From: an uncultured Lachnospiraceae bacterium
GTDB taxonomy: Bacteria > Bacillota > Clostridia > Lachnospirales > Lachnospiraceae
Reading direction: 5' to 3'
NCBI GenBank assembly: GCA_947566645.1
Contig: CANOKL010000018.1
Location: forward strand, 1-64,000
Length of the DNA: 64,000 bases
Part shown: one piece after another, positions 1-64,000 of the stretch
Position numbering within the stretch: position 1 is the first letter of the stretch
How the letters are laid out: each line of letters begins with the position of its first letter
Position numbers and translations under genes: made by a program
Notes under the pieces: model-generated
What the model was told of the DNA's origin: nothing
Database searches by the model: none
What the model saw: the letters and a program-made list of their open reading frames with translations, nothing else

Positions 1-430
1 AGCAGGATGCCCTCTGCCCCGGGAAGAGGTAGCCGATCTTCTGAATCTCCACATCTGCAAGCTCCCCTGTCTCAAATTCCACCAGGACATCCAGAATCAT
101 AAGAGAGCCCATGTCCGTGATTCTTTGCCGCTCATCCGGCAGCATCCTCTTTACCTCCAGGGGATGTCCCAGAATCTCTGTCAAAAATTTTGAGAGTCTC
201 TCCGGATAAATCTCTGCATGAAAAATCTTCTTAAAAAATGGGTCATAGGTCATCTTCACCCCCCGCACACCCATGCAGAATTCCACAAACATTTTCTGGA
301 ACTCCTCATTAAGTCTCAAAAAGGCATCACGGGTAACCGGATTCCCATAAATCTCCTTAAGCACCTCGCTCCGGGTTCTCACATCATCAAAAATTCCCGG
401 GCACCTCTTCTCCTGTACTGCATTTGCCAT
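1..430 (-). CDS. PD-(D/E)XK nuclease family transposase, partial (3' end beyond window)
   Basis: The frame stays open from an ATG at 430 to the left edge (143 codons seen). After about 60 residues it reads KMTYDPFFKKIFHAE, then an ILDVLVEF...ADVEIQKIGY block, which has the Asp and E-x-Q-K arrangement of the PD-(D/E)XK (Rpn/transposase_31-like) proteins that are abundant in Lachnospiraceae. Members are about 300 aa and are thought to be nuclease/transposase relatives; their mobility is mostly unproven. A GAAGGGAG ribosome site lies 8 bases before the ATG. I see no terminal inverted repeats on the visible side. The C-terminal half is outside the window, so intactness cannot be judged. Confidence 0.8.
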   Translation of the reverse strand, partial: MANAVQEKRCPGIFDDVRTRSEVLKEIYGNPVTRDAFLRLNEEFQKMFVEFCMGVRGVKMTYDPFFKKIFHAEIYPERLSKFLTEILGHPLEVKRMLPDERQRITDMGSLMILDVLVEFETGELADVEIQKIGYLFPGQRASC

Positions 431-732
431 ACGCTGTTACTCCCTTCTTCTCCGGCCTCTTTATAAAGGCACACTGGTTGTAACTGTTCTGTAACTGACA
501 GCTACACGATCTCTCTGTTACTCTTCTTCACTGCCATCGGTATCTTTTCTTCGATCTGAAGCATCCGAATTGGTGACGCTTAAAAAGCTTAGACTCTTAT
601 GGCAGCCAGACTGCTGCCGTTCTTATCCTTATAGTTTCCTGAAATATGCGGATAAATAAATTGTAAACAGGATAGCACATTTTCATGATCTGTGCAATAA
701 TAATACGAACATTAAGAATTATTTAAGGAATC
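431..732. other. Intergenic stretch, no gene found
   Basis: No convincing reading frame. It contains a short direct repeat (CAGTTACA twice, near 485-505) upstream of the nuclease gene and a 6-bp hairpin (GGCAGC/GCTGCC, 601-618) of unknown role. The rest is AT-rich and ends at the REP-like palindrome at 733. Confidence 0.5.
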
Positions 733-780
733 GCCAATTGGGGACGGGGTATTTTTAAAAATACCCCGTCCCCAATTGGC
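733..780. repeat. REP-like palindrome, copy 1
   Basis: A perfect 48-bp palindrome whose half site carries TTGGGGACGGGGTA. It lies 6 bases past the stop codon of the 1511-aa secreted protein. Four other copies of the GGGGACGGGG/CCCCGTCCCC palindrome occur in this window, all at gene ends. It could act as a 3' mRNA hairpin; its spread resembles REP elements moved by RAYT-type transposases, but no such transposase is present here. Confidence 0.85.
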
Positions 781-786
781 TAATTG

Positions 787-3700
787 CTATTTGATTCTGA
801 TTGTTACTGTTGCTTTCTTGCCGCTGCCGTCTGTTGCCATTGCGGTGATCTTTACCTTTTTCTTTTTTCCAGCCTTGAGCGCTGTTACCTTGCCTTTGCT
901 GCTGACCTTTGCATATTTTGTATTACTGCTTGTCCATTTCAGCTTCTTATTGGCATTTTTCGTTGCGGTGACTTTTGCTTTTAGCTGCAGCTTCCTGCCT
1001 GCCTTGACGGATTTCTTTCCTGTAATGGTGACTTTCTTTACGACACCCTTCATGAATTTAATCTTGTAGGCTGCTTTTTTGCCGCTGCCGTCTGCTGCTG
1101 TTGCGGTGATGGTAACGGACCTGCCGCCTTTGCCAGACTTGATCTTTACAAGGCCTTTGCTGTCTACGGTTGCAAGCTTTGGATTGCTGGATTTCCAGAT
1201 TATGTTCTTATTTGTTGCATTGGAAGGAGATATTGCTGCTGTGAGCTGGATCTTCTTTCCTGCTGCAATATTTTTGGAAATTCCGGACAGCTTGATCTTT
1301 GTTACTTTTACAGGATTTTTAACTGTATTGTCGTCCTTGTTCGGCTCTCCCGTCTGTTTTGCCTGAATCTGGATCTCCTGTTCCTTGCTGTTTGTGAGGT
1401 TTACGGTAAATGCTGCTGTCTTTCCGTTGCTCTCGAAGTTTCCAACTACCTTCTTGTCAGCTATTACTTCGTATTTTCCTGCCGGAAGCTGCTTTAATGT
1501 AATCTCTGGAGAACAAGCCTTGCCTGTTACATTTTCAAGAGTCAGGGAGATGTTTTTCAGGTTATCTGAGATCTCTGCCTTCGTATATCTTGCCTTGCTC
1601 AGTTCTACTCCGAATTTGTCTTTGTTGTACATGGTTAACCGGGTTCTGACACCATCCTTTGGTGTGATGGTGTATTTGCCGCCTGCGTAGTTCATGTCAC
1701 ATCCATATCCGTACAATCCTACGATATCATCGTCCACAACATTGACAGATGCGGTCTTTAATCCGCCCCAGAATCCTAACGGTGACTCGCCTGACCATGC
1801 CCACCAGCCGTTCAGGTTTGGAATATAGTTGTAGTTGCTTGTTCCTTTTTCACTCTGATACTGCCATGCTGATGCACCATAGTTCTTCTCGTCAGCACTG
1901 ATCTGTCCGACATTGATGTTCGCCCAGCCTGCCAGATATGCGCCATATGTACCACGCATCATATCATCAAATTGTCCGCTAGATACATCTCCATAAGTGT
2001 ACAGGTAATCCTGCTGCTGCCATGCTCCAAGCTGTGTTTCATATCCTAAGTTCCACCAGGATTCACCCATGTGTCTGTTATCTGAACCGTAGTAATACCA
2101 GAGAGGCTGTATTCCTCTGCATGCCAGGGATGCCTTAGTTGTCTTTTCTACCAGATCCATGTTGTCAAGCATCTTTGCCAGAGTATAGCATGCTTCAAAT
2201 CCTGTCGTATCAATGCTCATCTCAGATGCAAACGGATATTCCTTTGCAAAGAGAGTGTATGCTTTTTTCTTTACCTTCTTCGTAAGCCAGATCTTTTCCT
2301 TGTTGTGTCCTTCGGTCTCCAGAGCTTTGAGGATTTCAGGCAGATTCATTTCTCCCATACTTCCAAAGACATAGGCTCCCTGTCCTCCGTTACCCCAGGC
2401 ATGTCCGTCAAACATACCGTATGTGAAATATGCTTTCAGTGTATTATAGCATCTTAACAGATACTCATCCGCCTTCAGATACTTAGTCATTTCCGGATAA
2501 CGCTTCGCAATCTGATACATATTGAAGTAGGTATTGGCTACATGTATATAGTTGTAAGAACGCCATGTTCCTTGATCTAACGGTGTGCCTTCCCCTCCGT
2601 CATACCAGCGGTGAACCTCATAGGTATCATTTTTCTGTAAATATCCCCAGATATAGTTCTGCAGATAGTACTCCAGAGATTCGATCTGATCCTGCTGCGG
2701 CGCGGAAATATTCTTTTCTGACAGATATACAGCCGGTGACAGTCCAAGATCGTCTGACCCTCCTGCCATCCATTCCTTCCATCCGCCTCCCGGGTAATCA
2801 TCCCAGGTGATGAGCTTTCCATTCTTCATATCCCACTGGAGATATGCGCCATTGTATCCTTTTTCTGTCTTTGCCTGCTGGTTTTTAACAATGAAGTCTG
2901 TGTTCGTCTGAATCAGTTTTTCGATCGGCTCTGTCGCATAGTACTGCAATACGCTCTCCTTACCTTCTCCATACTGAACCGTAACGTAATTCTCACCGAC
3001 ATTGCTAAATGTAAGCTCATAGATCTGATATCCATTGTTGTCGTTTTTCTTCTTAACTGCTACATTTTCTCCGGCTACACTCTTGATGCCTTCTTTGCTT
3101 CTGAGTGCAAGTGTTGCCTTCATATCCTTGGGAATTACCATTCCCGGCATGGAAACTGCATCTACAAGCCCGGCATTATATAAGATTTCCCGAAGCTCTG
3201 TGTAATTCGCTGCCCACTGGAAGGTGAATCCATAGGTCTTCTCTCCTCCTGCCTCTAATGCAAGTGAGGTTGCCGGAAGGTAAGCTCCCTCACGTCTCTT
3301 CTGGATCTCTGCAGAATGAATATAATACTCTACCAGACCCTCCCAGCCCGGGTCGCTCTCTGCAAATGGCCCTTCGCCGTATCTTGCCTTATCCTTGAAT
3401 TCCAGTGAGGTTCCGGCTTTAGGCACCATAACCAGGAAGGAGCCGTCACCGTTCGGCCTCTGCCAGTAGATGTAGGAACCGTCCTTTGCCACATAGGAAT
3501 GACGGGCTACATTCTGCTCATAGATTCCATCCTGTGTATTATTCCACCAGGAATTCATAAGAAGCGGTACGCCAAGATCTGCTATCTCCAGTCCTTCCTC
3601 AGAGGTATTCTTAATCTTGATCGTCCAGTCCAGCTGATCTCCGTTCTCACTCAGCTGATATACCTCCTGAAGAGAGAAATCCCTGATTCCGAACTGATTA

Positions 3701-5322
3701 TCCGCCGGCTGGTCATAGGAAACGATTACTGCATTGTCCTCTTTTGAAATATTTCTGGAATCATCGGACAGAGATGTATTCGCCGCATGATAACCTGTTT
3801 CGCTCTCCTTCTTTACATTGAAGAGCAAGTCTCCTACCCAGCGTGAATCATCCACATTAAACTGAGGCTTTAAGGACGGGTTCATCACATAGTTCGTGCC
3901 ATACTCATCCCCGGGATTCGATAACTGGAAGATACCGCCTGTGCCTTCATCAATGTCTACCTTGAACTTCTCAGATTCCAGCTTAAGGCTGATCTTTTGA
4001 TTCGACGCTATATCCATCTTCTCGAAGGATGCGGCTGCAACTCCTTTTGTTCCCCAGTCATTCACGATCAGTTCGATCGTATGCTTACCTGCCAGGCCTT
4101 CTGCAATGCTTCCGCTTCCAGGCATCAGTGTGTAATCCTCTGCATCTGACCCACGGTAAAATGCATCCACTTCATTTGTCTTACTGTCAAAGTCAATACG
4201 GAACCAGCCCTCTGTCCCATCATATGGCACAGTTTTATTTACGGCTGGCTGTCCTCCCTTAACAACAGTAAACCCGATAGTTCCTGCGCCGTTTCGTGAA
4301 AGCTCTGCAAAATCATCGCCTGAACCTTCCTTGGACAGCCTCATAATTGCAGTTCCATCGGAGTCTGCGGCAAACTCACTCCACTTTGCTTCTACCGAAA
4401 AGTCCTGGTCACCGGCATCTTTCTTGACTGTGGCAATCCCCTCTCCGGTACTTGTTAAGATAAGCTTTCCATTTCCTTCATACTTAACGTCTCCGGCTGT
4501 TCCATACCAGTCGTCTGTCAGTACAGGAGCGGTGAAATCTACAATCTCAGAATTCTTGTACTTTGCCTTTTTGGAAAATGTACTGTTAAACTGGTTAACT
4601 TTCACTGAGAAGGTCTGGGAACCGCCCCATTCCTCCATCCGTAATTCTGCTACGTGCTTCCCATTAAAACCAGCTAACTCCGTGCCACTGCCGTTCATGG
4701 GAACATAATCCGTCATATCCCCCGCCTTATACTCTGCTGTGACTGTCTGGGTATTGTTATCGTAACCGAGTCTGAACCAGCCTTCTTTCTCCTGAAAGCC
4801 GCCCTCTCCATTCTCTGATGCTAGTATAGTTGCATCGTAATACTTATCTGCTCCTGACTGTGCTATGCGGACACCAAGCCACCCATCTCTGAAACGCCGG
4901 ATCTCTACCCCGTTACTTCCTGTTCCATCATTTACCCCAAATACCATAAGGGAATTATCCTTATCATAGGGATTGTCATAATTACTCCAGTGAATCTCTG
5001 CGGTAAAGCTTCCGTTGTTTCCAATATTCCTTTTTACAGTAGTATACTGACCACCGCCTGCATCCTTAAGCGTGAGGCTGTTATCCGAGCATACAATACT
5101 GCCTTCGTCACCCGTCTGTAACCACTCGGCACTTAGCCCCCCCCCCTCAAAATTTTCCTCGACGGCTACATTCGTCTCTTTTACCACGCCTTTTGCCTGT
5201 GCACTCCCGCTGTCTGTTCCTTCCTCAGCTGCAGACACATTCTGCATGCCAGCCGGAAGACCTGAGCCCAGCATTGCTACACCAAGAAGCAGCGCGCATA
5301 ATTTCCTTCCTCTTTCTCTCAT
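787..5322 (-). CDS. Secreted multidomain DUF5695-like protein with Big_2 domains (1511 aa)
   Basis: The N terminus is a signal peptide (MRERGRKLCALLLGVAML..., likely cut after VSA near residue 31). Two related jelly-roll/concanavalin-like modules follow (about 50-250 and 258-440), each ending in a FNS/MDI strand. A large core (about 448-1290) has many Trp/Tyr/Asp motifs, among them YGTNYVMNP, DDSRWVGDLLF, WRSYNYIHVANTY and GFWGGLKTASVNVVDDD. I assign it to DUF5695 from memory of that family; its activity is not established to my knowledge, though the aromatic-rich helical blocks would fit an (alpha/alpha) glycan-active barrel. Two Big_2 Ig-like domains (about 1335-1511) end the protein. There is no LPXTG anchor, so it is released or held by the Ig modules. 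The paralogue upstream (5789-13060) has the same layout plus FIVAR repeats. It has its own promoter and a long leader. Confidence 0.85.
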   Translation of the reverse strand: MRERGRKLCALLLGVAMLGSGLPAGMQNVSAAEEGTDSGSAQAKGVVKETNVAVEENFEGGGLSAEWLQTGDEGSIVCSDNSLTLKDAGGGQYTTVKRNIGNNGSFTAEIHWSNYDNPYDKDNSLMVFGVNDGTGSNGVEIRRFRDGWLGVRIAQSGADKYYDATILASENGEGGFQEKEGWFRLGYDNNTQTVTAEYKAGDMTDYVPMNGSGTELAGFNGKHVAELRMEEWGGSQTFSVKVNQFNSTFSKKAKYKNSEIVDFTAPVLTDDWYGTAGDVKYEGNGKLILTSTGEGIATVKKDAGDQDFSVEAKWSEFAADSDGTAIMRLSKEGSGDDFAELSRNGAGTIGFTVVKGGQPAVNKTVPYDGTEGWFRIDFDSKTNEVDAFYRGSDAEDYTLMPGSGSIAEGLAGKHTIELIVNDWGTKGVAAASFEKMDIASNQKISLKLESEKFKVDIDEGTGGIFQLSNPGDEYGTNYVMNPSLKPQFNVDDSRWVGDLLFNVKKESETGYHAANTSLSDDSRNISKEDNAVIVSYDQPADNQFGIRDFSLQEVYQLSENGDQLDWTIKIKNTSEEGLEIADLGVPLLMNSWWNNTQDGIYEQNVARHSYVAKDGSYIYWQRPNGDGSFLVMVPKAGTSLEFKDKARYGEGPFAESDPGWEGLVEYYIHSAEIQKRREGAYLPATSLALEAGGEKTYGFTFQWAANYTELREILYNAGLVDAVSMPGMVIPKDMKATLALRSKEGIKSVAGENVAVKKKNDNNGYQIYELTFSNVGENYVTVQYGEGKESVLQYYATEPIEKLIQTNTDFIVKNQQAKTEKGYNGAYLQWDMKNGKLITWDDYPGGGWKEWMAGGSDDLGLSPAVYLSEKNISAPQQDQIESLEYYLQNYIWGYLQKNDTYEVHRWYDGGEGTPLDQGTWRSYNYIHVANTYFNMYQIAKRYPEMTKYLKADEYLLRCYNTLKAYFTYGMFDGHAWGNGGQGAYVFGSMGEMNLPEILKALETEGHNKEKIWLTKKVKKKAYTLFAKEYPFASEMSIDTTGFEACYTLAKMLDNMDLVEKTTKASLACRGIQPLWYYYGSDNRHMGESWWNLGYETQLGAWQQQDYLYTYGDVSSGQFDDMMRGTYGAYLAGWANINVGQISADEKNYGASAWQYQSEKGTSNYNYIPNLNGWWAWSGESPLGFWGGLKTASVNVVDDDIVGLYGYGCDMNYAGGKYTITPKDGVRTRLTMYNKDKFGVELSKARYTKAEISDNLKNISLTLENVTGKACSPEITLKQLPAGKYEVIADKKVVGNFESNGKTAAFTVNLTNSKEQEIQIQAKQTGEPNKDDNTVKNPVKVTKIKLSGISKNIAAGKKIQLTAAISPSNATNKNIIWKSSNPKLATVDSKGLVKIKSGKGGRSVTITATAADGSGKKAAYKIKFMKGVVKKVTITGKKSVKAGRKLQLKAKVTATKNANKKLKWTSSNTKYAKVSSKGKVTALKAGKKKKVKITAMATDGSGKKATVTIRIK

Positions 5323-5349
5323 AGTCTGTCTACCTTTCTTTTTACAACA

Positions 5350-5412
5350 TCACAATTGTTCCAGTTCCTTCCCAATCGGGCCTGTCCTTATACCTGCTAT
5401 TCCAACAGACAT
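5350..5412 (-). CDS. Possible 20-aa leader peptide
   Basis: ATG at 5412 opens MSVGIAGIRTGPIGKELEQL and stops at 5350, 27 bases before the start of the 1511-aa gene. It overlaps, in another frame, a 16-codon ORF that has the better ribosome site. Its own upstream site is poor. Translation would have to be coupled to the overlapping ORF. It may be chance; comparison of synonymous change in relatives would decide. Confidence 0.25.
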   Translation of the reverse strand: MSVGIAGIRTGPIGKELEQL

Positions 5413-5447
5413 ATCGATCTGCCCTTTTGGCAATATCTTACACTCAA
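5397..5447 (-). CDS. Possible 16-aa leader peptide with ideal Shine-Dalgarno
   Basis: TTG start at 5447, 7 bases after AGGAGG in the motif AGGAGGTGATC, which is a full-length complement of the 16S rRNA 3' end. It encodes MSVRYCQKGRSICLLE and stops at 5397. Such an extended ribosome site in a leader, about 75 bases before the true gene, suggests either a translated leader ORF or a 30S-binding leader. The peptide matches nothing I know. Confidence 0.35.
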   Translation of the reverse strand: MSVRYCQKGRSICLLE

Positions 5448-5569
5448 AAGATCACCTCCTGTTTTTTTAATCTATATTCACAAACAGTCTGAACCGGTAC
5501 ATCAGCAGAAGCCAGCTACCCACACAGGCTGTAATATGAATCCCATATAAACCCCATACTCCAAACAAG

Positions 5570-5596
5570 AATCCGCCAAATCAACTCTGGCGGATT
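5570..5596 (-). other. Inverted repeat in leader of the 1511-aa gene
   Basis: AATCCGCCA (5570-5578) and TGGCGGATT (5588-5596) form a 9-bp stem with a 9-base loop, downstream of the promoter at 5670-5705 and upstream of the leader ORFs. No U-run follows on the minus strand, so it is more likely an operator or a leader hairpin than a terminator. Confidence 0.5.
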
Positions 5597-5669
5597 TGCT
5601 ATACATTCCCCTTTTTTCAGTCTAAATGTAACTGCCTCCCCAGGTCACGTCACATTATGTTTTACGATT

Positions 5670-5739
5670 AGTATAAAAAATTCCTCTTTTCTTTTACACT
5701 CTAAATATTTAAACAGGGTGGAGATTCTTCAAATGAATT
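5670..5739 (-). promoter_or_regulatory. Promoter/regulatory block of the 1511-aa gene, shared with 18387-18456
   Basis: On the minus strand it reads TGAATT-mirrored sequence, TCCACCCTGTTTAA, TTTAGAGT and, 20 bases later, TTTATACT (-10 TATACT). The same elements with the same spacings (11, 20 and 25 bases) occur before the sugar-binding protein gene at 18332. There is no good -35 box, as expected for an activator-dependent promoter; YesN of this locus is the obvious candidate activator. This link is an inference. Confidence 0.65.
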
Positions 5740-5777
5740 GGGGACGGGGTATTTTTAAAAATACCCCGTCCCCAATT
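5736..5777. repeat. REP-like palindrome, copy 2
   Basis: A perfect 42-bp palindrome, identical to copy 1 apart from its outermost bases, 11 bases past the stop of the 2423-aa gene. It starts exactly where the homology between this intergenic region and the terminator at 18430-18467 breaks off, so it appears to have replaced or split the right arm of an older terminator. Confidence 0.85.
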
Positions 5778-5788
5778 GCTAGTTCACG

Positions 5789-8700
5789 CTATTTGATTTT
5801 GATTGTTACTGTTTTCTTCTTGCCGCTTCCGTCTGTTGCCATTGCGGTGATCTTAACCTTCCTGCCTTTTCCAGCTTTCAAGGCTGTTACCTTGCCCTTG
5901 CTGTTTACCTTGGCATACTTGGTATTACTGCTTGTCCATTTCACTTTCTTATTGGCATTTTTCGTTGCGGTGACTTTTGCTTTGAGCTGCAGCTTCTTGC
6001 CTGCCTTGATGGATTTCTTTCCTGAAATGGTGACTTTCTTTACGACACCCTTCATGAATTTAATCTTGTAGGTTGCTTTTTTGCCGCTGCCGTCTGCTGC
6101 TGTTGCGGTGATGGTAACGGACCTGCCGCCTTTGCCAGACTTGATCCTTACAAGGCCTTTGCTGTCTACAGTTGCAAGCTTTGGATTGCTGGATTTCCAG
6201 GTTACCTTCTTGTTTGTTGCATTGGAAGGTGAAATGACTGCTTTTAGCTGTATCTTCTTTCCTGATGCAATCTTTTTGGAAACTCCGGTGATCTTAATCT
6301 TTGATACCTTTACTGCTGCCTTCTTCAGAGCCTTTACTGCATTGTCCAGTGCATTTACCTGGGCATCGACTTCTGCCTGGGTTGCGTCCTCTTTATCCAG
6401 GACTGCTTTGGCTGCTGTCAGTGCCTTTGTAAGGGCTGCGTAGCTTTCTGCTGTATAACCGTCTGGTTTGATGGCTTTTGTATCGGTGTATTTTTTCTGA
6501 AGCCTGCTCTTATCTGCTGCTGACGGTTTTGCATCTGCCTTTTTCAGAGCCTTGATTGCGTCGTCCAGCGCCTGTGTCTGGGCGTGGACTTCTGACTGGG
6601 TTGCTGTCTCTTTATCCAGTACTGCTTTTGCCTCTGCCAGTGCCTTTGTAAGAACTGCATAGCTCTCTGCTGTATAGCCGTCTGGCTTGATGTCTTTTGC
6701 TTCATTATACCTGGCCCTTAATACGTCCTTATTAGCAGCTTTCCTTTCCAGTTTCTGAAGTGCCTCGCTGAGCCTGGTACTTGCATCGTTGATTTGCTGT
6801 TGTGTAGCATTCGGATTTTCGGAAACTTCCTTTACCGCATTCAGCGCATCCTGCATTGCTGCCCAGCTTTCTGCTGTATAGTCTTCTTCTTTTACTTCAT
6901 TCGCATAGTTGATGATTGTATTGAGTCCTGACTTATTTGCTCCTTCCAGTGCGATCATGGCATCTCTGAGCGCTTTTGTTGCGGCATCCACGTCCGTCTG
7001 CGCTGCCTTTTCATCAGCCAGTACTTTGCTGGCATTATCAAGTGCTTTCTCCAGATCTTCCCATGAATCCTTTGTATAAACGTTCTTATCGAATGCCTTT
7101 GTACGTTCAATTGCGACCTTCAGCTCATCTTTATCGATGGTTGTCTTCGCCTGCAGCTGCCGGATACACTCGCTGAGCTGATACGTTGCAGCATCAATAT
7201 CCTTCTGTGTAATCGTATCATCTTCTCCACTGGCTATTTTCTGTATGATCTCTTCGGCTGCCTGACGCTCAGCAACCATCTTATCCCACGCATCTGCTTT
7301 ATCTTCATAGTCCTCTTTGTTTAGTCCATTTGCTCTTTCTATCGCTGCATTCAATCCATAAGTATCAATGCTTACCAGATCTCTCAGTGCCTTTCTGAGC
7401 GCGACCGTTACCTCAATAACCTCCTGCTGTGTTGCTGCGTTTTCCAGGGCTCTCTGATACACATCCTTTGCGTTCTGACGTGCTTCCACCAGTTCTGCCC
7501 AGCTTGATGCTCTGTAATTGTCCTTCTGGCTGTCCAGTCCTTCTGCACGCTTGATCGCCACGCCTAGTCCTGTCACATTGATTGTGTCCGGATCCAGGTC
7601 AAAGACTGCAGCATATAGCTTACGGGTCGCTTCGTCTATATCTGCCTGTGCAGGATCTTTCTCAGCCATCATCTGATCTGCATCACTAAGTGCAGCGTCC
7701 AAAGCAGCCAATCCATCCTGGTTATCTGCGTATGGAGTTCTATCTAATTCCGTGGCATAAGCTATGGCTTCCCTCAGCCCTGTTCTGTCAATATAATTCG
7801 CCTCTAACTCATCAAGTGCTGTTCTAAGTGCCAGCGTTGCAGCAGTAACCTCTTCCTTGGAGACCGCTGTGTCTTCCTGTACCTTTTTTGCTTCGTCATA
7901 CGCCTTCTGCATTTCGGCCCAGATTGTTGCCGGGTAATTGTCTTCCTTATCAAGAAGCTTTTCTGCCCGTTCAATCACAGTGCCTAATGCAACCTTTGTG
8001 ACGCTTGTTCTCTCTTCTAACCCCCGGATTGCTTTCCAAAGCTCATATGTATGGTTATCAACCACATCCTGGCTGGCATCTAGATCAGCCGCCACTACTT
8101 TTGCTGCATCCAGCGCGTCCAAAAGAGACTTCCAACTCTTCGCAGTATAAACCTCTTCGTTTTTCTCATCTTCTGCACGCTTAATAGCTGCGTTCAGCCC
8201 TGTTTTGTCAAGAGGTACTAACTTATTTAATGCGTCTCTGAGATCATCTCTTGCTTTGTCCACTTCCGCCAGCTCTGCATCTTCTTTTTCCCTGATTTTC
8301 TTAGCAGCATCAAGCTTCTCCTGCATTGCAGCCCAGCTTGTTGCTGTATGGAAACTTTGATCCTTAGCCATTGCATCTTCAATTGCTTTTTGTAATGCAA
8401 GGCTGTCTCCATGTTCTTTCACAATCCTTCTATCTTCCAGAACATCAAGAGAATCTTTAAGCTTCTCTGTCGCAGCGTCTACCTCACTCTTCCCGGCCTT
8501 TGGATTAGCGGCTATTTTTTCTGCTTCATCAAGTGCATCGGACATGGCCTTCCAAGTCTTGGGCAGCCCTAAGTCTTGATAAAGCTGTTCCTTTTCTTTC
8601 TCCAGCTTTGCTCTCGCAATTTGGCTATTCAGAGTCTCTCTGTCTCCTGTCCCGATCAGCTGGCCCGCTGCGTTCTCTAAATCCTGCTTCGCTTTTACAA

Positions 8701-11700
8701 CTGCCGCCTGGGATGTATCTTTGTCATCAAGGTCAAGTACTGCTTTGGCTTTGGTCAACGCTTCGTGAAATACTTCCCATGTTTTGGCAGTATAGTCTGC
8801 CTGCGTCTTCTTACTGTGTTCTGTATATGAAGCCATTAATGCCTGCAGGTCATCCGTCTTTGCAACTTCTGCCAATCCTTCTACTGCTTTTGTCAGATCC
8901 TGCTCTGCTTTCTCAACCTCTTCATATGTTGATTCTGCCTTGCCAAGAATAGTTTCTGCTGCTTTCAGCGCTGTATCAAATGCACCCCAGCTCGTTGTGG
9001 TATAGTCTGTCTCATTCTTATCCTTGTTGTCATTGTACAGATTCTGCAAGCCAGTCTTAATTACCTCAGTAGTAATGAGGACTTCCTTATTTGCAGCCAC
9101 TTTGTCAAAGTCAATCTTAGCAACTGCAGTCGCAGTCTTGTCTTCCCTTTCGACTGTTCCAACTACTTTTCCGTCAGATGATACTGCTCTATAGTTTCCT
9201 TCCGGAAGGTTATTCAGTGTAATCTCCGGTGAAACACCTTCTACCATATCCAGTGTAAGCTTGATTTTACTCAGATCGTCTGCAATCTCGGCTTTCTTAT
9301 ATCTTGCCTTATCAATTGCTATGCCAAAGTTACCCTCATTATACATCGTAAGCCTTGTCCTAACTCCATCCTTTGGTGTAATAGAGTAAATGCCATTTTC
9401 ATGAGTTAGATCGCATCCGTATCCATATAAGCCAACAATGTCATCATCCACAATATTCACGGATGCTGTCTTCAGGCCTCCCCAGAATCCAAGGGATGCT
9501 TCGCCTGACCATGCCCACCAGCCGTCAAGGCTTGGAACATATGCATAGCCATTTGTTCCCTTCTCACTCTGGTACTGCCAGGATGCTGCTCCATAGTTTG
9601 CCGCATCATCACTAATCTGTCCCACATTGATATTCGCCCAGCCTGCCAGATATGCTCCGTATGTACCGCGCATAATATCATCAAAATCTTCATCGGAAGC
9701 TTTCCTATAATTATACAGGTAATCCTGCTGCTGCCATGCTCCAAGCTGCGTCTCGTATCCTAAGTTCCACCAGGATTCGCCCATGTGCCTGTTATCTGAA
9801 CCATAGAAATACCACAATGGCTGCATACCCCTGCATGCCAGGGATGCCTTTGTCGTCTTCTCTACTAGTGCATTATTTCCATACATTTTTGCAAGTGTAT
9901 AACATGCCTCAAATCCTGTCGTATCAATACTCATCTCAGATGCAAACGGGTATGCTGTAGCAAACAGATAGTTGTCCGCTTTGTCCTTAATCTTCGCCGA
10001 CAAATCAGCATGCTCATCCTTGTGTCCCTCTGCTTCCAGTGCCTTCAGAACCTCCGGCAGATTCATCTCGCCCATATTTCCAAACTTATAAGCTCCCTTT
10101 CCGCCGTTTTCATAATTATGCCCATCAAACATGCCATAGGTAAAGTATGCCTTTAGTGTATTGTAGCATCTTAACAGATATTGATCTGCCTTCAGGTACT
10201 TTGTCATCTCTGGATAGCGCTTTGCAATCTGATACATATTATAGTAGGTATTGGCAATATGCACATAATTGTAAGACCTCCATGTTCCCTGGTCGCTTGG
10301 GGTTCCCTCTTTCCCATCATACCAGCGGTAAACTTTATACGTATCATGCTGCTGCATATAACCCCAGATGAAATTCTCCAGATAGTATTCCAGGGATTTA
10401 ATCTGGTCTTCATCCGGTGCAGTGATATTTTTCTCTGAGAGATATACTGCCGGAGACAGTCCCAGATCATCTGACCCACCTGCCATCCATTGCTTCCAGC
10501 TCCAGATATTAGACTGCGGATAATCATGCCAGGTAATAAGCTTTTTATTCTTCATATCCCACTGCAGATATGCGCCATTATATCCATAATTTACCTTTGC
10601 CTGCTGTTTCTTCACCAGAAAATCCGTATTCGCATTAATCAACTCTTCTACCGGCTTGGTTGAATAATACTGCATTACACTCTTCTTGTTATTGCCGTAA
10701 TTAATTGTAACATAATTTACACCCAGGTTTGAGAATGAAACCTCATAAAGATCGTAACCATTCTTTGTACCCTTCCCGGTAACATTAACTCCTTCTCCTT
10801 CTACACTCTTAATTCCATCCTTGCTTCTTGCGGCAATCGTTGCTTTCATGTCATTCGGAATCACCATGCCAGGCAGGGACACAATATCCACAAGACCGGC
10901 ATTATATAAAATATCCCTAAGATCAGCATAACTTGACGCCCACTGGAAGGTAAAGCCATATGTCTTGCTCTGATCCTTTGCTAATGTAAGAGATGTTGCA
11001 TCAAGGTAAGCATTTGGACGCGTCTTTGACTTTTCAGCAGAGTGGATATAATACTCCACAAGTCCTTCCCATTGCGGATCCTTCTCCGCAAATGGTCCTT
11101 CGTTAAATCTTGCTTTGTCCTTGAATTCCAGTGATGTCCCATCCTGCGGAGTCATCACCAGGAAGGAACCGTCACCATTTGGTCTCTGCCAGTAGATGTA
11201 GGAACCATCCTTTGCAACATAAGAATGACGCGCAACATTCTGCTCATAGATTCCGTCCTGTGTCGTATTCCACCAGGAATTCATCAGAAGCGGAATTCCC
11301 AGGTCTGCTATTGTCAGCTCCTCATTAGATGTATTATCTACCTTGATTGTCCAACTCAGCTGATCCCCTGCTTCATTCAGCTGATATTTTTCCTCCAATA
11401 CAAAATCTTTGATCCCATACTGATGACTCGATGATCCGTTATAAGAAACTGTAATTGCATTACCTTTCTTTACCACATTTCTGGTATCGTCAGACAATGA
11501 GGTATTAGCTGCATGATACTTCGTGTCAGTTTTCTTCTTAACATTGAACACCAGATCACCTACCCAGCGTGAATCATCAATATCAAACGCTGAGTGTATA
11601 TCCGGATTCATCACATAGTTCGTACCATACCCATCTTTAGGATCTGTTAACTGATAGATACCTCCGGTGGTTTCGTCTATATCTATTAGGAAATTCTCAG

Positions 11701-13060
11701 ATTCCAGCATGGTTTTTGCATTATATACGATATCCATCTGCTTAAAAACAGCCTCAGTTTTTGTTCCTGCCGGATCCAAGTCATCCACGATCAATTCCAT
11801 AGTATGCTTTCCTACTAATCCCTTGGCTACGGCTCCGCTTCCAGGCATCACTGTATAATTAGATTCATCTGAGGTTCTGTAATATGCATCTACTTCCTGC
11901 GTCTTATGATTAAAATCAAGCCGGAACCATCCGTATGCCTCTGAATAAGCCACCGTCTTCTCTAATATTGTATTTCCGCCCTCAACAACTGTAAAGCAGA
12001 GGTTTCCGTCTCCGTTTCTCGCTATTTGCGCAAAATTTTCTTTCGAACTATTCTGAGAAACTCTAAGGAATGCGCTACCGGTTTCATCTGATTGAAATCC
12101 ACTCCATTTTGATTCTACAGAAAAGTCCTGATCGCCGACATTTTTCTTAACTGTTGCAATCCCATCTCCCACATTGGATAAGACAAGTTTTCCGTTTCCC
12201 TCGTATGTCACACCCTCTGTCTGTCCATACCAGTCATCTCCCAATTTTGGCTCCGTAAAGTCCACCTTTTCAGAATGCTTATATTCTGCCTGCTTTACAA
12301 AGGTACTGTTTACCTGTTTTATATTGACTGACACGCTTGAGCCGCTCCATGCCTGCGTACTTAATGATAATACATGCTTTCCTCCAAAGTTTTCCATGAC
12401 AGTTCCATTTCCTACCAAAGGAGTATATTCTGGTTTATTATCTGCCGCATCTGATGCTTCACCCACTGTTTTATACATTGCTGTAATTTGTTTTGTGTCG
12501 CTCTTATAGCCAATTTTAAACCAGCCTTCCTTTGCTTTAAAACTTTTGCCATACGTATCATTAAACGTCTTATCTTTGCCATTAATCCTTAAAAGCAAGG
12601 CCAGTTTTCCACTACTGAAACGCTGTATTTGAACAAAATTGCTATCGTCATCCGACCCATCATTAATATGAAAAAGCATACATGCGTTACCGTTACTCTC
12701 TGATGCCGTAAAATCTTTCCAATGGATCTCTGCTTCAAAATCTCCATTTCCAACATTTCTTTTCACTATAGCAGCAGAGTTGTTATTATCAGATAACTTC
12801 AGATTTCCTGTTGTACACTCGACCCCTTCACTTGATTTTCCAAACCATTCCGGTCCCAGTTCTCCTTCCGCGAAAGTATCTTCTATGGTTGCCGTTGTCT
12901 TCTTCTCTACGCTCTCAGATTGCGTATTCTCAGTTCCTGCATCTCCTGCTTTTCCTGTCTCTTCCGCCGCCGACACATCCATCATCCCAACCGGAAAAAC
13001 AGACCCCAGCATTGCGGCTCCGAGAAGAAGCGCACATAATTTCCGTCCTCTTTTTCTCAT
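5789..13060 (-). CDS. Giant secreted DUF5695-like protein with 13 FIVAR repeats and Big_2 domains (2423 aa)
   Basis: Signal peptide (MRKRGRKLCALLLGAAML..., cut near VSA/AEE at 31-32), two jelly-roll-like modules (about 55-265 and 275-465), and a DUF5695-like core (about 470-1310) closely matching that of the neighbouring 1511-aa protein. I then count 13 FIVAR-type three-helix repeats (about 1334-2243, each 60-70 aa with a Y-T-x-x-S-W centre and a closing A-L-x-x-L), and two Big_2 domains (about 2245-2423). FIVAR modules are found in cell-surface enzymes and adhesins of Gram-positives, probably as spacers or ligand-binding stalks. No sortase motif is seen. The start ATG has an AGAAAGGA site and lies 31 bases after the GH127 gene, so the two are probably co-transcribed. 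Likely role: surface or secreted attack on a complex glycan whose products enter by the ABC importer upstream; the actual substrate is unknown. Confidence 0.85.
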   Translation of the reverse strand: MRKRGRKLCALLLGAAMLGSVFPVGMMDVSAAEETGKAGDAGTENTQSESVEKKTTATIEDTFAEGELGPEWFGKSSEGVECTTGNLKLSDNNNSAAIVKRNVGNGDFEAEIHWKDFTASESNGNACMLFHINDGSDDDSNFVQIQRFSSGKLALLLRINGKDKTFNDTYGKSFKAKEGWFKIGYKSDTKQITAMYKTVGEASDAADNKPEYTPLVGNGTVMENFGGKHVLSLSTQAWSGSSVSVNIKQVNSTFVKQAEYKHSEKVDFTEPKLGDDWYGQTEGVTYEGNGKLVLSNVGDGIATVKKNVGDQDFSVESKWSGFQSDETGSAFLRVSQNSSKENFAQIARNGDGNLCFTVVEGGNTILEKTVAYSEAYGWFRLDFNHKTQEVDAYYRTSDESNYTVMPGSGAVAKGLVGKHTMELIVDDLDPAGTKTEAVFKQMDIVYNAKTMLESENFLIDIDETTGGIYQLTDPKDGYGTNYVMNPDIHSAFDIDDSRWVGDLVFNVKKKTDTKYHAANTSLSDDTRNVVKKGNAITVSYNGSSSHQYGIKDFVLEEKYQLNEAGDQLSWTIKVDNTSNEELTIADLGIPLLMNSWWNTTQDGIYEQNVARHSYVAKDGSYIYWQRPNGDGSFLVMTPQDGTSLEFKDKARFNEGPFAEKDPQWEGLVEYYIHSAEKSKTRPNAYLDATSLTLAKDQSKTYGFTFQWASSYADLRDILYNAGLVDIVSLPGMVIPNDMKATIAARSKDGIKSVEGEGVNVTGKGTKNGYDLYEVSFSNLGVNYVTINYGNNKKSVMQYYSTKPVEELINANTDFLVKKQQAKVNYGYNGAYLQWDMKNKKLITWHDYPQSNIWSWKQWMAGGSDDLGLSPAVYLSEKNITAPDEDQIKSLEYYLENFIWGYMQQHDTYKVYRWYDGKEGTPSDQGTWRSYNYVHIANTYYNMYQIAKRYPEMTKYLKADQYLLRCYNTLKAYFTYGMFDGHNYENGGKGAYKFGNMGEMNLPEVLKALEAEGHKDEHADLSAKIKDKADNYLFATAYPFASEMSIDTTGFEACYTLAKMYGNNALVEKTTKASLACRGMQPLWYFYGSDNRHMGESWWNLGYETQLGAWQQQDYLYNYRKASDEDFDDIMRGTYGAYLAGWANINVGQISDDAANYGAASWQYQSEKGTNGYAYVPSLDGWWAWSGEASLGFWGGLKTASVNIVDDDIVGLYGYGCDLTHENGIYSITPKDGVRTRLTMYNEGNFGIAIDKARYKKAEIADDLSKIKLTLDMVEGVSPEITLNNLPEGNYRAVSSDGKVVGTVEREDKTATAVAKIDFDKVAANKEVLITTEVIKTGLQNLYNDNKDKNETDYTTTSWGAFDTALKAAETILGKAESTYEEVEKAEQDLTKAVEGLAEVAKTDDLQALMASYTEHSKKTQADYTAKTWEVFHEALTKAKAVLDLDDKDTSQAAVVKAKQDLENAAGQLIGTGDRETLNSQIARAKLEKEKEQLYQDLGLPKTWKAMSDALDEAEKIAANPKAGKSEVDAATEKLKDSLDVLEDRRIVKEHGDSLALQKAIEDAMAKDQSFHTATSWAAMQEKLDAAKKIREKEDAELAEVDKARDDLRDALNKLVPLDKTGLNAAIKRAEDEKNEEVYTAKSWKSLLDALDAAKVVAADLDASQDVVDNHTYELWKAIRGLEERTSVTKVALGTVIERAEKLLDKEDNYPATIWAEMQKAYDEAKKVQEDTAVSKEEVTAATLALRTALDELEANYIDRTGLREAIAYATELDRTPYADNQDGLAALDAALSDADQMMAEKDPAQADIDEATRKLYAAVFDLDPDTINVTGLGVAIKRAEGLDSQKDNYRASSWAELVEARQNAKDVYQRALENAATQQEVIEVTVALRKALRDLVSIDTYGLNAAIERANGLNKEDYEDKADAWDKMVAERQAAEEIIQKIASGEDDTITQKDIDAATYQLSECIRQLQAKTTIDKDELKVAIERTKAFDKNVYTKDSWEDLEKALDNASKVLADEKAAQTDVDAATKALRDAMIALEGANKSGLNTIINYANEVKEEDYTAESWAAMQDALNAVKEVSENPNATQQQINDASTRLSEALQKLERKAANKDVLRARYNEAKDIKPDGYTAESYAVLTKALAEAKAVLDKETATQSEVHAQTQALDDAIKALKKADAKPSAADKSRLQKKYTDTKAIKPDGYTAESYAALTKALTAAKAVLDKEDATQAEVDAQVNALDNAVKALKKAAVKVSKIKITGVSKKIASGKKIQLKAVISPSNATNKKVTWKSSNPKLATVDSKGLVRIKSGKGGRSVTITATAADGSGKKATYKIKFMKGVVKKVTISGKKSIKAGKKLQLKAKVTATKNANKKVKWTSSNTKYAKVNSKGKVTALKAGKGRKVKITAMATDGSGKKKTVTIKIK

Positions 13061-13091
13061 AATACGTTTCCTTTCTTATTTCATTTCACGC

Positions 13092-15023
13092 TTAAATCAA
13101 TTCCTTCATCCACACGGACATCTCCCCCATGCCCCTGTTGTTCCAGTAAGCATATGGAACCGCCTTCAAGGTAACATCCGAGAAGCTGAGCGGGTACTCC
13201 CCATAGAGTTCTCCCTTGTCCCATGCCGTCTCCTGCATTCTCTTTCCCTTAAGAACGAGCTCCGTAATGCCTCCAAATAACTCTGAATCCACCTCCTCTA
13301 TTTTTTGTTTTGTATCCACAAACAGTTCCGACAGATTCTTTCCGTTGTCAGCCTCCTCCAGGCAGTATACGAGGGGGCCCTTTGTGACAGCCACTTTTCC
13401 GCAGTCTGCCCGCACGTTCGGATTGGCACGGACGAACCTGGCGGGTGCATCAAAGGAAACGGTAAACTGCGCATCCTCCTTAAGCATGAACACAGCATAC
13501 CCTTTTTCTTCCTGATAGCCTGCCACTGCGCCTGCCCGGAATACCTGATAGCCTCTCGCATAGTCCGGTATTCTGACAGCCAGCTTCATGCCGTCCGCTG
13601 ACACCCCGCGAACTGTTATATGAATCTTATTTTCAAATGGGAATTTTGTCTCAATAGCGACCTGTACCTTCTCTTTCCCCAGGTCAATCTCTGCCTGGTT
13701 GGAGATGAACAGGTTCACATATAATTCCCTCTCGCCTGCTGAATAAATATACTGTCCAATAGACGCCAGTGTCCTGGCAACATTAGGCGGACAGCATGCC
13801 ACACCGAACCATTTCTGGCGGACTGGCTTCACATGCTCCTTCGATGTGCGTTCTATACAGCTATCCGGCCACACCTCCAGAGGATTCACATAAAAGAATC
13901 CCTTCCCGTCAAGGGCGATACCCGCAAGCACGGTATTATAAAGCGCCCTTTCCACAGTATCAATATAAGAAGCATCCCTCGTAATATTCGCCATCCGGAT
14001 GCCGAACATGGCTAGTCCGATGGATGCACAGGTTTCCCCGTAATTACAGTCATTCGGCAGATCATAATCTATGGTAAAGCGTTCCAGGATGCCGGAGGAA
14101 CCGATTGCCCCGGTGATATACATCTGCTTCTTTACAATATTATTCCAGAGCCTCACACAGGCATCCCCAAGCTCCTTGTCCTGATACTCATAGGCAAGAT
14201 CCGCCATGGCCGAGTACATATATACGGCGCGGACCGCGTGCCCCTCTGCTGCTTCTTGTTCTCTTACCGGACGGTCAGACTGGGAGTAGACTGGGCGGTA
14301 ATCCGCAAGCTCAGGCCCGATATTTTTGAAGTCCGGCCTCTCCATCTCCTTCAGGAAATAATTCTCCCCCACACCTCTTGCATCAATAAAATACTTTGCC
14401 AGATCCAGATATTTTCTCTTTCCGGTTACATAGTACAGCTTGATCAGACCGACCTCTACTTCCTGGTGCCCCGGATACCCGTGAATCTTTCCTTCCTCCG
14501 TACCGAAGGTCTCACAGAGAAGATCCGCCAGCTTCTGGACAACATCCAGGAATTTACGCTTGCCGGTTCCCTGGTAATAGGCAACCGCTGCCTCCATCAT
14601 ATGACCCGCCGTATAGAGTTCATGTCCTTCACACAGATTGGTCCACCTGCGGCCAGGCTCCTTCACGATAAAATACGTATCCAGATATCCGTCTTCCTGC
14701 TGTGCCTCAGCGATCAGGTCAACCACATCATCAGCCGTTTTCTCAAGCTCACTGTCTTCTTCTGCTGCCAGTGAAAATCCCACGGCCTCCATCCATTTTG
14801 CAATATCTGTATCCTGAAAAACCGCTCCGTAATATTCACCGCTCTTTCTGCCCGCCGCAATGGCAAAATTATCCAGGCAATGTGACGGCTCTGCGTCCGG
14901 GATCAGGTCATTCATGGCATTCCACTGGTAAGGTATGATTGTGCTTCTGACCAGGTTGACATGCTTTGACCAGAATGGGTCTTCTATTTTTATCTTTTTT
15001 AAATCTACAGAATGTAATTTCAT
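13092..15023 (-). CDS. GH127 family glycoside hydrolase (beta-L-arabinofuranosidase type)
   Basis: 643 aa from the ATG at 15023; an upstream in-frame extension of 47 codons has no family similarity and is left out. No signal peptide, so cytoplasmic. It keeps the full metal/catalytic set of the HypBA1-type enzymes: Glu314, Glu330 and Cys332 (YGETCAS) and Cys410-Cys411 (GVACCPPN), spaced as Glu322, Glu338, Cys340, Cys417 and Cys418 of HypBA1, where the first of the two adjacent cysteines is the nucleophile and the cysteines bind zinc. GH127 members act on beta-L-arabinofuranosides, and some on rare rhamnogalacturonan-II sugars, so the exact substrate is open. It lies between the importer genes and the secreted DUF5695-like genes, and probably cleaves the imported sugar. 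Confidence 0.9.
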   Translation of the reverse strand: MKLHSVDLKKIKIEDPFWSKHVNLVRSTIIPYQWNAMNDLIPDAEPSHCLDNFAIAAGRKSGEYYGAVFQDTDIAKWMEAVGFSLAAEEDSELEKTADDVVDLIAEAQQEDGYLDTYFIVKEPGRRWTNLCEGHELYTAGHMMEAAVAYYQGTGKRKFLDVVQKLADLLCETFGTEEGKIHGYPGHQEVEVGLIKLYYVTGKRKYLDLAKYFIDARGVGENYFLKEMERPDFKNIGPELADYRPVYSQSDRPVREQEAAEGHAVRAVYMYSAMADLAYEYQDKELGDACVRLWNNIVKKQMYITGAIGSSGILERFTIDYDLPNDCNYGETCASIGLAMFGIRMANITRDASYIDTVERALYNTVLAGIALDGKGFFYVNPLEVWPDSCIERTSKEHVKPVRQKWFGVACCPPNVARTLASIGQYIYSAGERELYVNLFISNQAEIDLGKEKVQVAIETKFPFENKIHITVRGVSADGMKLAVRIPDYARGYQVFRAGAVAGYQEEKGYAVFMLKEDAQFTVSFDAPARFVRANPNVRADCGKVAVTKGPLVYCLEEADNGKNLSELFVDTKQKIEEVDSELFGGITELVLKGKRMQETAWDKGELYGEYPLSFSDVTLKAVPYAYWNNRGMGEMSVWMKELI

Positions 15024-15079
15024 GATGTTTTTTATATCCTTTCTCACTTTAACAGGTAAAACCGTCCTTTTTATATTAC

Positions 15080-15140
15080 AACAGTGATGAATACCGCCGT
15101 CGTCGCACTGTACATCAGCAGGAGCAGCATCATCACTGTT
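15080..15140 (-). other. Stem-loop in the leader of the GH127 gene
   Basis: AACAGTGATGA (15080-15090) and TCATCACTGTT (15130-15140) are perfect inverted repeats enclosing 39 GC-rich bases. It lies in the 194-base gap between the permease stop and the GH127 start and has no following U-run on the minus strand. It may be a processing or mRNA-stability hairpin that sets different levels of transporter and enzyme. Confidence 0.5.
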
Positions 15141-15217
15141 ATGAGTTCCACGTCCCTGGGACATAGATTTTGTAAATACGCAGGCCAGACTTGGACTGTT
15201 ACGCTATTTTCTCTTCC

Positions 15218-16048
15218 TTATGCCTTCACTGCACCGTTCGTCAGACCGCTGACAATATACTTCTGCATGAAGATAAAGATCAGCACTACCGGCATGATGG
15301 CAACAATACCAAATGCCATGGTTGCATTCCACAGGGTCTGATACTGCTGTACGTAATTGTAGATACTGGAGGTAATGGGCCGCATATTTGGATCCGTGAT
15401 AAATGTAATACCATAGATCAGGTCGCCCCACGCATATACGAAGGAGAATACTGCAGCTACTACAACTCCGGGCTTTGCGATCGGAAGCATGACTTTGGTA
15501 AATGAGGTAATGCTGTTACATCCGTCTATCATCGCCGCCTCGTCCAGTTCCTTCGGGATGGACAGGAAGTAGGTTCTCAGTATAATAATACTGAACGGAA
15601 TTCCAAGTGTTGCATCTGCCAGAATCGGCGCAATATAGGAATTCAGCAGTCCCATACTCGAGAACATGATATACAGGGATGTCAGAATCAGTGTGGACGG
15701 AAGCATCTGTGTCATAAGGAAATATAAGATCAGAATCTTCCGGCCATTGAATTTGAATCTTGCAAGTCCATAAGCTGCCGGGATCGCAAGAAGGGTTGAT
15801 ATAACCGTAGCCCCGCTGGCGATGATTACACTGTTTTTAAATCCCCGGAGGGTATCACTGGATGCGGAAAGCTGGTCGGCGAATGCATCAAAGGTCAGAT
15901 TCTTCGGCCACAGCGGCGTGGGGATCTGGAAGATCTCTACCTGGGTCTTCAGCGCTGTAACAACCATCCAGTACAACGGGAAGATAAAGATTACGAATAC
16001 AAGTGCTCCTACAATAAAAAATTTCCAGTTGCCTTTTTTGTTATCCAT
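15218..16048 (-). CDS. Carbohydrate ABC transporter permease (MalG/CUT1 type)
   Basis: 276 aa with about six membrane helices. The inner-membrane EAA loop reads ELDEAAMIDGCNSITSFTKV...PIAKPG, typical of the second CUT1 permease. It pairs with the permease encoded just upstream (TAG, one base, then ATG), with AGAGGTGATG as ribosome site inside the end of that gene. It forms the channel for the sugar delivered by the lipoprotein at 17058-18332. No ATPase gene is in the operon, so a shared MsmX/UgpC-type ATPase encoded elsewhere is expected. Confidence 0.93.
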   Translation of the reverse strand: MDNKKGNWKFFIVGALVFVIFIFPLYWMVVTALKTQVEIFQIPTPLWPKNLTFDAFADQLSASSDTLRGFKNSVIIASGATVISTLLAIPAAYGLARFKFNGRKILILYFLMTQMLPSTLILTSLYIMFSSMGLLNSYIAPILADATLGIPFSIIILRTYFLSIPKELDEAAMIDGCNSITSFTKVMLPIAKPGVVVAAVFSFVYAWGDLIYGITFITDPNMRPITSSIYNYVQQYQTLWNATMAFGIVAIMPVVLIFIFMQKYIVSGLTNGAVKA

Positions 16049-16049
16049 C

Positions 16050-16955
16050 CTACATCACCTCTTCTTCATCATTGATCAGTTTAATATAGAAAATACCTAC
16101 TACAAACAGAATCAAAAACAGTATATTTGCCGCTGCTGCACCCTTGCTGAACTGGAACTGTTCGAAGGACAGCTTATATGCATATGTAGATACCAGCTCT
16201 GTTGCGTTAATCGGTCCTCCCTTTGTCATAACCCATACAAGGTCGAACACCTTAAATGTATAAACAAATCCTAATGTCAGCACTGACATGATCGCAGGGC
16301 GGATCATCGGAATTGTAATCTGGAACAGTGTCTGGATCTTATTTGCCCCATCCAGTCTTGAGCTTTCGTAAATCTCTTCTGGTATCGTCGTAAGTCCTGT
16401 AATCAGGAGCATCATATTAAAAGGAATACCGATCCAGATATTTGCAACAATGATCGCCGCCATGGCAAGCTTCGGATCAAGCAGCCACTCAAGAGGTGCA
16501 TCAATCAGATGCAGTGACATAAACAGCTGGTTGATAATACCTCCCTTGCTTGCAAACATGAACTTGAACAGTAAGCCTGCTACCGTAACCGGGAGCAGCC
16601 AGGAGATCATCGTAACGCCCCGGAAGAAAGAACTTCCCTTGAACTTTTTGTTAAACAGAAGGGCAAGGCCAAAACCAATAAAGAACTGGAAGAATATGGA
16701 TACAACCGTAAAGATCAGTGTATTGATAATGGCGGTTGACAGGATTGCGTCCTTACCTGAAAATAGCTCTGTGTAATTGCTGAATCCGACAAACGACTGT
16801 TTCGCTGTGTCTGAGAACGTGTATACATCTACATTTTTAAAGCTCAGGATAAAGTTCTGTATCATCGGGTATCCGACAAATACCAGCATATAGATGGCTG
16901 CCGGGAGCGCGAAGATCAGGCCGGCTCTCATGCTCATATTTTTTGTTTTCTTCAT
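16050..16955 (-). CDS. Carbohydrate ABC transporter permease (MalF/UgpA type)
   Basis: 301 aa, six predicted membrane helices, EAA loop EIYESSRLDGANKIQTLFQI...PMIRPA. AAAGGATG lies 7 bases before the ATG. It is the first permease of the importer operon, separated from the binding-protein gene by a hairpin at 17005-17037. Substrate is inferred only from context (GH127 and the secreted DUF5695-like proteins). Confidence 0.93.
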   Translation of the reverse strand: MKKTKNMSMRAGLIFALPAAIYMLVFVGYPMIQNFILSFKNVDVYTFSDTAKQSFVGFSNYTELFSGKDAILSTAIINTLIFTVVSIFFQFFIGFGLALLFNKKFKGSSFFRGVTMISWLLPVTVAGLLFKFMFASKGGIINQLFMSLHLIDAPLEWLLDPKLAMAAIIVANIWIGIPFNMMLLITGLTTIPEEIYESSRLDGANKIQTLFQITIPMIRPAIMSVLTLGFVYTFKVFDLVWVMTKGGPINATELVSTYAYKLSFEQFQFSKGAAAANILFLILFVVGIFYIKLINDEEEVM

Positions 16956-17004
16956 CTCATTCCATCCTTTCTAATTGTCCTGCGGGATTATAATTCCCTG
17001 TATG

Positions 17005-17037
17005 ATAAAAGGGACAGGGTGCGCCTGTCCCTTTTAT
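17005..17037 (-). terminator. Intercistronic hairpin after the sugar-binding protein gene
   Basis: ATAAAAGGGACAGG (17005-17018) and CCTGTCCCTTTTAT (17024-17037) form a 14-bp stem with A-rich and U-rich flanks. It sits 20 bases after the stop of the binding-protein gene and before the permease genes. Such hairpins usually act as partial terminators or 3' protectors that keep binding protein in excess over permeases. Confidence 0.8.
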
Positions 17038-17057
17038 GTAATTGATCTATGGTATTT

Positions 17058-18332
17058 TTATTTCTCGCCCGCTTTTACCTTATCCACTGCTGCCTGTGTA
17101 TCCTCGGCTGCCTTCTCCGGCGTCTTCGCAGAGGTCATAACCTCCTGGAAGCCTGTCTGAATGGCATCTGAGTATGCCGGCCATGATGCGCTCGGTCCTC
17201 TCGGGATAGAGGTTTCAAGCTGCTGGATAAATGCCTTCTGAATCGGGTCATCTGTCCAGTAGGGATCCTGTGCCGCTTCTGTCTTCGGCGGGAAGGAACC
17301 ATACTGCTTCATGCACTCTACCATAACTTCTGGCTGATCATAGTACTCCATGAATGCGATTGCGCCGTCCATGTTGTCCTTCTTTACTGCACCCATGTTC
17401 TCGCCGCCAAGGATTGAGGTAGCCTGTCCGGAATCCGCATCCTTCTTCGGAAGAACTGTTACGCCATAGTCCAGATCCGGAGCATCTTTTTCGATTCCGG
17501 GAATCTGCCATGGTCCGTTCTGCTGCATAGCCAGATTTCCTGCAACGAAGTTGTTATTTGCATCTGACTGTGTCCAGTTCACACAATCCTTGGACCAGGA
17601 GCCTTCTGCAACCATCTCCTGCATCAGATTATAAGCATCTGTCCCGCCGCCGATATTCTGATAGTCGCCGCCTGCTGTGTATAACCACTGCAGACACTGG
17701 AATGTACCCTCATCTGTACCTGTTGCAGCATTTCCAAATCCTGTTACGCCGTCTTTTGTCAGCGCTTTTGCCATCTCGCGGAAGTCTTCCCATGTCGTAT
17801 TCTCATCCGGATAAGCCATCTTTGCATCATCAAAGATCTTCTTGTTGTAGAACAGTGCTGTACAGTTTGTTGCAAACGGAATGCCGTAGTGCTTGCCATC
17901 TGCCATTGTGGAGGACATTGGTCCTTCCATGTACTCGTCCCACTTGATGTTCGCGTCAGATACATCGCCGAACAGGTCCATCTCAATGAAGGAAGCCATG
18001 CCACAGCCGTCCAGGATTACCAGATCCGGCAGTTCTCCGGAAGCCATGCCGAGTGTCAGCTGCTTCTCATAATCCGCAAATGGTACATACACATGTGATG
18101 CCTCGTATTTGTCCTGTGACTCATTGAACCCGTCAATCATGTCCTGCATCATGTTCTTCTGGGCATCTGTCTCAAAGTAATCCCAGATTACAACGGATTC
18201 CTTCCCGCCTGAGGCTTCCTGCTTGTCCCCGCCTGTGGAACCTCCGGAGCTGTTTCCTCCGCCGCTGCATCCTGTCATCAGGCCGGCTGCAACAGTCAGG
18301 CATAATAGTGCGCTTACAATTCTTTTTTTCAT
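17058..18332 (-). CDS. Sugar-binding lipoprotein of the ABC importer (family 1 SBP)
   Basis: 424 aa. Lipoprotein signal MKKRIVSALLCLTVAAG then lipobox LMTGC (Cys22) and a Gly/Ser linker. The body is a type 1 extracellular solute-binding fold (VVIWDYFETDAQKNMMQDM..., VIWD, NGPWQIPG, LGGENMGAV). It would capture the oligosaccharide at the outer face of the membrane and hand it to the two permeases downstream. AAAGGTAGGGAG precedes the ATG. It shares its promoter block with the 1511-aa secreted protein. Its closest relative in the window is the lipoprotein at 18472-19710. Confidence 0.93.
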   Translation of the reverse strand: MKKRIVSALLCLTVAAGLMTGCSGGGNSSGGSTGGDKQEASGGKESVVIWDYFETDAQKNMMQDMIDGFNESQDKYEASHVYVPFADYEKQLTLGMASGELPDLVILDGCGMASFIEMDLFGDVSDANIKWDEYMEGPMSSTMADGKHYGIPFATNCTALFYNKKIFDDAKMAYPDENTTWEDFREMAKALTKDGVTGFGNAATGTDEGTFQCLQWLYTAGGDYQNIGGGTDAYNLMQEMVAEGSWSKDCVNWTQSDANNNFVAGNLAMQQNGPWQIPGIEKDAPDLDYGVTVLPKKDADSGQATSILGGENMGAVKKDNMDGAIAFMEYYDQPEVMVECMKQYGSFPPKTEAAQDPYWTDDPIQKAFIQQLETSIPRGPSASWPAYSDAIQTGFQEVMTSAKTPEKAAEDTQAAVDKVKAGEK

Positions 18333-18386
18333 AATCTCCCTACCTTTCCTGAATCGCTTTTTTGCGTTTCTTCATTTGTTGAATTC

Positions 18387-18456
18387 AGTATAAATAATTA
18401 TCATTCTGCTTTGTACTCTAAAAAATTAAACAGGGTGGAAATTCTTTAACTGAATT
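18387..18456 (-). promoter_or_regulatory. Promoter/regulatory block of the importer operon
   Basis: On the minus strand: CCACCCTGTTTAA (18426-18438 region), TTTAGAGT (18415-18422) and TTTATACT (18387-18394, -10 TATACT). Element spacings match those at 5670-5739 base for base. A weak -35 (TACAAA) 17 bases before TATACT suggests need for an activator, most simply YesN. The block overlaps the terminator of the upstream gene. Confidence 0.65.
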
Positions 18457-18467
18457 ATCCACCCTGT
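18430..18467 (-). terminator. Rho-independent terminator after the yesMN-linked lipoprotein gene
   Basis: ACAGGGTGGA (18430-18439) and TCCACCCTGT (18458-18467) form a 10-bp stem; on the minus strand TTTAATTTTTT follows. It separates the sensor-kinase operon from the importer operon. Confidence 0.75.
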
Positions 18468-18471
18468 CCTG

Positions 18472-19710
18472 TCACGGCTGATTGTCCCTGGACATATTCT
18501 TTTTGATCTCTCTGCACACCCGCTTTGGGGTACTCTCCCCTGTGATGACCTGATACTGTGCGGATGACAGAAGGCCGGACAGCTCCGACCAATCCATTAT
18601 ACTTGTTCTGGAGATGCAGTTTTCCATCTGCTCCATCACCACCTTATACCGGGGCTTTGCCGCCAGAAATAGCTGTGCCGCATCTTTTCTTGGCGGAAGG
18701 GAATTTGCCCGCAGGTTGGCATTCAGCATGATATCCGCCTGGCTGTAATATCGCAGGAAGGCGGTGCTGCCCTCTACATTTTTTCCCTTGATCACGGCAA
18801 TATCCTCTCCGCCAAGCAGCCCCTGGGAACGTTCTCCTGCAGGAAAAGCAGCAATTCCATAGTTAATTCCTGATTCATCCAGTGCCGGAAATACCCACGG
18901 CCCGTTCTCCATCATGGCACAGCTCCCGTCAATAAATATACGCGCCACATCGTTCTGGGACCAGTTCACGCATTCCCTGGACATCCATCCCTGATCCACA
19001 AGGTTTTGGATAAAACGGAATGCCCTGAGCGTTCCCCTTCCTCCGGCCTCTTCAAGGTCATCTCCTGCCGACAGCATGAAAGTTCCAAGTTGGAAGACCC
19101 CCTGCTCTCCGTCAATCGCAGACATAGCGAATCCATATTTTCCCGAACCGGTAAGCTTTTCTGCCGCGCTCTGAAGCTCCTCCCATGTCCGGGGTACGCT
19201 TAACCCCTCTTCTGCCAGCATATCCTTGTTGTAGATCAGTACAATATTATTGCAGCAGAATGGCAGGCCATAATATCTCCCGTCATATTCCACGGACTTC
19301 ATAGCCTCTGGAAAATATTCATCCAACCCCTCCAGTCCTGATACGGCTTCTGTAATATCTTCCAGCTTATCCATCCTTACATAAGAGGGCATATCCGGAT
19401 TATCCAAGATCACCATATCCGGAAGCTGGTTCTGTGTAATGCCGATGGCAAGCTTCTTGTTAAACTCTGTAACCGGTCCATGGTATTCCCAGGTCAGATG
19501 GTACTCCCCCTGGGACTCATTGAAGCCCTCCACCAGCTCTTCCATGGAAAGCTTCTGCATCTCCGTCTCATAATAAGTCCACAGCACCAGCTCTTCCCTG
19601 TTCTCTGTCTTTTGCCCCACGTCTCTGCTTCTTACGGATACGCATCCCTGCAGGATCAGCGCTCCCAGAAGCAGCATGCAGACCAGGCTTCTCTTCATAC
19701 ATTTCCTCAT
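18472..19710 (-). CDS. Solute-binding-protein-like lipoprotein encoded with YesM/YesN
   Basis: 412 aa, signal MRKCMKRSLVCMLLLGAL with lipobox LILQGC, then a family 1 solute-binding fold clearly related to the importer's binding protein (LVLWTYYETEMQKLSMEEL, ENGPWVFPAL, LLGGEDIAVIKG). AGGAGAAGCTT precedes the ATG. It lies 43 bases after yesN and before a terminator, so it is transcribed with the two-component genes and not with the permeases. It could deliver sugar to the importer, but its position fits better a periplasmic-side co-sensor for YesM, as known for some Firmicute three-component sugar sensors. That role is inferred. Confidence 0.88.
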   Translation of the reverse strand: MRKCMKRSLVCMLLLGALILQGCVSVRSRDVGQKTENREELVLWTYYETEMQKLSMEELVEGFNESQGEYHLTWEYHGPVTEFNKKLAIGITQNQLPDMVILDNPDMPSYVRMDKLEDITEAVSGLEGLDEYFPEAMKSVEYDGRYYGLPFCCNNIVLIYNKDMLAEEGLSVPRTWEELQSAAEKLTGSGKYGFAMSAIDGEQGVFQLGTFMLSAGDDLEEAGGRGTLRAFRFIQNLVDQGWMSRECVNWSQNDVARIFIDGSCAMMENGPWVFPALDESGINYGIAAFPAGERSQGLLGGEDIAVIKGKNVEGSTAFLRYYSQADIMLNANLRANSLPPRKDAAQLFLAAKPRYKVVMEQMENCISRTSIMDWSELSGLLSSAQYQVITGESTPKRVCREIKKNMSRDNQP

Positions 19711-19753
19711 AAGCTTCTCCTGTTATCGAATCACTGCTGAATCGTTACTCCTT

Positions 19754-21277
19754 TTATTTCATCTGCCTGTATTCTCCCGGCGACACACCGATCTCTTCTT
19801 TGAATACTCTCTGAAAATACTTCGGGTCACTGTACCCTACTGCAGCTGCAATCTCGTACACTCTCAGATCTGTTCCTTTGAGAAGACGCTTCGCGTGACT
19901 CATGCGGAACTGCTTCAGGAACACCGAAAAATTAATTCCCATCTCCCGGTTGAAGAGAGTGCTCAGATACTCTGGCGTGATCTCAAGAACAGAAGCCACC
20001 TCCTCCTGGGTAAGCCCCTCCTGATAGTGCTCCCTGATGTAATTGATAGCGCGCTTGATCACATAATTACTGATGTCCTCACGTTTTGCCCGGGTATCTG
20101 TAATGGTCTGAATGACATCCTGGTATGCCTGCCAGAGCTCATGCCAGGTCACCGCTGTCTCTATATTGCGCAGCAGATTCCTGTTTTTCAGATGCTGGTA
20201 CATGGAGCTGTCAATTTCCTGCAGCGTATCCCCAATGAGATGGTAGCACTTGACAAATGCCTTCCTGATCTCTATATTATCAAAATGTCCCTCTGACATA
20301 TAGGTCAGAAAGGCATCCGCTTCTTTCCGGAGCTTTGAGCTGTCATCCGAACAGATGGCACTGCGGATCCGGTTATAGATGTGAACAGGAGCCTGAAATT
20401 CCTGCGGACAGTACCGGCCCACCTGTTCTTCATCCAGCCATCCTTCTGGCTTTAATACCAGCGCATAGGTAAGAAGCCCGTCTAACTCCTTTACTGTCTG
20501 CCTGATCTGCCCCGGACAGGTGAATCTCTTCCTGGTCCAGATCGCACGCTCTGCCTTGTTCTGGTATCTTAAGAGCAGTCTGTTGTAAACCGATCTCTCC
20601 AGGGCCGGCAGTCTTTCTCCTCCCTTTTCCCCATATCCCAGAAGGTATCCTTTCTGCAGATTCTCCACATAGACATAGAAGATCTTAAGGTCTTCATATT
20701 TTTTCTTCAATTCCTCTGCAAAGCGTTCAGTTTCCTCCCTGTAAGCAGGCTCGGCCGAGCCGACATAGCCTGCAAAGAGTTCGTAGTCTCCCTCTTCTGG
20801 AAATCCGCATATATCCTTCAGAATACCGCAGTTCTTATCCGCTCCCTTCTCATCTCCCATAATCAGATTCTTAAGATGGTGCTCCGGGGTTCCGCTTGTA
20901 AGCTGCTCTTTTCTGATCTTTCCCTCTACTTTCGCCAGCATGTCTCTGACATCATCAATGGACAGCGGCTTTAGGATGTAGTCATCCACGCCATAATGGA
21001 TTGCCTTCTGTGCATATTCGAATTCTGAATATCCGCTTAAGATGACCACATGCACCGGAATCTTCCGTTCATGGAGCTCCTTCACCATCTCAAGCCCGTC
21101 CATCCTGGGCATCCTGATATCCGTAATCACAAGATCCGGCTTAAACCTCAGAATCATCTCCAGTCCTTCCCTGCCGTCCACAGCCTCTCCCTGAACAACA
21201 TGACCTGTCTGGGATTCAATCAGCTTTGCCATGCCTTCCCTGATCTTAACCTCATCCTCCACAATTACGATTCTCAT
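19754..21277 (-). CDS. Response regulator, YesN/AraC type
   Basis: 507 aa. N-terminal receiver domain (MRIVIVEDEVKIREGM, phospho-acceptor Asp53 in LVITDIRMPRMDG, Lys in DDYILKPL), a middle region without a named fold, and a C-terminal pair of AraC helix-turn-helix motifs (about 405-507; LTQEEVASVLEITPEYLSTLF and the closing YFQRVFKEEIGVSPGEYR). It overlaps the kinase gene by 4 bases (ATGA), so the pair is translationally coupled. It probably activates the importer operon and the 1511-aa gene through their shared promoter block. Confidence 0.95.
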   Translation of the reverse strand: MRIVIVEDEVKIREGMAKLIESQTGHVVQGEAVDGREGLEMILRFKPDLVITDIRMPRMDGLEMVKELHERKIPVHVVILSGYSEFEYAQKAIHYGVDDYILKPLSIDDVRDMLAKVEGKIRKEQLTSGTPEHHLKNLIMGDEKGADKNCGILKDICGFPEEGDYELFAGYVGSAEPAYREETERFAEELKKKYEDLKIFYVYVENLQKGYLLGYGEKGGERLPALERSVYNRLLLRYQNKAERAIWTRKRFTCPGQIRQTVKELDGLLTYALVLKPEGWLDEEQVGRYCPQEFQAPVHIYNRIRSAICSDDSSKLRKEADAFLTYMSEGHFDNIEIRKAFVKCYHLIGDTLQEIDSSMYQHLKNRNLLRNIETAVTWHELWQAYQDVIQTITDTRAKREDISNYVIKRAINYIREHYQEGLTQEEVASVLEITPEYLSTLFNREMGINFSVFLKQFRMSHAKRLLKGTDLRVYEIAAAVGYSDPKYFQRVFKEEIGVSPGEYRQMK

Positions 21278-23097
21278 CTGATCGTTTCTCCTTTCCTCAC
21301 AGCCGGCATCTTAAGTGTAATCACGCTTCCCACTCCTTCAATACTATTTACATTCCAGGACGCCCTGTCCCCGTAATACATCCTCATCCTGGAAAATGCA
21401 TTGGGAAGGCCGATACTGGTTCCTTCCTCCTGCCACCTGGCAGACGGGTCATTATATTTAGCGGCAATCTCTCTGGGGATTCCTTTTCCGTTATCTTCAA
21501 TGATAATGGAAAGTTCCTCCTGATTCTCGGAAAGCAGGATATCTACCCGGAGAATTCCCCCATGTTTTATCTCCCGGAAGCCGTGCATGATTGCATTTTC
21601 GATAAAGGGCTGGAGTAACAGCTTGTAGATCCAGAGCCTTCCTGCTTCTGGCTGTACATGAATCTCACACAGAAAGGAATCATTAAATCTCATACGCTGC
21701 AGGCTTACATATTTTTCCAGCCAGTCTGCCATCTCATTCACAGTCGCCATCTTATTACTCTTGTCCACACTATAGCGGAGGATTACTCCGAGATTTCTCA
21801 CCATCCGGCTGATCTCATATTCCTCCTTCTCAATTGCCATCCAGTTAATGGAATCCAGTGTATTATATAAAAAATGAGGATTAATCTGTGCTTCCAGAGC
21901 GCGGATCTCCGCTTCCTTTTGTTTAACCGTTACCTCCTTGACCTCTTCAATCAGCCCCTTTACCTTTCCTGTCATGGTATTAAAATTATCTGCGATCTGC
22001 CCCATCTCATCCTTGCTGTCCACCGTCACCTGCACATCCAGATTTCCCCGCTGGATCTCCGTAATCCCTGCTACAATACTCTTCGTGGATTTCTCAATCA
22101 GCGATACTGTATAGAAAATCAAAAATACTGCGGCCAAAAGCAGCAAAGCACCTATGGCGAGTGTCAGATACTGGATTGACCTGACCTCCCGCAAAACATA
22201 ATTTTCATCATAAGCATTATAAAAGTACCATCCCAGGTTCTGGTTCTCATACTGGTTAATGGCAATGGTCCTGCCCTCCAGTATTCCCGTCCTCTCTACA
22301 AACTCTTCCACTGTCCGGTCCTCGGACAACGAGATACCGGAATAAAAGGAATTCGGATAGGACAGAATCGTCCCGTCCTTATCCGTAATAAAATTAATGG
22401 TATAGACCTCCTCATTCTCCCGGGCTGTGCTGCATACTGCGTTGAGGACGGATTCATTGACGCTCATAATCACAGTACCGATTGCACCCTTTCTGATATC
22501 CTTAAAGTCATACATCTGCTTGGAGATATGGAAAATCCGCTCTTCCCCTCCCTCACGCTTGATGCGTTCTGTCGGAGAGATCACCATATTAGAGCCCTCC
22601 TCCTGTGCCAGCCTGCAGGGTCCGATATCCGTTTTGTCCTGGTAGACACTCCACAGATTATCGACTGCTGATGCCATCCCGAAATCATAGGTAATGTCCT
22701 GTCCGCCTGTCAGCACAATACTAATGCATTCAATTCCGCCTGTCATACTTCCATACTGCTGCAGGCGGCCGCAGATCTCTCTGTATGTACGTGCTCTTGT
22801 CTCTGGCTGTGCGTTCTCGTAACTGTCTATGCCTTTGATAATCTCATTATCTGAGTAGATCTGATATACCAGATTCGTATAGACATCCAGCGCCAGGTCC
22901 GTCCGTTCTGATATCTGGGCAAGCTGGATCTGCATGAGGTCATCCACCTTTTCTCTCATATTATTAGAAATTACATAAAGCATCAGCACCTGTGCCACCA
23001 GAAGAGGAATAATGGAGGTCACAGCAAATGTGTACATGATTTTCTTTCCTAATTTCTGGTTTCTGAACCAGTGCAGGAATCCCTTTTCGGCCTTCAT
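21274..23097 (-). CDS. Sensor histidine kinase, YesM type
   Basis: 607 aa from the ATG at 23097, chosen because GGAGGAAG lies 7 bases upstream; a TTG 15 bases earlier would place this site inside the gene. One membrane helix near the N terminus (about 20-45), a large extracellular sensor region, a second helix near 290-315, HAMP (about 315-370), then a His_kinase domain with the phospho-accepting His in EAQINPHFLYNTLDSINWMA and an ATPase domain ending in IIEDNGKGIP and SIGLPNAFSRM. Such kinases sense extracellular carbohydrates. It is the first gene of the regulatory operon. Confidence 0.95.
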   Translation of the reverse strand: MKAEKGFLHWFRNQKLGKKIMYTFAVTSIIPLLVAQVLMLYVISNNMREKVDDLMQIQLAQISERTDLALDVYTNLVYQIYSDNEIIKGIDSYENAQPETRARTYREICGRLQQYGSMTGGIECISIVLTGGQDITYDFGMASAVDNLWSVYQDKTDIGPCRLAQEEGSNMVISPTERIKREGGEERIFHISKQMYDFKDIRKGAIGTVIMSVNESVLNAVCSTARENEEVYTINFITDKDGTILSYPNSFYSGISLSEDRTVEEFVERTGILEGRTIAINQYENQNLGWYFYNAYDENYVLREVRSIQYLTLAIGALLLLAAVFLIFYTVSLIEKSTKSIVAGITEIQRGNLDVQVTVDSKDEMGQIADNFNTMTGKVKGLIEEVKEVTVKQKEAEIRALEAQINPHFLYNTLDSINWMAIEKEEYEISRMVRNLGVILRYSVDKSNKMATVNEMADWLEKYVSLQRMRFNDSFLCEIHVQPEAGRLWIYKLLLQPFIENAIMHGFREIKHGGILRVDILLSENQEELSIIIEDNGKGIPREIAAKYNDPSARWQEEGTSIGLPNAFSRMRMYYGDRASWNVNSIEGVGSVITLKMPAVRKGETIR

Positions 23098-23129
23098 ATG
23101 TACTTCCTCCAAAAAATCTTTGTTCTTCT

Positions 23130-23158
23130 TTTATAACACTTTATTCTGTTTTCGTCAA
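23130..23158 (-). promoter_or_regulatory. Sigma-A promoter of yesM
   Basis: On the minus strand TTGACG (23153-23158), a 17-base spacer and TATAAA (23130-23135), about 33 bases upstream of the kinase start. It is a near-consensus, probably constitutive promoter, in contrast to the poor -35 of the target promoters. Confidence 0.8.
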
Positions 23159-23213
23159 ACTACTTTTCATTTAGGATAAACAAATTTTTTTATATACAAA
23201 AGAAACAAAAAAG

Positions 23214-23252
23214 AAGCCATGTCCACTCAAATGCTACGAACAGACATGACTT
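23214..23252 (-). terminator. Terminator of the M24 peptidase gene
   Basis: AAGCCATGTC (23214-23223) and GACATGACTT (23243-23252). In minus-strand RNA all ten pairs form (one G-U), whereas the plus strand has a mismatch, and CUUCUUUUUU follows. Strong support for termination on the minus strand. Confidence 0.8.
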
Positions 23253-23298
23253 TAAAGACCATAAATTTACATAAGACAAAGGCAGGGCTAAGCGGATG

Positions 23299-24375
23299 TT
23301 ATCCGACAATCTGCCATTTCTTCTCAACCGCATTCAGAAGCTCATGCCCGTCCTCTGTCACCAGCACGAGATCTTCAATGCGGACTCCGTATTTTCCTTC
23401 TATGTAGATGCCTGGCTCAATGGAGAAGATCATACCTGGCTCTGCAGTACTTTTGTTAATCGGAGAGACATCGCCGTACTCGTGATCCTCCTGTCCGATG
23501 AAATGTCCAAGGCGGATCTTCCAGTACTCGCTGTAGCCCTTCTCTTCAATATAATCTCTCGCCTGTGCGTCAATATCGCAGAAACGCACTCCCGGCCTGA
23601 TTACGGATTCAGCCCTTAGGACTGCCTCTCGTACAATGTCATGAATCTCCTGCTCCCCGGCGGAAGCTTCCTTACAGTAGAAGGTTCTTGTCATATCCGA
23701 ACAATAGCCCTTCCATACACATCCCATATCAATCAGGATACACTCCCCTGCCTTCAGTGTTCTTGTATCACTCGGCTCATGGTGCTGGTCTGCAGCGTTC
23801 GGCCCGAAGCAGACAATGGTATCAAAGCTTGTCCCGCTGGCACCTGCCTTCATAAACTCGCCGTCAATGAATTCTGCGATCTGTTTCTCGGTCATGCCCT
23901 CCCTGATATATGCCTTTACCTTCTCCATGACGCTGTCGTTAATGGCAGAAGCCTCCTTCATAATCCGGATCTCTTCTTCATTCTTCACGGCGCGGACGCC
24001 GTCAACACAGTCAGAGCCCCATATGGTCTTAAGCCCCGGGCATCTCTCCTGCAGCGGGATCAGGAAACGTGCAGGCCATGTCTTGTCGATTCCGAGAGGC
24101 TTCTCAGGATCAATCTGCTCCGCAATAATGGAAATCTGATCCTCCATGTCGCTGAACCATACCTCCTTAAATCCGGTGTCTGACACGAAGTAAAGATAAT
24201 TGAGCAGCATTACATGCTCTCCGTCTGACTTCAGAATCAGGGCATAGAGCCTTTCTCCTGGATTTACCATGATTCCTGTGAGAAAACGGATGCTTAACGG
24301 GTCGGACACAATCAGCTGCGTCAGCCCTTTCTCCTCCATCTTTGCTAATACTCTGGCTATCCTTTCGTTATTCAT
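23299..24375 (-). CDS. M24 family aminopeptidase (Xaa-Pro peptidase type)
   Basis: 358 aa from the ATG at 24375, with GGGAG 9 bases upstream; a longer frame adds 17 residues without family similarity. N-terminal creatinase-like domain, then the pita-bread metallopeptidase domain with metal ligands in LIDMGCVWKGYCSDMTRTF (two Asp), LGHFIGQEDHE (His), IFSIEPGIY (Glu) and GVRIEDLVLV (Glu). It removes N-terminal residues before proline in the cytoplasm. Family members such as PepQ act on dipeptides, so the exact substrate is open. Monocistronic: own promoter and terminator. Confidence 0.93.
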   Translation of the reverse strand: MNNERIARVLAKMEEKGLTQLIVSDPLSIRFLTGIMVNPGERLYALILKSDGEHVMLLNYLYFVSDTGFKEVWFSDMEDQISIIAEQIDPEKPLGIDKTWPARFLIPLQERCPGLKTIWGSDCVDGVRAVKNEEEIRIMKEASAINDSVMEKVKAYIREGMTEKQIAEFIDGEFMKAGASGTSFDTIVCFGPNAADQHHEPSDTRTLKAGECILIDMGCVWKGYCSDMTRTFYCKEASAGEQEIHDIVREAVLRAESVIRPGVRFCDIDAQARDYIEEKGYSEYWKIRLGHFIGQEDHEYGDVSPINKSTAEPGMIFSIEPGIYIEGKYGVRIEDLVLVTEDGHELLNAVEKKWQIVG

Positions 24376-24442
24376 TTGCTGAATCTCCCTTCCAAAAATA
24401 TGCTCTCTGTACAATATTCCAGTCACTGTTCCAGACTAAAGT

Positions 24443-24496
24443 CTAAACTAGCGTTCAGTCATAGTTTCATTATATCATTTACAGTTTCCTTGTCAA
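24443..24496 (-). promoter_or_regulatory. Promoter and operator-like repeat of the M24 peptidase gene
   Basis: Minus strand: TTGACA (24491-24496), 16-base spacer, TATAAT (24469-24474). Just downstream lies CTAAACTAGCGTTCAG (24443-24458), a near-palindrome, followed by a second short one (AGACT/AGTCT, 24433-24444). The arrangement suits a repressor; the TetR gene at 25851 is a possible partner. Confidence 0.6.
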
Positions 24497-24522
24497 TAGA
24501 TCTTAAAAAATCCAATATCAGG

Positions 24523-24552
24523 TTGCAAGGTAAAATCGAACTGTATTATACT
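24523..24552 (+). promoter_or_regulatory. Promoter of the HipA-like gene
   Basis: TTGCAA (24523-24528), an 18-base spacer and TATACT (24547-24552), about 55 bases before the ATG. Divergent from the M24 peptidase promoter. Confidence 0.6.
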
Positions 24553-24607
24553 GTAAGAAGATAACAAATGATTTGTTTCATAGTGATTCAAAAAAGGAGT
24601 TCTATGC

Positions 24608-25690
24608 ATGCAGCTATTATTAAAGGACATTCCCCTGATGGAAATCGAAGACAATGGAACCTGCACGGTTCTGGACGCTGACAGACTTCCGCCTGCACTC
24701 AGAAGGGACAAGGTTGCCTTTACAGAATTTATAGAATGGGCGTCGAACCGTACCCTGTCCATAGGACGCAGCTTTGCGAAGGAGATTCTGAATACCCTCC
24801 GGCTGTCCCAGACGAACCGGTATGCTGTGTTCCGGGCCTGCAGGGGGCTTAGTCTTGAGGATTCCTACTGGATCCGGCAGGAGGGCGACCACAAGACGTG
24901 GAAGGAAGTCAATTTATTTCACAACCCACTTTCCTTGTTTATCACAGAGGTATCTCTGTCAGGAAGAAATATTCACTATTCGGCAAATGCAGCGGAAAAA
25001 AGAAATATCCAGACACCCGAGCTTACGACACTTGGGGCAAGTGCCAAGGGATGGATCCGCCGGGATGGAATGCTGTATCTTCATAAGATAGGGAAGTATG
25101 AAATTCCTGCTGATCAGATTCTCACTGCTTTGGGCATTCCACATGTCCATTATTTTATTTCTTCCGAAACGGAAATAGATTCTTATCTGACTAAGGAACG
25201 GAAGGAATGGATAAAAGGAACCGGTGAGGCTGTTGTAAATGCCGCCTTGTTTACCTCCGAAGATACTGCACTTGTGACTTTCGAAGAGTTTAAGATTTTC
25301 TGCGAATACCATGGGCTGAATCCATACCGGGAAGCAGAGAAAATGGACAGAGAATTTTATCTGAAAATGCAGATTGGAGACTATATTCTGAATAATAATG
25401 ACAGACATGAGCAGAACTGGGGATTCTTTATGGACAACAAGACCGGGAAACTGACCGGATATTGTCCTCTCTTTGACCATGATCATGCATTTTCGGATTA
25501 CCCGGATGTAATGTCCCAGACAACAGAAGATGATATAACTCTCTATCGTGCTGCATCAGCGGCCCAGAAGGAGTTGGCGATGGACTTAGGTGCTCTGAAA
25601 CAGATGGAGCGTCCTGTATTCCTGAATGAAAGACAGTGGCAGGGAGTGCTGGCAAGAGCAGGGATGCTTCTGAAATCACCCAGAACATAA
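24608..25690 (+). CDS. HipA-like protein kinase domain protein
   Basis: 360 aa, start ATG 24608 with GGAG 7 bases before. The C-terminal half has the HipA-type kinase signature: ILNNNDRHEQNWGFF (catalytic Asp and Asn) and YCPLFDHDHAF (metal-binding Asp), with a possible nucleotide loop at GASAKGWIRR and a Lys at YLHKIGKYEI. It lacks the HipA N-subdomain-1 of classic toxins and no HipB-type helix-turn-helix gene lies beside it, so a toxin-antitoxin role is doubtful. Proteins of this kind are common in Lachnospiraceae and of unknown role. Presumably phosphorylates a cytoplasmic protein. Confidence 0.75.
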   Translation: MQLLLKDIPLMEIEDNGTCTVLDADRLPPALRRDKVAFTEFIEWASNRTLSIGRSFAKEILNTLRLSQTNRYAVFRACRGLSLEDSYWIRQEGDHKTWKEVNLFHNPLSLFITEVSLSGRNIHYSANAAEKRNIQTPELTTLGASAKGWIRRDGMLYLHKIGKYEIPADQILTALGIPHVHYFISSETEIDSYLTKERKEWIKGTGEAVVNAALFTSEDTALVTFEEFKIFCEYHGLNPYREAEKMDREFYLKMQIGDYILNNNDRHEQNWGFFMDNKTGKLTGYCPLFDHDHAFSDYPDVMSQTTEDDITLYRAASAAQKELAMDLGALKQMERPVFLNERQWQGVLARAGMLLKSPRT

Positions 25691-25850
25691 CCCGTGAATC
25701 ATAACATGACACACAAATTTATACTTTTGTGTTATAATAACTGGTATCATCCTCTCTCTTATACTGCGCGCCAGATAAATCGGCCGTGAGTATAACTTCT
25801 TATATACTGAGACAGGATGGTGAAAATATTTAAAGGATCTGGTATATTTT
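25691..25850 (+). promoter_or_regulatory. Upstream region of tetR-1 with inverted repeats
   Basis: Contains ACACAAA (25711-25717) with TTTGTGT (25726-25732), a TATAAT-like box near 25734, and TTATACT (25759-25765) with AGTATAA (25789-25795). The first pair could be an autoregulatory operator. Bases 25759-25785 repeat at 42946-42972 with 25 of 27 identical. Confidence 0.45.
25759..25785. repeat. Dispersed 27-bp intergenic motif, copy A
   Basis: TTATACTGCGCGCCAGATAA begins the motif. Copy B (42946-42972) differs at two positions. Shorter relatives start the hairpin at 61466 and lie inside the element at 39942-40014. Function unknown. Confidence 0.6.
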
Positions 25851-26501
25851 ATGAATCATACAAGCAATGACAAAGAACTTCTAAAGCAGCAGAACCGTAT
25901 CCGGTTCATTCACGCTGCCCAGGAACTAATTGAAAACGAGGACCTTGAAAAGGTCTCCATACGGAAGATCGCGGAGAAGGCGGGTTTTCACAACTCAACC
26001 ATCTATCTGTACTTTGAGGACGTAGACCAGCTGATTCTTCTCTCCTCACTGAAATACTTCAATGAATACAGCAAAGCGCTGTCCGAGCTCAGCACAAAGA
26101 ACCTGACACCTCTGGAGACTTTTATAAAAATCTGGGATTTTTTTGCCCAGACTGTCTTTCGCAAGCCGAAAATCTTCTATAATTTCTTCTTCGGAAAGCA
26201 CAGTGAGAATCTGACCAGAATCATGAAGCAGTACTATGAGCTTTTCCCTGAAGAGCAGGAGGAATACTCTCCGGAGATCGAAGACATGTATTACGGGCAG
26301 AATATCCGTGAACGCTGCCTGAAGGTGCTGGAACTGCTTATTGGCACAGGTACAAGGGTAAATGAAGAGACGATCGGACTGATCAATGACATCAATGTAA
26401 GCTATTTTAAATATCTTCTGGAGCAAAAATGTCAGAATCCGTCCCTGGATTCTGACATACTGAAGGATAAACTCCTGAAGATGCTGCATTTTATGATGTA
26501 A
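25851..26501 (+). CDS. TetR/AcrR family transcriptional regulator (tetR-1)
   Basis: 216 aa. N-terminal helix-turn-helix (about 15-60): RFIHAAQELIENEDLEKVSIRKIAEKAGFHNSTIYLYF, the usual TetR pattern. The C-terminal ligand/dimer region has no recognisable subfamily. Start ATG at 25851; the ribosome site (AAAGGA, 13 bases away) is weak. Target unknown: candidates are itself and the M24 peptidase promoter with the operator-like repeat at 24443-24458. Followed by a convergent terminator. Confidence 0.88.
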   Translation: MNHTSNDKELLKQQNRIRFIHAAQELIENEDLEKVSIRKIAEKAGFHNSTIYLYFEDVDQLILLSSLKYFNEYSKALSELSTKNLTPLETFIKIWDFFAQTVFRKPKIFYNFFFGKHSENLTRIMKQYYELFPEEQEEYSPEIEDMYYGQNIRERCLKVLELLIGTGTRVNEETIGLINDINVSYFKYLLEQKCQNPSLDSDILKDKLLKMLHFMM

Positions 26502-26517
26502 GCGTCCCAAAGGTCCC

Positions 26518-26560
26518 AAAGTCATGCTTTTTCATGCAAGCATGAAACGCATGACCTTTT
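26518..26560. terminator. Convergent terminator between tetR-1 and degV
   Basis: An extended hairpin: GTCATGC (26521-26527) with GCATGAC (26549-26555) outside, and TTTCATGC (26530-26537) with GCATGAAA (26540-26547) inside, followed by CTTTT. It can serve the plus-strand tetR-1 and, from the other side, the minus-strand degV. Confidence 0.75.
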
Positions 26561-26570
26561 GACGTCTGTA

Positions 26571-27422
26571 TCATTTCATGACACCCACAATTCCGAAGGC
26601 TCCCGGTCCTCCGTGTGTGGTGATAACGCCGCCTGTCTTAACCCAGGTGACCTTATTCATCCCACATGAGCGGGCCGCTTCCTCGGCCTGGTTCATGACT
26701 GCCTGGTCAAGCCCCGGGGCATGAATCAGCCACAGTTCCTCTGTGTCAAGGCTTTTCTCGGCAATATAATCCTTCACAAGCTGCGGCACGATCTTCTTCA
26801 TGCTTCCCCTGTGCTTTTTGGTTGCCTGGAGGTAGCCGTCTTGAATCTCTATCCTTGGGTGAATCTTAAGAAGGGCTCCGCAAAGTGCCGCTGCATTGCT
26901 CACTCTTCCCCCGGCCCTCAGGAACTCCAGTGTATCCGGCACAAAACACATACTGACACTCTTTGATATCTTTTCAGCCATTTCCCTGGCCTCCTCAATT
27001 TCCCACTCCGGATGCCTCTCTAGAAGCCTGGCCATTGTAATGACAACCGCATACTGCCCTGCTGCCACTTGTTTCGTATCAATACCTGTGACATAGTCCC
27101 TTCCTTCCATGGCGATCTGTGCGCTCTGATAAGAGCAGGTTGTCACGGCAGAATAGGCAAGATATAAAATCTGACTGTCCGGATGCTCCTCATGGATCCT
27201 GTCAAATATTTTCATAAAATCTTCAGGCACAGAACCGCTGGTCTTCGGGAGTTTTCCTGTTCTCTTATAATAATCCACAATCTCCTCTGACGAAAAGGTT
27301 CCGTCGTCCAGTGTCTCGCCGCCAAATGACACATGCATTGGCACAATATAAATTCCATACTGACGGGCCGTTTCTGCCGGAATATCCGATCCCGTCTCTG
27401 CAAGCAGTATAATCTTTTCCAT
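26571..27422 (-). CDS. DegV family fatty-acid-binding protein
   Basis: 283 aa. Opens IILLAETGSDIPAETARQYGIYIVPMHVSFGGETL, has the FxTSGSVPEDF-type segment (KTSGSVPEDFMKIF) and closes ITTHGGPGAFGIV, all typical of DegV. DegV proteins bind a fatty acid in the cytoplasm; FakB members feed it to a fatty-acid kinase (FakA). No fakA is near. Transcribed divergently from tetR-2 through a shared promoter. Confidence 0.93.
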   Translation of the reverse strand: MEKIILLAETGSDIPAETARQYGIYIVPMHVSFGGETLDDGTFSSEEIVDYYKRTGKLPKTSGSVPEDFMKIFDRIHEEHPDSQILYLAYSAVTTCSYQSAQIAMEGRDYVTGIDTKQVAAGQYAVVITMARLLERHPEWEIEEAREMAEKISKSVSMCFVPDTLEFLRAGGRVSNAAALCGALLKIHPRIEIQDGYLQATKKHRGSMKKIVPQLVKDYIAEKSLDTEELWLIHAPGLDQAVMNQAEEAARSCGMNKVTWVKTGGVITTHGGPGAFGIVGVMK

Positions 27423-27509
27423 AATTAGCTCCTCATTATAATGTCACTTTTCTTTTGTGTTCCTGTAACATCATTTTTTGTTGTCATATAGTATCTGTTA
27501 CTACTTATT

Positions 27510-27539
27510 ATTGTATACCACTCCATATTATGATACAAT
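27510..27539. promoter_or_regulatory. Symmetric bidirectional promoter between degV and tetR-2
   Basis: ATTGTAT (27510-27516) and ATACAAT (27533-27539) are inverted. On the plus strand this gives TTGTAT-17-TACAAT with an extended -10 (TGA before TACAAT); on the minus strand the same repeat gives TTGTAT-17-TACAAT. Each -35 is thus the mirror of the opposite -10. The repeat would also suit a TetR operator. Confidence 0.65.
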
Positions 27540-27604
27540 TTACAAAACGAATTAATATGTAAAATGTGGTTGTAACAAAATGTGGGTTAGGAGTCGTACA
27601 GATT

Positions 27605-28171
27605 ATGAAGCGGAATATTTCTTTGATGAAGCATATTCTTGGAGAAAATTTTACAAAAAGAAACCGCTTCACCAGGCAGTGTATTGGTGAAGCGATGATC
27701 GCCCTTATGCAGGACAGGGATTATGAGGAGATTACGATCTCCGATATTGTTAAGAAGGCGGGTGTCTCCCGGATGACTTTCTACCACTATTTCCAGTCCA
27801 AGACAGATGCCCTGAATAATTATCTGCACGAGATCATCGAGAGCTATCTGGAGGAATGCAGCCGCTCCCTCGGAACAGACAGCTTCTACGATGCAGCGCA
27901 TGTCCGCCACGCCTTCCTGTTCTTTGACCAGTATGCCGAATTTTTTCTCACCCTGGCGGGCGCCAGCCTCTACTGTCTGATGATTGACGCCATCAATGAC
28001 TATATGATCCGGTTCGTTGACCCGGTCTATCCGCGCTCCCACTACGAGCTGTACTATTATGGAGGCGCACTGCTTAATGTCTTCCTGAAGTGGGAGGAGG
28101 ACGGAAAGACCGAGCCTGTAGATGCCATTGTGGAGGTCGTCTGCCGCTGCTGCAAGATTCCCCTTTCCTAG
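27605..28171 (+). CDS. TetR family regulator with PF14278-like C-terminal domain (tetR-2)
   Basis: 188 aa from ATG 27605 (TAGGAG upstream); a 13-codon extension to 27566 has no ribosome site. Helix-turn-helix ITISDIVKKAGVSRMTFYHYFQSK (about 40-65). The C-terminal part (AFLFFDQYAEFFLTL..., YYGGALLNVFLKW) looks like the DhaS/TetR_C_8 group, which often lies beside DegV or dihydroxyacetone kinase genes. Probably controls degV through the shared promoter. Confidence 0.85.
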   Translation: MKRNISLMKHILGENFTKRNRFTRQCIGEAMIALMQDRDYEEITISDIVKKAGVSRMTFYHYFQSKTDALNNYLHEIIESYLEECSRSLGTDSFYDAAHVRHAFLFFDQYAEFFLTLAGASLYCLMIDAINDYMIRFVDPVYPRSHYELYYYGGALLNVFLKWEEDGKTEPVDAIVEVVCRCCKIPLS

Positions 28172-28264
28172 TATAACCCGCACTAATTTTCCATATGTTT
28201 CACTGGTCTGCTTTCCCGGCAGCACATGTGTAAAAGCCTCAGCGCAGCTAGATTACAAGGTTGT

Positions 28265-29935
28265 TTATTCGTATAATACCGCCGCGCACTCGTAAGGCGC
28301 AAGGGTCGCGGACGGCTCCAGAGTCTCCCTGTCATAGTTGGAGATCAGCACCCGGCCTTTCCCACTCTCCAGTTCATCCGGCACCTGATATGCCGTCTCC
28401 TGCTCTGTAAAATTGCAGACCACCAGAAGTCTCTGGGCACCCAGGGAGCGCATATATACATACAGCTCCTCACTGTCCGGCAGAAGAAGCCTGTAATCCC
28501 CGTATACAATGATCTCATACTCCCTGCGGAGCCTGATGAGCTTCTGATAATAGTGGAACACAGAATCCTCTCTCGCCATCTGCTCCTTCGCATTGATCTC
28601 TTTATAGTTGGGATTTACCGCAATCCAGGGGGTTCCCGAAGTAAAACCGGCAGAAGGGCTGTCATCCCACTGCATCGGAGTCCTGGCATTATCCCTTCCT
28701 TTATAACTGATATAATCAAACATCTCTTCTGGCGTCACGATCCCTTTCTCCGTCAGTTCATGGTAAGCATTGATACTCTCAATATCCCGGAATTCCTCCA
28801 AAGAAGCGAACGGGTAATTGGTCATGCCCAGCTCCTCTCCCTGGTAAATGTAAGGAGTTCCCTGCATCATGTGGAGGCACGTCCCGAGAAGCTTCGCCGA
28901 ACGCTCACGGTACAGACTGCTGTCATTCCCGAGGCGGGACAGCATCCTCGGCTGGTCGTGGTTGCACCAGTACAGACTGTTCCACGCCTTTCCCTCAAGC
29001 TCTGTCTGCCATTTACTCATAACCTGTTTAAGTTCCGTAAGCCTGATCTTGTTGTGGTTCCACTTAAAGCTCTCGCCGCCGTCCAGATCCATATGCTCAA
29101 ACTGGAAGACCATATTCAGCTCATCCCCTGCAGAGGATGCATATTTTTTCGCCTCCTCCACCGTAACGCCGGAGCACTCTCCCACAGTAATCAGATCATA
29201 CTTTGACAGAACTTCCCGGTTCATCTCCTTTAAGAATTCATGCACCCGGGGGCCATTGGCGCAGCCCGGATCTCCATAGCCGCTCTTTCCCACCCTGCCG
29301 TCAGGAAGTCCCGGTGTCTTTGAGATCAGGCTGATCACGTCCATACGGAAGCCATCAATTCCCTTGTCACACCACCAGGTCATCATGTCAAATACTTCCT
29401 TTCTCACCAGTGGATTTTCCCAGTTAAGATCTGGCTGTTTCGTTGAGAAAAGATGCAGATAATACTGCTTCGTCTTCTCATCATATTTCCACGCCGAACC
29501 GCCGAAGCAGGCTCCCCAGTTATTAGGCTCCTTACCGTCTGTGCCATCTTTCCATATATAATAATCACGGTATGCATTGTCCTTTGACGATCTGCTCTCT
29601 ATAAACCACGGGTGCTCGTCAGACGTATGGTTTACCACCAGGTCCATCATAATCTTAATCCCAAGCTCATGGGCACGCCCGAGCATTCTGTCATAGTCCT
29701 CCATCGTCCCGAATTCTGCCATGACCGCCTTATAATCACTGATATCGTACCCATTGTCATCATTCGGCGACTGGTAAACCGGAGACAGCCATATGACATC
29801 AATCCCCAGCTCCTTCAGATATTCCAGCTTTCCTGTAATTCCATTCAGATCTCCGATTCCGTCCCCGTTGCTGTCACAGAAACTTCTGGGGTAAATCTGA
29901 TATACAACACTTTCTTTCCACCATGCTTTCTCCAT
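28265..29935 (-). CDS. GH13 subfamily 31-type alpha-glucosidase (oligo-1,6-glucosidase)
   Basis: 556 aa, cytoplasmic. GH13 landmarks: VVYQIYPRSFCDSNGDGIGDL, DLVVNHTS, nucleophile Asp in GFRMDVISL, acid/base Glu in TVGECSG, and NHDQPR. The QPDLNW motif marks subfamily 31, and the Val right after the nucleophile is the residue linked to alpha-1,6 preference in oligo-1,6-glucosidases. AGGAGG precedes the ATG by 9 bases. Substrates may be isomalto-oligosaccharides or the glucosyl parts of melibiose/raffinose breakdown products; it lies downstream of AraC-1, separated by an 18-bp tandem repeat. Confidence 0.92.
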   Translation of the reverse strand: MEKAWWKESVVYQIYPRSFCDSNGDGIGDLNGITGKLEYLKELGIDVIWLSPVYQSPNDDNGYDISDYKAVMAEFGTMEDYDRMLGRAHELGIKIMMDLVVNHTSDEHPWFIESRSSKDNAYRDYYIWKDGTDGKEPNNWGACFGGSAWKYDEKTKQYYLHLFSTKQPDLNWENPLVRKEVFDMMTWWCDKGIDGFRMDVISLISKTPGLPDGRVGKSGYGDPGCANGPRVHEFLKEMNREVLSKYDLITVGECSGVTVEEAKKYASSAGDELNMVFQFEHMDLDGGESFKWNHNKIRLTELKQVMSKWQTELEGKAWNSLYWCNHDQPRMLSRLGNDSSLYRERSAKLLGTCLHMMQGTPYIYQGEELGMTNYPFASLEEFRDIESINAYHELTEKGIVTPEEMFDYISYKGRDNARTPMQWDDSPSAGFTSGTPWIAVNPNYKEINAKEQMAREDSVFHYYQKLIRLRREYEIIVYGDYRLLLPDSEELYVYMRSLGAQRLLVVCNFTEQETAYQVPDELESGKGRVLISNYDRETLEPSATLAPYECAAVLYE

Positions 29936-29979
29936 GTCTGTATTCCTCCTGCTTCTTTATAACCGTAACTCTTACAGCT

Positions 29980-30087
29980 TTCTTTATACTGCCCTTGTTC
30001 TTATACTATCTTTACTTCTTATACTGTCTTTAGTTCTTATACTGTCTTTAGTTCTTATACTGTCTTTAGTTCTTATACTATCTGTGG
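29980..30087. repeat. Tandem 18-bp repeat array (five units plus a degenerate one)
   Basis: Units start at 29998, 30016, 30034, 30052 and 30070; the middle three are identical (TTCTTATACTGTCTTTAG) and the outer ones differ at 2-3 positions. A decayed unit covers 29980-29997. The last unit contains the stop codon of AraC-1. On the minus strand each unit carries AGTATAAG, a -10-like string, in the gap before the GH13 gene. Confidence 0.9.
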
Positions 30088-30881
30088 TTTTTCTGGCGGT
30101 ATTCCCTGGGCGACACCCCGTAGACCCCTTTAAAGGCTCTGGAAAAATTCAGAAGATTGGGATATCCCACTGCCGTCCCGATATCGCTGACCGGCTCGCT
30201 CCCTGCCGCAAGCCTCTCTGCCGCCCGCTCCATCCGGTAATACATGATGTACTGCTGAGGCGACTGCCCTGTCACGGATTTAAACACTTTGCCGAAATAG
30301 CTTCTGTCCAGCCAACATTTCCTCGCCAGCTCCTCTACGGAGATCTGTCCGGAATAATTCTCCTGTATATACCGGACAGCTTCCCTGACATAGCCCTCTC
30401 TGCCGCGTCCCTCCTTTGATACCTCTCTGTACTTTGAGTTCCGGATCAGGCAATCCATAAAAATATAGAGATAACCTGTTGTTTTAAGAGAATGCTCCTC
30501 CCAGTTTTCTACGAGAGAGAGCAGGATCCGGCGTAATTCCTCTCTGTGCTCCGGCTTCACAGGCGTGTACATGGGACGGGTGCACGTAAGACCTGACACA
30601 TGTATCAATTCTCCTGCCCTGGCCCCTCCGAATTCCATCCACATATACTCCCAGATTCCTTCTGGAAAAGTCCTGTAACAGTTCTCCTTCCCTGGTTCGA
30701 TTAAAAATCCGCTCCCGGCGGATAGTGCGTAATCCAGAATACTGCCCGGCTCTTCCTCCACCCGCAAAACACCCCTGCCTGAAAGGATGTAATAAAAAAG
30801 ATAATGATTGCCGGGTTCTGACCTTTTCATCTGCAGCGGGGCACATTTCTCAAGACCGCACTGATAGACTGTCAATTCCAT
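30078..30881 (-). CDS. AraC family regulator with cupin-like N-terminal domain (AraC-1)
   Basis: 267 aa from ATG 30881 (GGGAG 10 bases upstream); a longer frame runs through the operator region and is rejected. N-terminal sugar-sensing beta-barrel (ELTVYQCGLEKCAPL, PGNHYLFYYILSGRGVL), C-terminal double helix-turn-helix (ISVEELARKCWLDRSYFGKVFK, LLNFSRAFKGVYGVSPREYR). MsmR-like. A paralogue of AraC-2 at 32056. Its promoter is bracketed by two LacI-type operators, so the LacI protein encoded just upstream probably represses it. Likely activator of the GH13 gene downstream. Confidence 0.9.
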   Translation of the reverse strand: MELTVYQCGLEKCAPLQMKRSEPGNHYLFYYILSGRGVLRVEEEPGSILDYALSAGSGFLIEPGKENCYRTFPEGIWEYMWMEFGGARAGELIHVSGLTCTRPMYTPVKPEHREELRRILLSLVENWEEHSLKTTGYLYIFMDCLIRNSKYREVSKEGRGREGYVREAVRYIQENYSGQISVEELARKCWLDRSYFGKVFKSVTGQSPQQYIMYYRMERAAERLAAGSEPVSDIGTAVGYPNLLNFSRAFKGVYGVSPREYRQKNHR

Positions 30882-30906
30882 AAAGCTTTCACTCCCTGTT
30901 CTATAT

Positions 30907-30925
30907 ACGTTTTGCGTAAAACCTG
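30907..30925. promoter_or_regulatory. LacI-type operator O2 (downstream of the AraC-1 -10 box)
   Basis: ACGTTTTGCGTAAAACCTG, which is the inverted copy of the operator at 30969-30987 with one base different. It lies about 15 bases past the -10, where bound repressor would block transcription. Confidence 0.75.
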
Positions 30926-30938
30926 CTTTCTGTTTAAT

Positions 30939-30968
30939 ATTATATAACCACAAAGTACAAAATATCAA
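30939..30968 (-). promoter_or_regulatory. Promoter of AraC-1
   Basis: Minus strand TTGATA (30963-30968), an 18-base spacer, TATAAT (30939-30944). It lies wholly between the two operators. Confidence 0.75.
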
Positions 30969-30987
30969 CAGGTTTTGCGCAAAACGT
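30969..30987. promoter_or_regulatory. LacI-type operator O1 (upstream of the AraC-1 -35 box)
   Basis: CAGGTTTTGCGCAAAACGT with a perfect palindromic core GTTTTGCGCAAAAC and the central CG typical of LacI-family sites. The distance between the two operator centres is 63 bp, close to six helical turns. Confidence 0.78.
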
Positions 30988-31015
30988 AAAGTTGAACAAT
31001 CCCAGGCCGTCATTT

Positions 31016-32035
31016 TTATATACATTTCCTATCTGCCACAGAATCACGTACAACCAGTTCTGCCTTAAGCTTCGCGTCCAGCGTCCTTCCTCTTGTTCCC
31101 TCAATATATTCAAATAGCTTTTTCACAGCAAGAGCTCCCTTTCTGCTGTTATCCTGACGCATGGTAGTCAGACGGGGACGGCACAGCAGGGCAACCTCGC
31201 TGTCATCAAAGCCTGCCACAGAGATGTCACGGGGTACGGAAAGCCCCATGTCCTGAAGATATGCAACCGCCTCAGCCGCATAGTAATCAGACGCAAAGAA
31301 CAGCACGTCTGCTGTCTGTGCAAGCTCTTTTAAATGTTTCTCATAGTACATTTTCCTCTCCTGAATATTCTGGGGAATTATCATATGCCGGATCTCAGTC
31401 TCCCTGATTCCCCGCTTTCTGCCGGATAGCAGTACGCCCTCCCAGCGCTCATGGTCTACTCCCACATCATTGTCCGCCAGGAAGCAGAGTTCTCTGTGTC
31501 CGCACTCAAACAGATAGTCTGCCATCTGACATCCGCCCTCTCTGTCGTCAAGCCCCACATTTGCCACGCGCTGCTTTTCATAATATACATCAACAGACAC
31601 AACCGGGGCGCGGCACTTAAGCTGCAGCTTCTCATTGTCCCTGGCGCTGAATCCAAGTGTAACAAGCCCCTCCACATTCCATGTGGCGGCAAACTGGATC
31701 CCCTCCTCGGCCGTTGACACGAAATGAAGCAGCATATAATAATTTCTTTTATAGATCTCTGACTCCAGCGCACGGATCAGCTCATTTGCAAAGGCATTCC
31801 CTTCCTTCAGTCTCCCCTTTCCCCCTGGCTCTCCTGCCAGGACGCCGATCAGGCGGGAATTCCCTCCTACCAGCATGACAGCTCCCATACTGGGGACATA
31901 ATCCATCTCTTTCAGGAGCTTTTGAATCTTCTCAACCGTCTCCTTTGACACCTTTTTATCATTCCCGTGAATCACATTGGAAACGGTTGTAGGGCTTACC
32001 CCCGCTTTCCTTGCTATATCCTTAATACGTACCAT
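31016..32035 (-). CDS. LacI family transcriptional repressor
   Basis: 339 aa. N-terminal helix-turn-helix VRIKDIARKAGVSPTTVSNVIHG with the hinge motif, then a periplasmic-binding-protein-like effector domain (VPSMGAVMLVGGNSRLIGVL, SVAGFDDSEVALLCRPRLTTMRQD). The ATG at 32035 starts the classic domain. It precedes the gene AraC-1 in the same direction, with the two operators in the gap. Effector is probably a sugar of the alpha-galactoside or isomalto-oligosaccharide route; not deducible from sequence. Confidence 0.93.
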   Translation of the reverse strand: MVRIKDIARKAGVSPTTVSNVIHGNDKKVSKETVEKIQKLLKEMDYVPSMGAVMLVGGNSRLIGVLAGEPGGKGRLKEGNAFANELIRALESEIYKRNYYMLLHFVSTAEEGIQFAATWNVEGLVTLGFSARDNEKLQLKCRAPVVSVDVYYEKQRVANVGLDDREGGCQMADYLFECGHRELCFLADNDVGVDHERWEGVLLSGRKRGIRETEIRHMIIPQNIQERKMYYEKHLKELAQTADVLFFASDYYAAEAVAYLQDMGLSVPRDISVAGFDDSEVALLCRPRLTTMRQDNSRKGALAVKKLFEYIEGTRGRTLDAKLKAELVVRDSVADRKCI

Positions 32036-32055
32036 CTGCTCTTCACACCCCTGCC

Positions 32056-32910
32056 TTATCTGTCTATGATCTTATTCTTCTGCCTGTACTCCCTGGGGGA
32101 CATTCCATAGATGCTCTTAAACGCCCTGGAAAAATGAAGCAGGTTCGGATAGCCCACCGATATTCCCACATCCCCAATGGAATCGTTATCTATAATAAGC
32201 GCGTCTGCCGCCTTCGCCATCCGGTAGCGGATCAGGAATTCCTGGGGAGACTGCCCCACCACCTTTTTGAAGACCTTTCCGAAATAGCTCCTGTCCAGCT
32301 TGCATTTCTTCGCAATATCTTCCACCGTAATGTTCTGGGCATAATTATGCTCAATATAGACCACTGCCTCCCGTGCATAGAATTCGCTGAGCTGCCCGCC
32401 CTGGAGCTGCTTTTTAGAAGCAGAATATTTGATCAGGCTGTCCAGAAAAAGGTAAAGCCGGCCGATCAGTTCCATGGACGAGGCATTCTGACTCTTCACG
32501 ATCGTAAGCATCTGCTCTGCCAGCTGATCCCCGTACTCTGAGTCTGAAAGATGATATACAGGCGACTTGTGGGAAAGACCGGCCAGCTCTACACACTCCT
32601 TTGCCCTTAACCCCCCGAATTCCACCCACACATATTCCCAGGGATGATTCTTGTCCGCATAATAGGTATTGACGAATCCAGGCTCTATGAGAAAGCCGCT
32701 TGGGGCCGATATATCATAATACGTTGTATTATCCTTCTCATCATTGGCATGAAGACAGCCTTTTCCTGAAATTACGTAATGAAAAAGATAATTATTCCTG
32801 ACATACGGCCCGAATGAGTGAAGCGGCTCACACTTTTCATATCCGTACTGGTAAATAGTAAGATCCATAAAGCGTTCATCCTGAAACACAGAAAACAGGT
32901 GATTCATCAT
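32056..32910 (-). CDS. AraC family regulator, MsmR/RafR-like (AraC-2)
   Basis: 284 aa from ATG 32910, set by GGAGGG 9 bases upstream. N-terminal cupin-like domain (DLTIYQYGYEKCEPLHSFGP, NYLFHYVISGKGCL) and C-terminal AraC domain (ITVEDIAKKCKLDRSYFGKVFKK, LLHFSRAFKSIYGMSPREYR). Divergent from the alpha-galactoside importer and GH36 genes, the usual position of the raffinose/melibiose activator. Paralogue of AraC-1 with almost the same layout. Confidence 0.92.
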   Translation of the reverse strand: MMNHLFSVFQDERFMDLTIYQYGYEKCEPLHSFGPYVRNNYLFHYVISGKGCLHANDEKDNTTYYDISAPSGFLIEPGFVNTYYADKNHPWEYVWVEFGGLRAKECVELAGLSHKSPVYHLSDSEYGDQLAEQMLTIVKSQNASSMELIGRLYLFLDSLIKYSASKKQLQGGQLSEFYAREAVVYIEHNYAQNITVEDIAKKCKLDRSYFGKVFKKVVGQSPQEFLIRYRMAKAADALIIDNDSIGDVGISVGYPNLLHFSRAFKSIYGMSPREYRQKNKIIDR

Positions 32911-33023
32911 AATTTTTCCCTCCTTCGTCTTTACTTCGACATTCGCAGCTGACTCCTGCATCGAATTCTTACGGTCAGTACAGCATGTGCGCAGACCTGT
33001 TGAATGGTTACCGTCATTCTCCT

Positions 33024-33045
33024 CAAAAATTAATAGTAATTTTTG
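33024..33045. other. Inverted repeat in the AraC-2 leader
   Basis: CAAAAATTA (33024-33032), 4 bases, TAATTTTTG (33037-33045). It lies in the roughly 160-base leader between the AraC-2 promoter and its start; may be an operator or leader hairpin. Confidence 0.45.
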
Positions 33046-33077
33046 TGTATTTTCACGAAAAATTAAGGAATACTTAT

Positions 33078-33107
33078 ATTATATACCATGATGCGTCTAT
33101 ATTTCAA
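33078..33107 (-). promoter_or_regulatory. Promoter of AraC-2
   Basis: Minus strand TTGAAA (33102-33107), an 18-base spacer, TATAAT (33078-33083). The remaining part of the divergent gap (33108-33251) must hold the importer promoter; a TATACA box near 33191 is a possible -10 but no clear -35 is seen, as expected for AraC activation. Confidence 0.7.
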
Positions 33108-33251
33108 TATTTTCGTCACAATCACGCATAACGATAACTTTCGGACACATACAAATATTTACGTCTGTTCGTCAAACTGCTATCATTCTATACAGAAATA
33201 CACAAAATAATCATGCAACTTAACAATGCATGGAAAAAGGAGAGGTGTTGA

Positions 33252-34538
33252 ATGAAGAAGAGATTAATTGCCACAGCACTTGTGGCGGCAATGCTGATTG
33301 GGACCATTATTTCAGCCAGCGGATGCAGTTCTGAAGGCAGCGCAGATGGTAAGACGCACATCACCTTGCTTCAGTACAAACCGGAGGCCGTAAAGGCTTT
33401 CGAGAAGATGGAAGAGGAATTCAATGCGACACATGATGATATTGTGCTTCAGATTGAATCCCCTAATGATGCCATGACCGTACTGAAAACACGTTTAATC
33501 AAGGAAGACGCTCCTGATATTATCGGGATTGGCGGTGACGTCAATTTCTCAAACTTCCTTGACGCTAAGATCCTCATGGATATCTCAGATTTTGAAGGCC
33601 TGTCACTGATTAAGCAGGCATATCTGGACATTGACAAGAATCTGGAGTTCGTTCCAATGGATGGCGTGTACGCTGTTCCATATGTAGCGAATGCAGCAGG
33701 TGTTCTGTACAACCGTCAGATGTTCAAGGATAACAACTGGGAAGTTCCGACCACATGGAATGAATTCATGACCCTGTGCGATACCATCAAGGCTTCCGGA
33801 CAGCAGCCCCTTTACTTCGGCTTCAAGGATGTATGGACCTGTCTTGCACCGTGGAACGCACTGGCATGTGACCTTGCCCCGGCTGACGTATGCCGTCAGG
33901 TGAACAAGGGCGAAACAAAGTTTATTGATGAGTATGATGACGTGGCACAGAAGATGCTTGAGCTTTTAGACCACGCACAGGATGATCCGTTCGCTTACAG
34001 TTATAATGATGCGTGTACCGCATTTGCAAACGGAGAATCTGCCATGTATTGTATCGGAAGCTATGCTGTTCCGCAGATCCAGTCTGTAAATCCGGACATG
34101 GACATTGATTCTTTTGTTATGCCTGGATGTGACAGCGAGGCTGACAATATCCTGAACTCAGGCGTTGACCTTCAGTTCTGTATTACAAATGAGTGCAAGA
34201 ACAAGGAAGCCGCATATGAGGTATTAAGCTTCTTATTAGAGGATTCTACCATCCAGACTTATCTGGACGACCAGAATGCAGTACCATGTAAAGACCAGGA
34301 GTTCAAGCTTTCTCCGGCTCTTGACGGTATGGTCAGCTACATCAACGAGGGAAGAATGGTAGACTACCAGGATCACTACTACCCGTCTGAGATGAGCGTG
34401 GACGCACAGATTCAGACCTTCCTGTTAGACGGAAGCGTAGAAAAATTCTTAAACAAATTTGATACCGACTGGGTAAGATACAACCGTGATATTATCCGTA
34501 AGGTACAGGAATATGAAAAAAAGGGAGGGAATGAATAA
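33252..34538 (+). CDS. Sugar-binding lipoprotein (raffinose/multiple-sugar type SBP)
   Basis: 428 aa. Lipoprotein signal MKKRLIATALVAAMLIGTII with lipobox SASGC, then a family 1 solute-binding fold (ITLLQYKPEAVKAFEKMEEEFN, VPYVANAAGVLYNRQMFKDNNWEVPTTW-type segment). AGGAGAGG precedes the ATG. First gene of an operon with two permeases and GH36; TAATG overlap to the next gene. Likely binds raffinose, melibiose or stachyose, inferred from the GH36 partner. Confidence 0.93.
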   Translation: MKKRLIATALVAAMLIGTIISASGCSSEGSADGKTHITLLQYKPEAVKAFEKMEEEFNATHDDIVLQIESPNDAMTVLKTRLIKEDAPDIIGIGGDVNFSNFLDAKILMDISDFEGLSLIKQAYLDIDKNLEFVPMDGVYAVPYVANAAGVLYNRQMFKDNNWEVPTTWNEFMTLCDTIKASGQQPLYFGFKDVWTCLAPWNALACDLAPADVCRQVNKGETKFIDEYDDVAQKMLELLDHAQDDPFAYSYNDACTAFANGESAMYCIGSYAVPQIQSVNPDMDIDSFVMPGCDSEADNILNSGVDLQFCITNECKNKEAAYEVLSFLLEDSTIQTYLDDQNAVPCKDQEFKLSPALDGMVSYINEGRMVDYQDHYYPSEMSVDAQIQTFLLDGSVEKFLNKFDTDWVRYNRDIIRKVQEYEKKGGNE

Positions 34539-35386
34539 TGAAAAAACTCAGCAGAAACCAAACCTTTTTATTAATCACAGTTCCCGTGCTGGCATTGTTC
34601 TTCTGTTTTAATACTTTGCCGCTGATCAAAGGTCTTATATACAGCTTTACGAACTTTAAAGGCTTCGGAAGCTATGACTGGGTAGGAATGCGTAACTACG
34701 CTGACTTATTTACAGATGCCCGTGTAGGAAAATCCTATCTGTTTACATTTAAATTTGCGCTGGTGGCTACCATCCTTACGAACGTAATTGCCCTGCTTCT
34801 GGCACTGGGCTTAAATGGAAAGATCCGCGCAAAGAGTGCTCTGAGAGGTGTTTACTTTGTTCCAAGAATCTTAGGCGGACTGGTTGTAGGTTATATTTTC
34901 GGATATATCTTTACATATATCCTTCCCGCAGTTACCGGCGGCTCCAGTATGCTTTCTAACACAAACACAGCATGGCTTGCCATCGTAATTGTTGCTGCAT
35001 GGCAGTCCATTGCACAGACAACACTTATTTACATCTCTGGTCTCCAGACGGTGCCAGAAGATGTATATGAGGCAGGTGCCATTGACGGCGCTACCGGATG
35101 GAAGAGCTTCAAGGAACTGACCTTCCCGCTCATCATTCCATTCTTCAGTATCAATATGGTGCTCAGCATGAAAGACTTCCTGATGGTATTCGACCAGATC
35201 ATGGCGTTAACCAAAGGTGGTCCTGCACAGAGTACTGAGTCCATCTCCTACCTGATCTACAACAATGGTATGGGCGGCGGACAGTTTGGTTTCCAGAGTG
35301 CCAATGCGGTAATCTTCTTTATCGTAATTGTAGCAATCTCTGTATTCCAGCTTAATTTCACAGGAAAGAAGGAGGAACAGTTATAA
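34538..35386 (+). CDS. Sugar ABC transporter permease (MsmF/RafF type)
   Basis: 282 aa, six membrane helices, EAA loop VYEAGAIDGATGWKSFKEL...PLIIPF. Starts in the TAATG overlap with the binding-protein gene. Partner of the next permease. No ATPase gene in the operon. Confidence 0.93.
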   Translation: MKKLSRNQTFLLITVPVLALFFCFNTLPLIKGLIYSFTNFKGFGSYDWVGMRNYADLFTDARVGKSYLFTFKFALVATILTNVIALLLALGLNGKIRAKSALRGVYFVPRILGGLVVGYIFGYIFTYILPAVTGGSSMLSNTNTAWLAIVIVAAWQSIAQTTLIYISGLQTVPEDVYEAGAIDGATGWKSFKELTFPLIIPFFSINMVLSMKDFLMVFDQIMALTKGGPAQSTESISYLIYNNGMGGGQFGFQSANAVIFFIVIVAISVFQLNFTGKKEEQL

Positions 35387-36234
35387 TGAAACAGAAAAAT
35401 AAAGTTGCTGCCACCACGAACTGGCCGCTTACAATCTTATTAATTGCCGGCTGTCTGACTGTTATCTTCCCGCTTTACATGGCAATTGTAATCGCCTTCA
35501 AGAAACCGACAGAGATGACAAACGACATTGCCGGGGCATTAAGTCTTCCGAAGAGCTGGAGCCTTGAAAACTTTGCAGAGGCTATGCGTGTCACAGACTT
35601 CTGGCATTCCCTGGGCTACAGCGTCATGATTACTGTTGCAACTGTTGTTCTCGCAATCCTGCTTCACTCCCTTGCCGGATACGCAATCGGAAGAAGCATG
35701 GCGAAAAACAAATTTTACAAATTCTCATACCTTTACATTGTAAGCGGTATGTTCGTACCTTTCGCAATCCTGATGATGCCTCTCGTAAAGCAGACGGCAC
35801 AAATGGGGGTTGACAACTGGTTCGGTGTTATATTATGCTACTTAGTGTTCTACATGCCGATGAACGTTATGCTCTACACCGGTTATTTAAAGAACATTCC
35901 AATCGCACTGGAGGAGGCCGCTTTTGTGGACGGTGCTACTACATGGCAGACTTACTGGAAGGTCATCTTCCCGATCATGGGGCCGATGCATGCTACAGTT
36001 GCTGTACTTACCGCTCTTGGAACATGGAATGACGTTATGACGCCGCTTGTTATCATGTCCGGTACAGGGGCAAACACACTGCCTCTGGCACAGCTTACAT
36101 TCCAGACACAGTTCGGTACGAACTACAACCTGGCATTCGCCTCCTACTTACTGGCACTGCTTCCGATTCTGATCTTCTATCTGGTATGCCAGAAGCAGAT
36201 CATCAACGGTGTTGTAAACGGTGCGGTGAAGTAA
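35386..36234 (+). CDS. Sugar ABC transporter permease (MsmG/RafG type)
   Basis: 282 aa, six membrane helices, EAA loop ALEEAAFVDGATTWQTYWKV...PIMGPM. TAATG overlap with the previous permease, so all three importer genes are translationally coupled. Needs a shared MsmX-like ATPase from elsewhere. Confidence 0.93.
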   Translation: MKQKNKVAATTNWPLTILLIAGCLTVIFPLYMAIVIAFKKPTEMTNDIAGALSLPKSWSLENFAEAMRVTDFWHSLGYSVMITVATVVLAILLHSLAGYAIGRSMAKNKFYKFSYLYIVSGMFVPFAILMMPLVKQTAQMGVDNWFGVILCYLVFYMPMNVMLYTGYLKNIPIALEEAAFVDGATTWQTYWKVIFPIMGPMHATVAVLTALGTWNDVMTPLVIMSGTGANTLPLAQLTFQTQFGTNYNLAFASYLLALLPILIFYLVCQKQIINGVVNGAVK

Positions 36235-36246
36235 CATGCCAATCCT

Positions 36247-36270
36247 GTCATGCAGCCACGGCTGCATGAC
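36247..36270 (+). other. Intercistronic hairpin between permease and GH36 genes
   Basis: GTCATGCAGCC (36247-36257) and GGCTGCATGAC (36260-36270), an 11-bp stem with a 2-base apex. No U-run, so probably an mRNA stability or processing element rather than a terminator. Confidence 0.6.
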
Positions 36271-36306
36271 GTACTTAAAATTTTTACAATAATAGAGGAC
36301 AGACTT

Positions 36307-38505
36307 ATGGCGATTATACTTGACAAGACAAAATCATTATTTACCTTGCAGACAGACCATAGTATGTACCAGATGAAAAAAGACAGGTATGGGGTTTTAC
36401 TCCATACCTACTTTGGTAAAAGGGGATCTGTATTTGACTACTCCTATCTGGTTACCTACGCGGACCGCGGCTTCTCCGGCAACCCCTATGACGCCGGAGA
36501 CGAGCGCTCATACTCCCTGGACGCACTTCCCCAGGAATATCCTACATATGGGAGCGGAGATTACCGTACAAGCGCGCTTAAGGTGCGCTATCCGGACGGC
36601 AGTTTTTCCTGCGAGCTCAAGTTCAAAGACTTTGAAATCCAGGAAGGGAAATACAGCCTCCCCGGACTGCCGGCCATCTATCTGTCAGATGACGGCACAG
36701 ATGGGCGTGCCGACACCCTGGTTATCACCCTGGAGGATACACGCAGGCTTTTCTACGTGCATCTGTATTACGGTGTAATGGAAGATCTTGATCTGATTAC
36801 AAGGGCCGTACGCATTGAAAACCACAGTGAGGCAGATATTTATCTTGAGAATGTACAGAGTGCCTGCATCGACTTCCTGCACGGGGACTTTGACCTGCAC
36901 ACCTTCTACGGAAGACATGTCAAGGAACGTACCTGCCAGCGCACTCCTGTTTCCCACGGCATACAGTCCATAGGAAGCACACGCGGTACTTCCAGCCACC
37001 AGTATAACCCATTTCTGATTCTTTCAGACAGAACCACTACAGAGGAGACGGGAAACTGTTTTGGCCTGTCACTTTTATACAGCGGTGACTTTCTTGGAAC
37101 TGCCGAACTTGACCAGTATAATCAGACAAGGGTTCTTATGGGAATCCACCCGGATAATTTTACATGGCGCATAGAGCCCGGGGATTCCTTTTATGCCCCG
37201 GAGGCAGCCCTTGCCTGGTCCGGGAACGGCCTGGGACAGCTTTCCCGGATCTATCACAGGGCATACCGGGACAATCTGTGCCGGGGAATCTGGAAGACGA
37301 AGCGCCGTCCGGTCCTTTTAAACAGCTGGGAAGGTGTCTATTTTGACTTTAACGGGGACAAGCTGGTAGAGATGGCTCGGGAGGCTTCGGAGCTCGGTGT
37401 CGAGCTGTTTGTAATGGATGATGGATGGTTCGGGAAACGGGATCTGGATGTATCGGGTCTTGGAGACTGGTTTGTCAACGAAGAAAAGCTTGGCTGTTCA
37501 CTGGCCAGCATCTCTGAGCGCATCCATGCACTGGGAATGAAATTCGGCATCTGGTTCGAGCCCGAGGGCATCAATGAGGACAGTGAACTCTACAGGAATC
37601 ACCCGGACTGGGCAATGCAGATTCCGGGAAAAGCCCCTTCCCGCTCAAGATATCAGCTCCTGCTGGATTTTTCCAGGGAGGATGTACGGGAATATATCCT
37701 GTCGCAGATCTGCCAGGTGCTTGACAGCACAGAAATAGAATATCTGAAATGGGACCTGAACCGGAGTCTCTCGGACATCTACAGCGCAGCTCTTCCCGCA
37801 GAACGCCAGGGAGAAGCCGCACACCGGTACGTACTTGGCGTCTATGATATGCTGGAGAAGCTGGGTAGCCGCTATCCCGGCATGCTGATTGAAGGGTGCA
37901 GCGGCGGAGGCGGACGCTTTGATGCAGGAATGCTCTACTACACGCCCCAGATCTGGTGCAGCGACGACACTGACGCCATCGAAAGACTGAGCATACAATA
38001 CGGCACATCCTTCGGATATCCCATAAGCACAATGGGCTCCCATGTATCCAAATGCCCCAATGAGCAGACCGGACGCATAACGCCCATCCATACCCGCGCC
38101 GCAGTTGCCATGTCCGGCACCTTCGGCTATGAGCTCGACCCGCATGAGATGACCCAGGAGGAAAAAGAAACCGTAAAGTTACAGATTGAAGAATTCAAAA
38201 GCTATTATGACCTGATCCAGTACGGCGACTACTACCGGCTTACCAACCCGGAAACAGCCGAAAGTTGGCACAGCTGGCAGTTTGCTTCCAGTGACGGGAG
38301 CGAGGCGCTCCTCATTTCCGTTGCCCTTAAGATTCATCCCAACGGCCCCGGCTGCTGGTGCAGGCTGAAAGGCCTAAAAGAAGACAGCACCTACCTGGTG
38401 AACGGAGAAGCATATCCAGGTGATGTACTAATGAATACCGGACTGCCGCTCCCGGCAGCGGCAGCCGAATATGAGAGCATCATGATCCATATAACTGAAA
38501 AATAA
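36307..38505 (+). CDS. Alpha-galactosidase, GH36
   Basis: 732 aa from ATG 36307 (GAGGA 9 bases upstream); an extra 19 codons upstream read through the intercistronic hairpin and are rejected. N-terminal beta-sandwich domain, then the TIM barrel with nucleophile Asp in YLKWDLNRS and acid/base Asp in WCSDDTDAIERL, plus FVMDDGWFGKR, all GH36 hallmarks. No signal peptide; length matches bacterial AgaR/RafA enzymes. It removes alpha-1,6-linked galactose from imported raffinose-family sugars or melibiose. Ends 3 bases before a REP-like palindrome. Confidence 0.95.
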   Translation: MAIILDKTKSLFTLQTDHSMYQMKKDRYGVLLHTYFGKRGSVFDYSYLVTYADRGFSGNPYDAGDERSYSLDALPQEYPTYGSGDYRTSALKVRYPDGSFSCELKFKDFEIQEGKYSLPGLPAIYLSDDGTDGRADTLVITLEDTRRLFYVHLYYGVMEDLDLITRAVRIENHSEADIYLENVQSACIDFLHGDFDLHTFYGRHVKERTCQRTPVSHGIQSIGSTRGTSSHQYNPFLILSDRTTTEETGNCFGLSLLYSGDFLGTAELDQYNQTRVLMGIHPDNFTWRIEPGDSFYAPEAALAWSGNGLGQLSRIYHRAYRDNLCRGIWKTKRRPVLLNSWEGVYFDFNGDKLVEMAREASELGVELFVMDDGWFGKRDLDVSGLGDWFVNEEKLGCSLASISERIHALGMKFGIWFEPEGINEDSELYRNHPDWAMQIPGKAPSRSRYQLLLDFSREDVREYILSQICQVLDSTEIEYLKWDLNRSLSDIYSAALPAERQGEAAHRYVLGVYDMLEKLGSRYPGMLIEGCSGGGGRFDAGMLYYTPQIWCSDDTDAIERLSIQYGTSFGYPISTMGSHVSKCPNEQTGRITPIHTRAAVAMSGTFGYELDPHEMTQEEKETVKLQIEEFKSYYDLIQYGDYYRLTNPETAESWHSWQFASSDGSEALLISVALKIHPNGPGCWCRLKGLKEDSTYLVNGEAYPGDVLMNTGLPLPAAAAEYESIMIHITEK

Positions 38506-38508
38506 GCC

Positions 38509-38550
38509 AGTTGGGGACGGGGTAATTTTCATTTTACCCCGTCCCCAACT
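38509..38550. repeat. REP-like palindrome, copy 3 (overlaps the CarD-like gene)
   Basis: Arms AGTTGGGGACGGGGTAA (38509-38525) and TTACCCCGTCCCCAACT (38534-38550). It separates two convergent genes and its right arm encodes the last residues (VGDGVK) of the minus-strand CarD-like protein. Confidence 0.85.
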
Positions 38551-39047
38551 TGATTCTTAATATAATCCTTCACTTCATCCCGCGGTATGCCAAGCGCCAT
38601 CCCGATCTCCCCATACAGGAATTTCTCTGCCATCCCGAGATATTTATCATCCATGTTGATTGATTTTTTTCCCAGGGAAAGTCTTTTCATTTTCCGGGAA
38701 TAAGATGTCTTGATCACTGCAATCCATGCACGGCATTCATTCTTGAATAATGCTTCCTTATAAAGGGACTCCCGCTTTTTCTCCTCCGCTACCCCAAGTG
38801 CCTCTATCACCGGCATGTCCTTTATCAGTTTCCTCGCCTCTTCTGCCGTAATCACGTCGCGAATCTGTCCCCGTTCATTCGATACCGGAGTATAGAGGGT
38901 TCCGCCTCTGTCATACACCGGCTTTAGTGTGTAATACTCTTTCTTTTTGTCTGAACAACTCATATCCAGTGTTCCGATTGCAGTCACTTCACATATACCT
39001 TCTTTGTAATGTGCTACATAATTTCCAATTCTATACATTTTCATCAC
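38529..39047 (-). CDS. CarD family transcriptional regulator
   Basis: 172 aa. N-terminal CarD/TRCF RNA-polymerase-interacting domain (YRIGNYVAHYKEGICEVTAIG, YYTLKPVYDRGGTLYTPVS) and a helical C-terminal part (EEARKLIKDMP, YKEALFKNECRAWIAVIK). Such proteins bind the beta subunit and stabilise open promoter complexes. Start MMKM: the first ATG has only a weak site (TTGGGTG), so 39038 is also possible. The last six residues come from a REP-like palindrome, so the natural C terminus may once have differed. Confidence 0.88.
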   Translation of the reverse strand: MMKMYRIGNYVAHYKEGICEVTAIGTLDMSCSDKKKEYYTLKPVYDRGGTLYTPVSNERGQIRDVITAEEARKLIKDMPVIEALGVAEEKKRESLYKEALFKNECRAWIAVIKTSYSRKMKRLSLGKKSINMDDKYLGMAEKFLYGEIGMALGIPRDEVKDYIKNQVGDGVK

Positions 39048-39140
39048 CCAATATTATTGTAACACAAAAAATTTTTATATGTAAAGAGTCTATTCTGTAA
39101 TTTTTCTGAAAAATTAGTTGTTTTACATCATGTTCTCACC

Positions 39141-39163
39141 GAATGCGCAACTTGTGCGCATTC
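39141..39163 (-). terminator. Hairpin downstream of the 244-aa membrane protein gene
   Basis: GAATGCGCA (39141-39149) and TGCGCATTC (39155-39163), 9-bp stem, 5-base loop. A smaller stem AGTAAC/GTTACT (39177-39196) overlaps the gene's stop codon. No strong U-run, so termination is likely but not certain. Confidence 0.5.
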
Positions 39164-39194
39164 CTGAGCCGTGAATAGTAACGTTGTTTTGTTA

Positions 39195-39929
39195 CTACCG
39201 GAGCGTAGTAATCCTGCGGAAGCGGTCTACATATTCCTGGTCCAGATCACAGGCCCCGAAGCCCTTTTCGTCTCCCTGTTTTGGGATTCCAAGAGATACC
39301 AGCCGCTGGTCAAAGTCCTCTAACTCCAGGTATGTCTCTTCTGCATACCGCTCTATCCTGTCATTTACAGACGGAACAGTAAACACTTTCTTTTTTCCGT
39401 CCAGTTCAATCTCATAATAAAAATTTCCTTTTTTCTGATATTCCAGAAGTGCAAAACGTTTCTGTCCAAAGCCCGTCCGGATCCGGGATACGTCCTTGTA
39501 CTCATACGCAATTCCAGATGGATGAAGAGGAGAATGGCAGATAATCTTATCCTTTGTTACCACCGTGGCAGAGGCGAAGCAGCAGTACAGACTTACGATC
39601 CACACCACAATCAGTATGAATCTTATATCTGTAAGCCATCTGAAAATGCAGTACAGATCATACATATCCTCCAGCGCTTCGTCTGTCCTTCCGCGCCTCC
39701 TGCCAAGCAGAACACCGAAAAATGTCACTACCGGAACTACGATCAGATAGATCATCGCCTTTTCCGCCACTGGGTGATGCTGATAAAAATAATAATCCTC
39801 CGGCAGCCTCAGAATGATCTTTTCTGAAAATACAGTAACAAGAAACGCCAGCCCCATTGCTGCGGCCACTGAGATGATGATCAGTCCGGCCAGTCTGATT
39901 AATTTTAATAGAATTTTCATTTTTTTCAT
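39195..39929 (-). CDS. Membrane protein of unknown function
   Basis: 244 aa. Three hydrophobic helices (about 10-32, 56-78, 98-120) with a Lys/Arg-rich GRRRGRTDE loop between the second and third, then a soluble C-terminal half rich in beta-type sequence (VVTKDKIICHSPLHPSGIAYEYKDVSRI, YYEIELDGKKKVFTVPSVND) that recalls a PH/YcxB-like fold, usually placed in the cytoplasm. I cannot name a family. Start may be 39929 or 39920 (MKILLK). Own terminator-like hairpins follow. Confidence 0.7.
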   Translation of the reverse strand: MKKMKILLKLIRLAGLIIISVAAAMGLAFLVTVFSEKIILRLPEDYYFYQHHPVAEKAMIYLIVVPVVTFFGVLLGRRRGRTDEALEDMYDLYCIFRWLTDIRFILIVVWIVSLYCCFASATVVTKDKIICHSPLHPSGIAYEYKDVSRIRTGFGQKRFALLEYQKKGNFYYEIELDGKKKVFTVPSVNDRIERYAEETYLELEDFDQRLVSLGIPKQGDEKGFGACDLDQEYVDRFRRITTLR

Positions 39930-39941
39930 TCCTTGTACATT

Positions 39942-40014
39942 AAGGAACTGTGAAGAAATAACTTTTAACTTTTCATTCTGGCGCAGTATAAATCTGTATT
40001 CTTGACAGTTCCTA
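39942..40014. repeat. Inverted-repeat element of about 73 bp at the DUF975 gene end
   Basis: AGGAACTGTGAAGAA (39943-39957) and TTCTTGACAGTTCCT (39999-40013), 15-bp arms with one mismatch and a 41-base AT-rich centre. The right arm contains the stop codon of the DUF975 gene. The centre holds TCTGGCGCAGTATAA (39977-39991), a partial copy of the dispersed 27-bp motif. It looks like a small non-autonomous element, although target duplications are not evident. Confidence 0.6.
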
Positions 40015-40755
40015 AGCTATATATCCTTCATTATAAGCTTTTACTTTATTATAGATGTAAAGCTCTGTCCTTGTCGCCATCATATAGGGCTGCACATATA
40101 AAATGCCTGCAACTCCGCATGTAAGCACAGTAAGGAAGATCCATCCCAAAAAGGAAAGGTCAAGAAGAAAGGCATTCATCTTCTCTCCGTCCATCATCCT
40201 CCTGCTGATCTCGAATATCTCCTTCCGGTCCATCTGAGGATTCTCTGCCAGAATATAGGGCACCATGAGATACTCGTAGGACTTGATAATCCCCGGAATA
40301 ATCAGAAGCAGAGACCACAGGGATATAAACAGATCCATCAGGAACATGGTCAGAACAATATTCCCATATCTCCCTGAGCGGAAGGATGAGGCAACAATTC
40401 CGAATCCCCTGCTGCCATTTCTATTTTCAATAAAGAAAAGGTTCCCTCCTACCATCAGGGCATTCCCTACAAGGATCTTAAGCAGTACAAAGACTGCCGT
40501 GATCAGAAGACCGAAAACGGTAAATAATGAGATTGCCATAGTAAGCGACTGGTACAGCTCTGACATATCCACAGAGCTTCCATATAATCCAAATTCCGAC
40601 AGACTCGCCCTCTGAGTCTCCAGGTTTTTCTTCACCGCCGCAAAATTCGGCACCCCTGAGAAAAATCCCATAATCAGTGCAACTGCAACACATTCCCAGT
40701 AATTTCGGGAAAATGCCATCTTCCCATTCGTTTTAAGCTGTTCTCTTGTCCACAT
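40012..40755 (-). CDS. DUF975 family membrane protein
   Basis: 247 aa, about five membrane helices. Opens WTREQLKTNGKMAFSRNYW and has the family's LLLIIPGIIKSYEYLMVPYILAENP segment followed by an ISRRMMDGEKM helix. Function unknown. It begins 11 bases after ptsI and is probably co-transcribed with it. Confidence 0.88.
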   Translation of the reverse strand: MWTREQLKTNGKMAFSRNYWECVAVALIMGFFSGVPNFAAVKKNLETQRASLSEFGLYGSSVDMSELYQSLTMAISLFTVFGLLITAVFVLLKILVGNALMVGGNLFFIENRNGSRGFGIVASSFRSGRYGNIVLTMFLMDLFISLWSLLLIIPGIIKSYEYLMVPYILAENPQMDRKEIFEISRRMMDGEKMNAFLLDLSFLGWIFLTVLTCGVAGILYVQPYMMATRTELYIYNKVKAYNEGYIA

Positions 40756-40766
40756 AGCTACTCCTC

Positions 40767-42392
40767 CTACTGAATATCCCTGATCTTCTTACGCAGCGCC
40801 AGCACCTGGTTCGGCGCCACAGATAATTCATCAATCCCGATCTGTATGAAGTATTCTGTCATAGACAGATCAGCTGCCAGATCTCCGCATACGCTGATCG
40901 GCTTTCCCTCCAGATGTACATTATTCGTCACAATACGGATCATCTTAAGAAGAGCGGGATGGTACGGATTATAGTATTTACTCAGCCTGTGGCTCCCCCG
41001 GTCAAGGCCAAGGGTGAGCTGTGTCAGATCATTGGTCCCTATGCTGAAAAAATCAACCTCTCTCGCCAGCTCCCCGCTCAGCATAACCGCTGCCGGCGTC
41101 TCAATCATAACTCCAATCGGAATACTTGCGTTAAAAGGTATCTTATCAGACTTAAGTCCTCTCTTCACACGTTCAATAGTATCCTTCGCCCTGATTACTT
41201 CCTCCAGTGATGTGATCATCGGAAGGAGGAGAGCAACATTGCCAAAGGCCGATGCCCGAAGAATTGCCCGAAGCTGCTCCAGAAAGAGTTCCTCTTTCTC
41301 AAACATGACACGGAGCCCCCGAAAGCCGATGGCCGGATTCTCCTGTCTTCCCAGGTCAATACACTGCGCCATCTTGTCACCGCCCAGATCCGCCACACGG
41401 ATCACGACACGGTTATTCCCCATAGACTCTGCCGCCAGCCTGTATACCTGGAAGATCTGATCCTCTGTAGGGATCCGGTTGCCAGTCTCCATATATAAAA
41501 ACTCACTCCGGAAGAGACCGATTCCGCCTGCGTCACTTCTGAGAACATTCTCAATATCCTCTCTTGTCCCGACATTTGCAAAAATATCAATCTTCTGTCC
41601 GCTCTGGGTAACATTCTCCTTGCCCTTAAGACGCTCCAGATTCCTGACCTGGTGGACGCCCGCGTCCCGCCGCTCCTTCATCTTCGTAAGAGTCGAATAA
41701 TCCGGTTCAATGTATACCTTGCCCTCATATCCGTCCACAATGATCGTCTTGCCCTCATAGTCCTTCTTCAGCACCTCTCCAAGACCAATCACCGCAGGAA
41801 TCCCCTTCGTCCTGGCAAGAACTGCCGTATGGGAATTGATCGCGCCATACATGGTCACAAAGCCCAGCACCTTCGTCTTATCAAGCTGGACCGTATCACT
41901 TGGATAGAGCTCTCCTGCTGCCAGGACAAAGGGCTCATCCATAAACATCTTATCCTTAAAGCTCCGGGACAGAATCCTGATCAGCCGGATGGCAATATCT
42001 CTCACATCTCCCTCATGGCCCTTATTATATCCCTTTTTCTGGAATTCCTTGTCATTTAGCAGGATGTCAACCGACTCCTGCACAATATATTCCACATTCA
42101 GCTTTTCTTCCAGAATAAGCGAGCTTATCTTGTCATTAAAGTCCGGATCCTCCAGTATCTCCTGCTGCATCTCAAAAATGGCCGCATTCGCCTCTCCTAC
42201 TTCCCTGATGGACAGATCATACAGCACCTTGAGCTCCGAAACAGCCTTCTCCTTCGCACGCTGGAACCGCTGGATCTCCTTCTCTACATCCTTTACATAA
42301 ATTCTCTTGATCTCCTTTATGTCCCTTTTATAAAAGGCAAGCTTACCGATGGCAACTCCCTCTGATATCTTCTTCCCTGTTAATGTAATCAT
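40767..42392 (-). CDS. ptsI: PTS enzyme I (phosphoenolpyruvate-protein phosphotransferase)
   Basis: 541 aa, a little shorter than the usual 570. N-terminal HPr-binding region, phospho-His in GAINSHTAVLARTKGIPAV, then the PEP-binding barrel with LFRSEFLYM, VRVADLGGDK-type (VIRVADLGGDK), GVMIETPAA and FSIGTNDLTQ, with Cys in ISVCGDLA. Cytoplasmic first step of all PTS sugar uptake, passing phosphate from PEP to HPr. No ptsH beside it. AGAGGTTG ribosome site and an own promoter. Confidence 0.95.
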   Translation of the reverse strand: MITLTGKKISEGVAIGKLAFYKRDIKEIKRIYVKDVEKEIQRFQRAKEKAVSELKVLYDLSIREVGEANAAIFEMQQEILEDPDFNDKISSLILEEKLNVEYIVQESVDILLNDKEFQKKGYNKGHEGDVRDIAIRLIRILSRSFKDKMFMDEPFVLAAGELYPSDTVQLDKTKVLGFVTMYGAINSHTAVLARTKGIPAVIGLGEVLKKDYEGKTIIVDGYEGKVYIEPDYSTLTKMKERRDAGVHQVRNLERLKGKENVTQSGQKIDIFANVGTREDIENVLRSDAGGIGLFRSEFLYMETGNRIPTEDQIFQVYRLAAESMGNNRVVIRVADLGGDKMAQCIDLGRQENPAIGFRGLRVMFEKEELFLEQLRAILRASAFGNVALLLPMITSLEEVIRAKDTIERVKRGLKSDKIPFNASIPIGVMIETPAAVMLSGELAREVDFFSIGTNDLTQLTLGLDRGSHRLSKYYNPYHPALLKMIRIVTNNVHLEGKPISVCGDLAADLSMTEYFIQIGIDELSVAPNQVLALRKKIRDIQ

Positions 42393-42431
42393 CTCTTCAA
42401 CCTCTTTTTACGAATCGTTGTCTATATCTTT

Positions 42432-42460
42432 ACTTTACACGTACTGACAGGCTTCGTCAA
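42432..42460 (-). promoter_or_regulatory. Promoter of ptsI
   Basis: Minus strand TTGACG (42455-42460), a 17-base spacer, TAAAGT (42432-42437), 40 bases before the ATG. Divergent from the csp promoter about 30 bp away. Confidence 0.65.
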
Positions 42461-42491
42461 GAAAATATCTTGAAAAAACTTGACAAATCCA

Positions 42492-42520
42492 TTGACTTTT
42501 TCATCAATACACGATACAAT
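42492..42520 (+). promoter_or_regulatory. Promoter of the cold-shock gene
   Basis: TTGACT (42492-42497), a 17-base spacer, TACAAT (42515-42520). Gives a leader of about 58 bases. Confidence 0.8.
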
Positions 42521-42532
42521 GGCAAAGTATCA

Positions 42533-42554
42533 TAATTCGAAATTTTTCGAATTA
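42533..42554 (+). promoter_or_regulatory. Perfect palindrome in the cold-shock leader
   Basis: TAATTCGAAA, 2 bases, TTTCGAATTA. AT-rich 10-bp stem in the 5' leader about 20 bases before the ribosome site (ATGGAGG). A weak stem of this sort could respond to temperature or to Csp binding; that is inference. Confidence 0.6.
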
Positions 42555-42585
42555 CAATTTTTCATTTTATAATGGAGGTATCGTT

Positions 42586-42783
42586 ATGAAGGGTACAGTA
42601 AAATGGTTCAACAACCAGAAGGGTTACGGATTCATATCTGACGAATCTGGAAGCGACGTATTTGTACACTACTCCGGCCTCAACATGGAGGGCTTCAAGT
42701 CCTTAGAAGAGGGGCAGGCTGTAGAATACGACATAACAGAGGGCGCTAAAGGACCACAGGCAGTGAATGTAACGAAGATTTAA
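42586..42783 (+). CDS. Cold-shock protein (CspA family)
   Basis: 65 aa, the full usual length. [20 protein letters not shown] with RNP1 KGYGFI and RNP2 VFVHYS. Single-stranded nucleic-acid binding beta-barrel acting as RNA chaperone. GGAGG lies 8 bases before the ATG. Monocistronic with strong promoter and terminator. Confidence 0.97.
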
Positions 42784-42907
42784 CAGGTTAGGCCTATTAA
42801 TCGTATTTTTGAAGCACTTTTTATTATTGAAAAGTATTGATTGCAATATTGGGGATTAATATATATAAAGTAATATAAGTATTATATAAAATAAGATTAA
42901 TAAAACG

Positions 42908-42944
42908 AAGCAGGACGGCAAATAAGCTGTCCTGCTTTGTTTTT
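42908..42944 (+). terminator. Terminator of the cold-shock gene
   Basis: AAGCAGGACGGC (42908-42919) and GCTGTCCTGCTT (42926-42937), 12 pairs with one G-U and a 6-base loop, then TTGTTTTT. It lies 124 bases past the stop codon; the AT-rich stretch between has no frame. Confidence 0.88.
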
Positions 42945-42945
42945 G

Positions 42946-42972
42946 TTATACTGCGTGCCAGATAAATCTGCC
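42946..42972. repeat. Dispersed 27-bp intergenic motif, copy B
   Basis: Starts TTATACTGCGTGCCAGATAA; 25 of 27 bases match copy A at 25759-25785. It lies between the csp terminator and the 3' end of the AEC transporter gene. Confidence 0.6.
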
Positions 42973-42996
42973 ACAGGCTGCATCCCCTGGAGGACT

Positions 42997-43911
42997 CTAA
43001 AATACAATCGCAGATACAACCGGAATGGTTACTATAGATAACAGGGTCGTAAGGGCAACACCTCTTGCCGCGAGCGCTGCTTCTTCCTTACTTCCATATT
43101 GCTGCACAAGCATTGCATTCATACTTGCAGCAGGGGTGGCAATCATGATCATGCAGACACCGCACAGCATCTCACTGCTTACTGCCCTGTTAATCAGCGG
43201 CATAAAGAGAACCGGGAGTACAAGAAGCTTTGTCAGGGAATATGCCAGCATCTTGATATCTTTGAATAGCTCCCCAAGTTTCATTCCTGCAAGTGATATG
43301 CCTATAACCATCATGCTGAGGGGCGCGGTAAGGCCGCTTAAGCCGCTCATGGTTGTACGGAAGAACTGTGGAGTAGGTATTTTTAGCAGGTAAATCCCAA
43401 TTGCAAGGATACTGCTGACTACACCGATATTTAAGATCTTTTTCCACTGGCCCCCTCCCATTCTCTCCCCACGGGCTGTCTGAATGCCATAAGTATACAT
43501 CAGAACATTGAACAGCATGGAGAAAACTGCAGCATATAACAGCGCTTCCTGTCCATACACCGCTGCAATAACAGGGAAGCCCATGAATCCGATATTATTA
43601 AAAGCTGAAAACAGACGGTAAACATTCCTCTGTTTCTTTTCCACTCTGAACATAATGGGAAGGATAAGGGAAAGAAGCACCATTCCTCCCAGAATTACAA
43701 CCGCCATCCATGCAGTCAGCAGCAGATCTCTTCCCTGTATTGTCCCGTCGCCGTTCACAACTGCGGAAACCGTAAGGGCAGGATTCGCCACCTCTACGAC
43801 AATCCAGGACAGCTTCTTACTGGTTTCCTCATTCATAACCCCCTTCTTTGCGGCTGCATATCCGATTACAATGTAAATAAACAAAACGATCATCTGTTGT
43901 AAAAGTAACAT
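42997..43911 (-). CDS. AEC family transporter
   Basis: 304 aa, about ten hydrophobic helices in two halves. Motifs of the auxin-efflux-carrier family: GYAAAKKGVMNEETSKKLSWIVVEVANPAL, FNNIGFMGFPV, MMVIGISLAGMKLGELFKD. Bacterial members export or import small carboxylates such as malate; substrate here unknown. Single gene. Confidence 0.9.
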   Translation of the reverse strand: MLLLQQMIVLFIYIVIGYAAAKKGVMNEETSKKLSWIVVEVANPALTVSAVVNGDGTIQGRDLLLTAWMAVVILGGMVLLSLILPIMFRVEKKQRNVYRLFSAFNNIGFMGFPVIAAVYGQEALLYAAVFSMLFNVLMYTYGIQTARGERMGGGQWKKILNIGVVSSILAIGIYLLKIPTPQFFRTTMSGLSGLTAPLSMMVIGISLAGMKLGELFKDIKMLAYSLTKLLVLPVLFMPLINRAVSSEMLCGVCMIMIATPAASMNAMLVQQYGSKEEAALAARGVALTTLLSIVTIPVVSAIVF

Positions 43912-43951
43912 ATTCTTCTCCCATCTATATCTGCATATGTCTGTATCCCAA

Positions 43952-44021
43952 AGCGTGTTTGAAAATTGCTTTCTGCAAGATGGAATGAACTTTCAAACAC
44001 GTCAAACACGTCAAACACGCT
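43952..44021. repeat. Inverted repeat whose right arm is tandemly expanded
   Basis: AGCGTGTTTGA (43952-43962) pairs with TCAAACACGCT (44011-44021). Bases 43992-44019 hold three successive copies of TCAAACACG, so the left arm can pair with any of them. It lies in the gap before the AEC gene, after the FAD/Rieske gene's stop. Confidence 0.75.
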
Positions 44022-44039
44022 CTAGTATACCACATTTTT

Positions 44040-45443
44040 TCAGATGGTCAAGAGGCCGTTTGCATCATCCTTTGCTTCATCTCTGATGGCCGGGCCGTCA
44101 AGAAGCCTGCCCTCCCTGTCAAACCGTGATCCATGGCACGGACAGTCCCAGGTTCCCTCCTGGGGGTTCCAGGCCAGCTTACAGCCCATATGCGTACAGC
44201 GTTTCGTATGTTTCGGGCTTGCAAGGTTTTTCACCGCCGTCTTCTGATTTGCGGAGAATTCCTTTACGCCGGACATATGGATATTTCTCTGCGGGGAAAA
44301 CACATCCGCCTCCGGTATTCTCATCCCCTCTATCATACAGGAAATAATCCTTGCACTGACCATGGACTGGGTCATGCCCCACTTTCCAAAACCTGTCATA
44401 ACATACCAGCCCTTTCTTCTGTGAGGGCTGAACTCTCCGATATAAGGGATGCCGTCCAGCGTCATACAATCCTGGGCTGACCAGCGCGACGCCTCCTTAG
44501 CATCCGGCCATAGTTCCTGTGCCTTATCCGAAAGCCTCTCATACCCTGTCATGATCTCCTTTTTGTCCGCTGTAAGGGAGCTATCAGCCTCCCCCGCCTC
44601 TCCGGTCCTGTGTCCGCAGCCGCCAAAAAGGAGAACATCCCCGGCGCTCCGGAAAGAATAGCCGTCACTGTCTATTCCGAGATAATATCCGTCAAAACTC
44701 TGCGCCCCCTTTAAAGCCAGCACATAGCTTCTGGACTGATACATCCTTGCAAAGTAATATCCCGGAACATTCACAAAAGGAAAATGACAGGCGAAAACGA
44801 CCTTTCCGGCTGTCACTGTCCCGCTGTCCGACACCACACGACTTTTTCCCTGCCCGTCATACAGAACCTTTCTCACTCGTGTCTCTTCAAATATCCGTAG
44901 TTCCTCTGATATTCCCTTTATAAACTTAAGCGGGTGAAACCTTGCCTGGTTCTCATAAGTCAGCACACTCTTCACCGGAAAAGGAAGCTCACATTCCCTT
45001 CTGTACACCGCCTGGATTCCCAGCCCGGTCGCAGCCTCTGCTTCCCTCTTAAGCGTCTCTTCCTCTGTAGTAGAATAGAGACTCCCGTTACATCTCATAA
45101 AATCACAGGAAATCTTATACTCCTTCACAATCCTCTCATACTCCCCAATTGCCCATTCCTGAAATCCCACATAATGCTTCGCCTTCTCTCTTCCATATAT
45201 CTGAATCAGCTTCCCGCAGACTGCGCCATGCTGGGACGTAATCTTTGCTGTCGTCCTGCCGGTCTGTCCGCTCCCGATACGGTTTCCCTCCAGGATTACC
45301 GCGTCAATCCCCTTTTTCTTCAGCATATATCCCGTCAGAATGCCCGCAAGCCCTGCCCCGATAATCACAACCTCTGCGTCCATATCCCCTTTTAGAGAAT
45401 TCCTCTTCTGTAAAACTGCCGTATCCGTCCATATACTGTTCAT
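44040..45443 (-). CDS. FAD-dependent oxidoreductase with C-terminal Rieske domain
   Basis: 467 aa. N-terminal DadA-like FAD domain (AEVVIIGAGLAGILTGYMLKKKG, RTTAKITSQHGAVCGKL, YIGEFSPHRRKGWYVMTGFGKWGMTQS). C-terminal Rieske [2Fe-2S] domain (about 415-467) with both ligand pairs: CTHMGCKL and CPCHGSRF. These proteins oxidise amino or imino acids or act in an unknown redox step with the Rieske centre as electron outlet. GAGGTG precedes the ATG. Single gene; no clue from neighbours. Confidence 0.9.
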   Translation of the reverse strand: MNSIWTDTAVLQKRNSLKGDMDAEVVIIGAGLAGILTGYMLKKKGIDAVILEGNRIGSGQTGRTTAKITSQHGAVCGKLIQIYGREKAKHYVGFQEWAIGEYERIVKEYKISCDFMRCNGSLYSTTEEETLKREAEAATGLGIQAVYRRECELPFPVKSVLTYENQARFHPLKFIKGISEELRIFEETRVRKVLYDGQGKSRVVSDSGTVTAGKVVFACHFPFVNVPGYYFARMYQSRSYVLALKGAQSFDGYYLGIDSDGYSFRSAGDVLLFGGCGHRTGEAGEADSSLTADKKEIMTGYERLSDKAQELWPDAKEASRWSAQDCMTLDGIPYIGEFSPHRRKGWYVMTGFGKWGMTQSMVSARIISCMIEGMRIPEADVFSPQRNIHMSGVKEFSANQKTAVKNLASPKHTKRCTHMGCKLAWNPQEGTWDCPCHGSRFDREGRLLDGPAIRDEAKDDANGLLTI

Positions 45444-45474
45444 ACCATCACCTCACAGATAGTATGCACAGTTC

Positions 45475-45489
45475 GGAGTATTTTACTCC
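45475..45489. other. Small hairpin upstream of the FAD/Rieske gene
   Basis: GGAGTA, 3 bases, TACTCC. Beside REP-like copy 4, about 30 bases before the start codon; possible operator. Confidence 0.35.
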
Positions 45490-45490
45490 T

Positions 45491-45577
45491 AAATTGGGGA
45501 CGGGGCATTTTTTCACCTCAAAAGCTCCACTGGAGCTTTTGAGGTGCGCTATAGCGAAAATGCCCCGTCCCCAATTT
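45491..45577. repeat. REP-like element, copy 4, with a nested second palindrome
   Basis: Outer arms AAATTGGGGACGGGGCATTTT (45491-45511; given here as two parts AAATTGGGGACGGGG and CATTTT) and their mirror at 45557-45577. Inside lies a second near-perfect palindrome of 16-bp arms (45514-45529 and 45531-45546). The T-A pair after GGGG in the other copies is C-G here on both sides, a compensatory change. It lies 4 bases from the stop codon of the ACT gene. Confidence 0.85.
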
Positions 45578-45581
45578 CATC

Positions 45582-46025
45582 CTATTGATTCGCCCGATAT
45601 GCTTCATCGGCGCTATATACGTCAAACCCACTGCCTTTCAGAATCTCCACAACCTTTTCCGGGTCATCGCTCTTAAGCACTGCTGCTGCATCGCTTCCGT
45701 TTGCGAATGCATACATATATTCTACATTCACTTTTCCTTCCACGATCTGGTGCATCGCCTTGCTAAGGGACCCTGCTGCATGAGGCACACGGAGCGCCAC
45801 TACGTCTGTAAGCATGGAGATAATTCCCTCTTCCTTAAGAGCTGCCTTTCCTTTCTCTGGCTCTGACACAATCATGCGGAGCATCCCGTAATCTGATGTG
45901 TCCGCCAGGCTGAGCGCCACGATATTCACATCATTCTTCGCGAGAACCTTCAGAACCTCATCAAGCCGTCCTTCCCTGTTCTCCAGAAATACCGATAACT
46001 GCTGAATTGTATTACTAAAACCCAT
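45582..46025 (-). CDS. Tandem ACT-domain protein
   Basis: 147 aa with two ACT domains (about 5-70, IQQLSVFLENREGRLDEVLKVL; and 75-140, ALRVPHAAGSLSKAMHQIV). Proteins of this kind are nearly always found behind phenylacetate-CoA ligase and indolepyruvate oxidoreductase genes and are thought to bind an aromatic amino acid or its product as allosteric signal. Starts 14 bases after paaK, with GGAGGG upstream. Confidence 0.92.
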   Translation of the reverse strand: MGFSNTIQQLSVFLENREGRLDEVLKVLAKNDVNIVALSLADTSDYGMLRMIVSEPEKGKAALKEEGIISMLTDVVALRVPHAAGSLSKAMHQIVEGKVNVEYMYAFANGSDAAAVLKSDDPEKVVEILKGSGFDVYSADEAYRANQ

Positions 46026-46039
46026 GACCTTCCCTCCTT

Positions 46040-47371
46040 TTAAAGTCCTCTGTTGTCAATGACGCGCTTTGCTTTTCCTTCGCTTCTCTGAATGGTCTTC
46101 GGCTCTACAAGCTTCACTCTTACTGATACGCCAAGAGCCTGTTTCAGAACAGCGCCGACCCTTGCCTTCAACTCATCCAGCTTCCGGATCTCATCAGAGA
46201 AATACTTCTCATCTACTTCTACCATTACGGTAAGGACATCCAGGTTGTTCTCGCGGTCAACAATCAGCATATAATGAGGAGCCACGCCGCCGCCCATGGA
46301 AAGAAGGGCTGTCTCAACCTGTGTCGGGAATACATTGACGCCGCGGATTACCTTCATATCATCTGTACGTCCGGTGAACTTCTGAATTCTTGGAAGTGTT
46401 CTTCCGCACTCGCAGGTTCCTCTCTCCATGCTTGTGAGGTCTTTCGTTCTATAACGGAGAAGGGGCATGCCTTCCTTTGCAAGGGTTGTAAATACCAGCT
46501 CACCCGTCTCTCCGTCACCGCATGCGGACTGGTCCGCCGGGTTCAGGATCTCTGGATAGAAGTAATCCTCATATACATGAAGCCCTTTATGATGGATACA
46601 GTCCATGGCAACTCCTGGTCCTGTAATCTCACACAGGCCATAGATGTCAAAGCTGTTGATATGTAAGATACTCTCTATCTTTTTGCGCATCTCATTCGTC
46701 CAGGGCTCTGCACCGTTAATGCTTGCCTTGATCTGAAGACGGTCAACGATTCCTGCCTCCTGTGCCGCCTCTGCAAGATAAAGGGCATAGGACGGCGTAC
46801 ATCCGAATGCCGTTGCTCCAAAGTCCTCCATACACATAAGCTGGCGCTTCGTATTTCCTGCGGACATAGGAATTGCCATTGCCCCAAGGGCCTTTGCTCC
46901 AAGATCCAGTCCCATGCCGCCTGTGAACAGCCCGTAGCCGTAGCATACATGGATCCGGTCTGCGGAGGTAAGTCCTGCCATTACAAGGCCTCTCGCCACA
47001 CATTCGCCCCACACATCCACATCCTTCTGTGTATAGGAGGCAAGGGTAAGTTTCCCTGTGGTGCCGGAGGTTCCCTGCACTCTGGCAATCTTCTCCTGCG
47101 GCACTGCCAGAAGCCCGAATGGGTAATTATCTCTTAAATCCTCTTTTGTTGTAAACGGAAGCTTATGAATATCTTCGATTCCTTTAATATCACCAGGCTC
47201 TACACCAAGCTCATCCATTTTCTTCCGGTAGAATGCAACATTGTCATATACATTCTTCACCTGTTTTACAAGACGTTCGCTTTGAAGGGCGCTCATCTCA
47301 TCCCTGCTCATGCATTCAATCTTCGGGTCGCGTATTGTTTCTTTCCAGTTTTCCAATGCTATTCCTGCCAT
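46040..47371 (-). CDS. paaK: Phenylacetate-CoA ligase
   Basis: 443 aa, the usual length. AMP-binding signature VQGTSGTTGKLTLASYT, core FDIYGLCEITGPGVAMDC, GELVFTTLAKEGMPLLRYRTKDLT and C-terminal Lys region SEGKAKRVIDNRGL. It interconverts arylacetate, ATP, CoA and arylacetyl-CoA, AMP, PPi in the cytoplasm. Next to iorAB it probably handles phenylacetyl-, hydroxyphenylacetyl- or indoleacetyl-CoA made from aromatic amino acids during fermentation. Confidence 0.93.
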   Translation of the reverse strand: MAGIALENWKETIRDPKIECMSRDEMSALQSERLVKQVKNVYDNVAFYRKKMDELGVEPGDIKGIEDIHKLPFTTKEDLRDNYPFGLLAVPQEKIARVQGTSGTTGKLTLASYTQKDVDVWGECVARGLVMAGLTSADRIHVCYGYGLFTGGMGLDLGAKALGAMAIPMSAGNTKRQLMCMEDFGATAFGCTPSYALYLAEAAQEAGIVDRLQIKASINGAEPWTNEMRKKIESILHINSFDIYGLCEITGPGVAMDCIHHKGLHVYEDYFYPEILNPADQSACGDGETGELVFTTLAKEGMPLLRYRTKDLTSMERGTCECGRTLPRIQKFTGRTDDMKVIRGVNVFPTQVETALLSMGGGVAPHYMLIVDRENNLDVLTVMVEVDEKYFSDEIRKLDELKARVGAVLKQALGVSVRVKLVEPKTIQRSEGKAKRVIDNRGL

Positions 47372-47447
47372 TTTTCTCTACTCCTATTCTACTCGCATTT
47401 TTAACTGCCAACACTTCGTCTTTACGATACCCTTCGCCTCTGGCTGG

Positions 47448-47516
47448 CTAACCTCTAACGAGACGAAGGTTCATAAACGTAAAACCCATATCAAATGCTT
47501 CATACTGCCTGTGCAT
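47448..47516 (-). CDS. Small ORF (22 aa) between iorB and paaK
   Basis: ATG 47516, 9 bases after AAGGAGG, which overlaps the stop codon of iorB (TAAGGAGG). It encodes MHRQYEAFDMGFTFMNLRLV and two more residues. The EAFDMGF part resembles the IorB C terminus (KAFDVGFEL), and the DNA matches at about 17 of 22 positions there. Either a small translated peptide coupled to iorB, or a remnant of a duplicated iorB end. No family known to me. Confidence 0.4.
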   Translation of the reverse strand: MHRQYEAFDMGFTFMNLRLVRG

Positions 47517-47530
47517 TGTGAGCCACCTCC

Positions 47531-48100
47531 TTACAGTTCAAATCCCACGTCAAACGCTTTCTTATTTATCTCAATCGTCTTTTGTGGCACTGTATGTTCA
47601 ATTACGCTATACCACTGCTCCTTTGAGAAGTCCATATGCTGTGCGGCAATTCCCAGCACAATCAGATTGAAGACCCGGGAATTTCCTAATTTTTTTGCCT
47701 CCTCAGTCGCATTTACGGTATAGACCTTATATTTTTCTTTCAAATTCTCTATAATATGCTCAGGGTACTGGGCCGCACCGGTCACCACCGGCATGGGGTC
47801 GATCTTCCAGTCATTGATGATAAGGGCGCCGTCTTTTTTCAGGAAATGGGCATATCTTAATGCCTCCAACTGTTCGAAGGCGATGATCACGTCTGCCTGG
47901 CCTTCCTCCACGACCGGCTCTGCCACTTTCTCTCCGTAGCGTACGAATGTGACAACGCTTCCCCCTCTCTGGGCCATGCCGTGCACCTCTGAGAGCTTCA
48001 CATCATATCCCCCTGCGATTGCAAGACCTCCTAAGATCCTGCTGGTAAGGAGTGTCCCCTGGCCGCCTACGCCCACAATCATAATATTCTTTACAGCCAT
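47531..48100 (-). CDS. iorB: Indolepyruvate:ferredoxin oxidoreductase, beta subunit
   Basis: 189 aa. Gamma-type POR domain: IMIVGVGGQGTLLTSRILGGLAIAGGYDVK and GGSVVTFVRYGEKVAEPVV. Works with IorA to turn aryl-pyruvates plus CoA into arylacetyl-CoA, CO2 and reduced ferredoxin. TAATG overlap with iorA. Confidence 0.95.
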   Translation of the reverse strand: MAVKNIMIVGVGGQGTLLTSRILGGLAIAGGYDVKLSEVHGMAQRGGSVVTFVRYGEKVAEPVVEEGQADVIIAFEQLEALRYAHFLKKDGALIINDWKIDPMPVVTGAAQYPEHIIENLKEKYKVYTVNATEEAKKLGNSRVFNLIVLGIAAQHMDFSKEQWYSVIEHTVPQKTIEINKKAFDVGFEL

Positions 48101-49854
48101 TATCTGTTCTCCTCCTTTACCAGCTCGATTGCACCGAATTTACACAGGCTCTCACACAGGCCACAGCCCGTGCACATAGTATCATCAATGTAAACGGTTC
48201 CGTCTGCATTCTTCGTCATCGCAGGACATCCGGGCTTCATGCACATGCCGCATTTCCTGCACCTGTCTTCATGGACAGTGTATAATGGCTTCTTTGCTTT
48301 GCTCAAGAGCACGCAGGGCGTCTTTGTGATGATTACAGATACCTCGTCCCTCGCAGTCTCTTCCTTTACCGTCCTTTCCAGCGTCTCCAGATCAAAAGCA
48401 TTCACCTCTGTCACATGCTTCACGCCGACGGCGCGGCAGAGTGCCGGAATATCAATAGCATAGGTGGGGTCTCCCTGCAGAGTCTTTCCTGTTGCGGCAT
48501 GATCCTGGTGCCCGGTCATTCCAGTGGTGGAGTTATCAAGGATAATAACTGTCCCGGTGGCTCTGTTATACATCATGTTCATCAGAGAGTTCACGCCTGT
48601 ATGTAAAAATGTGGAATCTCCGATCACTGCCACCCAGTTCTTAATATAATCCTTTCCCTTTGCCTTCTCCATGCCGTGAAGGCTCGAAATACTTGCTCCC
48701 ATACAGATCGTAGTGTCCACAACACTAAGGGGAGCTACCGCCCCCAGGGTATAGCAGCCGATATCTCCTGCCGCGTGAAGTTTTAATTTATTTAACACAT
48801 AGTAGACACTTCTGTGGGGGCATCCCGGACATAAAACCGGAGGCCTTCCCGGAACCGTGGCCGGCTCTGCAGCAGAAGGTTCCTCTCCCAGAATCGCCCT
48901 GCGAAGCATATTCGCGCTGTATTCTCCCTGAATCGTAAAGATCTCTTTGCCGACAGCCGCGATCCCCCATGACTTTACCTGTTCCTCAATCACTGGCTCC
49001 AGCTCTTCCACAACATATAATGTGTCCACCTTTGAAGCAAACTCTTCGATCATCTTTCTCGGAAGGGGGTTGACCATGCCAAGCTTTAACACCGAAGCCT
49101 CTGGAAGCGCTTCTTTTACATACTGATACGGAATTCCGCTGGTAATCACGCCGATCTCTGTGTTTTTCATCTCCACACGGTTTACAGGAAGCGTATCTGC
49201 GGCTTTCGCAAGCTCCAGGTTCCTCTTCTCTATCTCCACATGGCGGGGCTTTGCATTGCCCGGCATCATCACTGTTTTTCTTATGTCTTTTATATAAGGC
49301 TTATCCTCTGGCTCTGCGCGGTCTATAAGCTCTACAAGCCCCTGGGAATGGGCAAGCCTTGTTGTAGTCCGGAGAATAAACGGGCGGTCAAAACGTTCGC
49401 TCAGCTCAAACGCCATCTTCATATAGTCCTTTGCCTCCTGGCTGTCAGAAGGCTCTAAAACCGGAAGAGCCGCTGCCCTGGCTACCATCCTCGTATCCTG
49501 CTCATTCTGGGAGCTGTAAAGTCCCGGATCATCTGCCACAACAATCACCAGTCCGCCGTTTACTCCCATGTAGGAAACTGTATAAGCAGGGTCTGCCGCC
49601 ACATTAAATCCCACATGCTTCATACAGGACATGGCACGCACGCCTGCCACTGACGCACCGATGGCCACCTCTGTCGCTACCTTTTCATTGGGCGACCATT
49701 CACAATATAAATCTCCCTTGTACTGTACCAGATATTCACTGATCTCTGTACTGGGGGTGCCCGGATATGCTGCCGATACCTTCACTCCGGCCTCATAGGC
49801 GCCTCTGGCAATTGCTTCATTGCCGAGCATAATTACTTTCTTTGGTTCTGACAT
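48100..49854 (-). CDS. iorA: Indolepyruvate:ferredoxin oxidoreductase, alpha subunit
   Basis: 584 aa from ATG 49854 (GGAAGGCGAG just upstream); an ATG four codons earlier has AAAGG directly abutting it and is less likely. N-terminal pyrimidine domain (LGNEAIARGAYEAGVKVSAAYPGTPSTEI), TPP-binding domain (GDSTFLHTGVNSLMNMMY...DNSTTGMTGHQDH) and two [4Fe-4S] motifs at the C terminus (CRKCGMCMKPGCP and CTGCGLCESLCKFG). Cytoplasmic; ferments aromatic amino acids after transamination. It follows the c-di-GMP regulator gene by 37 bases. Confidence 0.95.
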   Translation of the reverse strand: MSEPKKVIMLGNEAIARGAYEAGVKVSAAYPGTPSTEISEYLVQYKGDLYCEWSPNEKVATEVAIGASVAGVRAMSCMKHVGFNVAADPAYTVSYMGVNGGLVIVVADDPGLYSSQNEQDTRMVARAAALPVLEPSDSQEAKDYMKMAFELSERFDRPFILRTTTRLAHSQGLVELIDRAEPEDKPYIKDIRKTVMMPGNAKPRHVEIEKRNLELAKAADTLPVNRVEMKNTEIGVITSGIPYQYVKEALPEASVLKLGMVNPLPRKMIEEFASKVDTLYVVEELEPVIEEQVKSWGIAAVGKEIFTIQGEYSANMLRRAILGEEPSAAEPATVPGRPPVLCPGCPHRSVYYVLNKLKLHAAGDIGCYTLGAVAPLSVVDTTICMGASISSLHGMEKAKGKDYIKNWVAVIGDSTFLHTGVNSLMNMMYNRATGTVIILDNSTTGMTGHQDHAATGKTLQGDPTYAIDIPALCRAVGVKHVTEVNAFDLETLERTVKEETARDEVSVIITKTPCVLLSKAKKPLYTVHEDRCRKCGMCMKPGCPAMTKNADGTVYIDDTMCTGCGLCESLCKFGAIELVKEENR

Positions 49855-49891
49855 CTCGCCTTCCATCCTTTCGTACGTCGTCTATTCGTCA

Positions 49892-51964
49892 CTATTCTTC
49901 TCCATCCATCGGTGAGAGAACGGATAAAGTTCCTTTCATAGAATTATCGTAAAACCGGTACTGATTCCTTCCTCCCCTTTTCGAAACATAAAGCGCCTGG
50001 TCTGCCGCATGAAACAGGGTCTCGTAATCCTCCCCGTCCTTAGGGGCAAGGGAGACTCCCATACTGACGCTTATCTGGAAATTCTCGTATTCCCCGTCAA
50101 CAACCTGGAAGATTCTCTTTACCTGGGCTTCAAAATTCCCTCCGTGTTCCAGGAATATCATGAATTCATCTCCGCCTACCCTGGCTAAAATATCTTCTCT
50201 TCTCAGATTATCTGTCAGCTTCTGTGCCACATGCTTCAGTACATTATCACCGAACAGGTGTCCATACTGGTCATTCGCATCCTTAAAATGATCCAGGTCA
50301 AACAGGATCAGGCTGTAGGTATGATCCCGCCTTTCTGCAAGTACAGCTTCAATCAGCTTCCGTGCATTCATATGGTTAAAGAGGCCGGTAAGGGTGTCAT
50401 GGGACGCCTCCTTTTCCAGGCTGTCCATCCGCTTATAATCCTCATCCACATTGGCAAATTTGCCGATGGCGCCGGTATAATGCATCTTTTCCTCAGTGCC
50501 CTCCCACATGGCACGCACAGTCATCCTGTGCCATCTGTCCTCTCCATTTACATGAAGACGGTACACCCCGCCCACGACTGGATTAATATAATTTGTAGCG
50601 CGGACCTTACGGCGGATCTCGTGCATCTTTTCAACATTCAGGATCTCCGCCATCTTCTCATCTTCAAATGGATGCATGATCAGTTCATCTGCCCCAAGAT
50701 ATTTTGCCCCCCATTCGGACAAAGTCACCATATCAGTATCCACATTGTACTCAAACTGAATCTCCTTGGACATGGAGGCAAAGAACTGATATTTAATTCT
50801 CTCCTGCTCCAGAAGTCTCAGTGTTCTGTCAGAGGCAATGGTGTCACCCTTTGCAATCAGCTCTTCTGTCATAGACTGCACTTCATCTTCTGCCACACTC
50901 TTGAGAGTCTTATTCTCAAGCTCTTCCTTCAGATATTCCTTTACATCCTGAAGGCATTCCAGAAGAAGGGGATTAAATACACCGCACTCCCCGTTCATAA
51001 TCATCTCGACTGCCTTCTCATGGGAAAATGCAGGCTTATATACACGTTTACTCGTCAGTGCATCATACACATCCGCCATAGCGACAACCTGGGCGGAAAT
51101 CGGGATTTCTTCTCCCTTCAGTCCGTCCGGATAACCCCTGCCATTATATCTTTCGTGATGCCACCTGCAGATCTCATATGCAACCTTCACAAGCTCCTCA
51201 TCACGTCTGTGTGCCACATTCATCAGCATATCTCCGCCAATTGCCGAATGCGTCTTCATAATTACAAATTCTTCATCCGTAAGCCTTCCCGGTTTGTTCA
51301 GAATCTTTTCGTCAATCGAAATCTTTCCAATATCATGAAGAGCCGAAGCCAGACTGATCATGGCAATCTTCGTATGATTCAGGTCATACTGGTCTGTCTT
51401 TTCCGCCAGATGTTTCAGCAGCGTCTCTGTAATTGTCCGGACATGCAGCACATGAAGCCCGCTTTCCCCGTTACGGAACTCTACAATATTACTGAGAATA
51501 TCTACCATAAGTGAGCTGCTTTTTTCTTTTTCCAGAATCTGCTCTGCAATCATGCCCTGAAGCATCTTCTGCTTCGTGTACAGCATGATCGTATTATTTA
51601 CTCTCCGTCTGACAATCTTCCCGTCAAAAGGCCGGCTGATATAGTCGGTGACGCCCATATCATATGCCTGGTTCACAAGATTTGATGATGTCTCGGCAGA
51701 TATCATAATAACGGGAATATTCCCGATCCATCCGCCCTTGTTCATAATAGACAGTACCTCAAACCCATCCATCTGAGGCATCACAATATCAAGGAGCATC
51801 AGGGTAATCTCACTCTCCCTCTCCTTGATCGCGGCAATTGCCTCCATGCCATTCGTGGCCTCTAAAATCTCATAATCATCTCCCAGCATGTCGGCAAGAA
51901 TAGAACGATTCATCTCGGAATCATCTACCACTAATATCTTTTTCTTTCTTAAACTTTCGCTCAT
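49892..51964 (-). CDS. Response regulator with HD-GYP-type and GGDEF domains
   Basis: 690 aa. Receiver domain (about 8-130; phospho-acceptor Asp59 in MLLDIVMPQMDG), HD-GYP-type phosphodiesterase domain (about 150-345; SALHDIGKISI and RWHHERYNGRGYPDGL), a PAS-like region (about 395-505) and a GGDEF diguanylate cyclase domain (about 520-675) with intact VGGDEF and an RxxD inhibitory site (RRED) five residues before it. It could both make and break c-di-GMP, switched by phosphorylation. The Hpt protein encoded 15 bases upstream is the likely phosphodonor. Confidence 0.93.
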   Translation of the reverse strand: MSESLRKKKILVVDDSEMNRSILADMLGDDYEILEATNGMEAIAAIKERESEITLMLLDIVMPQMDGFEVLSIMNKGGWIGNIPVIMISAETSSNLVNQAYDMGVTDYISRPFDGKIVRRRVNNTIMLYTKQKMLQGMIAEQILEKEKSSSLMVDILSNIVEFRNGESGLHVLHVRTITETLLKHLAEKTDQYDLNHTKIAMISLASALHDIGKISIDEKILNKPGRLTDEEFVIMKTHSAIGGDMLMNVAHRRDEELVKVAYEICRWHHERYNGRGYPDGLKGEEIPISAQVVAMADVYDALTSKRVYKPAFSHEKAVEMIMNGECGVFNPLLLECLQDVKEYLKEELENKTLKSVAEDEVQSMTEELIAKGDTIASDRTLRLLEQERIKYQFFASMSKEIQFEYNVDTDMVTLSEWGAKYLGADELIMHPFEDEKMAEILNVEKMHEIRRKVRATNYINPVVGGVYRLHVNGEDRWHRMTVRAMWEGTEEKMHYTGAIGKFANVDEDYKRMDSLEKEASHDTLTGLFNHMNARKLIEAVLAERRDHTYSLILFDLDHFKDANDQYGHLFGDNVLKHVAQKLTDNLRREDILARVGGDEFMIFLEHGGNFEAQVKRIFQVVDGEYENFQISVSMGVSLAPKDGEDYETLFHAADQALYVSKRGGRNQYRFYDNSMKGTLSVLSPMDGEE

Positions 51965-51979
51965 AAACCTTCACTCACT

Positions 51980-52339
51980 CTAACCAATACTTCTAATTCC
52001 GTCCGTAACAAATTCATAATCCTTCTCTACCTGCTTCAAGAGCTCTTCCACTTTACCGGCGTCCGGGTCGTTCCTGAGCTCCTCTGTCAAAGCATCGCTG
52101 GAATCTGCAAGGGGCTTCAGATTCAGGTTCATGCAGATCCCCTTGATAGTATGGGAAGCCATAAAGGCTGTCTTATAATCTCCGTCAGCAACTGCCTGCT
52201 TCAGATTTCCATAGCTTTTATCATCCAGCATCTTGTTCAGATACTTGTTCACAAGTCTCTCTGTTGCCAGCCTTCCCATAACATTTGCATATTCATTTCC
52301 CGACGGGTCAAATGTTGCATAAAATTCTTCTATAGTCAT
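51980..52339 (-). CDS. Histidine phosphotransfer (Hpt) protein
   Basis: 119 aa, a single helical-bundle domain with the phospho-accepting His63 in FMASHTIKGICMNLNL. Relays phosphate from a hybrid kinase to a receiver, presumably that of the adjacent HD-GYP/GGDEF regulator. No hybrid kinase is in the window. AGGAGGTAC-type site before the ATG. Confidence 0.9.
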   Translation of the reverse strand: MTIEEFYATFDPSGNEYANVMGRLATERLVNKYLNKMLDDKSYGNLKQAVADGDYKTAFMASHTIKGICMNLNLKPLADSSDALTEELRNDPDAGKVEELLKQVEKDYEFVTDGIRSIG

Positions 52340-52447
52340 CCTGTACCTCCTACTGTGTTTATAACAAACCTAACATTTTAATTTTACGTCATGATACATA
52401 ACGTTGTCAATTCTTTTATTTATCGGAATAGCCTTTCTATATAATCT

Positions 52448-53308
52448 CTAAATCTCCACTTTAAATCCTTCGCCCACTACTTCGTTGGATTCCACAATAA
52501 TTGTAAATGCCTCCGGATCCAGTGCATGTACCATTTTTTTAATGGTATACATCTGTTTATTATTACATGCACACATAATCACATCCTTTTTCCTTTTTGA
52601 ATAGCTTCCCATTCCCCTGAGAATGGTAGAACCTCTCCCCGTATACTCATCGATCTGCACCGCCAGCTCCTCCCCGTGCTCTGTGACAATCAGGGTCATC
52701 TTTCCCTCGTCCATGCCATACAGTATCTTATCCATAATCAGCGTCATAATATATGTCACAATGATTCCATAGATAAAACCGTCCACATCCTTAAAGACCA
52801 GAATACTCCCCAGCAGAATTGTGGAAAAGTCCTGAACAGCTGTAATTACACCCAGCGATATATGCGGCTTTACCTTCTTGACTGCCATACTGATAAAGTC
52901 CTGGCCCCCTGTGGATGAGCCGCGCATGAAAATAACCGCATACCCGAACCCGCACAACACTCCCATGCAAAGAGCCGCAAGGAATCTGCTGCCCTCATAT
53001 ACCGGAAGCATGGGCGCAATGTAGTCCATAAAAACAGAAGAGATGATGATCGTCTTTAAGGATTTCAGAAAAAATGTCCTCCCCAGGAACTTGTAGCAGA
53101 ATATGGCGACCGGAATATTCAGGATCAGTGTCCCCACACCTACCGGAATCCCTGTCAGATGATAGATAATAATGGCAATCCCGGAAAACCCGGCGACCGG
53201 AAAATTTGCATTTAATGCAAAATTATATACTCCGACAGCGATTGCCATGCTGGCAATGATATCTACCAGAAGATCCACTGCCATTTCCTTCCACTTAAAA
53301 TTTTTCAT
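52448..53308 (-). CDS. YitT family membrane protein
   Basis: 286 aa from ATG 53308 (GGGAGGTG 10 bases before); a longer frame adds 33 unrelated residues. About five membrane helices (FALNANFPVAGFSGIAIIIYHLTGIPVG, FMRGSSTGGQDF) and a C-terminal DUF2179 domain (GRGSTILRGMGSYSKRKKDVIMCACNNKQ). Function of the family is unknown. It follows clpB in the same direction with a 102-base gap. Confidence 0.92.
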   Translation of the reverse strand: MKNFKWKEMAVDLLVDIIASMAIAVGVYNFALNANFPVAGFSGIAIIIYHLTGIPVGVGTLILNIPVAIFCYKFLGRTFFLKSLKTIIISSVFMDYIAPMLPVYEGSRFLAALCMGVLCGFGYAVIFMRGSSTGGQDFISMAVKKVKPHISLGVITAVQDFSTILLGSILVFKDVDGFIYGIIVTYIMTLIMDKILYGMDEGKMTLIVTEHGEELAVQIDEYTGRGSTILRGMGSYSKRKKDVIMCACNNKQMYTIKKMVHALDPEAFTIIVESNEVVGEGFKVEI

Positions 53309-53410
53309 ACTTATGACACCTCCCAAATACATTACCTGGTACTGCTCCCTGCACTTGCGAAAGGCATTCACAGCCGGTTCCCCGGTGCGAATGCCGCATC
53401 TCTTCATAAT

Positions 53411-56011
53411 TTAACATAGTTTCAGATTGCCTTTTCTTTGTGCAGTCAGTCTCCCCTGTTTTGCATCAATCACAATCGTCCCGCCTGCTCCGATGTCCCC
53501 CTTCAGCATCAGCCTTGCAGCCAGAGTCTCTACATGTTTCTGAAGATAACGCTTCAGCGGTCTTGCCCCATATGCCGGATCATAGCCTCCGTCAAGTACA
53601 AGCTGTTTTGCAGCCTCCGTAAGCTCTATAGAGATCTCCTTATCCATAAGACGCCTGTTCATATCTGCCACCAGTAAATCAATAATGTCATAAATATCTG
53701 CTTTCGTCAATGGTTTAAATAAAATTGTTTCATCCAGCCTGTTTAAAAATTCGGGTCTGAAGTGCAGCTTAAGTTCTTCCAGGACTGCCTGTTCACAATT
53801 TGCGTCAATGGTTCCTTTTTCATCAATTCCCTCCAGGAGCAGGGCGGAACCGATATTGGAAGTCATGATAAGAATGGTATTCTTAAAATCCACGGTACGC
53901 CCCTGGGAGTCTGTGATCCGTCCGTCATCCAGTACCTGGAGCAATACATTGAACACATCCGGATGCGCCTTTTCAATCTCGTCAAACAGGACAACGGAAT
54001 AAGGCTTCCTCCTGACCGCCTCCGTAAGCTGTCCTCCCTCATCATAGCCTACATATCCCGGAGGCGCTCCGATCAGACGGGATACGGAATACTTCTCCAT
54101 GTACTCACTCATATCAATCCGCACCATATTGCCCTCATCATCAAAGAGGCTCTCGGCAAGTGTCTTGGCCAGCTCTGTCTTACCTACTCCGGTAGGGCCG
54201 AGAAACAGAAAGGAACCAATGGGTTTGGTCGGATCCTTGATTCCCGCCCTGGAACGGATAATCGCCTCTGTCACGAGTTCCACCCCTTCGTCCTGTCCAA
54301 TCACCCGTTTATGGAGCTCTTCTGCAAGATGGAGTGTCTTGCTGCGTTCGCTTTCATTTAGCTTTGCAACCGGGATTCCGGTCCACCTGGAGACGATCCT
54401 TCCGATCTCCTCATCCGTCACACTCTCGTGGACAAGAGAAAATTCTTCGTCCTTAACCTTATTCTCCTCCTCCAAAAGCTGCTTCTGAAGCTGGGGAAGA
54501 CGTCCGTACTGGAGCTCTGCCGCCTTATTGAGGTCATATGCCTGCTGTGCCTTTTCAATCGCCTTATTGACCTGCTCAATCTCCTCCCTGAGCTTCTGGA
54601 CACGCTCCACACCGACCTTCTCATTATCCCACTGCGCCTTCTTCCCTGCAAATTCCTCCCGGAGTTCAGAGAGTTCCTTTTGCAGGTGGGCAAGTCTGTC
54701 CTGACTCAGGCGGTCCTCCTCCTTCTTAAGTGCTGCCTCTTCAATTTCAAACTGCATAATCTTGCGCTGCAGCTCATCCAGCTCTGTCGGCATAGAATCA
54801 AGCTCTGTCTTAATCAGTGCGCAGGCCTCGTCCACAAGGTCAATCGCCTTATCCGGCAGAAATCTGTCCGAAATATAACGGTCTGACAGTGTTGCCGCAG
54901 CCACCAGCGCCCCGTCTGTAATCTTCACACCATGGAACACCTCGTATCGTTCCTTAAGTCCCCTCAGAATAGAGACTGCATCCTCTACGGTCGGCTCGTC
55001 AACCAGCACTGGCTGGAACCGGCGCTCCAGCGCCGCATCCTTTTCTATATACTGGCGGTACTCATCCAGCGTGGTTGCCCCGATACAGTGAAGCTCACCT
55101 CTTGCAAGCATAGGCTTGAGCATATTCCCGGCATCCATAGCGCCGTCTGTCTTGCCTGCGCCTACAATGGTATGGAGTTCATCAATAAACAGAATGATTC
55201 TCCCGTCGCTGTTCTTTACCTCCTCCAGCACTGCCTTGAGACGCTCCTCAAATTCACCCCGGTACTTTGCACCCGCCACAAGGGCGCCCATGTCCAGAGA
55301 AAAGATGGTCTTATCCTTAAGTCCTTCTGGCACATCACCCCGCACGATTCTTTGGGCAAGACCCTCCACAACAGCTGTCTTCCCCACGCCGGGCTCACCG
55401 ATGAGAACCGGATTATTCTTCGTCTTGCGGGAGAGAATCCGTATGGCGTTGCGGATCTCCCCGTCACGCCCAATGACTGGATCAAGCTTCTGCTCTCTGG
55501 CGCGCTCCACCAGGTCTGACCCGTATTTATTGAGTGTATCATAGGTACTTTCCGGATTGTCACTGGTCACCCGCTGATTGCCCCGGACCGTGGACAGAGC
55601 CTTCAGAAATCCGTCCCGGCTGATGCCCATCTCCTTGAAGACGGACTTCAATTCCCGGTTCGCGTATTTTATAAGAGCCAGGAAAAGGTGCTCCACAGAT
55701 ACATACTCATCCCCCATCTGCTTTGCCTCGTCCTCCGCATGAATCAGGGCCTTGTTCAGCTCCTGTCCCACATACTGCTGCCCTCCCTGCACCTTCGTAC
55801 GCTTTCTTAATGCCTCCTCGGCCCGGTTAATCAGAAGCTCCTTATTGATTCCCATCTTCTCCATAAGCTTCAGAATCAGGCTGTCCTCCTGGGTAAGCAG
55901 CGCGTAGAGCAGATGCTCCTGCTCAATCTCCTGGTTTCCATACTCAAGGGCTGTACGCTCACAGTCCTGGACAGCCTGCAAAGACTTTTGTGTAAATCTA
56001 TTTATATTCAT
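53411..56011 (-). CDS. clpB: ATP-dependent disaggregase ClpB
   Basis: 866 aa. Clp N-terminal repeats, first AAA+ domain with [13 protein letters not shown] and [10 protein letters not shown], a coiled-coil middle domain (about 400-520), second AAA+ domain with [12 protein letters not shown] and [14 protein letters not shown], and the D2-small C-terminal domain. The coiled coil separates it from ClpC/ClpE. Acts with DnaK to resolve aggregates after heat stress. GAGGAGGT precedes the ATG; a CIRCE operator lies about 70 bases upstream. Confidence 0.97.
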
Positions 56012-56081
56012 GGCAATACCTCCTCGTATAATAATAGTATGACTTGTTTTTCTTGTTCTATTCGAACTATAACACTTTTTG

Positions 56082-56108
56082 TTAGCACTGTAAAGAGGTG
56101 AGTGCTAA
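56082..56108 (-). promoter_or_regulatory. CIRCE operator (HrcA site) of clpB
   Basis: Minus strand TTAGCACTC, 9 bases, CAGTGCTAA. Differs from the consensus inverted repeat (TTAGCACTC-N9-GAGTGCTAA) at one base only. Indicates HrcA repression of clpB. Confidence 0.9.
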
Positions 56109-56227
56109 TTAAATTATTAAAATTTTGTGAAAAGTAACGTGAAAAGGTATCCCACAAAACGCAGAAAGATTATGGCAATACAAATATAGCCCTAAGACAA
56201 TGCCAAAGACAGAACATAAACATATGT

Positions 56228-56535
56228 AAAGACGGATACCAACATTATCATTGATACCCGCCTTTACTCTGATACTTCGATCATTCTTTTTACCTCTCTT
56301 ACTTTCTCGGTCCAAGTCTCTTGATGTTCCTTCAATTACCTTTTTCCGATCTTTGTATTCTGGATATTAATTTAAGCTTTTGGTGGTCCGTACCTCCTTT
56401 TCCTAAACTCTTTGACTCCTGATACTAACGCGCATCTTCTCAGAAATCCTCTTCCAACACTTGTGTTGATAAATAACAACCCATCACTTACAGCTCGCGT
56501 CTGTCTTGTAATGCAGTTCTGTTATTTGTTGAATA
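56228..56535 (-). ncRNA. Candidate small RNA upstream of clpB
   Basis: A clear promoter (56537-56566) points into a 300-base stretch without a conventional gene, closed by an inverted repeat (56228-56242 with 56251-56265). In minus-strand RNA all 15 pairs of that stem form, three as G-U; in plus-strand RNA the same three are A-C mismatches, so the stem is built for the minus strand. Short stems lie within, for example CAACAC/GTGTTG (56455-56468). It matches no RNA I can identify; tmRNA, RNase P and SRP motifs are absent. A 23-codon frame at its 3' end means it could also be a small mRNA. Confidence 0.5.
56264..56335 (-). CDS. Possible 23-aa ORF at the end of the candidate RNA
   Basis: TTG start at 56335 after AAAGGTAA, encoding MKEHQETWTEKVREVKRMIE and three more residues, with its TAA stop on the first bases of the terminator-like stem. 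The peptide is charged and helix-prone. The short spacing of the ribosome site and the TTG start make it uncertain. Confidence 0.3.
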   Translation of the reverse strand: MKEHQETWTEKVREVKRMIEVSE

Positions 56536-56536
56536 T

Positions 56537-56566
56537 AGAATACCACATCCACGCATGTTTTGTCAA
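56537..56566 (-). promoter_or_regulatory. Promoter of the candidate small RNA
   Basis: Minus strand TTGACA (56561-56566), an 18-base spacer ending TGG (extended -10), TATTCT (56537-56542). Confidence 0.7.
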
Positions 56567-56648
56567 TATGTTTTTTTAAATTATTTTAATTTTTTTGCTT
56601 GTTTTTCTTTTTCCGCAAATCGTCAGAATATTCTTGAATTTGTAGTCA

Positions 56649-56687
56649 GGGACGGGGTAAAATGAATTTTACCCCGTCCCCAACTAG
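56649..56687. repeat. REP-like palindrome, copy 5
   Basis: Core 56649-56680 is GGGACGGGGTAAAAT, 2 bases, and its mirror. On the minus strand it begins AGTTGGGGACGGGG at 56687, and the AG completes the TAG stop codon of the C39-like peptidase gene. Confidence 0.85.
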
Positions 56688-57643
56688 TTGGAGTATGCCC
56701 ATATTGCCCGTATCTGTTTTTTAATTTTTTTATATTCCCACAGTTTCCCGCTGTTTTTTTTGCTGAATGGATCGTTTATTCTTACCTTCCCGTCTTCGTA
56801 TCCGGCTAATACAAGAAAATGTCCGTTCTTTGTAAAGTCTCCCGGCCCCACGCTGCAGATGACCGGGTGTCCTGCCAGAAGCTGTTCCTCTACGTCTGAT
56901 TCTTCTGCCGTAATCTCATATCCTGTTATGCCCCAGTGCTGTGACGCCTCCTGCATGAACAGCCAGACGGTATCGTTTGACGAATCTACATACTCATTCT
57001 CCATACTATACTCTGCAACCTTAGCAGGCGTAACGGAATTGTCCCCGGTAAGCCCGGAAATTACCATTGACATGCAGGTCGGCCCACAGCCGCTGACTGC
57101 AATCGTGCTTGTTCCATATGTCGAATAGCCCCATCGTTCGTCCCACTGGAGAAGATGCGGGATCTCTCCTTTTTTTATGCTTCCCACTGTGTCTGCGGGC
57201 GTAATATCTTTTTTCGCAGAGTAATCTGCTACAAAGTCTACTGTCTCGGGATTCTTTGAAAGCAGACCGATAATCTCTTTCGGATATCCGGCCTCCTTCG
57301 CCTCTTTCTTTACACGCGCAAGCAGCTCTTCTGACGCTTCTGACGCCTCTCCTGCGTCACTGCCTCCTTCGGATGTTCCCGTACCCTTTTCTCCCTTTGC
57401 TGCTTTTACCCCTTCTGCCTTCTGTCCGTTTTTTACTGCCGATGTCTCCTGCGCACTCCTTTTTAGCAGGAAATTGCGTGTACATGAGCCTATAGACAGA
57501 ACTACCAACAAAGCAATTGCACCCAGAAGCATCATCTGCCGCCTTACTCTCTGCTTTCTGCGGGCATAGATTCTTCTGCTCTGTATCCGTCTTCTTTCGT
57601 CTCTTCTCCGGTTCGTTCTCTCATCTGTTATGCTGCTTATCAT
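56684..57643 (-). CDS. C39-like (peptidase_C39_2) family protein, membrane-anchored
   Basis: 319 aa from ATG 57643 (AGGAG 9 bases before); a 54-codon upstream extension crosses the promoter. A very basic cytoplasmic N terminus (RTNRRRDERRRIQSRRIYAR), one membrane helix (about 37-55, MMLLGAIALLVVLSIGS), a Lys/Glu/Gly linker, then a papain-like C39_2 domain with Cys in VSGCGPTCMSMVISGL, His in NGHFLVLAGYED and Asp in INDPFSKK. Extracellular cysteine peptidase or transglutaminase-like enzyme; substrate unknown. Stop codon supplied by a REP-like element. Upstream direct repeats suggest two-component control. Confidence 0.88.
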   Translation of the reverse strand: MISSITDERTNRRRDERRRIQSRRIYARRKQRVRRQMMLLGAIALLVVLSIGSCTRNFLLKRSAQETSAVKNGQKAEGVKAAKGEKGTGTSEGGSDAGEASEASEELLARVKKEAKEAGYPKEIIGLLSKNPETVDFVADYSAKKDITPADTVGSIKKGEIPHLLQWDERWGYSTYGTSTIAVSGCGPTCMSMVISGLTGDNSVTPAKVAEYSMENEYVDSSNDTVWLFMQEASQHWGITGYEITAEESDVEEQLLAGHPVICSVGPGDFTKNGHFLVLAGYEDGKVRINDPFSKKNSGKLWEYKKIKKQIRAIWAYSN

Positions 57644-57740
57644 TTTTCTTTTCTCCTTGTTTAGAAGATCCACTGGTCTGGCACAGACAGCGAGTACCAG
57701 AATCACTGCCAAATGTGAATCGCTGTCCTGGACACAGAAC

Positions 57741-57785
57741 ATTATACTATATATCAGACCTGCATTCAACTTAAGAAAGCTTAAG
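57741..57785 (-). promoter_or_regulatory. Promoter of the C39-like gene with adjoining direct repeats
   Basis: Minus strand TTGAAT (57764-57769), a 17-base spacer, TATAAT (57741-57746). Directly upstream are two copies of TTTCTTAAG with a 10-bp period (57770-57788), the layout of an OmpR-family response-regulator site next to the -35. Confidence 0.65.
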
Positions 57786-57930
57786 AAACTTTTAATTTCT
57801 TCCATTGAATTTTTTCCAGTTTAGTCTTAATATATTTGTAAGAACCTGAAAGGTGTTTGAAAAAGATGTGCGCCGCAGTCTGCCGGAGATTTGCATCAAA
57901 TGCCGGGGCATAGATGGAGGAGGATAACCT

Positions 57931-58911
57931 ATGAAGCTCATATTTTTAGATACGAAATCCATTGGCGGGGATATCAGCCTTTCCGGCTTCTGCTCTCTCG
58001 GAGAAGTCGTTTCCTACCCCTTCTCCACCCGCAGGGAAGCGCTGAGGCGGACCGCTGACGCTGATGTCATTATTACGAATAAGGTGGAGATTAATGAACA
58101 GACTATTGGCAATGCAGATCATCTGAAGCTCGTCTGCGTCACCGCGACAGGTACTAACCATCTGGACAAGGATTATCTTAAAAAACGCGGGATTGCATGG
58201 CGCAATGTTGCCGGATATTCGACGGATTCTGTCGCCCAGCACACCTTCGCCATGCTTTTTTATCTGTTGGAAAAGCTTCGGTTTTATGATGATTACGTAA
58301 AAGAGGAACGTTACATAGACGACCAGGGCTTTACCCATTTTACGGAAACCTTTCATGAGATCTGCGGCAGAACATGGGGCATTATAGGACTTGGAAATAT
58401 CGGACGGAGGGTTGCGGCAGCTGCACAGGCCTTTGGCGCCCGGGTCATCTATACTTCTCCGTCGGGCAATCCGCCCCAGGAGGGTTATACGCAGACGGAT
58501 TTTGACACTTTACTGCGTCATTCCGATATCATTTCCATCCATGCTCCACTTAATGAATATACGGAAAACCTTATTAATGCAGACGCATTCCGCAGGATGA
58601 AAAAAAGCTGTATTCTCCTGAATCTTGGAAGAGGCCCCATTGTAAATGAAAGGGATCTCTGTGATGCGCTGGAGCAGGATATGATTTCCGCCGCGGGGCT
58701 TGATGTTCTGTGTACAGAGCCAATGGCACCGGACAGTCCGCTTCGGAAGATCAAGGACAGCCGCAGGCTTCTCATTACCCCTCATATCGGATGGGCAAGC
58801 GTAGAGGCAAGAACACGGCTTATAAAAATCGTCCAGACACAGATTGAAGATTATTTCCAGAAAGCAGGTGAAACTATGCCAGATGCGGCAGATATTATCA
58901 TCTGGAACTGA
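57931..58911 (+). CDS. D-2-hydroxyacid dehydrogenase (NAD-dependent)
   Basis: 326 aa. NAD-binding motif GIIGLGNIGRRVAAAA and catalytic Arg (LGRGPIVNERDL), Glu (LDVLCTEP) and His (TPHIGWAS). Most like glycerate/hydroxypyruvate reductases, interconverting 2-keto acids and D-2-hydroxyacids in the cytoplasm. GGAGGAGG precedes the ATG. Single gene followed by a strong terminator. Confidence 0.93.
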   Translation: MKLIFLDTKSIGGDISLSGFCSLGEVVSYPFSTRREALRRTADADVIITNKVEINEQTIGNADHLKLVCVTATGTNHLDKDYLKKRGIAWRNVAGYSTDSVAQHTFAMLFYLLEKLRFYDDYVKEERYIDDQGFTHFTETFHEICGRTWGIIGLGNIGRRVAAAAQAFGARVIYTSPSGNPPQEGYTQTDFDTLLRHSDIISIHAPLNEYTENLINADAFRRMKKSCILLNLGRGPIVNERDLCDALEQDMISAAGLDVLCTEPMAPDSPLRKIKDSRRLLITPHIGWASVEARTRLIKIVQTQIEDYFQKAGETMPDAADIIIWN

Positions 58912-58976
58912 AGGTAACGCTTTCAAGCCTTGGAGTGAATCTTACTGAGCTTGACAGAATAAAAGAATAGCATCAC

Positions 58977-59008
58977 AGGACAGAATGTGCCGGGGCACAT
59001 TCTGTCCT
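58977..59008. terminator. Convergent terminator after the hydroxyacid dehydrogenase gene
   Basis: AGGACAGAATGTGCC (58977-58991) and GGCACATTCTGTCCT (58994-59008), a 15-bp perfect stem then TCTTCTT. Also faces the 3' end of the dipeptidase gene. Confidence 0.88.
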
Positions 59009-59025
59009 TCTTCCGGGCTGGCCTG

Positions 59026-59997
59026 TCACAGCGCCTGCAGCACCCGCAGCGCATTCCCGCTCCAGATCAAGTCCAGCTGGTTTTCCGAAATTCCTTTTTT
59101 CTTAAGGGCTTCCCACAGTTTTTCCATTCCGTCCACCCTGGGGATATCCATATGTACTTCTTCAATCCCGTCAAAATCTGTACCGATCGCAGGAAATTCT
59201 CTTCCTCCCACCTGTATCATATGAAGCAGATGAGCCGTCATCTCTTCGATCTTTGAGTCCTTCGCTGTTCCCAGAAATGCACCGCAAAAATTAAGTCCCG
59301 CAATCCCGCCTTTTTCTGCAAGGGCCCGGATCATATCATCGCTTAAATTCCTGGGATGGCTGCAGAGAGCGCGGCAATTTGAATGAGACGCCACGACTGG
59401 GCCTTCTGCGTATTCTAATATATCCCGGAAGGTTCCGTCTGATGCGTGGGATACATCCACAATCATCCCAAGCTCACCCATCCGCTCTACAGCCTGGATT
59501 CCAAACTCCTTTAGTCCCTTTTTCATAATCTCCCCGTCTCTGCTGTTGGGATGGCCGATGCAGTTCTCATAATTCCACATCAGCGTCATCAGGCGGACGC
59601 CTTTTTCATACAAAGTGTCCAGACGTTCGAGCTTTCCGTTCAGTATGCCGCTCTCTTCAATCGTAAGTATAGCCGAAATCTTTCCCCTGGAATGATTTTC
59701 CATGATTTCGCCGCAGGAACGGGCAAAAGCCAGCGCTTCCGGGAATTCCTTAAGCTGTCCTTCCATTAAGGCAATCATGTCCAGGGCCTGCCTGTAGCAT
59801 CCTTCATAGCCGTCTGTTTCCATATAATCCCCCAGGCAGGTAAAGCAGGCAAAAAACTGTGCCAGTGTCCCGGCCTTCTCCATTCCGGGAATACTAATGC
59901 TGCAGTCTGTATTCTGCAGATTCTGTCCCTTCTTTTCTTCAAGCAGGCGCGACAGTGTATCACAGTGCATATCAATTAAATTCATTCTCTTGTTCAT
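59026..59997 (-). CDS. Membrane-dipeptidase family (M19) peptidase
   Basis: 323 aa from ATG 59997, after GGAAGGGGAAG. Metal ligands in LIDMHCDTLSRL (His, Asp), Glu in ILTIEESGIL and His in VDVSHASDG and VVASHSNCRAL; end motif GTDFDGIEEV. No signal peptide, so cytoplasmic. Cleaves dipeptides, including those with D-residues. Divergent from the C26 gene. Confidence 0.93.
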   Translation of the reverse strand: MNKRMNLIDMHCDTLSRLLEEKKGQNLQNTDCSISIPGMEKAGTLAQFFACFTCLGDYMETDGYEGCYRQALDMIALMEGQLKEFPEALAFARSCGEIMENHSRGKISAILTIEESGILNGKLERLDTLYEKGVRLMTLMWNYENCIGHPNSRDGEIMKKGLKEFGIQAVERMGELGMIVDVSHASDGTFRDILEYAEGPVVASHSNCRALCSHPRNLSDDMIRALAEKGGIAGLNFCGAFLGTAKDSKIEEMTAHLLHMIQVGGREFPAIGTDFDGIEEVHMDIPRVDGMEKLWEALKKKGISENQLDLIWSGNALRVLQAL

Positions 59998-60138
59998 AAT
60001 CTTCCCCTTCCGTAACAATCCATTCTTTTCCATATCTACCGAATAGTTACATTCTCCCTTTCATAGATTATAGAATATACTCATTATACTCAGATTTCAA
60101 CTAATTGGTTAAAAGTTTTTTCAGGGAGGAACAAAAAA

Positions 60139-60870
60139 ATGAATCCGATTATCGGTGTAGTTGTCTGCGGTTCTGACTCCGGCAGGCAGTTCGTAACTCA
60201 TTCCTACATACAGGCCCTGGAGTCTGCAGGAGCTGTATGTGTCCTTATTCCATGTACAGAGGATGACTCGCATTTTCCCTGTTATTATGGAATCTGCGAC
60301 GGATTTTTATTCTGCGGCGGAGATGACATATCGCCGCGTCTGTTCGGCGAGGATCTGCTTACAGAACGAGGGCAGACAGATATGCGCATGGACTGTTTCC
60401 ACCTGGGCTTTATGAAGTATGCCCTGTCAACTTCTCTCCCCATTTTTGCTATCTGCAGAGGAATGCAGGTACTGAATCTTGCATATGGCGGGACCATCTA
60501 TCAGGACATTTCCCTTAGAAATGGTGTTTCACAGAATCATATGCAGCACTCTGCAAGCCGCGGTGATGTCTGCCACCGGGTGGCCTGTACGAAAAACAGT
60601 CTGCTTTATAATCTGTGTGGGAGCTTCCTGGAAACCAACAGCTTTCATCACCAATGCGTGAAAACGATTGGAAAAGGACTGTCTGTCAGTGCAGTCACGG
60701 CCGATGGGATTGTGGAGGCTCTTGAGGATTCCTCCCGCTCCTTTCTGGTCGGGCTGCAGTGGCATCCGGAATGCATGTATGCGTCATCTCCGCCAATGCG
60801 TGAATTATTTTCAAAATTTATAGACAGAGCAAGACATGCCAAGAATATTTCCCTGCCTGTTCAATTCTGA
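60139..60870 (+). CDS. Gamma-glutamyl hydrolase-like class I amidotransferase (peptidase C26)
   Basis: 243 aa. Nucleophile Cys in FAICRGMQVLNLAYGG, His and Glu in VGLQWHPECMY, and the FCGGDDISP segment typical of PuuD/gamma-glutamyl-GABA hydrolases. Splits gamma-glutamyl compounds in the cytoplasm. GGGAGGAAC precedes the ATG. Divergent from the dipeptidase, which might act on related peptides. Confidence 0.92.
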   Translation: MNPIIGVVVCGSDSGRQFVTHSYIQALESAGAVCVLIPCTEDDSHFPCYYGICDGFLFCGGDDISPRLFGEDLLTERGQTDMRMDCFHLGFMKYALSTSLPIFAICRGMQVLNLAYGGTIYQDISLRNGVSQNHMQHSASRGDVCHRVACTKNSLLYNLCGSFLETNSFHHQCVKTIGKGLSVSAVTADGIVEALEDSSRSFLVGLQWHPECMYASSPPMRELFSKFIDRARHAKNISLPVQF

Positions 60871-60884
60871 ATACAAATCTATTA

Positions 60885-60914
60885 CATATTTTCTCCTGTA
60901 ACCGCGCATACTAA
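60885..60914 (+). promoter_or_regulatory. Possible sporulation-sigma promoter of the coat genes
   Basis: CATATT (60885-60890), 16 bases, CATACTAA (60907-60914), reminiscent of sigma-E/sigma-K boxes, about 95 bases before the first coat gene. No sigma-A promoter is evident in the gap. Confidence 0.4.
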
Positions 60915-61009
60915 ACTTGTAAAAACAGGAATGACTGCTACATTGTAATCAGGCGCTGCCTTAAGTACAAAATGATCAGCCAGTCATAAAAGTAAAGGAG
61001 GAAAACCAC

Positions 61010-61192
61010 ATGTCAGAATTATCAGTCTTAGACCTTCAGAACCTGCGTCATCTTATCGGCGGCTACGATACGTGCCACTGCAAAATGACCGATTATGCTT
61101 CACAGTCCCAGGATCCGGAGATTAAGAAGCTTTTTCAGGATGCCGCAAACTCTGCAATGAAAAACAAGCAGGATTTAATGAAATTCTTATAG
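61010..61192 (+). CDS. Small spore-coat-like protein (CotF-related)
   Basis: 60 aa, helical (LDLQNLRHLIGGYDTCHCKMTDYASQ, PEIKKLFQDAANSAMKNKQDLMKFL), matching the short protein usually found before a CotF homologue in Lachnospiraceae. AAAGGAGG precedes the ATG; 11 bases to the next gene. Probably forms part of the spore coat or mother-cell layer. Confidence 0.82.
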   Translation: MSELSVLDLQNLRHLIGGYDTCHCKMTDYASQSQDPEIKKLFQDAANSAMKNKQDLMKFL

Positions 61193-61203
61193 GAGGGGAA
61201 ATT

Positions 61204-61464
61204 ATGTTAGACGAAAAAACAATGGTATCTGATGCCTTAACCGGCGTCAATGGAGAACTCACAAGATTTGGCGAAATGATTCCGCAGACAGAAAACAAGG
61301 AACTCAAACAGTGTTTAAAGCAGATCCGGAACGAGTGTGAAATGTCCCAGGAGAAGCTTTACCAGGTAGCAAGGGAAAAGAGCTATTATGTACCGGCTGC
61401 AAAGGCTTCCCGGCAGGAGATTGAACATGTAAAATCCGTACTCACAAGTTCATCCATGCGGTAG
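61204..61464 (+). CDS. Spore coat protein, CotF family
   Basis: 86 aa, helical bundle (MVSDALTGVNGELTRFGEM, KELKQCLKQIRNECEMSQEKLYQVAREKSYYVPA). The YYVPA segment is typical of CotF-like coat proteins. AGGAGGGG precedes the ATG. Second gene of the coat operon. Confidence 0.85.
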   Translation: MLDEKTMVSDALTGVNGELTRFGEMIPQTENKELKQCLKQIRNECEMSQEKLYQVAREKSYYVPAAKASRQEIEHVKSVLTSSSMR

Positions 61465-61465
61465 T

Positions 61466-61497
61466 TTATACTGCGCGTTAAATGCCGCGCAGCATAA
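61466..61497 (+). other. Hairpin directly after the coat operon
   Basis: TTATACTGCGCG (61466-61477), 8 bases, CGCGCAGCATAA (61486-61497), one mismatch. Its left arm begins like the dispersed 27-bp motif (TTATACTGCGCG). Confidence 0.6.
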
Positions 61498-61561
61498 CAG
61501 GATGCGCACAGCCGCATAAGGAAATACGCCGCTCTATGCCAGCCATCCGGCTGCAGGCTGA

Positions 61562-61610
61562 AGCTCTCACTTTCATGCAATTCTCTGCATTGAAAGTGAG
61601 AGCTGTTTTT
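61562..61610. terminator. Bidirectional terminator between coat and ABC exporter genes
   Basis: AGCTCTCACTTTCATGCA (61562-61579) and its mirror at 61586-61604 (one bulged T), then GTTTTTAT. Serves both converging units. Confidence 0.9.
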
Positions 61611-61616
61611 ATCTGA

Positions 61617-63437
61617 TTATGCACCCGCGCTCTCAAACTGGGAATTATAAAGGGTTGCATAGAATCCGTCCTTTTCAAGCAGCTGCTCATGATTCCCCAC
61701 TTCCACAATATCCCCGTCCTTCATCACCAGGATCAGATCTGCATCACGAATCGTTGACAGCCTGTGGGCGATCACAAAACTGGTCCGCCCTTTCATCAGA
61801 TTATCCATTGCCTTCTGAATCCGCACCTCTGTGCGTGTATCAACAGAGCTCGTGGCCTCGTCAAGAATAAGAATCTTCGGATCCGCAAGGATGGCCCTCG
61901 CGATCGTCAGAAGCTGCTTCTGTCCCTGGGAGACATTGCTCGCCTCTTCATTCAGCTCCATCTGATAGCCTCCTGGAAGCGTCTGGACAAAGCGGTGCAC
62001 ATATGCTGCATCAGCGGCAGCGACCACTTCCTCGTGGGTCGCATCAAGCTTTCCGTAACGGATATTATCCTCGATACTGCCCTTAAAAAGCCAGGTATCC
62101 TGCAGCACCATTCCGAACATCTGCCTGAGCTCGCTGCGGTTGAATCTCCGGATATCATACCCGCCCACACGGATGGCTCCGCTGTTCACATCATAGAAAC
62201 GCATAAGAAGCTTTACCATAGTTGTCTTGCCGGCTCCTGTGGGGCCTACAATAGCAATCTTCTGCCCCGGCTCCACCTGTGCGCTGAAGTCATGAATAAT
62301 CGTGTGATCCGGGTTATAGCCGAACTGTACATGGTCAAACTCTACCTTTCCCAAAAGTCCTTCAACGTTCACGGCGTCTTCCACTGTCTGGTCTTCTTCC
62401 GGCTCCTCCAGAAATTCAAAGACACGCTCCGAAGCCGCTGCAGTGGACTGAAGCATATTTGCCACCTGCGCCACCTGCTGAATCGGCTGGGTAAAATTGC
62501 GCACGTACTGGGTAAAGGACTGGATGTCTCCCACCTCAATGGTCTGCTTCACCGCCAGATATCCTCCCAGAATAACCACTGCCACATAACCTAAGTTCCC
62601 CACAAACTGCATGATAGGCATCATCATTCCTGACAAAAACTGGGATTTCCACGCAGAATTGTAAAGGGTGTCGTTATCCTGGTCAAATGCTGCAATGACG
62701 TCCTCTTCCTTGTTGAACGCTTTTACAATGTTATGACCGCCGTAGACCTCCTCCACCTGTCCGTTTACATGGCCAAGGTATTCCTGCTGGTCTTTAAAAT
62801 ATTTCTGCGAATGCTTCACAATCACGGAAATGAAGCCGCCTGCAACAGGCAGGATTAAAAGGGCAATCACCGTCATCAGGGGACTGATACTCAGCATCAT
62901 AATAAATACACCGATCAGAGTTGTCACAGAGGTAATAACCTGTGTGGCGCTCTGGTTCAGACTCTGGCTTAAGGTGTCCACGTCATTGGTAATACGGGAC
63001 AAGATCTCGCCGTGAGTCATCTTATCATAATAGTTCATTGGCAGCCGCTGTATCTTTTCGGAAATCTCCCTGCGCATCCGGTATGTCATCTTCTGGGAAA
63101 TCCCGGTCATAATATAGCCCTGTATAAAGGAAAACAGGGCGCTTACAAGGTACAGGCACAAAAGTCCCAGTAAAATCCGGCCGATTTTCTCAAAATCAAT
63201 CCCGGATCCGCCGGTAATTTTGCCCACCAGTCCGTTAAAAATCTCTGTTGTGGCTTTTCCCAAAATCTTCGGTCCCGCAATATTGAAAACCGTACTTCCT
63301 ACCGCAAAGACAGCCACAAACAGAATCGGGATCTTATAGCTTCCCATATAGCCCATAAGCTTTTTCATGGTTCCCTTAAAATCCTTTGCTTTTTCGCCGC
63401 CTGCCATGGGGCCCGGCCCTCTATGTCCTCCTGGCAT
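61617..63437 (-). CDS. ABC exporter half-transporter (permease-ATPase fusion), second subunit
   Basis: 606 aa. Six-helix exporter domain (about 25-330) then ATPase domain with Walker A GPTGAGKTT, Q-loop MVLQDTW, signature NVSQGQKQ (Gly to Gln at the second Gly position of LSGGQ), Walker B ILILDEATSSVDT with catalytic Glu, and switch His in IAHRLS. One base after the stop of the upstream partner gene. Multidrug or lipid exporter of the heterodimeric type; substrate unknown. Confidence 0.93.
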   Translation of the reverse strand: MPGGHRGPGPMAGGEKAKDFKGTMKKLMGYMGSYKIPILFVAVFAVGSTVFNIAGPKILGKATTEIFNGLVGKITGGSGIDFEKIGRILLGLLCLYLVSALFSFIQGYIMTGISQKMTYRMRREISEKIQRLPMNYYDKMTHGEILSRITNDVDTLSQSLNQSATQVITSVTTLIGVFIMMLSISPLMTVIALLILPVAGGFISVIVKHSQKYFKDQQEYLGHVNGQVEEVYGGHNIVKAFNKEEDVIAAFDQDNDTLYNSAWKSQFLSGMMMPIMQFVGNLGYVAVVILGGYLAVKQTIEVGDIQSFTQYVRNFTQPIQQVAQVANMLQSTAAASERVFEFLEEPEEDQTVEDAVNVEGLLGKVEFDHVQFGYNPDHTIIHDFSAQVEPGQKIAIVGPTGAGKTTMVKLLMRFYDVNSGAIRVGGYDIRRFNRSELRQMFGMVLQDTWLFKGSIEDNIRYGKLDATHEEVVAAADAAYVHRFVQTLPGGYQMELNEEASNVSQGQKQLLTIARAILADPKILILDEATSSVDTRTEVRIQKAMDNLMKGRTSFVIAHRLSTIRDADLILVMKDGDIVEVGNHEQLLEKDGFYATLYNSQFESAGA

Positions 63438-63438
63438 A

Positions 63439-64000
63439 CTAACCCACCTCCTTCATATCCTGTGCAAGCTCTTTCTCTGACAGCTGGGAAGCCGCAATCT
63501 GATAATAAGCGTCACAGGTTTTCAAAAGCTCCTTATGAGTACCCTTTCCTGCAATCTTACCGTCATCCAGTACAATAATCTGCTCTGCATGAAGAATCGT
63601 GCTGATGCGTTGGGCCACAATCAGTACTGTACTGTCCGCTGTTTTCTTCTTCAGTGCATTTCTGAGAGTAACATCCGTCTTATAATCTAAGGCTGAAAAG
63701 CTGTCATCAAAAATATATACCTCCGGATGCTTTGCAATAGCCCTTGCAATGGAAAGCCTCTGTTTCTGCCCTCCGGATACATTGGAGCCTCCCTGGGAGA
63801 TGGGGCTTTTATAGCCTTTTTGCTTCTCTTCGATAAAGTCTGCTGCCTGGGCAATCTCTGCTGCCTCTGTCATCTCGGACTCACTGCCGTCCGGATTACC
63901 ATAGAGGATATTGGAGGCAATGGTCCCGGAGAACAGAACCCCCTTCTGCGGCACATAGCCAAGCCGCTCCCTGAGGTCATGCTGCCTCATGTCCCTGAGA
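63439..64000 (-). CDS. ABC exporter half-transporter, first subunit, partial (5' part beyond window)
   Basis: The frame is open to the right edge (187 codons seen). Only the ATPase end is visible: Q-loop GYVPQKGVLF, signature NVSGGQKQRLS, Walker B VYIFDDSFSALD with Asp in place of the catalytic Glu, and Gln in VLIVAQRIST where the switch His would be. Both changes mark the degenerate-site subunit of heterodimeric exporters. Followed after one base by its partner. Confidence 0.92.
   Translation of the reverse strand, partial: LRDMRQHDLRERLGYVPQKGVLFSGTIASNILYGNPDGSESEMTEAAEIAQAADFIEEKQKGYKSPISQGGSNVSGGQKQRLSIARAIAKHPEVYIFDDSFSALDYKTDVTLRNALKKKTADSTVLIVAQRISTILHAEQIIVLDDGKIAGKGTHKELLKTCDAYYQIAASQLSEKELAQDMKEVG

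Follow-up and report, generated by a model that had tools for sequence, protein, structure and literature searches.

A nine-gene locus in an uncultured Lachnospiraceae bacterium could encode an inducible system for scavenging the beta-L-arabinofuranose-bearing glycans of plant hydroxyproline-rich glycoproteins or arabinogalactan proteins, using a putative PL27-superfamily core, an importer and an intracellular GH127 enzyme; we hold this reading with about even confidence. In the proposed mechanism, a YesMN-type pair would sense the substrate, and two secreted DUF5695 proteins would cleave the glycan extracellularly through a PL27-superfamily catalytic core predicted to combine a beta-sandwich with an alpha/alpha barrel, with beta-elimination (lyase) chemistry as the most probable mode. 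The product would be imported by the two permeases together with both lipoproteins; inside the cell, the cysteine glycosidase GH127 would take off beta-L-arabinofuranose, and the freed arabinose could be used by the host through AraA. This proposal builds on gene content, fold, PL27 homology, common residues, the GH127 active site and a recurrent gene association. We infer the lyase chemistry, the substrate and the direction of flow, and all statements about activity draw on fold, residues and neighbors.

Organization and boundaries of the locus

The window, by which we mean the whole 64,000-nucleotide stretch of DNA analyzed here, carries the locus on its minus strand. A sequence-only reading of this DNA had described nine genes running in one direction, and all nine open reading frames are present at their positions. 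The regulatory genes encode a YesM-type sensor histidine kinase with dCache, HAMP and His_kinase domains (21274..23112; PF06580, E 2e-24) and a YesN-type response regulator with an AraC HTH (19754..21277; Response_reg, E 8e-28; HTH_18, E 6e-22). The importer comprises two SBP_bac_8 solute-binding lipoproteins, lipoprotein 1 at 17058..18332 (PF13416, E 9e-38; GC lipobox visible) and lipoprotein 2 at 18472..19710 (PF13416, E 2e-39), which is 33% identical to the first, and two BPD_transp_1 permeases at 16050..16955 (PF00528, E 5e-17) and 15218..16048 (PF00528, E 6e-19). The first matches of the importer's solute-binding proteins were maltose/galactose-type binders, with no special kinship to a known arabinobiose-binding protein.

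Beyond the gene for the GH127 beta-L-arabinofuranosidase (13092..15023; PF07944, E 3e-107) lie those for two giant secreted proteins. The 2423-residue protein (5789..13060) has an N-terminal half like that of its paralogue, a core (window 9071-11743), 12 FIVAR stretches (E 3.6e-60) and two Big_2 domains. The 1511-residue protein (787..5322) has a hydrophobic N-terminus and consists of a signal peptide, two unnamed N-terminal modules, a predicted PL27-fold core (window 1303-4005) and two Big_2 domains. An Rfam search found no RNA element, and a terminator scan between the two giants gave one 11-pair stem at 5596-5570, overall not above chance. A palindromic repeat of ~40 bp occurs at window 738-775, 5738-5779 and 38500-38552, downstream of both giants and elsewhere, and is also found in the genome of a congener, G002.

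Comparison of the window with L112 by blastn showed that a segment with approximate limits 92..23301 is missing from the equivalent site of G002. The DNA beyond 23302, including a gene for an M24 peptidase, is collinear with G002 at ~95%, and the G002 counterpart of window 14-91 (83%) sits 112 bp from the M24 gene. The locus is therefore a discrete unit, either gained in the host or lost in G002. We rejected the M24 peptidase (23299-24426, just upstream) as a member of the system: the gene is kept in G002 and in a further genome, G001, both of which lack the locus, and its presence in G001 without any DUF5695 gene shows that it is not part of the system. A partial gene at the contig start (window 1-430), which on visual inspection looks like a PDDEXK/Rpn-type nuclease or a transposase, also has a remnant at the G002 site. 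Elsewhere in the host genome, contig C11 carries a second pair of giant DUF5695 proteins of 2387 and about 2943 residues (L019 10522-17685 and L020 1-8556), with solute-binding proteins of its own and a GH65 gene nearby.

The DUF5695 core is predicted to be a PL27-superfamily enzyme

From the letters alone, the two giants had been called DUF5695-like and were said to share a core, and the profile searches agree. Both score above the curated cut-off of PF18951 (25.2 bits) over most of the 857-position model, our definition of membership, with 234 and 225 bits (E 4e-69 for the 1511-residue protein and 2.7e-66 for its paralogue). Between the giants, identity is 63% across about 1370 residues and 73% in the core. 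Across 43 diverse homologous cores, 25 positions are invariant, including H169, R482, E552, E595, D599 and E604.

We examined two independent structure models, one of the window core, which belongs to class A of the family (AlphaFold 2; pLDDT 89, pTM 0.91), and one of an intracellular class C protein 26% identical to it (AlphaFold; pLDDT 87). In Foldseek searches, both matched 5NO8, the PL27 protein BACCELL_00875 (5NO8/5NOK), along its whole length, with all other structures far behind: the window core at E 8.8e-31 and TM 0.81 over the target (runner-up E 1e-9, TM 0.2), and the class C protein at E 1.1e-26 and TM 0.79. The N-terminal beta-sandwich and (alpha/alpha)6 barrel that define the PL27 fold, as described in PMC8377490, are both present in the core model. 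A profile of the 43 cores likewise had 5NO8 as its sole strong match among solved proteins (E 9.7e-27), and a profile of the barrel by itself also put 5NO8 first (E 8e-4). In the alignment, core residues N133, H169, R183, R482, E595 and D599, all invariant or almost invariant in the 43 cores, correspond to N131, H166, R180, R447, E537 and E541 of 5NO8 (numbered as in the deposited sequence); the first five are identical and D599 is replaced by glutamate. Because fold and profile match 5NO8 over the full length and the H, R, R, E and D/E residues are held in common, we classify the DUF5695 core, on predicted structure and homology, as a PL27-superfamily enzyme. BACCELL_00875 is a lyase; by beta-elimination adjacent to glucuronate, it releases rhamnose from gum arabic (PMC8377490). 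The core, which shares 16% identity with this enzyme, is probably also a lyase; pieces of 5NO8 match PF18951 below its cut-off, and DUF5695 may already stand in CAZy near PL27. The host genome's one weak match to an alginate-lyase-like family lies elsewhere and is irrelevant here.

The sequence-only reading had proposed that the core is the extracellular enzyme that releases the oligosaccharide and takes the place of GH121. That it is an extracellular enzyme is almost surely right, given the enzymatic fold (the core aligns to PL27 and not to a non-enzymatic fold), the invariant residues and the co-occurrence with GH127 described below; oligosaccharide release is something that we continue to infer. 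A relation to GH121 itself was not supported: nothing links the core over its full length to GH121 or to any other glycoside hydrolase family. We rejected kinship with GH121: only the FIVAR tail matches the model of HypBA2, and no HypBA2 structure is among the best 50 Foldseek matches of either model.

GH121's job could still be done on another scaffold, and it is possible, if unlikely, that the core is a glycoside hydrolase of PL27 fold that releases beta-L-arabino-oligosaccharides from hydroxyproline-linked chains. The SBP-permease-permease-GH127-DUF5695 order of the window and of L024 (Blautia parvula NBRC 113351) is that of the Bifidobacterium longum HypBA cluster, where GH121 occupies the slot held here by DUF5695 (SBP-TM-TM-GH127-GH121; PMC7263609). 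The conserved acids E552, E595, D599, E604 and E740 would suit a hydrolase, and most alpha/alpha-barrel matches other than PL27 are to hydrolases or phosphorylases. Against this, the only full-length relative in structure and sequence is a lyase, and H169, R183 and R482 are conserved in addition to the acids.

The locus GH127 has a complete HypBA1-type active site

The GH127 gene probably starts at ATG 15023 (AGAAAGGA upstream), giving a protein of 643 residues; the mechanical open reading frame reaches 15164. From this start the protein has no signal peptide, and it is thus predicted to be intracellular. Its closest solved relative is PDB 4QJY (E 5e-206). A complete catalytic Cys/Glu set had been claimed for it, and alignment bears this out: E361, E377, C379, C457 and C458 correspond to HypBA1 E322, E338, C340, C417 and C418, and the sugar-binding residues H181, Y184, H233 and R312 to HypBA1 H142, Y145, H194 and R273. 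The protein thus has the Cys nucleophile, Glu-Cys3 zinc site, acid/base Glu and His/Tyr/His/Arg binding set of the family. Across the surveyed loci, every complete GH127 copy of this type (cluster 4) keeps the HypBA1 residue set; copies of a second type (cluster 7) differ in their binding set and resemble GH146. An HypBA1-type GH127 points to beta-L-arabinofuranose as the target sugar, a component of hydroxyproline-rich glycoproteins, arabinogalactan proteins and certain pectins (PMC7263609, PMC10850190).

DUF5695 genes recur beside GH127 in several phyla

A genome-wide scan identified 79 further DUF5695 loci in Bacillota, Bifidobacteriaceae, Verrucomicrobiota and Fibrobacterota. The family is uncommon, being present in 4 of 98 genomes with the host counted, and the loci fall into three classes: class A proteins are window-like and mostly secreted; class B proteins are giant and secreted, and occur in Paenibacillus and Lachnospiraceae; class C proteins have about 870 residues, with no signal peptide in Clostridia and secreted in Verrucomicrobiota. 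These classes bear on whether the giants are instead substrate-binding or display proteins that have lost catalysis and only tether the cell to plant glycoproteins. Their FIVAR and Big_2 repeats, extra N-terminal modules and arrangement as two adjacent paralogues would fit such a role, which we nevertheless regard as very improbable: the polar set is invariant in 43 of 43 homologues, among them class C enzymes that are small, intracellular and devoid of binding modules.

Co-occurrence of DUF5695 with GH127, on which the sequence-only reading also depended, is borne out. GH127 is present in 39 of the 79 loci, in several phyla, compared with 1.7 expected, given the 222 GH127 genes that 39 carrier genomes (194.6 Mb) contain. 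By class, the counts are 5/9 (A), 16/45 (B) and 18/25 (C); several loci are short contigs, so that absence of GH127 there means little. The association requires at least 8 changes on the tree and therefore does not reflect a single inherited arrangement, even if some of the loci are closely related. The grouping exceeds chance, with the same genes recurring together in other phyla. An apparent DUF5695-GH127 fusion in L084 is an artefact, its frames being joined only across runs of N, and two open reading frame clusters without Pfam matches (15 and 16) were discarded because, in GC-rich loci, they are for the most part antisense shadows of permease and GH127 genes. In Verrucomicrobiota (L032, L033, L034), the genes flanking DUF5695 encode a DUF6055-LamG protein and a GH127/146-like protein.

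Substrate and sugar use

The host genome encodes AraA, and RhaA was not found in it (the genome is 92% complete). Neither GH88 nor GH105 appears among the 25 of 96 families listed for class A and C neighbors, and the host has one GH88/105-type gene, away from the locus, although cleavage by a lyase would produce unsaturated uronides. The presence of AraA without RhaA and the missing GH88/105 partner would also suit the hydrolase considered above. With no unsaturated-uronide hydrolase seen nearby and a host without RhaA, the classic rhamnose-glucuronate activity is doubtful.

That activity is central to a further alternative, in which DUF5695 is a plain PL27 L-rhamnose-alpha-1,4-D-glucuronate lyase that strips rhamnose caps off arabinogalactan side chains, and GH127 works separately on the same glycan. 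The fold and residue match to BACCELL_00875 argues for it. The GH127 enzyme BT3674 acts on larch arabinogalactan, according to a passage of PMC10850190 that cites the work, and RhaA is found in 28 of 38 carrier genomes. We nonetheless consider this quite unlikely: RhaA is missing from the host and from 10 of the 38 carriers, the identity is low, no unsaturated-uronide hydrolase is among the listed neighbor families, and the importer and GH127 would be left without a linked enzyme making their substrate.

Overall, AraA and RhaA patterns over the 38 genomes single out no one sugar. Five class C genomes with GH127 have no AraA, so that arabinose explains only part of the picture in them. Bifidobacterium aesculapii, the only tested marmoset bifidobacterium that grows on gum arabic and larch arabinogalactan (PMC8406136), carries a class A DUF5695 protein (L027); other gum genes are present too. 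PL27, for its part, is active on gum arabic (PMC8377490).

A fourth family and a possible import-first route

In 11 loci, mostly of Paenibacillus beside class B DUF5695, we found an 811-residue protein without Pfam matches (alignment A6, e.g. L054:2435-4909). Its homology to DUF5695/PL27 extends from end to end: the alignment to the core spans 707 columns (hhalign probability 99.5, E 1.4e-22), and the H, R, R, E and D positions are conserved. By homology we assign it as a fourth family of the DUF5695/PL27 group.

Aminopeptidase P cleaves X-Pro bonds. In nine class C loci (L058, L071, L073, L074, L078, L082, L086, L087 and L095), the operon includes an M24 peptidase gene, placed downstream of either DUF5695 or GH127; of four copies scanned, three are of the aminopeptidase P type and one of the Creatinase_N type. 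By our count over 16 genomes, 11 of 19 AMP_N copies have a PF07944 gene no more than 10 kb away, some of them away from DUF5695. In several genomes, AMP_N genes are found near GH127/GH146-like genes outside DUF5695 loci. For class C only, an imported proline or hydroxyproline glycopeptide is thus a natural interpretation; in the window itself, the link to aminopeptidase P is missing. We tentatively suggest, as a view that is more doubtful than our reading of the locus, that DUF5695, the 811-residue family and PL27 form a lyase-like superfamily for hydroxyproline-linked plant glycans, and that Gram-positives use it by two routes: surface giants (classes A and B), or import first, with DUF5695, GH127/GH146 and aminopeptidase P inside the cell (class C). 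In the searched literature we found no description of such a coupling of deglycosylation to proline-peptide cleavage.

Comparison with known systems

The system had been called undescribed, which holds insofar as we found no account of DUF5695 function in the searched literature. Our analysis gives DUF5695, a domain of unknown function in several phyla, a testable function. If the proposal is correct, DUF5695 supplies the missing extracellular step of beta-L-arabinofuranose use in Gram-positives without GH121, and there is a hint that gut and rumen Clostridia process plant cell-wall glycoproteins by a whole-glycopeptide route.

PL27 lyases, exemplified by BACCELL_00875, share with DUF5695 the whole fold, the domain order, the residues equivalent to H166, R180, R447 and E537, and a plant arabinogalactan context. 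They differ from it in that, apart from the sequence divergence, the DUF5695 model has an additional C-terminal beta-rich domain, and in that DUF5695 adjoins GH127 and an ABC importer in Gram-positives, with no unsaturated-uronide hydrolase seen alongside. The locus GH127 is an ordinary member of its family: it is 45% identical to HypBA1 over 438 aligned residues, has all nine catalytic, zinc and binding residues, and differs in nothing notable from HypBA1 or the Geobacillus enzyme 4QJY. The B. longum HypBA system consists of a solute-binding protein, two permeases, HypBA1 (GH127), HypBA2 (GH121) and HypAA (GH43). Both systems have the same gene order up to GH127, an HypBA1-type GH127 with a full active site and an adjacent giant FIVAR surface protein; in contrast to the B. 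longum system, the window locus has no GH43 and carries DUF5695 for GH121, two solute-binding proteins and YesMN-type regulation.
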